IMG/VR virus record: IMGVR_UViG_3300044701_003173
Span: 1-26,795 of that record
Source: a virus
Direction: 5' to 3' (one strand)
Length of the DNA stretch: 26,795 bases
The translations under genes were made by a program, and so were the position numbers. This document shows, one piece after another, positions 1 through 26,795 of the stretch (positions within the stretch are counted from its first letter, which is position 1; every line of letters starts with the position of its first letter). A model generated the notes under the pieces. That model did not search any database and was not told the DNA's origin. It saw only the letters and a list, made by a program, of their open reading frames with translations.

Positions 1-1
1 C

Positions 2-895
2 GCCCGCGGGCTGGCCACCGGCAACGCTGCCTTGGGCGCCGAACTACTTAACCGCGACCGCTATGCTCGGGTGCGAGAATTTGAAGACTTGGGATTTGCT
101 TCCAACGTGCAGGGCCAAGACCTGTCTCGCCAGTTTCAGAACGTCGGCAATCAACTGACCGCCGACCGTTCCAACCAACAGACGCAGCTAGGAATATCAC
201 TTGCCAACCAGCAGGCCGCCATGCAGGCCGAGCTGGCGAACCTCGACGCGAGATACAAGGCGGCGGTGCAGCAGGGCGATTGGGCAATGGCTGCCGACGC
301 GAAGAATCAAGCGGCCAATCTTACGGCGGCACAGTCCAACCAACAGACAGCCTACAATGTTGGCGCGCTGAATACACAGCAGCAGAACGCGGTAGGTCTG
401 GCCAATGCTGATCGGGATTTGCGAATGAGCATGGGACAGGAAGAGGCTAACCGCCTCGGAACCCAGCTTGGAGCAAGCCTTCTCGGTCAAGGCATGGGCG
501 CCGAGCAGATGTATCAAAATCGGGGGCTGGCCGCTGGCATGCAGCTCATTGACCTTAACACGCAATACAATCCAACGATGATGGCGATGGGCTTTGATCC
601 ATACGGCGGGAAGACTGCCGGCACGCAGGCCATGGGCCCGGCGGCAAGCATGGCGAACACTTGGGCGACTAATGCTACCAACACCGGAATGTTCAACGCA
701 AATGCCAATAACTGGGCATCGGGCCAGCAGTGGATGATGAATAATATGCCGAGTATGCAGAGTGGGAATCCGTTTATGAGCGGCGCCACCGGAGCCGCCA
801 GTGGGGCAGCAGTGGGATTTATGGTTGGCGGACCAACCGGGGCCGCTGTTGGCGGGGGGCTCGGCCTTGGGCTTGGCCTTTTAGGATCACAATAA
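2..895 (+). CDS. Putative internal virion (ejection) protein, 5'-partial
   Basis: The frame is open to the left edge of the window, so the gene begins upstream; an internal TTG at 32 is probably not the start. The visible 297 residues are rich in Gln, Asn, Ala and Met. The first two thirds look helical (repeated LANQQAA- and AAQSNQQ-like segments). The last 40 residues are a Gly/Ala-rich hydrophobic tail ending in GLGLGLLGSQ, able to insert in a membrane. Together with the next three genes this resembles the gp14-gp15-gp16 ejection-protein block of T7-like podoviruses, but I see no specific family motif. The function is inferred from composition and position at the end of the late module. Confidence 0.75.
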   Translation, partial: ARGLATGNAALGAELLNRDRYARVREFEDLGFASNVQGQDLSRQFQNVGNQLTADRSNQQTQLGISLANQQAAMQAELANLDARYKAAVQQGDWAMAADAKNQAANLTAAQSNQQTAYNVGALNTQQQNAVGLANADRDLRMSMGQEEANRLGTQLGASLLGQGMGAEQMYQNRGLAAGMQLIDLNTQYNPTMMAMGFDPYGGKTAGTQAMGPAASMANTWATNATNTGMFNANANNWASGQQWMMNNMPSMQSGNPFMSGATGAASGAAVGFMVGGPTGAAVGGGLGLGLGLLGSQ

Positions 896-914
896 ACAAC
901 AGGAGAACAACATT

Positions 915-1328
915 ATGTCATTTCAAGCACCATTTAGCATTATGGACTATGCCGATCTTCAAATGAAGACCGACATGGCAAACGAACAACGCAAACAACA
1001 AGAGACGCAGGCACTATGGGGGGCTGTCACACAGCTTGCAGGGGCCTATGGAGATTGGAAGAAGGGCGAGGACATGGTCGGCGCCATGGATAAGGGCGTC
1101 GGCATGATGTCCGACATCGGCGCCGTCAACCCAGATGTCCGCGACAAGTTTATGAACCTCGACAAGCGCGAGAAACCGTTTGTCTTTGATTTGCTTCGCC
1201 AAGGGATGTTTGCGCCGTATGCGGCGGGGCAGTCGGCCGGATTCCAGGCGCAGGCTTGGGATAAATATCGGCAAAGCGGCGGTGGCGGCGGTGGTGGCAT
1301 GCCGTCGAGCGGATTCTTTACTTACTAA
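915..1328 (+). CDS. Hypothetical late structural protein, 137 aa
   Basis: It starts at ATG 915 behind a clear Shine-Dalgarno sequence (AGGAGA about 10 bases upstream), one of the few on this strand. The N-terminus (residues 10-45) is helical and Gln-rich. The C-terminus has a run of seven glycines followed by MPSSGFFTY. No recognised domain. It lies 19 bases after the preceding Gly/Ala-tailed gene and 4 bases before the next, so all belong to one late transcript. Its position suggests a small virion or ejection component, which is inference only. Confidence 0.7.
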   Translation: MSFQAPFSIMDYADLQMKTDMANEQRKQQETQALWGAVTQLAGAYGDWKKGEDMVGAMDKGVGMMSDIGAVNPDVRDKFMNLDKREKPFVFDLLRQGMFAPYAAGQSAGFQAQAWDKYRQSGGGGGGGMPSSGFFTY

Positions 1329-1332
1329 TATC

Positions 1333-2028
1333 ATGGAGCCGCAAACAAACGCTGTGCTGGACCTGCGCACATTCGGGCACATGTTCCTTGGGCGCCAGCC
1401 GGGACAGGCTGTGAGTAAAGAGGAGTTTGAAGCCGACAAAAAGGCTTACGAGTATTACGTCAAGCAGGCCATTGACAAAACAATGACCAACCAAGCCGGA
1501 CCGAGCGACGAGCGCCCCGTGGATGTTGGCTACATTACCAATGCCCCGCGAGTCACAATGGAAACGAATGCGGCTGGCAATGTTATTACCAACACAAACA
1601 GCGGGCCGATTGTCCATCAAGTTGAGAGGTTTGCTGACGGAACATTCAAAATCATTCCTCCGTCCGTTCAGAACTTTAGGGGTGGGTCTGCCGAAGTCGT
1701 TGCCCCTGGAACAACAAGATACCTTACAAACGAACAGACTAGGGCCACAGAGCAAAACTACAGCTCCGAGTATTCGGAGGGTGGCGCCGGCGCTGCAACC
1801 ATTGGCGCTTACAGCGCCGGGGCAGCCGCACCTGCCCAAGTCGTTCCACCGGCCGCAACAACGGTCAACACGACAACCGCGCCGAGCGTTGCGCCACCGC
1901 CAAGCCAATCCTCGATGCCGCAAGCCAACCAACCAGTCCGCGTTATTTCTCCAGACGGAAAAAGCGGAATCATTCCGGCGACACAGTTAGATCAAGCTCT
2001 TAGACAGGGGTTCCGTTTAGCGCCTTAG
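1333..2028 (+). CDS. Hypothetical late structural protein, 231 aa
   Basis: The start is taken as ATG 1333 (MEPQTNAVLDLRTFGHMF), because the in-frame extension to 1180 lies inside the preceding gene and has different composition. No Shine-Dalgarno is seen; translation is probably coupled to the upstream stop at 1328. Residues 10-60 are charged and helical. Residues 140-210 are Ala/Pro/Thr-rich and low complexity. The C-terminus (PVRVISPDGKSGIIPATQLDQALRQGFRLAP) looks like a small folded module: strands, then a helix ending in GFRLA. This kind of C-terminal motif occurs in phage virion proteins of unknown role. No function assigned. Confidence 0.7.
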   Translation: MEPQTNAVLDLRTFGHMFLGRQPGQAVSKEEFEADKKAYEYYVKQAIDKTMTNQAGPSDERPVDVGYITNAPRVTMETNAAGNVITNTNSGPIVHQVERFADGTFKIIPPSVQNFRGGSAEVVAPGTTRYLTNEQTRATEQNYSSEYSEGGAGAATIGAYSAGAAAPAQVVPPAATTVNTTTAPSVAPPPSQSSMPQANQPVRVISPDGKSGIIPATQLDQALRQGFRLAP

Positions 2029-2029
2029 A

Positions 2030-5000
2030 ATGGTCATAAACTTTATCCCAGATGACGCCGTGGCTACGGATCAGACCGATCCGCAGCCAGCAGTGCCTAT
2101 CGACTTTGTTCCCGACAATGACTTCGGTGTCGGATTCCAAGCCGACGAGAGGGATGTTGAGCGCGACAATATTGTTATCCGCACCATCGGCAACATCGGC
2201 AACGCCGCCCAGCGCGGCTACTACCAAAGCCGCCTAGCCACAGAGCTTCAGCAACCGCAACCGGACGCCAATCGCGTCATTGAGTTGCAGCAGGCCATGC
2301 AACAGGTTCCGGCATCGCCTGAGTATATGGCGACGATGAACGATGAGTTGGCGCCGGGAGAAAGCTGGAACGCCTTCGTCAGCAATCCAGTCAGCGTGAT
2401 GGGCGAGATGCTGACCGAGTCTCTTGTGTCCTTCGGAGAGCAAATGATGGACAAGGCGCCGGCTTATGTCGGCATCGGGACAGCAGCAGGAACAGCGGGT
2501 GGCGCTGCTATCGGCGGTGTTGGCTCAATACCGGGTGCCGCAGTCGGGGCGCGCTCGGGGCTGACCGTGGCATCTTTCTCGGCCAGCCGCGCCCTTGAGG
2601 CGAGCGATGGCATCCTTCGCTCCTTGGAAGAAGCAGGAGTGCCAATGAACGACCCGCAAGCATTGTCAGCAGCCCTCAACGATCCAGAGCGCATGCAAGT
2701 GGCACGCGAGTTTGCCGACAAGAAGGCGGTTCCTGTCGCCTTGTTTGATGCGGCCAGCATGCTATTGGGCGGTCGCCTCATGGGGCAGAAACCGCTTAAC
2801 GCACTGCAAAAGATCGGGCGCGGGGGCATTGAGACGGCCGTGCAGGCGTTGATCGGCATGGGCGGCGAGGCTACGGGGCAGCTTAATCAGGACGGTCAGA
2901 TCACCAGCGGCCGGTCTATCATGGCTGAAGGCTTGGGCGAGGTTGCCCCCGGCATGGCGCAGGTTGCCATGGGCACAAGGCTGGAACAGGCCGAGCGCCG
3001 TGGTATGCCCGAGCCGCAGCCGGCACAGGCGGTCGGAGAAATAAACCAAAGCATCGCGCCCAACGCTACCCCCGCTAATCCGGCAGAAGTCAATTTTGTC
3101 CAGCCGACACCAACACCCGTTGACCAGAGCGGGACCATCCCAACGCCGTCTCCCCTGCCCGATCCGCCGGCCTCCGTTAAGCCGCGCACCTTTGAGCAGA
3201 AGGCAATGGAGTCGGACGCCATCACGCCGGCCGCCAAGGAGCAGATTGGTTCTTTCTATGGTGCCTACAGCTTCCCGCAAGCGGTGCAGGCGGCGAAGGA
3301 TTGGGTCAACACCAATGGGCTAGAGGCGGCACAGGCGCGCATGCAGGACTTCAACCGCACCAAGGTTCTCCCCTCGCCCGTGGACATTGCTATCGGTATG
3401 GAAGCAGCCGCAAAGCTCGGAGCCCTCGGCCAGCACGACCAACAGGCCGCGCTTGTCATGGACTTGAGCGAGATCGGCACGGCCGCCGGTCAGGCCATCA
3501 GCATTTATCAGATGCTTCCGCGCATGACGCCAGAAGGCATCACAATTTATGCGCAGAAGCAGATTGCCAAGTATATTGGTGGGCTGCCTGCCGACAGGCA
3601 AAAGCAGATGCTCGCCGATCAAGAGTCAGTGAAAGCGGTGCGCGGACAGCTCGGGACCATGCGGACTGACTTCGCCAACAAGGCTATCGGTGAGACCCCG
3701 TATGGCGGCGAGACGATTAAGGACAGGATCGCACGCCGTATAGGCGACAAGGAGAAATACGAGCCGACCTTCACCGGACTCAGAGACATCTTTGTTAAAG
3801 CCAATAACAAGACAGAGGCCAAGGCGTCAGCGTTTGAATTGCTTCAGCAGAACGGATTGTCGCCCTCAGAATCGGAGTCGCTGTCGCGCCGGATGACCGA
3901 TCAATTTTACTCGTCGCTTGATGCTGGGCGGCGCGAGTTGGCTTCCAGCTTTACGGCTGGAGCAAGCAACAAGCGGATTCTCCAGACATTGCAGCAGCAG
4001 CTTGGAGACGGCGCGATCTCTGACACTGAGTTCGTCGCCAGGCTGTCGCAGTCGAAGAGTATTCCGATACTGACAAATGACGTGGCGAACAGGCTCAAGG
4101 ACTACGCTCGTCAATATCAAGAAACAAGCGACCAAGACATCAAGATGTCTCTTGGTGTTCGGATGCACGAAGAGGTGATGTCGCTTACGCCGGGAGACGT
4201 GCTGCAAAAAACAAGAAGCGTCCAATACTTGACGATGCTTCTTTTCCCCCTGACTTGGATAAAAAACTTTGGCGGTAACACCGTTCAGTGGGTTGCTGGC
4301 GTTGGCCGAGACGCTTCAATCGGGTATGTCGTTGACCCGCTTACCAGCATTGTTCGCGGAGACAACAAGCGGACAACCGCAGGCATTGGCGCATGGCAAC
4401 GAACAGCGGCACTATCCACTCCCGTCCAAGATTTTTACAAAGGATACAAGTGGAACGAGCAACAGACGTATAAGGGAAATATATTGGGCAACACACGCGC
4501 AGGACTGAGCCACCTCCGTGCCCTTTCCAAGCTAACCACGCAAAACAAGTGGGAGCTTAACGATGTTAAGGATGTTGGGCGCCGCATGTTCTCCAACAAA
4601 TACATGCAGATGTTGGAGTCTACGCTGTCCGTTGCTCTTGGGGGTCCCGACAGGGCGTTCTACATGTCCCAATTTCGCGGGACCTTGGCTCAATTAGAGC
4701 AGGCGGCAAAACAGAACGGCGAATGGACCGGACACATTACGCCGGACATGTATGAGACGGCGCAGGCAGAGGCGATGTATTCCATCTACCAAGACCCTAA
4801 CAGGGTAAGCAGCGTGCTTGGCGACATCCGAAGCGCACTAAATCTCCGAAAAGCATACGGCGTTGGAAGTATTGCCATGCCGTTCGTTCAGGTGCCGGGA
4901 TCATTGGCTAAGAAGGGACTGGTTGATTGGTCTCCCATCGGGTTTGTTAAGGCGATTTCTGAGGCCGGCAAGGCGGGGTTGTTCGGCAAGGAGTTTAATC

Positions 5001-6190
5001 AGGCCAAGTTCAACAAGGACTTTACGCAGGCCGCTCTTGGAACCGGGCTGTATTCGCTTGGGTTCTGGCTTACGGGGCTTGGCATTATCACGGCGGCCAG
5101 AGAGGACGATGAAGACCTAGACGCAATGCGCAGGTCAACCGGCCTCGGCTCTTACCGCATAAATGTGACAGCCCTTAACCGGGCGCGGCTTACAGGAAAT
5201 TGGAGAGACAGACAGGAACCGCAAGAGGGAGACACAATCGTCAACTACGATTGGTTACAGCCTGTATCCATAACGCTTGCCGCTGGAGCGGACCTGTTTC
5301 ATCGGAGGACCGAAGCTGGGCGCATGGCCCTGCGCGGCGGGACCGTAGAGAACATGTCTGACGCCGCAATGGCTTTAATGGCAGGAACCAAAACACTGAG
5401 CGACCAGCCAATGTTGAGCGGGCTAGGGTCTCTGATGAGTGCCTACTCCAACAACAAGCAAAACTATGCAGAGGCTATCTACGAGACCGTTTTAGATATG
5501 CCGTCACAATTTGTTCCGCAGGCAGTGCGTAGAGCGGCGCAATGGAAGGACAACCAAGTCAGGGAGACACGCGCCAGAATTGCATACCTAGACAAGCTCG
5601 GGATAACAGATGCCGCAGCGCAGAGGGCGTTTGCCCAAGTTGCCGTTCAGATACCGGGCGTCAGTGAGATGTTCCCGCCTCGCTTTGACATCAAGGGGCA
5701 AGCTGTTGAGAGGTATCAATACAACGGCAATACCTTGGCTAATCTTTTGTTTAACCCGATGACGGTTACAAAGTTCAAAAAGGATCCTGTTCTCACAGAA
5801 ATTCAGCGCCTAGTAGACAATACGGGAGAGGTTTCCGTTGTTCCGAGACAGGCCGGCAGGGCGCTCAAGCTGAACGGAAAAAACTACGAGCTGACCAACG
5901 AGCAGCTTTCGGCATATCAGTTCTATGTCGGCAACCTGACCATGTCTATGTATCAGCGCCGCATGGCGAGCCCGAAGTATGCCAAATTGCCGGACTCGGT
6001 AAAAATAGACATCTTCACAAAAGACCTAAAGGACTTCCATGCCGCGACAAAGTCGGCGGTCCTCGGTGAAGACGTGCGTAACTTAACTCGCCAACAGCGG
6101 TCGCTTCGCTCCCTCCTAATGAAGAGCCCCCTCGGCCAGATGCCGCCCACCGGCATGCCCTTCCAGAGCTACGCGCCGGCCGCCCAATAA
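2030..6190 (+). CDS. Very large putative internal virion / DNA-ejection protein, 1386 aa
   Basis: The largest gene in the window. ATG 2030 lies one base after the preceding TAG and has no Shine-Dalgarno, so it is probably coupled. The first 90 residues are acidic and polar. Residues 140-185 form a Gly/Ala-rich hydrophobic stretch (GIGTAAGTAGGAAIGG). Residues 330-385 are a Pro-rich linker. The rest is long and helical, with hydrophobic segments near 730-760 (LTMLLFPLTWIKNF) and near 1005-1025 (LYSLGFWLTGLGIITA), followed by a conserved-looking NYDWLQPVSITLAAGADL block. Size, membrane-active segments and last position in the late operon match gp16-like ejection proteins or large phage polyvalent proteins. 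I see no transglycosylase or protease motif, so enzymatic activity is not claimed. Confidence 0.8.
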   Translation: MVINFIPDDAVATDQTDPQPAVPIDFVPDNDFGVGFQADERDVERDNIVIRTIGNIGNAAQRGYYQSRLATELQQPQPDANRVIELQQAMQQVPASPEYMATMNDELAPGESWNAFVSNPVSVMGEMLTESLVSFGEQMMDKAPAYVGIGTAAGTAGGAAIGGVGSIPGAAVGARSGLTVASFSASRALEASDGILRSLEEAGVPMNDPQALSAALNDPERMQVAREFADKKAVPVALFDAASMLLGGRLMGQKPLNALQKIGRGGIETAVQALIGMGGEATGQLNQDGQITSGRSIMAEGLGEVAPGMAQVAMGTRLEQAERRGMPEPQPAQAVGEINQSIAPNATPANPAEVNFVQPTPTPVDQSGTIPTPSPLPDPPASVKPRTFEQKAMESDAITPAAKEQIGSFYGAYSFPQAVQAAKDWVNTNGLEAAQARMQDFNRTKVLPSPVDIAIGMEAAAKLGALGQHDQQAALVMDLSEIGTAAGQAISIYQMLPRMTPEGITIYAQKQIAKYIGGLPADRQKQMLADQESVKAVRGQLGTMRTDFANKAIGETPYGGETIKDRIARRIGDKEKYEPTFTGLRDIFVKANNKTEAKASAFELLQQNGLSPSESESLSRRMTDQFYSSLDAGRRELASSFTAGASNKRILQTLQQQLGDGAISDTEFVARLSQSKSIPILTNDVANRLKDYARQYQETSDQDIKMSLGVRMHEEVMSLTPGDVLQKTRSVQYLTMLLFPLTWIKNFGGNTVQWVAGVGRDASIGYVVDPLTSIVRGDNKRTTAGIGAWQRTAALSTPVQDFYKGYKWNEQQTYKGNILGNTRAGLSHLRALSKLTTQNKWELNDVKDVGRRMFSNKYMQMLESTLSVALGGPDRAFYMSQFRGTLAQLEQAAKQNGEWTGHITPDMYETAQAEAMYSIYQDPNRVSSVLGDIRSALNLRKAYGVGSIAMPFVQVPGSLAKKGLVDWSPIGFVKAISEAGKAGLFGKEFNQAKFNKDFTQAALGTGLYSLGFWLTGLGIITAAREDDEDLDAMRRSTGLGSYRINVTALNRARLTGNWRDRQEPQEGDTIVNYDWLQPVSITLAAGADLFHRRTEAGRMALRGGTVENMSDAAMALMAGTKTLSDQPMLSGLGSLMSAYSNNKQNYAEAIYETVLDMPSQFVPQAVRRAAQWKDNQVRETRARIAYLDKLGITDAAAQRAFAQVAVQIPGVSEMFPPRFDIKGQAVERYQYNGNTLANLLFNPMTVTKFKKDPVLTEIQRLVDNTGEVSVVPRQAGRALKLNGKNYELTNEQLSAYQFYVGNLTMSMYQRRMASPKYAKLPDSVKIDIFTKDLKDFHAATKSAVLGEDVRNLTRQQRSLRSLLMKSPLGQMPPTGMPFQSYAPAAQ

Positions 6191-6195
6191 GCAAA

Positions 6196-6244
6196 CTGCC
6201 CTCCGGTTTCCCAGAGGGCAGCGGCAGGGCACCCCCTGCGTTTT
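6196..6244 (+). terminator. Tandem hairpin terminator closing the late operon
   Basis: Six bases after the stop at 6190 there is a perfect 8-bp stem: CTGCCCTC at 6196-6203 pairs with GAGGGCAG at 6214-6221. A second hairpin follows, GCAGGG 6224-6229 with CCCTGC 6234-6239 and a 4-base loop, then G and TTTT at 6241-6244. This is a good rho-independent signal for plus-strand late transcription. It lies between convergent genes and the first stem is symmetric, so it could also slow transcripts coming from the minus strand. Confidence 0.75.
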
Positions 6245-6268
6245 CATCGGAGACACCCGACAAAAGTT

Positions 6269-6664
6269 TCAGTAGCCGTAATACGAATACGGTGAAGCAA
6301 TCGGACGATACGGAGTGTAAGTCGGGAAGCCGTAATTGACAACCCGCGTGCCGCCGAATGCGTCTTTGGTAATCGTGGTCATCGGGGCGTTGCCCGTGAC
6401 CACAACCGGAGCCGCATTACCGCCGAAGGGTTCGATCACCGGCGTAGGAATAAGGTTGGGCATGGGGCCGATGTCTCCTCCCCTACCGGATGGAGATTGT
6501 GCAAGAGATGGGGCGGGCTTGGGGTTGCCGTCTCCGAAGTAAGGCGTTCCCGGCTTCATCCATTCGCCGTAGATATTTTTGACGTAGCCCTTGCGCTCCA
6601 TCATTTGCGTGCATCCAGCGGCCATCACCAGGGCGGCGGCGGTTATTGTGGTCAGTAGTTTCAT
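6269..6664 (-). CDS. Small secreted lipoprotein coupled to integrase, 131 aa
   Basis: ATG at 6664 overlaps the integrase stop (ATGA). The N-terminus MKLLTTITAAALVMAAGC is a classical lipoprotein signal peptide: Lys2, a hydrophobic stretch, then lipobox MAAGC with Cys18. The mature part is Pro/Gly-rich with a Tyr-rich C-terminus (YTPYRPIASPYSYYGY) and no catalytic motif. An AAGAGAG sequence about 10 bases upstream can act as ribosome-binding site. Because it is transcribed with int, it is likely made in the lysogen or just after infection. That fits a lysogenic-conversion or superinfection-exclusion lipoprotein such as those known in other temperate phages, but that role is inferred from location and signal peptide only. 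Confidence 0.8.
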   Translation of the reverse strand: MKLLTTITAAALVMAAGCTQMMERKGYVKNIYGEWMKPGTPYFGDGNPKPAPSLAQSPSGRGGDIGPMPNLIPTPVIEPFGGNAAPVVVTGNAPMTTITKDAFGGTRVVNYGFPTYTPYRPIASPYSYYGY

Positions 6665-7854
6665 AGTGGTCTCTCTTGAAATACCGCCGGCACGCTCACG
6701 GCCTTCTGCCATGTCGCATACCAGCGGCTTGTTGTGACAGGTGAGGAATGCCCCAAGAGCTTCTGCACCTGTGAAATCTGTCCGGTCGCCTCCAGCCAAT
6801 CGCTGCCGGCTTGCTTGCGTAGCTCGTAGGCGGCGCCGACACGGTCGGGGATATACTTGCGCAGCCAAGTATTGAAGACGCGCAGCATGAAATTGTAGCG
6901 CAGGAACTCGGTGCGCAGCGGGATTAGGTAGTCGTCGGCGGTCATCAGTTCCTCGGCCATCCAGGGCGCCAAGGTAATGTCGCGCTCGCGGGCCCCGCCT
7001 GTCTTTAGGGTGAACTGCTGATCCCGGCGCTCACGGATGCACATGGTTTGTCCGGCGGCGCGGCTCTCGATCCACCCCTTGCGGGCGTAGCTGACCTCCT
7101 TGGGCGTCATCCCAAGGTAGCGGCAGCAGATGAAAGCCCGCCGGATCGTCTGATCCATGCGGCTGTCCTGCTCCATGGCGGCCAGCACGTCCTTGGCGAT
7201 ATGCTGAAAGCTGTTGGGATCGTATTTCTGCTTGGCGTCCTTGCTGGCGCGCTTGAACTCGGTCAGGTCGGGCAGCTTGAAGTCCAGCCATTCGTCGGTC
7301 TTGGCGAAGATAGCCTTAGCCCCAGCCAGCGCGGACCCGATGCTGTAGTCTGCCGTGCCGCACGCCTCCTTGTATTTGCGGACCAAGGCGGCGGTCAATT
7401 CGGTGGACCGGACGGCCATCACCTTCTCCTTCTCGCTGTTGGTTATGGGCGCGGCGCGCTTGGGATCGGAGCGGTGCGGCCGGCGAGGGGCAAGGCCGGT
7501 GGCGCGGCCGACGACCCGCAGGAGGCAACTGGTATTCTTCTCGGCTGAGTCGCATTTGGACTTGGCCAGGTAGTTCTCGATGATCTGGCCGATGGTGGGG
7601 AAGTCATTGCGCAGGCCCTCATGCTTGCGCAGGGTCTCGATGCCCTCCTGCTCCTGCATGGTGATGTAGGCCATGGCCTTCTGTTTCGCCAGCTTGGCGT
7701 CGGTGGTGCGCAGCGTGTGGCGGTGCATCTTCTTGGTGCGCCGGTCGGTGAAGCGCACCCACCAACTGCCAAGGCGCCAATAGACCGAGCCGCGCGCCCC
7801 GACTTTGTCGTTGCGGACCTTGAAGGACTGCTTAATCTCTTGGTTGGCAATCAT
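6661..7854 (-). CDS. int: Tyrosine recombinase (phage integrase), 397 aa
   Basis: Site-specific recombinase expected to integrate the phage at attP. The N-terminal part (residues 20-60) is an arm-binding-like domain rich in aromatic and basic residues; residues 85-200 look like a core-binding domain; the catalytic domain is about 215-385. Visible catalytic positions are Lys284 (LKTGGARERDITL), Arg346 (YELRK), His369 (LLGHSS) and the nucleophile Tyr379 (TTSRWYA). Two canonical residues are not as expected: the first arginine, in the GLRxxE position, is Thr250 (GMTPKE), and the histidine of HxLR is Tyr343. The start is uncertain: ATG 7854 is preferred, while a TTG at 7899 would add 15 residues but has no ribosome-binding site. 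Confidence 0.9.
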   Translation of the reverse strand: MIANQEIKQSFKVRNDKVGARGSVYWRLGSWWVRFTDRRTKKMHRHTLRTTDAKLAKQKAMAYITMQEQEGIETLRKHEGLRNDFPTIGQIIENYLAKSKCDSAEKNTSCLLRVVGRATGLAPRRPHRSDPKRAAPITNSEKEKVMAVRSTELTAALVRKYKEACGTADYSIGSALAGAKAIFAKTDEWLDFKLPDLTEFKRASKDAKQKYDPNSFQHIAKDVLAAMEQDSRMDQTIRRAFICCRYLGMTPKEVSYARKGWIESRAAGQTMCIRERRDQQFTLKTGGARERDITLAPWMAEELMTADDYLIPLRTEFLRYNFMLRVFNTWLRKYIPDRVGAAYELRKQAGSDWLEATGQISQVQKLLGHSSPVTTSRWYATWQKAVSVPAVFQERPL

Positions 7855-7870
7855 AATCCATTGTTTCCAT

Positions 7871-7960
7871 GTGTCAAAAAGTGTCTGATTCTGTGTCAAA
7901 AGTCAAGCGCAAAAGCTCATTAAACGTGGCACAACGTGTTACAAACTTTCAGTGTCCAAA
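7871..7960. promoter_or_regulatory. Putative integrase arm-type repeats beside attP
   Basis: GTGTCAAAA occurs at 7871-7879 and again, exactly 22 bases later, at 7893-7901. A variant GTGTCCAAA lies at 7952-7960, just before the tRNA fragment, and a shorter GTGTC at 7881-7885. Short direct repeats at about two helical turns beside an integrase gene and a core site are typical of arm-type integrase-binding sites. The first two copies overlap the proposed start region of int, so they might instead be an int operator. Confidence 0.45.
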
Positions 7961-7968
7961 GGTCATTT

Positions 7969-8008
7969 GCTCCCGTAGCTCAGGGGATAGAGCAGCGGAT
8001 TTCTAATC
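7969..8008 (+). other. Candidate attP core: 5' half of a tRNA-Arg(TCT) gene
   Basis: These 40 bases read as the first half of a tRNA: acceptor 5' strand GCTCCCG (7969-7975), TA, D-arm with GCTC/GAGC stem (7978-7993), anticodon 5' stem GCGGA (7995-7999) and 7-base loop TTTCTAA with anticodon TCT (8002-8004). The match stops at 8008: the 3' anticodon stem, T-arm and a CGGGAGC acceptor strand are missing downstream. Truncation exactly at the anticodon arm, next to int and arm-like repeats, is what an attP identity block for a tRNA target looks like. Integration would split or rebuild a host tRNA-Arg gene. It is not a functional tRNA in this form. Confidence 0.7.
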
Positions 8009-8107
8009 GTCGATTTTCTGGGTCTGGCGGCCATCATTACTCTGTAAAATGGGCAGGGCGGAATTGCTGTGCTGGGATTTGTGCATTTCGGTGGGCTTGG
8101 CGGCCAT
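8003..8107 (-). CDS. Possible 34-aa peptide (weak)
   Basis: An open frame from ATG 8107 (MAAKPTEMHK) to TAG at 8005-8003, ending inside the tRNA fragment. It starts at one copy of the recurrent GTGATGGCCGCC motif, like the better supported gene at 8317, but has no Shine-Dalgarno, no hydrophobic segment and no recognised motif. The stretch 8108-8167 upstream holds no gene that I can see. It may simply be untranslated sequence around the repeat. Confidence 0.2.
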   Translation of the reverse strand: MAAKPTEMHKSQHSNSALPILQSNDGRQTQKIDD

Positions 8108-8167
8108 CACCACCCCGCGCCATGGGCAAGGGCCCCGTGACCCCTGTCCTGGCGTGAGCGGCGTGTG

Positions 8168-8317
8168 CTACATCACGACAAGGTGCTTGTCGGCCCAATC
8201 CTTATTGATGCCGCCCTTCTCGATGATGAGTCTCTTTAGCTTGTCGGCCTTCGTTTCCGGCGCCTTGCCCTTGGCTGGCTTGCGCGCGGCCTTCCGTTTC
8301 TTGGGTGTGGCGGCCAT
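8168..8317 (-). CDS. Small Lys/Ala-rich basic protein, 49 aa
   Basis: ATG at 8317 overlaps the stop of the preceding 224-aa gene (TGATG). The product begins MAATPKKRKAARKPAKGKAP, a strongly basic, histone-tail-like N-terminus. It continues with a short amphipathic part (residues 24-49, ADKLKRLIIEKGGINKDWAD). Basic composition suggests nucleic-acid binding, but no family is recognised. The start codon lies inside a copy of the recurrent GTGATGGCCGCC motif. Confidence 0.55.
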   Translation of the reverse strand: MAATPKKRKAARKPAKGKAPETKADKLKRLIIEKGGINKDWADKHLVVM

Positions 8318-8991
8318 CACTCGGCCTCCATGACCACAACGTAGTGTGTGGTCTCGTCTTCTCGGTAGGCTTGAATGGCGCGGTAGCCAGCGATGGCCGG
8401 TGTCCGCGATCCAATGTTTCCCGGTTCCTGCCAGCCATCATCGGTTGCCAGCTTCGCGGCCTCGGTAGCGGCGGACAAGGTAGCAAAGCCGCCCAGGTTG
8501 CGCCGCCCGCCGTCATCGACCTCGGCGAGCTGGTATTTCTGCCGATAGGCGCCACCACAATCGAGGCGCATCCCCTCATGCGGAGACTGGTCTTCGTCGT
8601 GAGAATAAACAACGATCTCGACGCCGGTAATGCCGTCACGCTTGCCCAGGTGTTCCGCCGCCATAGCGTCACACTCTGCTTGTGTGGGGCATTTGTTGGT
8701 GCTCTCGGTTGTCTCGGTCCATGTCTTGTCGGAGTCTTCGCCCAAGATGGATTCGTAACGGACCTCGATGGTGTAGCACGGGACCGGCTGAACCTCTAGG
8801 TCTGGGCCGAATGACTCGGCCAAACTCCGCAGCTCGGCTTCGCTATAGCAGGCAGCAAACTGCAATGCGTCTGCAATTCCGTCTTCATCGGTGAAGAACA
8901 TATTGTCCTCACCATTTACTCCACGAATAAAGCCCGTGAAGTATTCCCCTCGCTTTAGCGAGAGAATGACTAGGTTGTGATTGTGTTTCAT
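8317..8991 (-). CDS. Hypothetical acidic protein, 224 aa
   Basis: The start is ATG 8991, behind an excellent AAGGAGA eight bases upstream. A 12-residue in-frame extension from the GTGATGGCCGCA motif at 9024 is possible but has no ribosome-binding site. The protein is acidic and mixed alpha/beta, with segments such as CYTIEVRYESILGEDSDKTW (about 100-120) and GYRAIQAYREDETTHYVVVM at the C-terminus. That end looks like a beta-rich module. I do not recognise a family. It is part of the minus-strand accessory operon and stop/start-coupled to the 49-aa gene. Confidence 0.7.
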   Translation of the reverse strand: MKHNHNLVILSLKRGEYFTGFIRGVNGEDNMFFTDEDGIADALQFAACYSEAELRSLAESFGPDLEVQPVPCYTIEVRYESILGEDSDKTWTETTESTNKCPTQAECDAMAAEHLGKRDGITGVEIVVYSHDEDQSPHEGMRLDCGGAYRQKYQLAEVDDGGRRNLGGFATLSAATEAAKLATDDGWQEPGNIGSRTPAIAGYRAIQAYREDETTHYVVVMEAE

Positions 8992-9090
8992 TGTGTGTCT
9001 CCTTTGTGTCGATGGTGCGGCCATCACCGGGTCAGCATGTTTGCCGTCCGTTCCGGCCTCTGCCCATTAGGCAAAGGCCGGTGTCGGGCG

Positions 9091-9483
9091 TCAAGCTGCC
9101 TTGGCCAATTTAACCTTGGGCGCCTTGGCTTTCTTGGGCTTGGCCTTCTTTGGCTTGGCTTCCTTGGCCTTGCGCGCCGCCTCTTGGCGCTCGTAAGCGT
9201 GTTGGACGCGCATCTCATGGTAGCGCAGCATGTCGAGCCCGCGCAGGTGGAACAACTTCTCAACCGCGTCTTGCGGGCCGTCCGTGTATTGCTCTTGAAC
9301 GTGCGAGGCAACGGCCAGCGCCCTCTCTAGGTTGTCGCATCTGGGCGCATTGTGCGCGGACTGATACTCCCACACGGCGACAATCAAATTGTCGATTGCG
9401 TCTGAAAGCTCCATCGCCGAGCGGGCCGCGCCCAGTTGTGGGTATAGGTGGTTAAACATGTTATCTAACTGTTCTTGTGTCAT
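9091..9483 (-). CDS. Hypothetical protein with Lys/Ala-rich basic tail, 130 aa
   Basis: Starts at ATG 9483 behind AAGGAGA; the in-frame upstream MAAKHTQRRYT extension comes from the repeat motif plus Shine-Dalgarno and is unlikely to be translated. Residues 1-95 are helical (MTQEQLDNMFNHLYPQLG and onward). The last 30 residues are almost only Lys, Ala and Pro (KPKKAKPKKAKAPKVKLAKAA), resembling bacterial histone H1-like tails, which bind DNA or RNA. No family recognised. The region 9028-9090 after the stop holds no gene. Confidence 0.7.
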   Translation of the reverse strand: MTQEQLDNMFNHLYPQLGAARSAMELSDAIDNLIVAVWEYQSAHNAPRCDNLERALAVASHVQEQYTDGPQDAVEKLFHLRGLDMLRYHEMRVQHAYERQEAARKAKEAKPKKAKPKKAKAPKVKLAKAA

Positions 9484-9721
9484 TGTGTATCTCCTTTGTG
9501 TGTGTTTGGCGGCCATCACTGGCCGGGATTGCGTTATGCTCTCCGTGCTGGCCCCGGTGTTGCCGGAACCAGTGTCGGAACTCATGCGCGCATTAGCCAT
9601 TGCCTGATCCTCGCGGCCATCACTGCCCACCAGGGCCGCGTTTCAGCGGATCGGGCGGCCATCACCTGCCAGTATTGGCACCAGTTGACCATGGGCCGGT
9701 CGTGTGTGTGGTTGCCGGTGG
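9484..9721 (-). other. Spacer with tiny overlapping frames and three repeat copies
   Basis: There is no gene here that I can support with confidence. It holds three copies of GTGATGGCCGCC and a chain of tiny minus-strand frames. ATG 9663 gives a 26-aa peptide (MAARSAETRPWW...) ending at 9582. An ATGA overlap there opens a second frame (MSSDTGSGNTG...) that runs into the 130-aa gene in frame. These could be leader peptides or decayed genes; no Shine-Dalgarno supports them. Confidence 0.3.
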
Positions 9722-9961
9722 TCATTCTTGGCCGGTCCTTTCCGCTTCGTAGTGCATGCGCGCGATTCTCAGGCACTCGTCAGAGACCGTCTCGCCAAGA
9801 AGATGCAGGATGTCGGCCAGAAGGTCGGCCGCCCATAGTGGCTCGGCCTCGTCCTCTGTTCCTACGATCTCAGCATATTGCGCCAGCACAGTCAGCGCGC
9901 GGTTGCGCCTGTCGGCGTTCTCGCGTTGCTGTTTGCGTGTTAGTTTGGGTGCGGTTTTCAT
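9722..9961 (-). CDS. Hypothetical protein, 79 aa
   Basis: ATG 9961 lies in an ATGA overlap with the upstream gene and behind GGAGGG with the common CGCACAATG context. The N-terminus is basic (MKTAPKLTRKQQRENADRRNR) and the rest is an acidic, all-helical segment (ADLLADILHLLGETVSDECLRIARMHYEAE). No recognised family. It probably belongs to the same accessory transcript and is translated together with its upstream partner. Confidence 0.7.
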   Translation of the reverse strand: MKTAPKLTRKQQRENADRRNRALTVLAQYAEIVGTEDEAEPLWAADLLADILHLLGETVSDECLRIARMHYEAERTGQE

Positions 9962-10278
9962 TGTGCGCCCTCCGCCTGTCTGATCGCGTGGCGCGCTTTC
10001 GCCAACGCCTCACAATTTGCCAGCCCTTCGGCTGTGGCGCTTTGGTCCATGAATGGCCCGCGCGCGACCATCGCCCGCAACGCCTCCAACAGTTCCGGCG
10101 CCGATGCTATCAGGCGCGCGTTTGCGAGGTGAAGGTCTGGCTCCATTTTGAAATCGTCGGCGCTTCCACAGGTGCAGACCAATGGCGCTTCGCCTTCGTA
10201 GTTGTCCAAGTTGCCAAGAACCAATCCGTCATCATTGGCCGCCCAAGGCCCCGGTGTGTGCTTTGCTTGTGTTGTCAT
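9958..10278 (-). CDS. HTPGPW-type conserved phage protein, 106 aa
   Basis: ATG 10278 follows AAGGAGG. The protein has the hallmark pair of a widespread, uncharacterised phage family: KHTPGPW at residues 6-12 and ANARLIASAPELLEALRAM in the second half. A Cys pair (CTCG) lies between them. Function is unknown in the family; members are carried in the early or accessory regions of many siphoviruses and podoviruses. It ends in an ATGA overlap with the 79-aa gene. Confidence 0.8.
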   Translation of the reverse strand: MTTQAKHTPGPWAANDDGLVLGNLDNYEGEAPLVCTCGSADDFKMEPDLHLANARLIASAPELLEALRAMVARGPFMDQSATAEGLANCEALAKARHAIRQAEGAQ

Positions 10279-10291
10279 TGTGTGCGCCTCC

Positions 10292-10618
10292 TTAAAAATC
10301 CTGAATAATGATTCCGCCGGTGAACTCGATGACGGTTGTCCGGTCCTGCAAGAATTGCAGGGCAGACTTTTCGGCTTCGTCTTCGTCGGCGTCTTCGTCT
10401 GGCTGCCAATCGTAATTGTCGGCCGCTTCGCGGGCGCTTGTGTATTCGCTGAACTCGCACCGGATCGCGACACGGTCAAAGTCCATGTCCGCTCCGGTGT
10501 CCTCTTCTAGTTGCTCCAGGTGCTCTGCAATCGCCCGCGCGCCCGCATAACTCCAGGCGGCGTTATCGTCTTGCAACAGTCTGTCTGCAACTTGGCTTGT
10601 GGTTAGTGTCTCTTTCAT
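10292..10618 (-). CDS. Conserved phage protein (SYAGARAxxEHLEQLEEDTG type), 108 aa
   Basis: ATG 10618 follows the AAGGAGACACACA cassette. Residues 8-45 (SQVADRLLQDDNAAWSYAGA, then RAIAEHLEQLEEDTG) and RVAIRCEFSEY at about 49-59 match a family of small acidic phage proteins known from many tailed phages and some plasmids, with no assigned function. The middle is highly acidic (QPDEDADEDEAE), which could mean a DNA-mimic or a binding partner for a basic protein; that is speculation. Confidence 0.8.
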   Translation of the reverse strand: MKETLTTSQVADRLLQDDNAAWSYAGARAIAEHLEQLEEDTGADMDFDRVAIRCEFSEYTSAREAADNYDWQPDEDADEDEAEKSALQFLQDRTTVIEFTGGIIIQDF

Positions 10619-10675
10619 TGTGTGTCTCCTTGTGTGTTTTGTTGTTGTTGATTGGTGGCCGGTTGGCGCACCGTG

Positions 10676-10699
10676 CCGCCCCCGGCGAACCGGGAGCGG
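10676..10699 (-). terminator. CUUCGG-type stable hairpin after the 131-aa gene
   Basis: On the minus-strand RNA, CCGC-TC-CCGG closes a UUCG tetraloop against CCGG-GG-GCGG (10699 to 10676), with one mismatch. UUCG-capped stems are exceptionally stable. It stands 11 bases past the stop at 10710 and has no following T-run, so it is more likely an mRNA-stabilising or partial terminator element than a full terminator. Confidence 0.45.
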
Positions 10700-10709
10700 T
10701 GTCGGTGGG

Positions 10710-11105
10710 TCAGTTGTTGGCGTGTGCGATCATGTCCATGTTGCAACGCGCCTTTGCGATTGCTTCGCGGACCATGCTGCTGAAGTAGCGACAGACAGTG
10801 ACCGGCCCGCCATGCTCGGCAGACAGTTTGCGCTCGCAGGGACGGACGCCGAAATGGTCGCGGAATGCGTCCGGCGTTTCGTAGATGCACCCGCTCAGGT
10901 AATCCGCGCCGAGCTGGATGGGTGCGCCATACTCGCCACAGAACGAGACGCGCGCCTCGACCTGAAAGGCGCATAGTTCGCCGTCTTCTATCTTCTGCGC
11001 GGTTTCGCCGGTCTCGTCAAATGACAGGTCGAGGAAGTCGTCCGGCAGTGCGACAACTTCAACGATGAAGCGCCGAGTTTGGAATTTGTATATGGTTTGT
11101 TTCAT
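10710..11105 (-). CDS. Conserved phage protein (DLSFDETGE / GADYLSGCIYE type), 131 aa
   Basis: ATG 11105 follows GGAGACACA. The protein starts with a beta-rich part (RFIVEVVALPDDFLDLSFDE), then ARVSFCGEYGAPIQLGADYL and SGCIYE at about 60-85, then FRDHFG. This pattern is shared by an uncharacterised phage family found mostly in accessory early operons. The C-terminal third has several Cys (RPCERKL, TVCRYFSS, KARCNMD). The molecular role is unknown. Confidence 0.75.
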   Translation of the reverse strand: MKQTIYKFQTRRFIVEVVALPDDFLDLSFDETGETAQKIEDGELCAFQVEARVSFCGEYGAPIQLGADYLSGCIYETPDAFRDHFGVRPCERKLSAEHGGPVTVCRYFSSMVREAIAKARCNMDMIAHANN

Positions 11106-11145
11106 TGTGTCTCCGTGTGTGTGTTGTTTGTTGTGTGTTGTGTGC

Positions 11146-11229
11146 TTACAGCGCCAAGAGGAAGAACCCCAAGGCGAAGATGAGAAGAACGGCGAGGATT
11201 TCGCCGGTGATGGTGAGAGTGTGTTTCAT
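11146..11229 (-). CDS. 27-aa single-pass membrane peptide
   Basis: ATG 11229 follows one base after the stop of the 135-aa gene (TAACATG), so translation is probably coupled. The product MKHTLTITGEILAVLLIFAL with a GFFLLAL end is almost entirely one transmembrane helix. Short phage membrane peptides of this kind can be holin-like, exclusion or toxin-like factors, but no family can be assigned. The TG-rich leader that follows (11106-11145) contains a near copy of the operator-like TGTGTGCT. Confidence 0.5.
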   Translation of the reverse strand: MKHTLTITGEILAVLLIFALGFFLLAL

Positions 11230-11230
11230 G

Positions 11231-11638
11231 TTAGGATATCCGGACAATGCCGCGTTTAATCGCCTGTTGGCGTGCCTTGTCAAATTCGCCCACTGCGTGC
11301 GCGAACGCGCGATCGGTGCCGCGTGGAGCATGTTGAACTACCGCCCACGCTGGCAGTCGGCCGGTGTTACCGCCACGAAAGACGATGGTCGTGTTCCATG
11401 GTCCACCAGGGAACTCGCGCACTAGCTGGTCAACGAGCTTGTGCTCGCAAACCGGCAGATGCACGAACCGATAACTCCTATCGCCGCGCGCCGGCGAAAA
11501 CCTGCCGTTCGCACGAACGACTTTGCGGCCAAGTCCGCGCCGAGTGAACTCGGAGCTTGGGCTGAGTTGCAGCTCAACGTGCGTGGGCACGAAATCCAAG
11601 GCGGAAACCCCTTGGCCGTTGTGTGTGTTGTGTTCCAT
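11231..11638 (-). CDS. Hypothetical protein, 135 aa
   Basis: ATG 11638 (MEHNTHNGQG) is chosen because a good promoter ends only nine bases upstream, which excludes the alternative start at 11689. The protein is basic and mixed alpha/beta. It contains VELQLSPSSEF near 20-30, FRGGNTGRLPAWAVVQHAP near 88-106, and a basic helical C-terminus. No recognised family. It is first gene of a minus-strand transcript that continues through the small membrane peptide and perhaps the rest of the accessory block. Confidence 0.65.
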   Translation of the reverse strand: MEHNTHNGQGVSALDFVPTHVELQLSPSSEFTRRGLGRKVVRANGRFSPARGDRSYRFVHLPVCEHKLVDQLVREFPGGPWNTTIVFRGGNTGRLPAWAVVQHAPRGTDRAFAHAVGEFDKARQQAIKRGIVRIS

Positions 11639-11647
11639 AACGATGCC

Positions 11648-11676
11648 ACCGTAATGCGTTGTGTGCTGTCTGTCAA
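11648..11676 (-). promoter_or_regulatory. Promoter with ACAGCACACA in its spacer
   Basis: Read on the minus strand: -35 TTGACA (11676-11671, perfect consensus), a 17-base spacer GACAGCACACAACGCAT, and -10 TACGGT (11653-11648). The spacer holds the 10-bp motif found at the other promoters of this phage. The ATG at 11638 is about nine bases past the -10 box, so the mRNA would be leaderless or nearly so. Confidence 0.6.
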
Positions 11677-11716
11677 AATAAAAATGCATGGTGGTGCAAA
11701 CTTTTTTCTGCCCCCC

Positions 11717-12007
11717 CTATTTGCGGACCTTGGCTTCGTAGGTGCCGAGAACCTCCGCGATCCGCCCATGCGCCATGCGGATGGACGCCAGCGCCGCTTG
11801 CCGCTCGATGTCGGACGGTTCCCGCCCGCCCGCAGCGTCGAAGCAGTCGAGCCACCAGGCGAATGCCGCGCGATAAACGTCCGCCGGGACCCAGCCCAGT
11901 GAACTAGCAGCCGCGCGGGCGCGCTTTTGCGTTTCTGTTGTCACTCGGGTGTTCACAGTCACATCTCGGGCGGATCGTGTGAGCACTCTCGCTGATTGTT
12001 TCTTCAT
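11717..12007 (-). CDS. Putative ribbon-helix-helix DNA-binding protein, 96 aa
   Basis: The start is ATG 12007 (MKKQSARVLTRSARD). The N-terminal half fits an Arc/MetJ-type fold: a beta strand VTVNTRV (16-22), helix 24-37 (TETQKRARAAASSLG) and second helix 41-56 (ADVYRAAFAWWLDCF). Such proteins bind DNA as dimers with the strand in the major groove. The gene is first in the leftward block and divergent from an HTH gene. Two tandem TGTGTGC copies lie directly before its start, so it is a good candidate for the regulator that reads this motif, which is inference. A TTG at 12046 would add 13 residues. Confidence 0.6.
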   Translation of the reverse strand: MKKQSARVLTRSARDVTVNTRVTTETQKRARAAASSLGWVPADVYRAAFAWWLDCFDAAGGREPSDIERQAALASIRMAHGRIAEVLGTYEAKVRK

Positions 12008-12010
12008 AAC

Positions 12011-12030
12011 ACTGCACACAAGAGCACACA
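12011..12030 (-). promoter_or_regulatory. Tandem operator-like repeat before the RHH gene
   Basis: The minus strand reads TGTGTGCTCT followed directly by TGTGTGCAGT, two copies at a 10-bp period. Each differs by one base from the TGTGTGCTGT motif of the other promoters. It ends three bases before the ATG at 12007. A site here would block transcription or translation start of the RHH gene, as expected for autoregulation. Confidence 0.5.
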
Positions 12031-12044
12031 CCGCTCGGCGTTGC

Positions 12045-12067
12045 AAGGCCCTTCCTTGTGGGGCCTT
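12045..12067. other. Hairpin in the divergent control region
   Basis: AAGGCCC (12045-12051) and GGGCCTT (12061-12067) form a perfect 7-bp inverted repeat with a 9-base loop. No T-run follows on either strand, so a terminator is not well supported. It lies between the two divergent operons and could be a protein-binding palindrome or a transcript hairpin. Confidence 0.4.
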
Positions 12068-12093
12068 CTCCCCATTGCAAAACTTGCGGAAAG

Positions 12094-12128
12094 TTGTTGT
12101 TGCGTAGTGTGTGCTGTTACGCTACAAC
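12094..12128 (+). promoter_or_regulatory. Probable rightward early promoter with operator motif
   Basis: TTGTTG (12094-12099) and TACGCT (12118-12123) at 18-base spacing form a weak -35/-10 pair. The spacer contains TGTGTGCTGT (12108-12117). The motif is framed by an inverted repeat GCGTA (12102-12106) / TACGC (12118-12122). The HTH gene starts at 12136, about 12 bases past the -10, again giving a very short leader. The boxes are weak; the motif is what makes the site convincing. Confidence 0.4.
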
Positions 12129-12135
12129 CGCGGGC

Positions 12136-12351
12136 ATGTCGAACGCATCCCCGCTTGAATACCTGCGACCGGCCGAAGCTGCCAAACGCCTAGGGATTTC
12201 ACGCAATACGCTTAACCGCTACCTTGCCAAAGGCTTGATCCGCTGTTCGCGGCCCACCCTGCGTTGCACCCTAATCAGCACGGCCGAGCTGGCGCGCTTC
12301 TACTCTGCGACCGCGCAGCCGGTGCCGGTCTCCATGGTCCGCGCCGCCTAG
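12136..12351 (+). CDS. Small HTH protein (MerR/excisionase-like), 71 aa
   Basis: ATG 12136 (MSNASPLEYLRPAEAAKRLG) is chosen over an in-frame upstream ATG at 12058 because that lies before the promoter. Residues 9-35 (YLRPAEAAKRLGISRNTLNR plus YLAKGLI) are a typical winged HTH of the HTH_17/excisionase class, followed by a beta-wing segment (CTLISTAELARFY). Such proteins act as excisionases or as Cro-like early regulators. As first gene of the rightward operon, divergent to the RHH gene, it may be the other half of the lysis/lysogeny switch. It could also be Xis. Confidence 0.7.
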   Translation: MSNASPLEYLRPAEAAKRLGISRNTLNRYLAKGLIRCSRPTLRCTLISTAELARFYSATAQPVPVSMVRAA

Positions 12352-12354
12352 GTT

Positions 12355-13152
12355 ATGGGCGCCAATACCAAGGCAGCACCCAAGGCGAGAAAGCGCGCCA
12401 CAGGGCCCGCCAGGGCCCAAGAATCTAAGCCGGTTGCGGTGGTTGAAGAGGCCCCGACAGAGAGCCCGGCGCCCTTCAAGATGTCAGGCGCAACCGGCTT
12501 GACGATTCCAGAGGACAAGGCACAAGCCATTGCCGCCGCCCATTCTGCCGGTGTGCCGGTCACGCGCATCTGCAAGGAACTCGGCGTTGGCTATCACACG
12601 GTCGCCGCACTCATCCGCAACCGGCCCGAGCTGCTCGCCTCTGCCCGTGACATCACGGCGAATAATTGGCGAACGCTCGCCGCCCTTGGGACCGCTGAAC
12701 TTGTGGACCGGCTGCCGGAAATGAAGGACCAGGCGCTATCCGTGCTGTCGGCGATAGCAACGGAGAAAGCTGAACTGTTGAGCGGTGGCGCAACAAGCCG
12801 TGTCGAGATTATCGCGGCGCCTGCGGTGGATGAGTGGAGCGATGTTGTCGATGGTGTCGTGATTGAGTCGGTGCCTGTTTCGATAGGTAACACCGGCCGA
12901 ACGCGCGCCGCAAAAGGCCAGACGCACCCGGCCCTAGTGTCCGCACCCTGCGCAGGCGGTGAACAACCGCCTGCCTTTGACTGTTCCGACACTGTTGGAG
13001 AGGACGGTGTGTCAGTTTTTGAGCCAGTCGAGGCCCCTTTTTTGCCTCCCCCACCCCCTACCGACAGAGGGGGGGCGGGGGTTACTCCTTCTTCAAAGAC
13101 ATCACTACCCTATTCGTTATCCGACGCCGAAATTTTTCGCAAAAGCACCTAG
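12355..13152 (+). CDS. Homeodomain-like HTH protein (regulator or small-terminase-like), 265 aa
   Basis: ATG 12355 lies three bases after the previous stop. The N-terminal 40 residues are basic and disordered. Residues 50-92 (IPEDKAQAIAAAHSAGVPVT then RICKELGVGYHTVAALIRNR) form a clear helix-turn-helix. They are followed by a helical region ending in AIATEKAELLSGGATSRVEI, a pattern seen in small-terminase-like and other phage DNA-packaging or regulatory HTH proteins. The last 110 residues are low complexity, with PPPPPTDRGGAG encoded by an extreme C-run/G-run. No other small-terminase candidate is visible, but terL is 9 kb away, so a regulatory role is equally possible. Confidence 0.7.
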   Translation: MGANTKAAPKARKRATGPARAQESKPVAVVEEAPTESPAPFKMSGATGLTIPEDKAQAIAAAHSAGVPVTRICKELGVGYHTVAALIRNRPELLASARDITANNWRTLAALGTAELVDRLPEMKDQALSVLSAIATEKAELLSGGATSRVEIIAAPAVDEWSDVVDGVVIESVPVSIGNTGRTRAAKGQTHPALVSAPCAGGEQPPAFDCSDTVGEDGVSVFEPVEAPFLPPPPPTDRGGAGVTPSSKTSLPYSLSDAEIFRKST

Positions 13153-13181
13153 CCCCCAACCATTTACCCACACATTAAACC

Positions 13182-13622
13182 ATGAAAAAGTCCCTAAAAC
13201 CCTACCACAACAAGCTGAAGGCATTGTTTGCCCAGCACAGTCAATCGCATGTTGAGAGCAGTCAACCCGAGGACGAGCCGATTACAGAGGCGCCTGAGCC
13301 GATTGCTGTTGGCCCTGAGCCGACAGACCCGCCGGCGCACGACGAGAAGGCGTTGACGGAGGAGGTTGCTAGGCAGGTTGGCTGGCAGGTAGGCGATCCG
13401 GCGTCGGGCAAGGTGATGAACCGCCAGATGGTGAACAAGCGCCGTGTGTGGGCGATGGTGACCGGGTGGTCGGAGATGGTGCAGGTGTCGGTTCACGATC
13501 AGTCGGAGTGGCCGGCTGGGTCTACGATTAAGTGTGAGTATGTGCAGGCCAACAGTGACGGCCATCTAGTATTCAATAGCAAAGAACATGGTCCCAAGTG
13601 GAAGCGGAGGGGTTCACGATGA
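13182..13622 (+). CDS. Hypothetical protein, 146 aa
   Basis: ATG 13182 follows an A/C-rich leader without Shine-Dalgarno. The first 20 residues are basic (MKKSLKPYHNKLKALFAQHS). Residues 25-55 are a Glu/Pro-rich linker. The C-terminal 90 residues are a compact, probably beta-rich domain (ARQVGWQVGDPASGKVMNRQ, RRVWAMVTGWSEMVQVSVHD) ending in a basic tail. No recognised family. It overlaps the next gene by ATGA. Confidence 0.65.
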   Translation: MKKSLKPYHNKLKALFAQHSQSHVESSQPEDEPITEAPEPIAVGPEPTDPPAHDEKALTEEVARQVGWQVGDPASGKVMNRQMVNKRRVWAMVTGWSEMVQVSVHDQSEWPAGSTIKCEYVQANSDGHLVFNSKEHGPKWKRRGSR

Positions 13623-13849
13623 GCAAGGCTATTGCTTCTGTATTACTCTGTGGTCTGTATGCTGGTTGTGCTGCGTCTGGCTGGCGCGAGACGGCTCCGC
13701 ACAACACGCCCTATGCTTGGGAGTATAACGCCCCGATAGAGGGCTGGCGGTCTCTGTATGCTGGCTGGAAGCAACTGACGGCACCGGAGGGTATGATCTG
13801 GGATGAGTTGATGGGAAGCTATCAGCAGGACTTGGGGGTGGCACGATGA
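13619..13849 (+). CDS. Putative small lipoprotein or secreted protein, 76 aa
   Basis: ATG 13619 overlaps the previous stop (ATGA). The N-terminus MSKAIASVLLCGLYAGCAAS looks like a lipoprotein signal with Cys17 after LYAG, a slightly non-standard lipobox (Tyr at -3). The mature part is Trp/Tyr-rich (GWRETAPHNTPYAWEYNAPI). No family recognised. Unusual inside a replication operon; an envelope role such as exclusion is possible but not shown. Confidence 0.6.
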   Translation: MSKAIASVLLCGLYAGCAASGWRETAPHNTPYAWEYNAPIEGWRSLYAGWKQLTAPEGMIWDELMGSYQQDLGVAR

Positions 13850-14616
13850 GCGCCGAAGCGACCAACTGGGTCTGGAAGCACAGTGAGGCGTCGGGCTCGG
13901 ATCGCCTGGTGCTCTTGGCCTTGGCGGACTTCTGTAACGAGAAGGCTGAGTGCTATGCGTCGTATGGGACGCTAATGAAGAAGACGCGACTGAGCGAGGC
14001 AACCGTATATCGCGCTCTCAAATCCCTGCAACGAGCTGGCGATTTGGCGCAAGTCGCCCAAGGAGACTTTGGCAAGGGCAGCCAAGATTCCAGCGAGTGG
14101 CGCCTGCCCAAAGTCCACAACTGTCAAATTGACAGTGCATTCAATCTGACAGCTGTGAAACCTCCGACAACTGTCAAATTGACACCTGACAACTGTCAAA
14201 TTGAAGGATCAACAATACATAACAATACAGATAATAATAATAGCTCGCCTACGGCTCGCCCCCAACCGCCCCAGCTAACCGTAATCACAGAATCCAATTC
14301 GCCACCCTCTCTGGATTCAGAAGTAAAGTTGGTCCGCAAACGAGAGGACGTTCTCGGCAAGGGGTTAACCGACGAGCAATGGCTCCGGTGGCTGGGCGAG
14401 AAGAACCCCAACATCGACATCCCGGTCCTCTTCGACCGCTGCCTCGCGTGGTGCAAGGACAAGAGCAAGGTAGCCAGCCGCCGGCAGTTTATGGCCTTCG
14501 TCCGCAACGCCCAAAAGGACGTGCCCATGGCCTTTGTCCGCCGCCCATCGGCACCCTCTGGTCAGTCGGCCTTTGAGCGGGAGCTGGCTGAGATTAGGAT
14601 GGCGGTGGGAGAGTGA
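13846..14616 (+). CDS. Replication initiator (lambda O-like), winged HTH, 256 aa
   Basis: ATG 13846 overlaps the previous stop (ATGA). Residues 1-75 match the HTH_36-type N-terminal domain of phage initiators: NWVWKHSEASGSDRLVLLAL, CYASYGTLMKKTRLSEATVY, then RALKSLQRAGDLAQV. Residues 90-145 are a polar linker, and the DNA encoding it contains three iterons and an AT-rich tract. Residues 165-256 form a C-terminal helical domain (LTDEQWLRWLGEKNPNIDIP) where helicase-loading contacts usually lie. The architecture, with the origin inside the initiator gene and DnaB downstream, is that of lambda O. No separate helicase loader is recognised. Confidence 0.75.
   Translation: MSAEATNWVWKHSEASGSDRLVLLALADFCNEKAECYASYGTLMKKTRLSEATVYRALKSLQRAGDLAQVAQGDFGKGSQDSSEWRLPKVHNCQIDSAFNLTAVKPPTTVKLTPDNCQIEGSTIHNNTDNNNSSPTARPQPPQLTVITESNSPPSLDSEVKLVRKREDVLGKGLTDEQWLRWLGEKNPNIDIPVLFDRCLAWCKDKSKVASRRQFMAFVRNAQKDVPMAFVRRPSAPSGQSAFERELAEIRMAVGE
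14117..14244 (+). other. Putative replication origin inside the initiator gene
   Basis: CAACTGTCAAATTGA occurs three times, at 14118-14132, 14168-14182 and 14190-14204. The core TGTCAAATTGACA is a perfect palindrome in the first two copies; the third is a half-degenerate copy. A weaker related block (CTGACAGCTGT) lies at about 14146-14156. Directly downstream, 14208-14242 is AT-rich (ACAATACATAACAATACAG, then ATAATAATAATAG), the likely duplex-unwinding element. Iterons plus an AT-rich tract in the initiator linker is the arrangement of lambdoid origins. Confidence 0.7.
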
Positions 14617-15029
14617 CCGTCTTGGCCTCAACGGACAAGGGCGCTCACGCCGAGCTGCTGTTTTGCGCCGAGGCTGGCGCTCGGGGCTACAGCATATTCA
14701 CGCCGCTGGTGGGAAGCCCCAAGGCAGACGTTTGCCTCAAGATGGGTCAGGGTCCCTACGTTGGCATTCAGGTCAAGCGGGCTTGCGTCAGCACGCAGCG
14801 CGCCGGCCTTTACAAAATCAACACGTCGAGCCGAACGGCTGGGCGCTACAGCGCCGGCGACTTTGACGTATTGGCGGCCTATCTGCCGGACATCAACGAG
14901 TTTGTTTTCTGGCGGATAAGCGAGATCGCTCAATACAGCCAGATTAGCTACTCGCCGGAAAGGCACCGCAGCCCCGACAACTGGGAACTGCTCGACGCCC
15001 TCGCAGAACCCTCAACCGCGAACCGATAA
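14613..15029 (+). CDS. PD-(D/E)XK endonuclease-like protein, 138 aa
   Basis: GTG 14613 overlaps the previous stop (GTGA). The layout fits the PDDEXK_5 / Holliday-junction-resolvase-like group: DKGAHAELLFCAEAGARGY with Glu14, PLVGSPKADVCLKM with Asp39, and YVGIQVKRA with the Q-V-K motif ending at Lys55. The conserved-looking GLYKINTS and GDFDVLAAYLPD follow. Members are small metal-dependent nucleases of phages and mobile elements. Its substrate here is unknown; recombination or branch resolution during replication is plausible. Confidence 0.7.
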   Translation: MTVLASTDKGAHAELLFCAEAGARGYSIFTPLVGSPKADVCLKMGQGPYVGIQVKRACVSTQRAGLYKINTSSRTAGRYSAGDFDVLAAYLPDINEFVFWRISEIAQYSQISYSPERHRSPDNWELLDALAEPSTANR

Positions 15030-15098
15030 ACAATTTTTACCGCCTTACCCCTACCCCGCTAAATGTCCTACCCCCCAGCCTATAAACAACCATTTTCC

Positions 15099-15275
15099 AT
15101 GAGAACCCGTAAAACCACCAAGAAGGCCGCTGCCGTTAAGCGGAAACCCGTCACCCAGAACTCCTACACCGTTGCCGATCTCCGCGCCCACCTGCAATTA
15201 GCGGCAGGCTCGCTGATCGCCATTGACCACTGGCTAGACACCAAGGTCGAACAGATGGTGAAAAACCAGAAATGA
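15099..15275 (+). CDS. Small basic protein, 58 aa
   Basis: The start is taken as ATG 15099 after an A/C-rich leader of the type used by this phage; ATG 15063 would add 12 residues. The N-terminus is very basic (MRTRKTTKKAAAVKRKPVTQ), followed by a helical segment (TVADLRAHLQLAAGSLIAID). No family recognised. It overlaps the next gene by ATGA. Confidence 0.6.
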   Translation: MRTRKTTKKAAAVKRKPVTQNSYTVADLRAHLQLAAGSLIAIDHWLDTKVEQMVKNQK

Positions 15276-15508
15276 GCGTCGAATACGTTGTCGGCGAGGT
15301 CGGCTTTGGCGGCAATTTCAAGCCCGAGGCTGACTTCTACCGAGCGCAAACCGCGCAGTGCGGGATACGCATTGACGAGCTGGAGGCCGAGGTTGCCAAA
15401 CTCACCAAGGACCGCAATGTCCTGCGGAGGGCATTGGAACGATGCGCCGCGTTGAGCAACGAAGTTGCCGACGCAAAGCATGAGGCCCTGCTTGCCACCG
15501 CACCATGA
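15272..15508 (+). CDS. Hypothetical coiled-coil protein, 78 aa
   Basis: ATG 15272 is coupled to the previous stop (ATGA). Residues 33-65 (RIDELEAEVAKLTKDRNVLR and onward) have heptad spacing of a coiled coil. Small coiled-coil proteins of this type are common in phage early operons, with no known function. It ends in an ATGA overlap with the next gene. Confidence 0.65.
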   Translation: MSVEYVVGEVGFGGNFKPEADFYRAQTAQCGIRIDELEAEVAKLTKDRNVLRRALERCAALSNEVADAKHEALLATAP

Positions 15509-15717
15509 ACCACCGGGACGCCTGGCTCCATGAGCAGTTTGACGGGGCCACCGCCCGCAAGAACGGGGAAGTTCTATCCTTCCTGCCGGACGGCACCCCC
15601 TCGCCCGAGACGGACTATTTGCTCCGCTCGGTGCGGGAGGCGTGCGACCGATTCTGGGCCCGCCGAAGGGGCCTAAAACTTTCTCAAAAAAAGTCGTTGC
15701 CAGACAGCACACATTAG
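15505..15717 (+). CDS. Hypothetical protein, 70 aa
   Basis: ATG 15505 overlaps the previous stop (ATGA). Mixed charged helical sequence (RSVREACDRFWARRRGLKLS at about 41-60), with no recognised motif. Its 3' end overlaps the -35 box of the promoter at 15697-15725, so it closes this operon segment. Confidence 0.6.
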   Translation: MNHRDAWLHEQFDGATARKNGEVLSFLPDGTPSPETDYLLRSVREACDRFWARRRGLKLSQKKSLPDSTH

Positions 15718-15725
15718 CATACAAC
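15697..15725 (+). promoter_or_regulatory. Promoter for the helicase/recombination operon
   Basis: -35 TTGCCA (15697-15702), a 17-base spacer GACAGCACACATTAGCA, and -10 TACAAC (15720-15725). The spacer begins with the same GACAGCACACA as the leftward promoter at 11648-11676, and ACAGCACACA lies at 15704-15713. The next ATG (15740) is 14 bases past the -10. Confidence 0.6.
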
Positions 15726-15739
15726 ACGCCACAGTTGTT

Positions 15740-15844
15740 ATGGATATCTCAGAACTCACCATGTTTGCCCTCTTGTTCGGCGCGCTGGTTTTCGTCGTGG
15801 CGCTCATCAACGACGATGATGATGACGAGGGGAGGTTTTCGTGA
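15740..15844 (+). CDS. 34-aa membrane peptide before dnaB
   Basis: ATG 15740 to TGA 15842-15844, overlapping the GTG of dnaB (GTGA). Sequence: MDISELTMFALLFGALVFVV then ALINDDDDDEGRFS, one transmembrane helix and a cytoplasm-type acidic tail. It is first behind the promoter at 15697. The AGGGGAGG ribosome-binding site for dnaB lies inside its last codons. Function unknown. Confidence 0.6.
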   Translation: MDISELTMFALLFGALVFVVALINDDDDDEGRFS

Positions 15845-17238
15845 AAAACAAAAACGTCATTCCCCACGATGCGACCGCCGAGTCCTATGTCATAGGATCG
15901 CTCATGTTGCACTCGGATTTGATTGACGAGTGGGACGAGCTGAACGCCGAATACTTTTTCCTCCCCTCGCACCAAGCCGTCTTGGCGTGCATCGTCGCCA
16001 TCCGCGCCAGCGGGGGATCGCCGGACTTGCTCACCGTCACGCAGCGCCTCAACGAGCGCGGCGAGCTGGAAGGCATCGGCGGTCCCGGTGTGCTGACCGA
16101 GATGTATAGCCATGGCGGTGGCCGCGACCTTTCGTATCACATCCAGATTCTACGCGGCTACATGGCCCGCCGCCGCATCCTGGATGCCGCCGGCCGCATG
16201 ATGACCGCCGCCAAAGATCCCGCCATTGACATTGAGGAAGCCTTGGCCGACGCCGGCGAAGCCATCCTTGGCGTGGACATGAGCGGCAAGCGCGACTCGG
16301 CCGCCGCCGCCAGCGAGATGATCCACGGCGTCATCGTCGAGATGGAGCGCGCCATCGTGGAGAAGGGCAAGCCGCGCGGCATCCCGACCGGCTACCGCGA
16401 CTTTGATTACATGACCGGCGGCCTGCGTGGCGGCCAGTTGATGCTGGTCGCCGGCCGTCCCGCCATGGGCAAGAGCGCCATGCTGCTTAACTTGGCCGAC
16501 CGCATGGCCGCCAAGGGAACTACGGTCCTGCTCTACAGCCTGGAGATGAAACGCTTTGACCTCATGCAGCGCATCATCTGTGCCCGCGCCAAGGTCAGCA
16601 GCACCCGCCTGCGTAACGGTGCCGTAGGCAAGGACGAGATGCGCCGCCTCTCCATGGAAAGCATGAACTTGGCCGGCCAACCGCTTTACATAGACGACAG
16701 CGAGGCCCCGACGATCCACGAACTGCGCGCCCGCGCTCGCCGGGAAGTGCGCAAGCACGGCATCAAGGTCATCATGGTGGACTACCTTGGCCTTATCCGC
16801 GTGGCCGGCGCCACGATCAAGAGCCGCGAGAACGAAATAGGCATGGTCAGCAGAGGCTTGAAGGCCATGGCCATGGAGTTGGACATTCCGGTCATCGCCG
16901 CCGCGCAGCTTAACCGCCAGGTCGAAGGGCGCACCGACAGCCGCCCGAAGCTCTCCGACCTGCGCGACAGCGGCAGTCTGGAGCAAGACGCCGACATCGT
17001 GACCACGATTTACCGTGGCGCCTATTACGACAACGCAGAAGGCGGCGTCGAGCCGCAGGACGCCGAGTGGACCCTAGCCAAGCACCGCGAGGGCAAGACC
17101 GGCACGATGCACATGGTCTGGCATCCCGAGTGGACCCGCTTTGACACGGCGCAGATTACGCGCCTGACCGATGAAGCCCCCGTGCAGGAGGCCCGCCAGC
17201 CGGACCTGCATGAGATCAACGCCCTGCTCAATGAATAG
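15841..17238 (+). CDS. dnaB: Replicative DNA helicase, DnaB family, 465 aa
   Basis: Hexameric 5'-3' helicase that unwinds the phage replication fork. The start is GTG 15841 with GGGGAGG upstream and GTGA coupling. The N-terminal domain (residues 8-100) has the DnaB_N pattern (DATAESYVIGSLMLHSDLID), then a linker helix, then the RecA-like C-terminal domain. Walker A is GRPAMGKSA (205-213), the SLEM catalytic glutamate is Glu235, Walker B is IMVDYL (311-316), and motif H4 is DLRDSGSLEQDAD. Length is normal. It is expected to be loaded by the upstream initiator at its internal origin. No primase domain is fused and no polymerase follows, so host enzymes would complete the fork. Confidence 0.95.
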   Translation: MKNKNVIPHDATAESYVIGSLMLHSDLIDEWDELNAEYFFLPSHQAVLACIVAIRASGGSPDLLTVTQRLNERGELEGIGGPGVLTEMYSHGGGRDLSYHIQILRGYMARRRILDAAGRMMTAAKDPAIDIEEALADAGEAILGVDMSGKRDSAAAASEMIHGVIVEMERAIVEKGKPRGIPTGYRDFDYMTGGLRGGQLMLVAGRPAMGKSAMLLNLADRMAAKGTTVLLYSLEMKRFDLMQRIICARAKVSSTRLRNGAVGKDEMRRLSMESMNLAGQPLYIDDSEAPTIHELRARARREVRKHGIKVIMVDYLGLIRVAGATIKSRENEIGMVSRGLKAMAMELDIPVIAAAQLNRQVEGRTDSRPKLSDLRDSGSLEQDADIVTTIYRGAYYDNAEGGVEPQDAEWTLAKHREGKTGTMHMVWHPEWTRFDTAQITRLTDEAPVQEARQPDLHEINALLNE

Positions 17239-17557
17239 CCGCCAAAAAGGAGCCCGAGGAGAGCGCATGTTCCGCGACATGTTCCGCGAAGCAGGCTTTG
17301 AAGCCCGCCGTGGGCAGCAGTTTAGCGGCGGCACGGACAGCCCCGACGTGGTGGTCCCTGCCCTGCCCGACTTCCATTGGGAAATCAAGTTCTGCCAAGT
17401 GGTCAAAATCAAAGACTGGATGGCGCAAGCCGCCCGCGATGCTGGCGCCAAGCCCTTCCCCATCGTCGGCCACAAGCGCAACAACGAGGAACCCTTGGCC
17501 ACCCTCCGCTTCAAAGACCTTCTCACGCTCATCGCCCATTCCGATTTCGTTAGGTAA
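17231..17557 (+). CDS. Hjc-like Holliday junction resolvase (PD-(D/E)XK), 108 aa
   Basis: ATG 17231 overlaps the end of dnaB by eight bases. The sequence shows the archaeal-Hjc/phage resolvase layout: KGARGERMFRDMFREAGF with Glu11, FSGGTDSPDVVV with Asp39, and WEIKF with Glu51 and Lys53. It would cut branched DNA formed in recombination or before packaging. It follows the helicase and precedes the SSB-like and exonuclease genes, in line with a recombination-replication module. Confidence 0.8.
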   Translation: MNSRQKGARGERMFRDMFREAGFEARRGQQFSGGTDSPDVVVPALPDFHWEIKFCQVVKIKDWMAQAARDAGAKPFPIVGHKRNNEEPLATLRFKDLLTLIAHSDFVR

Positions 17558-17597
17558 CACAAACACAACACAACACAAACAAACACAAATAAGTAAC

Positions 17598-18077
17598 ATG
17601 GCTAAAATACCAGAAAACAAAACATCGGCACTCTCCAACCTTGGCGAGCCGCCGGCTAAAGGAACCTACGTCGCGGTCTGCCTCGACGTGGTCGATGAAT
17701 ACAACGTCACCCGCAAGAAGTATCAGAGCGAGGAGACCGAAGTGGTCAACCTGGAGCGGTTCGTCTTCGGGGTGAAACTTAAAGACGGGTCACTGCGCAA
17801 GATTGCCACCAGGGCAATGAAGATCAGCAACCATGAGAACAGCGCACTGCGCGCCTTCTTGGTGAGCTGGCTCGGCGAAGCGCCCAAGCCAAACTTTGAG
17901 ACCACCGACCTCAAAGGCAAACCCGCCTACATCACGATCACCGAAGATGTGAAGGGCGACCGCACCTACAGCAACATCGCCACGATCTCCGAGGTCATGG
18001 AAGAGCTGCTGCCCAAAGTGCCGAAAGTCTCTGAGTTCGGCGACAACGACAACACCGGCGAAGAAATCCCGTTCTAA
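17598..18077 (+). CDS. SSB-like single-stranded DNA-binding protein, 159 aa
   Basis: ATG 17598 is preceded by a 40-base A/C-only-type leader (CACAACACAAACAAACACAA) without Shine-Dalgarno. The body is beta-rich (GTYVAVCLDVVDEYNVTRKK, NLERFVFGVKLKDGSLRKIA), compatible with an OB fold. The C-terminus DNDNTGEEIPF closely imitates the acidic tip of bacterial SSB (DDDIPF), which recruits partner proteins. The neighbours are a resolvase and a RecB-type exonuclease. The fold is inferred; the tip is the strongest sign. Confidence 0.65.
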   Translation: MAKIPENKTSALSNLGEPPAKGTYVAVCLDVVDEYNVTRKKYQSEETEVVNLERFVFGVKLKDGSLRKIATRAMKISNHENSALRAFLVSWLGEAPKPNFETTDLKGKPAYITITEDVKGDRTYSNIATISEVMEELLPKVPKVSEFGDNDNTGEEIPF

Positions 18078-18079
18078 CC

Positions 18080-18268
18080 ATGAGCTACGTCGCCAACCAC
18101 GAACTCAAGGCGCAGGGATTCGCATGCTTCGCAGGGCCGTTTGCTCCGCATGAGCGCGAGATGATCCCGGCGTATTTGAAAGACGCATCCCAAGCCAACA
18201 AGGAAACCCGTCAAAGCGTAGAGGCCAGCGGCATCTACCTGTGGCAGAAATCCAAGTCTCGCAACTGA
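18080..18268 (+). CDS. Hypothetical protein, 62 aa
   Basis: ATG 18080 lies two bases after the preceding stop. The product (MSYVANHELKAQGFACFAGP and onward) is short and mixed in charge, with no recognised motif. A strong hairpin starts seven bases after its stop. Confidence 0.55.
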   Translation: MSYVANHELKAQGFACFAGPFAPHEREMIPAYLKDASQANKETRQSVEASGIYLWQKSKSRN

Positions 18269-18274
18269 AACACA

Positions 18275-18305
18275 TGGGGAGCGGTGCAGTCCCGGCCGCT
18301 CCCCA
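18275..18305 (+). terminator. Strong 10-bp hairpin between genes (attenuator or processing site)
   Basis: TGGGGAGCGG (18275-18284) pairs perfectly with CCGCTCCCCA (18296-18305) around an 11-base loop. A pyrimidine stretch (CTTCTCTCT) follows rather than a T-run, so it would be a weak or partial terminator, or an RNA-processing or stability element controlling the exonuclease gene downstream. The next gene starts 16 bases later. Confidence 0.55.
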
Positions 18306-18320
18306 CTTCTCTCTAAAGTT

Positions 18321-19151
18321 ATGGCAATTCTCGTAGAAAACAAAAACATGGGCGGCGGTCACTGGTATCAACCAGACGGCACGCCGCTTCACCAGGTTCC
18401 CAAGGCAGACGGCAAGGGCATGCGTGACACCACGCTGGCCGATGCCAAGAAGCTCGGGCTCCTGCCATCTGTCACCGGCATCACCGACATCGTCGCCAAA
18501 CCGGCACTGATGAACTGGAAGGCCGCGCAAGTCGCCGCCGCCGCCTTTGAAAACCCACCGACCGGTGACGAGTCGGCAGAATACTTCATCGACCGCGTCA
18601 TCAACGCCAGCCACCACCAGGTAGCCGGCGCCGCCGATCTCGGCAGCAAAGTTCACGACGCCTTGGAAAAACTACTCACCGAAGGCCCTGACGCCATCAC
18701 CGAAGACATGTGGGCGTATGTCGCTCCGGTCGTCGCATGGAAGAAGGAAGCCAAGATCACCTACGACCAGATCGAAAACGTCTTGGTTAATCTGGAGATC
18801 GGCTACGCCGGCCGCTGCGACGTGCTCGGCCACGATGCCGCTGGCGCCCCGGTCATCATCGACTACAAGACGCGCAAGACTAAGCCCAAGCAGGTCTGCA
18901 AGCCCTACGACACGCAGGGTATGCAGCTCGCCGCCTATGCTGTCGCGCACTACGGCTTGGACCGCCTGCCCGAAGTCAAAGCGTGGAACGTCTACATCAG
19001 CACGACCGAGATCGGCCGCGTCGAAGGCTACCAACACGAATCGCTGCTCCCGCATTGGGAAGCGTTCAAGGCTGCCGCCGTCTTGTGGAGTCATATCAAA
19101 GGCTACGATCCGAGGCGCCCGGTCTTCACTACGCTCAAGGAGGCGGCATGA
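18321..19151 (+). CDS. RecB-family / Cas4-like PD-(D/E)XK exonuclease, 276 aa
   Basis: ATG 18321. The full active site is visible: GSKVHDALE with His112, GYAGRCDVLGH with Asp167, PVIIDYKTRK with Asp181 and Lys183, and the QLAAY motif (Gln202, Tyr206) characteristic of RecB-like nucleases. This is the phage recombination exonuclease class, which resects DNA ends to make single strands for annealing. It fits next to an SSB-like protein and a resolvase, but no annealase (Beta/Erf/RecT) is seen in the window. Confidence 0.85.
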   Translation: MAILVENKNMGGGHWYQPDGTPLHQVPKADGKGMRDTTLADAKKLGLLPSVTGITDIVAKPALMNWKAAQVAAAAFENPPTGDESAEYFIDRVINASHHQVAGAADLGSKVHDALEKLLTEGPDAITEDMWAYVAPVVAWKKEAKITYDQIENVLVNLEIGYAGRCDVLGHDAAGAPVIIDYKTRKTKPKQVCKPYDTQGMQLAAYAVAHYGLDRLPEVKAWNVYISTTEIGRVEGYQHESLLPHWEAFKAAAVLWSHIKGYDPRRPVFTTLKEAA

Positions 19152-19303
19152 ACCAAGAGCAATTCGACGCCGACAACGCCGCCGAGTCGCCCGCGCAACT
19201 CTGCACCCGCAACGACTGGTGGCACGACTTCCGTGGCAACCCTGTGCGCGAGTGCTTCGACAACCCGCGTGCATCTAGTCACCGCAGCGCCAAAGAGGAC
19301 TGA
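19148..19303 (+). CDS. Hypothetical protein, 51 aa
   Basis: ATG 19148 overlaps the exonuclease stop (ATGA). The product MNQEQFDADNAAESPAQLCT continues with RNDWWHDFRGNPVRECFDN, small and acidic-aromatic with two Cys. No family recognised. The coupling suggests expression at a level similar to the exonuclease. Confidence 0.6.
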   Translation: MNQEQFDADNAAESPAQLCTRNDWWHDFRGNPVRECFDNPRASSHRSAKED

Positions 19304-19304
19304 C

Positions 19305-19673
19305 GTGAAAAAGCCCCGCCGCTTCACCGTCCGCGAAAAGACCTTCGGGTTAAATGTGGAGTTCTATTGCGGAACTCCGCAGCGGACGGCGTTGCGGCGG
19401 TGCGTGGCCATTCTCCATCTTGACGCCAATGACCCCGAGAACGCGCCAGACGACAGTGATGCCGCTTGGGCCATGTGCTACGGCAGCCAAGCCGTCGTCT
19501 GGATCGAAGCCGCCGAGGACACCGGCTCGCTCGTCCATGAGCTGTATCACGTTGTCGCCGACTTCTTGAAGCACATCACCAGCAGCGACGAGGAGACCGG
19601 CGCCTATCTCATTCAATACCTCTTCCGCGAAGCAATGCTTCGCCTCAACAAGAAACCCAAAACCCAACCATGA
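19305..19673 (+). CDS. HExxH-containing putative metallopeptidase-like protein, 122 aa
   Basis: GTG 19305, one base after the previous stop. The first half is beta-rich (KTFGLNVEFYCGTPQRTALR). Residues 75-82 read SLVHELYH, a zinc-binding HExxH in a helix, followed by Glu96/Glu97 (SSDEETGAY) that could be the third ligand. Phages carry similar small HExxH proteins of unknown role. Whether it cleaves protein is not shown; zinc binding is the safest reading. The next ATG overlaps its stop. Confidence 0.6.
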   Translation: MKKPRRFTVREKTFGLNVEFYCGTPQRTALRRCVAILHLDANDPENAPDDSDAAWAMCYGSQAVVWIEAAEDTGSLVHELYHVVADFLKHITSSDEETGAYLIQYLFREAMLRLNKKPKTQP

Positions 19674-19819
19674 AAAAAGGACTATACGCAAACATCAACG
19701 CCAAGCAGGCCCGCATCGCCGCCGGAAGCGGTGAACGCATGCGCAAGCCGGGATCAGCCGGCGCACCGACCGCGAAGGCATTCAAGCAATCAGCGAAGAC
19801 CGCCAAGACCCGCCGATAG
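19670..19819 (+). CDS. KKGLYANINAK-type conserved small phage protein, 49 aa
   Basis: ATG 19670 (ATGA overlap) to TAG 19817-19819. The whole sequence, MKKGLYANINAKQARIAAGS then GERMRKPGSAGAPTAKAFKQ, matches a very common small basic protein of environmental phages, including cyanophages and pelagiphages. No function is known. Its near-complete conservation makes the call confident despite the small size. Confidence 0.85.
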   Translation: MKKGLYANINAKQARIAAGSGERMRKPGSAGAPTAKAFKQSAKTAKTRR

Positions 19820-19820
19820 C

Positions 19821-20048
19821 ATGAAAGCCGTCTTAAAGTTCAACCTGCCCGAAGACCAGTCCGAGCACCGCCGGGCTCTTGACGGGTGGAAGTGGAGGTC
19901 TGTTGTCAGTGACATCGCTGACAAGCTCCGCAGCACGTTGAAATACGACGACGACCTCACACCGGAAACCAACGCCGCCTTAGAGAAGTTCCGCGAAGAG
20001 CTTTTCCGGCTGCTGGAAGACCACGGCCTTAACCTCTACGACGAATGA
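19821..20048 (+). CDS. Conserved small phage protein (FNLPEDxxEHRxALDGWKW type), 75 aa
   Basis: ATG 19821, one base after the previous stop. The N-terminus KAVLKFNLPEDQSEHRRALD with GWKWRSVVSDIADKLRS is a recognisable small-phage-protein pattern, often found near replication genes. The C-terminal half is helical and acidic (ALEKFREELFRLLEDHGLNL). The function is unknown. It ends in an ATGA overlap. Confidence 0.75.
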   Translation: MKAVLKFNLPEDQSEHRRALDGWKWRSVVSDIADKLRSTLKYDDDLTPETNAALEKFREELFRLLEDHGLNLYDE

Positions 20049-20299
20049 GCGCAGGCAAAGGCGATACCCCGCGTGCGGTGAATGGCGACCTTTATCGCCG
20101 CAACTACGACCGCATCTTCCGCAAGCCATATCCGGATTGGATATGCGACGAGTGCGGCCGGCTGCACGGCAAGCGCCCCGAGGGCAATCCCTACGGCGCA
20201 ACCTGGCACATCGGCGAGTGCGGCGTCTGCGGCACCGGCGGCGTTGAGGTTACGGAATGCCGGGACTTCGGCCATCTCAAAGAGGGATGGAACAAATGA
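20045..20299 (+). CDS. Zinc-ribbon conserved phage protein (MSAGKGDTPR type), 84 aa
   Basis: ATG 20045, ATGA overlap. It begins with MSAGKGDTPRAVNGDLYRRN, a signature of a small family common in environmental phages. Two CxxC pairs, CDEC (34-37) and CGVC (59-62), should bind one zinc. No function is known. It ends in an ATGA overlap with a membrane peptide. Confidence 0.8.
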   Translation: MSAGKGDTPRAVNGDLYRRNYDRIFRKPYPDWICDECGRLHGKRPEGNPYGATWHIGECGVCGTGGVEVTECRDFGHLKEGWNK

Positions 20300-20451
20300 C
20301 CAGCGCCATCCTCATCGCCCTCGTCGGCCTCATCTATTTCGCCGTGGCCATCGACCAAGCCCTCATCCAGCACAACTTCTGGAACGGAATCATCTGGTTT
20401 GGATACGCCATCGCGCAGACCGGCTTGTGGAACCTTACCGTTCGCCCCTGA
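20296..20451 (+). CDS. 51-aa membrane protein
   Basis: ATG 20296, ATGA overlap with the zinc-ribbon gene. It has two hydrophobic segments, ILIALVGLIYFAVAI (4-18) and NFWNGIIWFGYAIAQTGLW (27-45). A holin or another envelope role is possible, but no lysis gene is nearby. No family recognised. Confidence 0.6.
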   Translation: MTSAILIALVGLIYFAVAIDQALIQHNFWNGIIWFGYAIAQTGLWNLTVRP

Positions 20452-20455
20452 CCTT

Positions 20456-20614
20456 ATGACGCACCTAAGAATTACATCCCCAGCTATTGAAGCCATCGAC
20501 AAGAAAATCGCCGCACTCAAAGCCGAGCGAAAGCTGCTGGTTTCCGAGGCGGCCAGCGCCAAGGCGCAGGCGCTCTGCGCTGAGATGGCCGCCGCCAAGA
20601 AAGCGCGCAAATGA
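20456..20614 (+). CDS. Small helical protein, 52 aa
   Basis: ATG 20456, four bases after the previous stop. Residues 10-50 (AIEAIDKKIAALKAERKLLV and onward) form a likely coiled coil with a Lys/Ala-rich end. No family recognised. It ends in an ATGA overlap with a doubtful frame. Confidence 0.55.
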   Translation: MTHLRITSPAIEAIDKKIAALKAERKLLVSEAASAKAQALCAEMAAAKKARK

Positions 20615-21024
20615 ATTTCAAAGCGACAGTCAAAGGTATTGCGGCGTCAGGAGGCACTCGCCCCGATAGTCACATAACCGCCTGCCCCGTAACCGCAATA
20701 AAAGCGGGGCCTGTCGCCCATACTTTGACTGGGCAGCGTAAATATACGGATGAGCGTTTTGGACTGGGAATCCCGGTCGGCGCCACATCGAGGTCGGGAG
20801 GTCGCCGCTTAAAGCCATGCGAAGAGCTACAATCATCGCGCGCCGACCACAACCTTGGCAACCCGTGCGCTGAAAAGGTGCGGCCGCACCGTGCCCGGCA
20901 AAACAATGTCTCTGAACCGGCTTTAGTTGCCGGTGTAGGAGGCCACTGGCAGGGAACGCTAACCATCACCGGCTCCAATGTGCGTCTGGGCACTGAAATG
21001 CCGGTGGCCCTGTCTCTCTTTTGA
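20611..21024 (+). CDS. Doubtful 137-aa frame, possibly non-coding region
   Basis: The frame opens with an ATGA overlap (MNFKATVKGIAASGGTRPDS), which favours translation. The codon choice, however, is far less biased than in the neighbours and the middle has no plausible fold. The DNA holds several hairpins, for instance CCGC (20691-20694) with GCGG (20702-20705). The last 27 residues (HWQGTLTITGSNVRLGTEMP) look beta-like. Either a recently acquired gene or an RNA or regulatory segment of about 400 bases. I see no other gene here. Confidence 0.35.
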   Translation: MNFKATVKGIAASGGTRPDSHITACPVTAIKAGPVAHTLTGQRKYTDERFGLGIPVGATSRSGGRRLKPCEELQSSRADHNLGNPCAEKVRPHRARQNNVSEPALVAGVGGHWQGTLTITGSNVRLGTEMPVALSLF

Positions 21025-21025
21025 T

Positions 21026-21238
21026 ATGATCTCCTTCTTCCCGGACCGCGAGCGTGTCTACGTCAAAGGCAAGGACGTTGCCTGCCGCACGTTGCTCTAC
21101 TGCAAGAACGGCGGCGGCGAGAACGACTACGTCACCCTCATCCGCGAGGACAACGGCGAATGGTTCACCGCCCGCATCGACCAGATCGTTTCGGCGCCGA
21201 ATCCGACCTTGGATATTGAGGAATTTTCTGACGCCTAA
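21026..21238 (+). CDS. Hypothetical protein, 70 aa
   Basis: ATG 21026, two bases after the previous stop. Beta-rich small protein (ERVYVKGKDVACRTLLYCKN, YVTLIREDNGEWFTARIDQI) with an acidic tail, which could be a small SH3-like or OB-like barrel. No family recognised. Codon use returns to the pattern of the surrounding genes. Confidence 0.65.
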   Translation: MISFFPDRERVYVKGKDVACRTLLYCKNGGGENDYVTLIREDNGEWFTARIDQIVSAPNPTLDIEEFSDA

Positions 21239-21257
21239 ATAGAACACAACCGGACAC

Positions 21258-21524
21258 ATGACACCACGCGAATGGCTAGACCAACTTGCTGACGAGCAGG
21301 AATACAAAATAACCGTCATGGACGGATTCGACGATTGCATTGCCGGCATTGTCGAGCGGTTCACGGACGATCCCATCGTTTGCTACGACCGCCAGAAGGT
21401 CATCGCCTCACTCGTGGCGCAGGGCATGACGGAGGAAGAGGCCGAAGAATATTTCTCGTTTAACCAGATCGGCGCATGGGTCGGCGATTCCACCCCCTGC
21501 TTTTTGACTCACCCGCCACAATGA
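21258..21524 (+). CDS. Conserved phage protein (DDCIAGI..RF / FNQIGAWVG type), 88 aa
   Basis: ATG 21258 follows an A/C-rich leader. The segments MDGFDDCIAGIVERFTDDPI, VCYDRQKVIASLVAQGMTEE and EEYFSFNQIGAWVGDSTPCF are typical of a widespread family of small phage and prophage proteins of unknown function. It overlaps the next gene by ATGA. Confidence 0.8.
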   Translation: MTPREWLDQLADEQEYKITVMDGFDDCIAGIVERFTDDPIVCYDRQKVIASLVAQGMTEEEAEEYFSFNQIGAWVGDSTPCFLTHPPQ

Positions 21525-22000
21525 CTGACACCGACCACGCAGACCACTTGACCTTCCTCAAGCATCTGGACGCCTCGCACGATGCCGTCTGGTGTGCGGC
21601 CCGCTGGCTGCAAAACAAGGGTCATCATGTCGTGGTCACGCCGACCAGCAAGAGCAAGACACACGGCGAATGGAAGCAGCACGCGGATTCCGGCGACCTT
21701 TATTTGCAGCAGCGCATTGAGGTCAAGAAGCGCGGCATCGACTTCACCGGCGCCGCCGACTGGCCGCACGGCGACAAGTTCATCGTCTGCTCCCGCCACA
21801 GCTACGACCTCGCGCGCCCGAAGCCGTATGCCTGGATCATTCTAAACAAGGCCAAGACCCATGCCGCCATCGTCAAAGCCGAGAGCCGCGCCCGCTGGGT
21901 AGTAGAGAAGCGCACCGACAGCCGCTACCAGAATTACACGCAGGAGTTTTACTTCTGCCCGCTGGACTGTGTGACGTGGGTGAGCCTCGCAGACCAATGA
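21521..22000 (+). CDS. Conserved phage protein, possibly PD-(D/E)XK-like, 159 aa
   Basis: ATG 21521, ATGA overlap. Residues 58-72 (GDLYLQQRIEVKKRG) carry an E-V-K motif after a strand, with GDKFIVCSRHSYD following. This layout resembles restriction-endonuclease-like folds, although the first acidic residue is not obvious. The family appears in environmental phages near terminase genes. Nuclease activity is a suggestion only. The stop overlaps the start of a small frame. Confidence 0.65.
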   Translation: MTDTDHADHLTFLKHLDASHDAVWCAARWLQNKGHHVVVTPTSKSKTHGEWKQHADSGDLYLQQRIEVKKRGIDFTGAADWPHGDKFIVCSRHSYDLARPKPYAWIILNKAKTHAAIVKAESRARWVVEKRTDSRYQNYTQEFYFCPLDCVTWVSLADQ

Positions 22001-22128
22001 ACACTTTGCGCAAAGGAGAACAGGCGCCAAACGGCTTCGTTCCTAAGTGGGGAAACGCGGCGTCTGGGGCCGCCTGCCAATGCGCGGTGGCGGCACTTGG
22101 GGGTGCTGCCACCACCTTTTTGCAATGA
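21997..22128 (+). CDS. 43-aa peptide bridging to terL
   Basis: ATG 21997 overlaps the previous stop, and its TGA (22126-22128) overlaps the terL ATG; both junctions are ATGA. The product is MNTLRKGEQAPNGFVPKWGN then an Ala/Gly/Cys-rich, weakly hydrophobic tail. The DNA of its second half forms the terminator hairpin at 22086-22121, so a ribosome translating it would open the hairpin. That is compatible with a leader-peptide attenuator for terL. Confidence 0.5.
   Translation: MNTLRKGEQAPNGFVPKWGNAASGAACQCAVAALGGAATTFLQ
22086..22121 (+). terminator. Attenuator-like terminator just before terL
   Basis: GGTGGCGGCA (22086-22095) pairs with TGCTGCCACC (22104-22113), ten pairs with one G-T, around an 8-base loop. 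ACC and TTTTT (22117-22121) follow. This is a good intrinsic terminator. It lies four bases before the terL ATG and within the 43-aa frame, separating early/replication from late transcription unless it is read through or opened by ribosomes. Confidence 0.65.
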
Positions 22129-23774
22129 GCGCCAAACCCAAGTCCGCCGCCAGCCGCTTCACGCCGACTGCTCATCCGGTGATGAAGCTCCCGCCCAAGG
22201 AGACGCTGCTCGCCATGGGCCCCGAGAAGGGATGGGAGCTAATGATGAAGCGGGAGGAGCTGATCCTTAAAGAGAAGGTTGACCCCTTCCGCTACGGCTA
22301 CCGACCGAAGAACTGGAAGAAGGCGAGCGAACTCTTGGAGACCCACCGGGAACTGCTTGTCATGGGCGGCAACCGCTCGGGCAAGACAGAATGGGCCGCG
22401 AGTGAAGTGGTCCGCCGGCTTTGGGAGAAGAAGCAGTCCATCGCCTGGTGCTTCCAGACCACCGCGCCCAACAGCGTCGAGATGCAGCAGCCCCGCCTCT
22501 TCAAGTATCTCCCCAGCGAATGGCGCACGGCGCGGAAGGGAACCGTGACCAATATAACCTTCTCGGTGAAAGGCGGTTTCACAGAATCCAAGCTGGTCGC
22601 CCCCAATGGCAGCCAGTGTGTTTTTCGCAATTACTCTCAGGACATTTCCACCATTGAAGGCGGGGAAATTGACATCGCATGGTGCGATGAGTTGGTGCCC
22701 ATCGACTTTCTGGAAACCCTGCGCTTCCGGCTGCTCGACCGCAACGGCGTCCTCATCGTTACGTTCACCCCTATCGAGGGCTACAGCCCCACGGTCAAAG
22801 ACTACCTCACCGGCGCCCGCACGGTGGAAGCGGTTGACGCCGAGTTGCTGCCCAAGTTCAAGGATGACAAGGGCGAGAAGATCCTCACCGGCTATGACCA
22901 AGTGCCGGTTGTCCAGCTTGGCCGCAAGGACCGCCCGATCATTTACTTTCACACCAAGGACAACCCTTGGGCCGGCTGGGAGCGCATGCAGACCGAGCTA
23001 CGCAACGAGACCAAGGAGAAGATCCTCTGCCGTGCCTATGGCGTCCCGACGCGGTCAATCAACAACCGCTTCCCCCTCTTCAACGACCGCATCCACGTCA
23101 TCAAGCACGACTGGATTCCGACCACCGGCACCCGCTACCAATTCATCGACCCCTGCTCTGGCCGCAACTGGGCCATGATCTGGGCCATCTTTGACTCAGC
23201 CAACCGCTGCTTCATCTACCGCGAGTGGCCTTGTCCCGACGAGTATGTTGAAGGCGTCGGCTACCCCGGCATGTGGGCCGAGCCGGATGGCAAGAAGGCC
23301 GATGGTCGCCAAGGCCCCGCGCAGAAGGACTTCGGCTTTGGTCTTTCCCGCTATGTCGAAGAGATCCGCAACGTAGAGAACGGCGAGAAGATATTTGAGC
23401 GGTGGATGGACAGCCGCTACGGCAACGCGCAGACCTTGGCCAAGGAACGCCCGACCACGTTGATCGAGGAGATGAGCGAACTAGGCATGGACTTCACAGC
23501 CACCCCCGGCGACACGATTGATGAAGGCGTGCAGATGATTAACTCCTGGCTGCACTACGACCGCGACAAGCCGATCAGCGCGCTCAACCAGCCCAAGCTC
23601 TACATCAGCGAGAAGTGCAAGAATGTCATATACTGCCTCAAGGAATGGACAGGCCAAGACGGGGCCAAGGGTAGCTCAAAAGACTTCCCTGATCTGGTTC
23701 GCTACTTGTGCCTTTCCGGCGTCAACAACGTCGAGGGCGACATCCTCATGGCGCGTGGAGGCGGGAGTTACTGA
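22125..23774 (+). CDS. terL: Terminase large subunit, 549 aa
   Basis: ATPase-nuclease motor that packages DNA into the prohead. ATG 22125 (MSAKPKSAASRFTP) is chosen over the in-frame 22047, which lies in the upstream peptide. The N-terminal ATPase has Walker A GGNRSGKT (81-88), Walker B EIDIAWCDE (181-189) and the coupling motif TFTP (213-216). The C-terminal RNase-H-like nuclease has Asp342 (YQFIDPCSGRNWA), a second acidic residue in RWMDSRYGN and a third near FPDLVRYL. Length is normal. No small terminase is adjacent; the HTH protein at 12355 is a distant candidate. Confidence 0.95.
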   Translation: MSAKPKSAASRFTPTAHPVMKLPPKETLLAMGPEKGWELMMKREELILKEKVDPFRYGYRPKNWKKASELLETHRELLVMGGNRSGKTEWAASEVVRRLWEKKQSIAWCFQTTAPNSVEMQQPRLFKYLPSEWRTARKGTVTNITFSVKGGFTESKLVAPNGSQCVFRNYSQDISTIEGGEIDIAWCDELVPIDFLETLRFRLLDRNGVLIVTFTPIEGYSPTVKDYLTGARTVEAVDAELLPKFKDDKGEKILTGYDQVPVVQLGRKDRPIIYFHTKDNPWAGWERMQTELRNETKEKILCRAYGVPTRSINNRFPLFNDRIHVIKHDWIPTTGTRYQFIDPCSGRNWAMIWAIFDSANRCFIYREWPCPDEYVEGVGYPGMWAEPDGKKADGRQGPAQKDFGFGLSRYVEEIRNVENGEKIFERWMDSRYGNAQTLAKERPTTLIEEMSELGMDFTATPGDTIDEGVQMINSWLHYDRDKPISALNQPKLYISEKCKNVIYCLKEWTGQDGAKGSSKDFPDLVRYLCLSGVNNVEGDILMARGGGSY

Positions 23775-23777
23775 TTT

Positions 23778-24032
23778 ATGAAAACCGACAAAGCCAAGAT
23801 GGCGTGCAACAAACCCAAGCGCACGCCCAGCCACCCAACCAAGTCCCACGTTGTCAAAGCCTGCGGTGATGCCCTGCCGGTCGGCGGCAAACTAATCCGC
23901 TTCGGCCAACAAGGCGTCAAGGGCTCGCCGGCCGGCAGCCCGCGCAACAAGTCATTCAAGGCGAGACACGCCAAGAACATTGCCAAGGGCAAGGGCAGCG
24001 CCGCGTATTGGGCCGATAAGGTTAAGTGGTGA
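23778..24032 (+). CDS. Conserved small basic phage protein (KPKRTPSHPTKSHVVKAC type), 84 aa
   Basis: ATG 23778, three bases after the terL stop. The sequence PKRTPSHPTKSHVVKACG, the IRFGQQGVKGSPAG segment and the end FKARHAKNIAKGKGSAAYWA match a highly conserved protein of environmental podo- and siphoviruses, usually located next to terminase or structural genes. It is strongly basic, so DNA binding is likely, but its role is unknown. The next gene starts inside its stop (GTGA). Confidence 0.85.
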   Translation: MKTDKAKMACNKPKRTPSHPTKSHVVKACGDALPVGGKLIRFGQQGVKGSPAGSPRNKSFKARHAKNIAKGKGSAAYWADKVKW

Positions 24033-24232
24033 GCACGAAAGAATACGTCTGGAGTGAAATGACGCGCAAGAATCCACGCCTGCTGGACAACCCGCATTTC
24101 ACCACGGCCAGCGTCCGCAAGTTCTTCGACGCGGTCTACGAAGCCGGTTGGAATGCTGGCTACAAGTCATCGCAAGCCATGCCCCAAGCCGGTGCCGATC
24201 TCTTCACCACGTTCTTTGGGGGAAAGCGATGA
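24029..24232 (+). CDS. Hypothetical protein, 67 aa
   Basis: GTG 24029 overlaps the previous stop (GTGA); GTG 24026 is equally possible. The product is helical (SVRKFFDAVYEAGWNAGYKS) with a Gly/Phe C-terminus. No family recognised. It ends in an ATGA overlap. Confidence 0.6.
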   Translation: MSTKEYVWSEMTRKNPRLLDNPHFTTASVRKFFDAVYEAGWNAGYKSSQAMPQAGADLFTTFFGGKR

Positions 24233-24432
24233 CCACCCTCGCCCGAAACCAACCGCCGCCACCAGACAACTGGAAGGTCGCGCCCGGCGGCCACCCGCTA
24301 TGCCAGGTCTGCGAGAAGCCCCTCACCGTCAACTGGCTCCGCGACCCGCAGCTCGGCCCCTGCTGCATGGACTGTGCCCCGCACGTCATCAGCGCGGACA
24401 AGCTGCTCTACTTCATGCGAATTGCGCAATAG
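24229..24432 (+). CDS. Small zinc-finger-like protein, 67 aa
   Basis: ATG 24229, ATGA overlap. Two Cys pairs, CQVC (25-28) and CMDC (46-49), with LTVNWLRDPQLGPC between them, should form a zinc ribbon or treble-clef-like knuckle. The N-terminus has a PPPPDNW stretch. Function unknown; similar small zinc proteins are common in phage genomes. Confidence 0.65.
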   Translation: MTTLARNQPPPPDNWKVAPGGHPLCQVCEKPLTVNWLRDPQLGPCCMDCAPHVISADKLLYFMRIAQ

Positions 24433-24465
24433 CTCAATCCACACTTGAACTACTAACCAAACACT

Positions 24466-24762
24466 ATGCACCTCACAATTAGCACACGCCCTAAACATGT
24501 CGTCATGGACATGTATAAAAACCCCGAAGATTTCGACACGTCCGCCGCCCTAGCCTTCTCCCGCGAGCAAGCGCCCGCCGGCGCCCTCGCTATTATGCTG
24601 GCCATCCAGGACCGCATTGCCGACGCCTCGCTGCTGGTCAGCAACATGGCCACCGCCAAAGACCCCGGCTTTCTGGCCCATGCAGCCGGCCAGCTCAACG
24701 CCCTCCAAGAACTCTGGGACGACCTTGAGCAGCGCCGCGCCGAGGCGAGCAAGTTGTCTTAA
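24466..24762 (+). CDS. Hypothetical protein, 98 aa
   Basis: ATG 24466 follows an A/C-rich leader (CCAAACACTATG). It is mainly helical (ALAFSREQAPAGALAIMLAI, AHAAGQLNALQELWDDLEQR) and acidic. No recognised family. It occupies the position between terminase and scaffold where a portal gene is normally found, but it is far too short to be one. Confidence 0.6.
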   Translation: MHLTISTRPKHVVMDMYKNPEDFDTSAALAFSREQAPAGALAIMLAIQDRIADASLLVSNMATAKDPGFLAHAAGQLNALQELWDDLEQRRAEASKLS

Positions 24763-24772
24763 GTCGTCAACT

Positions 24773-24889
24773 GTGGCGAATTACTGCAAAGCATCACCAA
24801 TGATGCGTAAGGGTGGACGCTTTGCCACAAAGCCTCACCCGCGCGACTGTTGCAGGGACCGCAATTTGTGCCAATGGCCGACTTGCTAA
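24773..24889 (+). CDS. Possible Cys-rich 38-aa protein
   Basis: GTG 24773 to TAA; ATG 24800 is an alternative inner start. The product (VANYCKASPMMRKGGRFATK, then PHPRDCCRDRNLCQWPTC) has five Cys within 38 residues and is basic, so it could bind a metal. No Shine-Dalgarno or family support; it may be chance. Confidence 0.35.
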   Translation: MANYCKASPMMRKGGRFATKPHPRDCCRDRNLCQWPTC

Positions 24890-24916
24890 GATGGCGTTGG
24901 CAACTACGCTAAACCC

Positions 24917-25105
24917 ATGAACACCGCAGTCTTGATCTTCGGCCTGTGCATCTTGGCCCCAGTCGCGGTCCTATTCCCTTGGCTCACTTGGCAAAACTGG
25001 TCGCAGTTCGACCGATTCGACAAGTTCGCTTGGCCCTGCATAGTGCTTATGATCTTCACCGCCGGCTTCTTCACCGCCCAAAAGCTCTTGCGGCTGCACT
25101 TGTAG
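24917..25105 (+). CDS. 62-aa membrane protein
   Basis: ATG 24917 follows CTAAACCC. It has two transmembrane segments, VLIFGLCILAPVAVLFPWLT (5-24) and AWPCIVLMIFTAGFF (38-52), with a charged loop (QFDRFDKF) between them. Size and topology are holin-like, but no endolysin lies in the window, so the role is open. Confidence 0.6.
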   Translation: MNTAVLIFGLCILAPVAVLFPWLTWQNWSQFDRFDKFAWPCIVLMIFTAGFFTAQKLLRLHL

Positions 25106-25446
25106 CGGCGGCCTGTGACCGCCAGAGCGTTCCCGCTCGGGTATAAAAAGCCGCTCGCCCGCCCGCTTTATACCATGTCGGGTATAGGCGACATTACCGC
25201 CCGGTAACGTCTTACGAACTGCACAAATTCTGACGCGCCGCTCAATGATTTGTGTAGCTACCTGTCGCATTCTGCCAGTTGGTATCATCAAACGATACTA
25301 TCGCTAGGACTTCACACCGGCGTGAACTAGCCGCAGTTACGCCATTCCCGCCAAATGTCCCTCCAGAACATTTGCGCATAGACACATAGAACGTGTCATT
25401 CTGCATGCGCGAATAGCGAATGTATTTACATTGTAAAACATTTCGC
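25106..25446. other. Non-coding region with several hairpins
   Basis: No supportable gene. Inverted repeats: GGCGG 25107-25111 with CCGCC 25119-25123; GAGCG 25125-25129 with CGCTC 25134-25138; GGTATAAA 25140-25147 with TTTATACC 25167-25174, the last sequence recurring as GGTATA near 25181. Others are GTATC/GATAC near 25282-25298, and GCGAATGT near 25417-25424 facing ACATTTCGC near 25438-25446. This could hold a terminator, a packaging (pac/cos) site or a structured RNA. No tRNA fold is seen. Confidence 0.5.
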
Positions 25447-25475
25447 TTGCTGTGTGTGCTGTTGTGTGCTATTAG
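25447..25475 (+). promoter_or_regulatory. Promoter for scaffold and capsid genes
   Basis: -35 TTGCTG (25447-25452), a 17-base spacer and -10 TATTAG (25470-25475). The spacer is almost filled by two tandem copies of the operator-like motif at a 10-bp period: TGTGTGCTGT 25453-25462 and TGTGTGCTAT 25463-25472. The leader to ATG 25566 is about 85 bases, with a GAGGC/GCCTC hairpin (25487-25501) and GAGGGG before TTTTT upstream of the start. Confidence 0.6.
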
Positions 25476-25565
25476 TAAGCGGAAGTGAGGCTTCATGCCT
25501 CGTTCAGCGGTCCTGCGCGCCGTTCCCCATAAAGCGCTGGCGCACCACTTGAGGGGTTTTTCCTT

Positions 25566-26603
25566 ATGGCGACAGACACGACGACCGACACGGTCGCAGC
25601 GAAAGCAGACGACGTTGATGTAGTTTCTATGGCTTTGGCCGATCTGGGCATGACGCCCGCACCGGCCCCCGAGCCCGAGGACGAAACGGAGTCTGAGGAA
25701 ACGATCTCTGACAACACTGACGAAACTGAGGAGTCCGAGGAGAAATCCGAAGATCCGAGTGAAGATCCCGTCACTGAACCCGAGGACAGCGAGGAGGACG
25801 AGCCGGCCGATACAGAAGCCGGCGCCGAGGCCCCGAAGGACAAGGTTCAGAAGCGGATCGACAAGTTGGTCGCTAAGCAGCGTGAGTCCGAAGAAAGGGC
25901 CACCGCCGTCTCGGCTGAACTGGAGCAACTAAAAGCCGCCAAGGCGGATCTAGAAGCCCAGCTCAACCAGACCAGCCGCCCCATCCTCTCCCCGTCCGCC
26001 GACAATCCGTTGGCCGACGTTGATGGTGAGGAAGTCTTGGAGCAGCGCGTGCAGAACGCCCAAGCCGTAAGACGCTGGGCCTTGCAGAATAGCGACGGCA
26101 CCACGATCAAGAAGCCGGATGGTTCGGAGCAGTTCATCAGCGGCGACGAGGTGAAAGATTACCTCATCAAAGCCGATGACATCCTCACCGTGCATGCGCC
26201 AGCGCGTAGGGCTTGGCTCTCGCAAAGAGCCCCTGCCGTCGAGGCGGCGAAGAACATCTTCCCCGACCTCTTCAAATCCGGCACGGACCTCAATAAAGCC
26301 TACCAGGCCACGGTCAAGTCGGCCCCAGAACTGTTGCGCATCCCGCAGCATGAATACTGGATCGGCCTCGCCCTCTACGGAGAGCAAGCCCTCATGGCCT
26401 CGCAAAAGGCCAAGCAAGCCAAAGCCGCCGCCGAGAAGAAGGTTTCGTCAAAGAAGTCAGAATCTAAAACCCCATCCGCTGTGAAGCCGGTCAGCACGTC
26501 TAAGTCTGCCACCAAAGGCAGCTCCGCTGCAAAAAACCGCATCCTGTCTGGAGATGTTTCAATGGAAGCCATTGAAGCATTCGTCTCCGAAGGACTGCTC
26601 TAA
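25566..26603 (+). CDS. Scaffolding protein, 345 aa
   Basis: ATG 25566, with GAGGGG about 12 bases upstream as a possible ribosome-binding site. Residues 35-95 are extremely acidic (many Glu/Asp/Ser/Thr/Pro). Residues 95-140 are a coiled coil (KVQKRIDKLVAKQRESEERA). The rest is helical with a Lys/Ser-rich end. Acidic disordered region plus coiled coil plus basic C-terminus, directly before the major capsid gene, is the usual plan of tailed-phage scaffolds, which guide prohead assembly and then leave. No protease motif is visible. Confidence 0.8.
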   Translation: MATDTTTDTVAAKADDVDVVSMALADLGMTPAPAPEPEDETESEETISDNTDETEESEEKSEDPSEDPVTEPEDSEEDEPADTEAGAEAPKDKVQKRIDKLVAKQRESEERATAVSAELEQLKAAKADLEAQLNQTSRPILSPSADNPLADVDGEEVLEQRVQNAQAVRRWALQNSDGTTIKKPDGSEQFISGDEVKDYLIKADDILTVHAPARRAWLSQRAPAVEAAKNIFPDLFKSGTDLNKAYQATVKSAPELLRIPQHEYWIGLALYGEQALMASQKAKQAKAAAEKKVSSKKSESKTPSAVKPVSTSKSATKGSSAAKNRILSGDVSMEAIEAFVSEGLL

Positions 26604-26639
26604 ACCCGCAATCACTACTTAGAAACACTATAAACTACT

Positions 26640-26795
26640 ATGAGTCAAGGACTTGTACATCCCGCCGTCGGCCTGAGGGAAGACCTCGCTGACGTAATTA
26701 GCGTTGTTGACGCCAAAAATACCCCCATTAGCTCCATGGCCAAGAAGGGTGCAGACCTAACCAATGGTTCGGTCTTCTCTTGGCAGGCCGACAGC
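26640..26795 (+). CDS. Major capsid protein, 3'-partial
   Basis: ATG 26640 after an A/C-rich leader (ACTATAAACTACTATG); the gene runs off the window after 52 residues. The visible part, MSQGLVHPAVGLREDLADVI then SVVDAKNTPISSMAKKGADL and VFSWQADS, fits the N-terminus of the DUF5309/SU10-type major capsid family (REDL, a short helix, then NTPI/TPF). It directly follows the scaffold gene, which supports the call. Confidence 0.8.
   Translation, partial: MSQGLVHPAVGLREDLADVISVVDAKNTPISSMAKKGADLTNGSVFSWQADS

Follow-up and report, generated by a model that had tools for sequence, protein, structure and literature searches.

The window, a stretch of 26,795 nucleotides from an uncultivated phage, contained a divergent pair of genes for putative DNA-binding proteins. 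The leftward gene (11717-12007, minus strand) encoded a 96-aa ribbon-helix-helix (RHH)-like protein, the candidate regulator, with the predicted DNA-contact strand TVNTRV, and its promoter lay at 12011-12046 on the same strand (TTGCAA-17-TCTTGT), where the heptad TGTGTGC adjoined the -10 element. The rightward gene (12136-12351, plus strand), the first of the rightward early operon, encoded a 71-aa HTH_17/excisionase-like protein (PF12728, E 3e-9; phrog_66, E 2.1e-6) behind an early promoter at 12100-12128 (plus strand, TTGCGT-17-TACAAC), and an HTH_23 protein was located at 12355-13152. Directly behind the RHH gene, a leftward accessory promoter (11648-11676, minus strand, TTGACA-17-TACGGT) carried GCACACA at spacer position 5 and led into a gene for a 135-aa protein (11231-11638, minus strand). 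This protein had no recognised family, and tblastn detected no relative of it in the loci fetched, so relatives carry a different first gene after this promoter. The DnaB-operon promoter (15697-15725, plus strand, TTGCCA-17-TACAAC) also carried GCACACA at spacer position 5, upstream of a small ORF (15740-15844) and the gene of a DnaB-like replicative helicase (15841-17238, plus strand; phrog_19, E 1e-100). At the scaffold/head promoter (25447-25475, plus strand, TTGCTG-17-TATTAG), two direct heptads (25453-25459 and 25463-25469) filled the spacer, and the gene of a head scaffolding-like protein followed at 25566-26603 on the plus strand (phrog_8865, E 9.3e-5). Neither a tRNA nor an Rfam family at gathering score was detected in the window. 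The nearest named phage by terminase was C75C1, with 33% identity.

The 10-mer TGTGTGCTGT occurred exactly four times in the window (11660-11669 and 12108-12117 on the plus strand, 15704 on the minus strand, and 25453 on the plus strand) and nowhere else, at the coordinates already given by the first-pass annotation, and the reversed pattern gave 0 copies. Of 200 dinucleotide shuffles, 189 lacked the 10-mer, 10 had it once and 1 had it twice, so the excess over chance was confirmed; a count of four was not unique by itself, since 22 10-mers had at least four copies in the window versus 0-6 in the shuffles. With two mismatches allowed, 39 matches were found against 22.8 expected, many of them CA-rich leader sequences. 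All four exact copies were situated within 17-bp -35/-10 spacers. Three had been placed there before, correctly, and the copy in the early promoter at 12100-12128 is a fourth that had gone uncounted. The core of the motif was the heptad TGTGTGC/GCACACA, with TGTGTGCkGT as the best form, and the RHH promoter was the fifth promoter to bear the heptad, with tandem near-copies at 12011-12020 and 12021-12030; this pair, like the one proposed at 25453-25472, was present. A plain sigma-70 scan of positions 6800-26795 found 6 promoters where 5.4 were expected, which is no excess, and it missed all five motif promoters, so the support for them as promoters comes from conservation.

Counts in non-coding DNA were also considered. 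In 11 contigs, with genes taken from a simple purpose-made caller, 81 of 115 heptad matches were non-coding (1.83 versus 0.10 per kb). This enrichment was not relied on by itself, since leaders rich in CA, which account for many near-copies ahead of start codons at 10.2-11.6 kb, made ACACACA and CACACAA commoner than GCACACA in non-coding DNA. The same counts would suit a motif that is merely CA/TG-rich low complexity of phage non-coding DNA, but the distance to the start codon separated the two. In ten contigs, NCACACA within 20 bp of a start was found in the sense orientation only and was mostly the A form (A 63, G 18, C 3, T 4), whereas farther from starts the G form was equal or commoner and occurred in both orientations (17 of 25 antisense, 23 of 49 sense). 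Together with the fixed position and conservation of the heptad in the spacers, this makes low complexity a very improbable explanation.

The heptad was located within the spacers of all five promoters and was kept among IMG/VR relatives in either orientation. In 16 DnaB-operon promoters with 17-bp spacers, a set without the contig L018, which has an 18-bp spacer and a changed site, the heptad columns were 97.3% identical, versus 68.8 and 66.7% for the other spacer columns. The -35 element was 92.7% and the upstream sequence 75.2% identical; the 100% of the -10 element was given by construction, the search being anchored on TACAA and the -35 T-T/A-G. The DnaB proteins of 14 of the 16 contigs compared were about 49-98% identical to that of the window (L186 and L187 are outside this figure). 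The exact heptad was present in the DnaB promoter of 13 of 17 contigs, with one mismatch in three others and a changed site in L018. It was also exact in 33 of 41 scaffold promoters, 7 of 13 HTH promoters and 4 of 13 RHH promoters (one HTH and two RHH promoters were not parsed). The near-duplicate contigs L011, L012, L019 and L061 were left out of the DnaB, HTH and RHH counts, and the scaffold sample comprised 41 of 59 loci, most of the others having no upstream end, with L073 and L081 omitted without such a reason. For the leftward promoter, the exact heptad occupied the corresponding position behind the RHH gene in 14 of the 16 sources examined, in a search that itself required a heptad within one mismatch. 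Counted as distinct spacers, which shared descent makes non-independent, exact heptads were found in 11 of 14 for DnaB, 6 of 11 for HTH, 4 of 11 for RHH and 8 of 11 for scaffold promoters, against 0.04, 0.06, 0.08 and 0.06 expected from 2000 shuffles per spacer. The HTH promoters of L029, L031 and L034 were two to three mismatches away from the heptad, none was seen by eye in that of L032, and the RHH promoters of L015 (by eye) and L016 were without it. A search with the HTH alignment yielded 16 loci, 15 from contigs already known to have the HTH or RHH gene and one from a new contig, L204; the weak HTH matches L035-L037 had no RHH match and were set aside. Two scans of genome contigs, one with the terminase and one with the scaffold alignment, gave no relative.

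The orientation of the heptad was reversed between clades at the HTH, leftward and scaffold promoters. A heptad at a fixed place whose orientation flips from clade to clade fits an operator bound by a protein. Direct repetition, once regarded as the defining feature of this operator, did not hold as such: among the 41 scaffold promoters, 19 had a perfect inverted pair (GCACACA-N-TGTGTGC) versus 11 with a perfect direct pair, and a single exact heptad was the usual arrangement at DnaB, HTH and leftward promoters. Paired heptads were separated by 3 or 1 bp and were not contiguous. A scan of the viral collection for the palindrome returned 66 stretches. Because it appeared once per genome in 6 of 17 relatives, with no copy bearing one or two mismatches reported among the 17, the palindrome was rejected as the general form of the operator.

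A host promoter element needed by RNA polymerase, such as a TGTGn extended -10, would explain why TGTGTGC adjoined a poor -10 at the scaffold and RHH promoters and why L018 kept TGTGTGC at its RHH promoter. In the window, TGTG stood one base before the -10 at these two promoters and not at the DnaB, HTH or leftward ones, where the heptad was in the middle of the spacer, and at the HTH and leftward promoters it occurred in either orientation. The integrase promoters likewise argue against such an element. The region upstream of the integrase ORF (6661-7899, exact start uncertain; phrog_1, E 7.7e-14), at 7853-7930 on the minus strand, carried copies of TTGACAC/TTTTGACAC and no heptad, so the motif is not at every convincing promoter as had been stated; nor was an exact heptad seen in the stretches shown for 12 integrase upstream regions. 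A host element is thus improbable. Two exact heptads were located upstream of the integrase gene, outside the near promoter, in G007, G008, G009, G010 and L187 (at 186-249 bp in the four G contigs), and the integrase may not be exempt there.

The RHH gene adjoined the HTH gene divergently in the window as well as in 12 further contigs. Pfam RHH_1 matched 3 of 13 homologues of the 96-aa protein (best E 1.2e-5), while the window protein itself matched no Pfam model. Its predicted model contained helices at residues 24-37 and 41-58; residues 10-19 had pLDDT below 50 and were not modelled as a strand. The predicted contact strand TVNTRV was largely conserved, with NTR in 14 of 15 RHH homologues though identity fell to 36%. 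Neither a sequence search of solved structures (designed protein 0.027, VapB26 0.25, RelB 1.2) nor a fold search (14 matches, E 4.9-6.9, including PutA, the best at 4.9, VapB and MazE6) gave a significant match, and a tblastn search of 50,697 phage records at E 1 found none. At E 0.01, families of the CI or S24 type were absent from 33 further proteins of the window, which is a fragment, and from 15 proteins of the relative G001.

The contig L018, the only lineage with changed sites, had HLR in place of NTR in the predicted contact strand, a coincidence that makes the RHH protein the best candidate. Its DnaB and HTH promoters shared GGCACGyTTGTAA, found at these two places solely in L018, and its leftward and scaffold promoters resembled this sequence more loosely; the RHH promoter retained TGTGTGC despite the changed protein. 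The HTH protein of L018 also differed from the L028 type in the helix region, so one lineage is not enough to identify the RHH protein as the binder. The operator might accordingly be the same with another binder, namely the HTH_17/excisionase-like protein, the HTH_23 protein or a host regulator; both phage proteins were conserved beside the RHH gene and the heptad is present in the HTH promoter. Against the HTH_17 protein, its helix diverged much more between the window and L028 clades, which have the heptad in common. The HTH_23 protein of L018 was nearly identical to its counterpart in L029, a contig with the usual site, and a host factor leaves the changed L018 sites unexplained. We consider another binder unlikely, though it is the strongest of the alternatives, and the RHH protein appears the better of the two binders put forward in the first-pass annotation.

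A short motif that has held its position while the flanking sequence diverged probably marks where a single phage switch protein docks. On sequence grounds, we lean towards the heptad being an operator at which a single regulator encoded by the phage acts, the 96-aa RHH-like protein being the most likely one. The idea of one regulator acting through spacer operators on accessory, early, replication and head operons is supported by the five heptad promoters and their conservation in relatives. RHH dimers would bind the heptad in either direction between the -35 and -10 elements and exclude host RNA polymerase, and two dimers may bind together where two heptads are 10 bp apart (direct) or arranged around one base (inverted). 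On this model the RHH protein would act as repressor at its own promoter and at those of the leftward accessory, rightward early, replication and head genes, with the near promoter of the integrase outside this repression. Such wiring would suit a prophage repressor, and the divergent HTH protein would then take the position of a Cro or an excisionase. More tentatively, the genome-wide lysogeny repressor of these temperate phages may be an RHH protein and not a CI-like one. Its 7-bp operators would work in either orientation; from clade to clade they would be reversed or paired, as direct repeats or as palindromes, and they would change along with the predicted contact strand. If so, an RHH-based genome-wide prophage switch would join the known HTH-based ones, and operator sites would be seen reversing orientation during evolution. 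Uncultivated phages rarely give testable regulatory predictions; here conservation points to a candidate regulator and its site, to five promoters as targets and to one differing promoter, and the relative with altered sites offers a natural control.

Arc and Mnt of phage P22 are small RHH repressors with operators near promoter elements, as proposed here, but their action is confined to a single local control region (immI), whereas the sites here belong to operons across the genome. To our knowledge, the repressor of the cluster A mycobacteriophages L5/Bxb1 is not an RHH protein. As far as described in PMC6550527, it binds many dispersed asymmetric stoperators, mainly in one orientation and mostly outside promoters, whose motifs diverge with the repressor among relatives. 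The likeness would lie in one phage repressor with dispersed asymmetric sites diverging along with it. The difference is that the conserved sites here are in promoter spacers and in both orientations; the copies close to starts all had the sense orientation, but most were the A form belonging to CA leaders. The direct-repeat system had been called unrecognised, yet the RHH protein omega/ParB from pSM19035 is already known to use heptads in direct or inverted order; for it the account in PMC9499535 gives 7-bp sites in several promoter regions, its own included, two repeats being bound better than one. The two systems share 7-bp sites, direct or inverted, at several promoters including the protein's own, and would share an RHH-type protein, binding being predicted in the present case. 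Whereas the pSM19035 heptads are contiguous, those here belong to a phage, have another sequence and occur singly or with spacing (10 bp apart when direct, 8 bp when inverted).

The 10-mer TGTGTGCTGT was found in four exact copies in the whole 26,795-base window, in agreement with the first-pass annotation; 189 of 200 shuffled sequences held no copy, and none held more than two. Each copy occupied a 17-bp spacer flanked by hexamers resembling a -35 and a -10. The promoters concerned are those of the leftward accessory genes, behind the RHH gene (11676-11648), of the HTH gene (12100-12128), of the DnaB operon (15697-15725) and of the head scaffold gene (25447-25475). Spacer placement had been claimed for three of them, and the HTH copy is thus to be added. 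The RHH gene has a promoter of its own, the fifth of the set (TTGCAA-17-TCTTGT), which carried a near-copy pair at 12011-12030. A sigma-70 scan of 6800-26795 gave 6 sites against 5.4 expected, with none of the five motif promoters among them, so by consensus match alone these promoters were not the convincing ones they had been called; what upholds them is the retention of the heptad TGTGTGC (GCACACA on the other strand), the core of the 10-mer, at the same promoters in relatives. The starts at 11638, 12007, 12136 and 15740 lie 7-14 bp downstream of the -10, which would imply leaderless mRNAs or very short leaders if the promoters are real.

Relatives were retrieved with four window proteins and one RHH alignment. 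In the gap-free alignment of 16 DnaB operon promoters with a 17-bp spacer (L018, with its changed site, excluded), mean column identity was 97.3% for the heptad, 92.7% for the -35, 68.8% and 66.7% for the remaining spacer, and 75.2% and 77.7% for the upstream and downstream flanks; the 100% identity of the -10 is uninformative because parts of both hexamers served as search anchors. At the DnaB promoter, 13 of 17 contigs had the exact heptad, three had GCACACG and L018 had GGGCACG. The leftward promoter, in a search that required a near heptad, had an exact one in 14 of 16 sources, a one-mismatch form in L018 and none reported for L017, and it lay 350-460 bp from the RHH promoter in every case with both listed. 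A tblastn search of the fetched loci gave no relative of gene A of the window (11231-11638, minus strand), and the first leftward gene differs among relatives. Among 41 scaffold promoters, 33 had at least one exact heptad, seven had none (three of those one mismatch) and one, L054, was unparsed, with two heptads on reading. The heptad was exact in 7 of 13 HTH promoters (one one-mismatch, four worse, one unparsed) and in 4 of 13 RHH promoters (five one-mismatch, two worse, two unparsed). Exact heptads in distinct spacers numbered 4-11 against 0.04-0.08 expected when each spacer was shuffled, an excess that bears on composition only, since the spacers are related by descent.

The position of the heptad is fixed and its direction is free. 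HTH promoters had TGTGTGC at position 3 of the spacer in L010, L015, L017 and L020, and GCACACA at position 5 in L028, L030 and L033. The leftward promoter carried GCACACA in the window, G001-G004, G007, G009, L031 and L034, and TGTGTGC near the -35 in G008, G010, L028, L186 and L187. Scaffold pairs were direct with 3 bp between (11/41) or inverted around one base (19/41). A protein able to bind the heptad either way accounts for this freedom; a transcribed sequence element or an extended -10 does not.

CA-rich leaders are a confounder. Leaders adjoining start codons were often CA-rich on the mRNA strand (e.g. AAGGAGACACACAATG), including at window 10255-11148, and the near-copies there and at 11622-11633 look like such leaders. 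ACACACA and CACACAA were commoner than GCACACA in non-coding DNA. In ten contigs, NCACACA within 20 bp of a start was always sense, N being A in 63, G in 18, C in 3 and T in 4; G made up 23/49 sense and 17/25 antisense cases farther from starts and 13/26 between divergent genes. A full tandem GCACACAACCGCACACA stood directly 5' of start codons in G005, G007, G008, G009, G010 and G016 (e.g. L163:19663-19679), with -1 to 5 bp between the end of the closer heptad and the codon, and may be operator, leader or both. Another recurring sequence, GTGATGGCCG, had eight exact copies at 6619-9665, all on the minus strand and often at gene junctions, with a TGA stop overlapping ATG GCC GCC; TGATGGCCGCC occurred in ten other contigs, one to seven copies each, and the repeat looks like a conserved sequence at the junctions of accessory cassettes.

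The RHH protein (11717-12007, minus strand) is the best candidate for a lysogeny repressor, as the proteins scanned included no member of a CI/S24 repressor family. In the window its gene is divergent from the HTH gene, and so is that of a homologue in the 12 contigs examined; L187 has one too, with a heptad promoter oriented oppositely. Pfam RHH_1 matched three of 13 homologues (best E 1.2e-5), and no Pfam family matched the window protein itself. The predicted structure had the two expected helices and a C-terminal helix, with a low-confidence strand region, which may be expected of a single chain modelled from a dimer; a fold search gave no significant match, with RHH domains of PutA, VapB and MazE6 among the 14 matches listed. 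By analogy with Arc, strand residues T, N and R would be DNA contacts. The predicted strand was NTR in 14 of 15 homologues, even at 36-38% identity to the window, and in NTR lineages the DnaB promoter carried either the heptad or a variant one base away. The L018 strand was HLR (IVHLRV), and in that lineage a new word was common to the DnaB (GGGCACGTTTGTAA) and HTH (TGGCACGCTTGTAA) promoters, while the leftward (GCCACGTTGTAG) and scaffold (TTACGTTGTGTTG) ones resembled it more weakly; against RHH as binder, however, the L018 RHH promoter retains TGTGTGC. The heptad might instead be bound by the HTH protein (12136-12351), whose helix region in L018 is also unlike the L028 type, but the window and L028 clades, both of which have the heptad, differ far more in this helix; for the HTH_23 protein (12355-13152), the L018 version is nearly identical to that of L029, a second point in favour of RHH. 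With RHH as binder, the protein bound in the spacer would block RNA polymerase at the operons for accessory, early, replication and head genes and at its own gene; the spacer position makes repression likelier than activation, and the integrase suggests a temperate phage.

The motif was not at every promoter, contrary to what had been proposed: at the near integrase promoter, the stretches covered in 12 upstream regions had TTGACAC copies and no exact heptad. Several copies, often TTTTGACAC and in many relatives roughly 11-14 bp apart, lay in the integrase promoter region of the window (7853-7930, minus strand) and of L006-L009, L017, L018, L029, L030, L032-L034 and L168; they are a possible second operator system. 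In G007-G010, two exact heptads lay 186-249 bp upstream of the integrase, with a similar pair in L187 (32 bp apart; G007:12994-13032, G008:5780-5818, G009:18892-18930, G010:1945-1983, L187:9069-9107), and these are not explained by an RHH repressor. They adjoin an inverted repeat (e.g. TTACAGAGTAATTCTGTAA in L187), possibly an attachment or integrase control region. By eye, window 7968-8005 (plus strand), adjoining the integrase, is similar to an arginine tRNA over its 5' half and is possibly an attachment site; ARAGORN found no tRNA in the window.

A literature search, with most subscription journals outside its coverage, found, among the titles listed, none on a genome-wide RHH phage repressor system; MrpR is, by title, reportedly the 'master repressor of SPbeta'. 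Omega/ParB of pSM19035 recognizes contiguous repeats of a 7-bp site, in either direct or inverted order (PMC9499535); the phage heptad shares the site length and both orders, but its pairs have 3 bp or one base between. L5-type repressors have many dispersed sites that diverge together with the repressor (PMC6550527); most of those sites are found outside promoters, mainly in a single orientation, whereas the conserved phage heptads lie in promoter spacers in both directions.

Follow-up and report, generated by a model that had tools for sequence, protein, structure and literature searches.

The DNA analysed here, a 26.8-kb linear IMG/VR contig that is incomplete and whose entire 26,795 nucleotides we call the window, very probably contains the origin from which the phage replicates, located inside the gene for the very initiator that acts on it; the initiator would bind the iterons in that gene, the adjoining AT-rich tract would melt and the phage's DnaB helicase would be recruited. 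What can be read in the sequence is an array of iterons, selection on it at the DNA level, its phasing, a set of octamers next to it, co-variation of the iterons with the protein, and exchange of a cassette between relatives. Binding, melting and helicase loading are proposed on the model of lambda (PMC7466680, PMC4488673), of SPP1 (PMC6316719) and of the Rep proteins of plasmids (PMC4081077). The features concerned are the following.

13846–14616, plus strand: initiator gene, 256 aa, HTH_36 winged-helix family (Pfam and PHROG profile matches)
13846–14121, plus strand: N-terminal winged helix-turn-helix, residues 1–92 (AlphaFold, confident over residues 1–70)
13953–14207, plus strand: exchanged cassette of recognition helix, wing and all iterons (window/L029 comparison)
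13996–14037, plus strand: recognition helix, residues 51–64, EATVYRALKSLQRA (AlphaFold and co-variation)
14119–14137, no strand assigned: iteron 1, palindrome, centre 14128 (repeat scan and motif search)
14136–14154, no strand assigned: iteron 2, degenerate, centre 14145, 17 bp past iteron 1
14169–14187, no strand assigned: iteron 3, centre 14178 (repeat scan and motif search)
14191–14209, no strand assigned: iteron 4, centre 14200, 22 bp past iteron 3, adjoining the AT-rich tract
14211–14218, plus strand: DUE octamer 1, AACAATAC, starting 11 bp past the centre of iteron 4
14221–14228, plus strand: DUE octamer 2, AACAATAC, 10 nt after octamer 1
14229–14243, plus strand: remainder of the AT-rich tract, AGATAATAATAATAG, putative melting region
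14362–14613, plus strand: helical C-terminal domain, residues 173–256 (AlphaFold)
15841–17238, plus strand: DnaB-type replicative helicase (PF03796, E 2e-88)

We scanned the window sequence for repeats and found three exact copies of CAACTGTCAAATTGA, at 14118–14132, 14168–14182 and 14190–14204, where the original prediction had placed them. With up to three mismatches allowed there were six matches against 0.49 expected, a number reached in none of 100 shuffles. One of the six, at 14141–14155, is a degenerate inverted copy, and we therefore count four iterons in the array; the three repeats reported earlier are the exact copies, and that description did not include the fourth iteron or the two AAC octamers, which start at 14211 and 14221. 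A better-preserved iteron occupies the position of iteron 2 in loci L029–L031. The palindromic core TGTCAAATTGACA attributed to the repeat is entire in the copies at 14118 and 14168, whereas the last copy (14190) has a degraded right arm (TTGAAGG). The 19-mer centres listed above come from a palindromic motif finder with a scoring of our own devising and parameters set by hand; it was used in place of a first 16-mer repeat score, which was too blunt for degenerate iterons. The iterons of the window are spaced 17, 33 and 22 bp from start to start, and the geometry across the family is iterons approximately 17 and then 22 bp apart, followed by octamers starting with AAC. In a tblastn search of annotated phages with the window protein there was one distant match only, and there too the iterons are 22 bp apart.

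As predicted, the repeats lie between the DNA-binding and C-terminal domains, within a linker (residues 93–172) that AlphaFold models as disordered (pLDDT below 50). Disordered linkers tolerate repeats, and the array could be a by-product of a low-complexity linker peptide or of a recent tandem duplication, devoid of any function as DNA. The iteron copies, however, fall in two reading frames and encode different peptides, HNCQID and TTVKLT as noted before and DNCQIE in addition. We then compared palindromes in the linker with those in synonymous shuffles of the same ORF. The window scored 30.3 and its shuffles at most 19.1, which bears out the original statement that the protein sequence does not explain the repeat. 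Homologous initiators collected from viral contigs and bacterial genomes were reduced to 69 distinct ORFs, although the effective number is lower because many of these are close relatives; linker palindromes exceeded all 100 synonymous shuffles in 58 of the 69, and in 67 no more than five of the 100 shuffles reached the observed score. These controls indicate that the iterons are selected beyond the protein sequence and are no coding by-product. Together with the co-variation of half-sites and recognition helix described below, they largely refute an origin of the repeats in the linker peptide or in duplication, which we regard as very improbable.

The protein encoded around the array matches PF13730 (HTH_36, E 3e-11), phrog_1032 (E 1e-18) and phrog_391 (E 5e-15), the PHROG labels being 'replication initiation protein' and 'replication initiation O-like', and it thus belongs to the HTH_36 phage initiators (PHROG 1032/391/270 group). 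AlphaFold gave a mean pLDDT of 82–92 per ten residues over residues 1–70 of the winged helix-turn-helix domain and placed helices at residues 176–186, 192–206, 212–225 and 242–254 of the C-terminal domain, the proposed helicase-recruiting part of the protein. Downstream lie dnaB (15841–17238), on the side where the original prediction had it, a RusA-like resolvase and an exonuclease. The gene directly after the initiator, in the position that the P-type helicase loader has in lambda, overlaps the end of the initiator gene and encodes a small PD-(D/E)XK endonuclease-like protein (14613–15029); a gene with a similar start also follows the initiator of locus L019.

Most winged helix-turn-helix proteins that have palindromic sites act as regulators, and the palindromes might instead be operators for this gene or for dnaB, used by a regulator or by a self-repressing initiator and unconnected with any origin. 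Among solved structures, those closest in sequence and fold are for the most part regulators, albeit with weak matches, and a Foldseek search of the PDB returned winged helices only, at weak E-values, the initiator structures 4pt7 and 5kbj among them. Several features nevertheless speak against operators. The sites lie 270–360 nt inside the coding region, away from any promoter, and border on an AT-rich tract whose phased octamers begin at a set distance from them; the PHROG assignment is to replication initiation, with dnaB downstream; and arrays of mostly three to seven sites with 17/22-bp phasing suit an initiator better. We consider operator function improbable and interpret the array as the binding sites of a replication initiator.

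We asked whether the sequence of the iterons follows that of the protein. The half-site is CTGTCAA in the window, TTGGTCAA in L029–L031 and TGTGCTCAA in L033; three further clades have GGTCTCA, GGTGCA and GGTCTAA, and there are others besides. In one collection of initiators (set A), half-site similarity correlated with recognition-helix similarity after removal of the rest of the domain (partial Mantel r 0.479, 0 of 2,000 permutations), and the reverse control gave r 0.116. An independent collection found by a different route (set B) gave a partial r of 0.346 (0 of 1,000 permutations), and the pooled sets, with 80 distinct pairs, a partial r of 0.372 (0 of 1,000 permutations), all from permutation tests that allow for phylogeny in part only, with many of the ORFs closely related. 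In the pooled set, iteron sequence is associated most strongly with the alignment column of residue 52 (A52 in the window), which belongs to the first helical turn of the recognition helix. When this residue is arginine, a TCA half-site occurs in none of 44 cases, compared with 17 of 32 otherwise, in figures uncorrected for ancestry. These correlations suggest that the recognition helix sets the half-site of its own iterons.

Comparison of close relatives points to the same coupling in another way. The window and L029 are 92–100% identical over nucleotides 1–120 of the gene and again from nucleotide 361 to approximately 1,560, and mostly 92–100% identical over the 600 nt upstream of the gene (one step at 78%), whereas in 60-nt steps across nucleotides 121–360 identity falls to 52–75%. 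Near-identity except in one block of approximately 250 nt means that the DNA-reading part and the iterons were exchanged together. Another clade provides a second case, with L043 and L078 being 98–100% identical to the left of the gene, 51–73% in the block and 87–100% to the right. We conclude from these alignments that the reader module and its target repeats are swapped as one cassette in both pairs. Origin specificity would thus be replaceable within an otherwise unchanged gene, which bears on replication competition among related phages or their satellites. Since each gene holds both the DNA-reading helix and its target, sequence alone yields matched protein–site pairs (the 80 distinct ones above), and a recognition code for the HTH_36 winged-helix family becomes testable, with residue 52 first.

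The AT-rich tract that the original prediction had placed immediately after the repeats has the highest AT content (80%) of any 45-nt stretch in the gene and begins within the final 19-mer, 12 nt from its end; its AT content exceeds what synonymous codon choice gives (reached in 0 of 200 shuffles). Within it, AAC occurs at +11 from the centre of the last iteron (14211) and again at 14221, which fits a phased layout found across the family. Among ORFs with clear iterons, which represent 31 distinct recognition helices, the first AAC lies 11–12 bp past the last iteron centre in 27, as against a mean of 7.8 and a maximum of 15 in 500 sets of synonymous shuffles, and a second AAC follows 10–11 nt later in 25 (at most 8 in shuffles). 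The octamer takes the form AACCRYCA in distant relatives and AACAATAC or AACAATAA in the window and its near relatives. The window has no exact AACCRYCA, and AACAATAC is similar to it chiefly in where it lies and in beginning with AAC.

We next scanned viral contigs for three AACCRYCA octamers alone and obtained at least 120 stretches. Of 80 loci among the matches listed, 68 carry an initiator-family ORF over the octamer match; with a complement pattern as the control, the figure was 1 of 36. The octamers occur in all three reading frames on many unrelated contigs (L155–L234), and the linker peptide TIKEPSxNHQ recurs because phased AACCRYCA octamers encode it. In this set the first octamer is mostly preceded by iteron centres at distances of 11, 33 and 55 bp, and further out the spacing is 16–18 bp; those of the window lie at −11, −33, −66 and −83. 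The array is also present in the annotated Bordetella phage PHB09, Pseudomonas phage JBD68 and Stenotrophomonas phage CUB19. No such array occurs in lambda, Shigella phage SfII, Enterobacteria phage mEp021, Rhizobium phage PPF1 or Erwinia phage Pavtok, which means that it is not universal even among related initiators.

It is possible, if somewhat doubtful, that the origin is as we describe it and the octamers are unspecific, mere marks of a low-stability tract left by codon or composition bias. The tract is AT-rich, the exact octamer varies by clade (AACAATAC, AACAATAA or AACCRYCA), and the AT-rich tract of lambda does without octamers. On the other hand, AACCRYCA is richer in GC than a simple melting tract needs, it recurs in three frames on many unrelated contigs, and its exact offset and period are kept. 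With the octamers constant while the iterons vary, their reader should be independent of the variable recognition helix, and their occurrence almost exclusively with the HTH_36 initiator family suggests that the initiator itself reads them. A shared partner extending beyond HTH_36 proteins may be the reader instead. The hint for this is L179, in which an octamer array (6925–6954, minus strand) lies in an ORF that resembles an initiator but has another N-terminal domain (YVKLWRKSLDSGLL...), a difference judged from the translation alone. In an assessment that we hold evenly balanced, the AAC octamers (AACCRYCA or the AACAATA form) set 11 bp from the last iteron could be an origin element general to tailed phages and as yet without a name, which a conserved HTH_36 surface or a conserved partner would recognize in single-stranded form, beside a diversifying and swapped cassette of iterons and recognition helix. 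The octamer array is a concrete candidate for what the melting element encodes, and its fixed form offers a simple search pattern for such origins in unannotated phage DNA. Our search of the open-access literature, with subscription papers outside its reach, found neither the octamer array nor its phasing nor the cassette exchange described for this family, and a search for the octamer letters returned chance occurrences only.

Taken with what is known of other initiators, these observations suggest the following sequence of events. The initiator, as a dimer, would use its N-terminal winged helix-turn-helix to contact the palindromic iterons, with the iteron nearest the tract one helical turn (11 bp) from the first AAC octamer and the octamers 10–11 nt apart. 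The phased array would bend and melt the adjoining AT-rich tract, and either the initiator or a partner would bind the octamers in a sequence-specific way, most likely on one single strand, which would give a polar platform. The C-terminal domain would then recruit the phage's own DnaB.

Origins inside initiator genes are already known from a few model phages, being long established for lambda, reported for SPP1 and predicted for KIRK, with experiments behind the lambda and SPP1 cases. The lambda origin lies inside gene O, and the N-terminal half of O binds the iterons, on which multiple copies assemble (PMC7466680, PMC4488673). The window shares with it the lambda-type organization of four iterons placed centrally in the coding region of the initiator and an AT-rich region adjoining the last one. 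It differs in iteron spacing (20, 24 and 23 bp from start to start in lambda), in having an AAC octamer array and in encoding its own DnaB. The protein families differ as well: lambda O is a Phage_rep_O protein (PF04492, E 6e-36; TIGR01610, E 5e-39), whereas the HTH_36 protein of the window matched neither profile up to E 0.01. The original description of a lambda-type origin thus holds for the working principle, as judged by DNA-level selection, co-variation and the cassette swap, but not for the spacing or the DUE, and the initiator has an 'O-like' PHROG label but differs from lambda O in Pfam/NCBIfam family.

In Bacillus phage SPP1, gp38 (G38P) binds direct repeats in its own gene 38 (oriL) beside an AT-rich DUE (PMC6316719). 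SPP1 thereby resembles the window in having repeats inside the initiator gene and its own DnaB-type helicase, with gp38 compared by description, but loading there falls to a separate protein, gp39, and oriR serves as a second origin. The Rep protein of iteron plasmids binds one DUE strand sequence-specifically (PMC4081077), and we borrowed this model for the proposed role of the octamers. RK2 oriV/TrfA and F/RepE likewise have iterons beside a DUE of short repeats; in contrast to the window, the plasmid Reps each contain a pair of winged-helix domains, and four 13-mers make up the oriV DUE. For ORF43 of Francisella phage KIRK, a replication protein with a match to a TubR-like fold, a lambda-like origin has been predicted (PMC7924643); compared by description, its iterons lie inside the AT-rich region, unlike those of the window.

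Finally, we examined GC skew. The original prediction had looked for a minimum at the origin, but the cumulative curve has its maximum at 13999, beside the iterons, and its minimum at the end of the incomplete record; near-complete relatives gave a weak and mixed signal. GC skew thus lends the proposed origin no support. We gave it little weight because the record is incomplete and has genes on both strands. Third-codon GC skew in same-strand genes is approximately +0.4 at 13182–13849, approximately −0.05 in the initiator gene and mostly −0.2 to −0.4 rightward, and its sign across 13182–14616 is opposite to the usual leading-strand bias. Elsewhere in the window, 2030–6190 encodes a 1,386-residue protein, possibly a virion protein, that matched no PHROG. 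The phage is probably temperate because of an integrase-like gene at 6661–7899 on the minus strand (phrog_1, E 8e-14).
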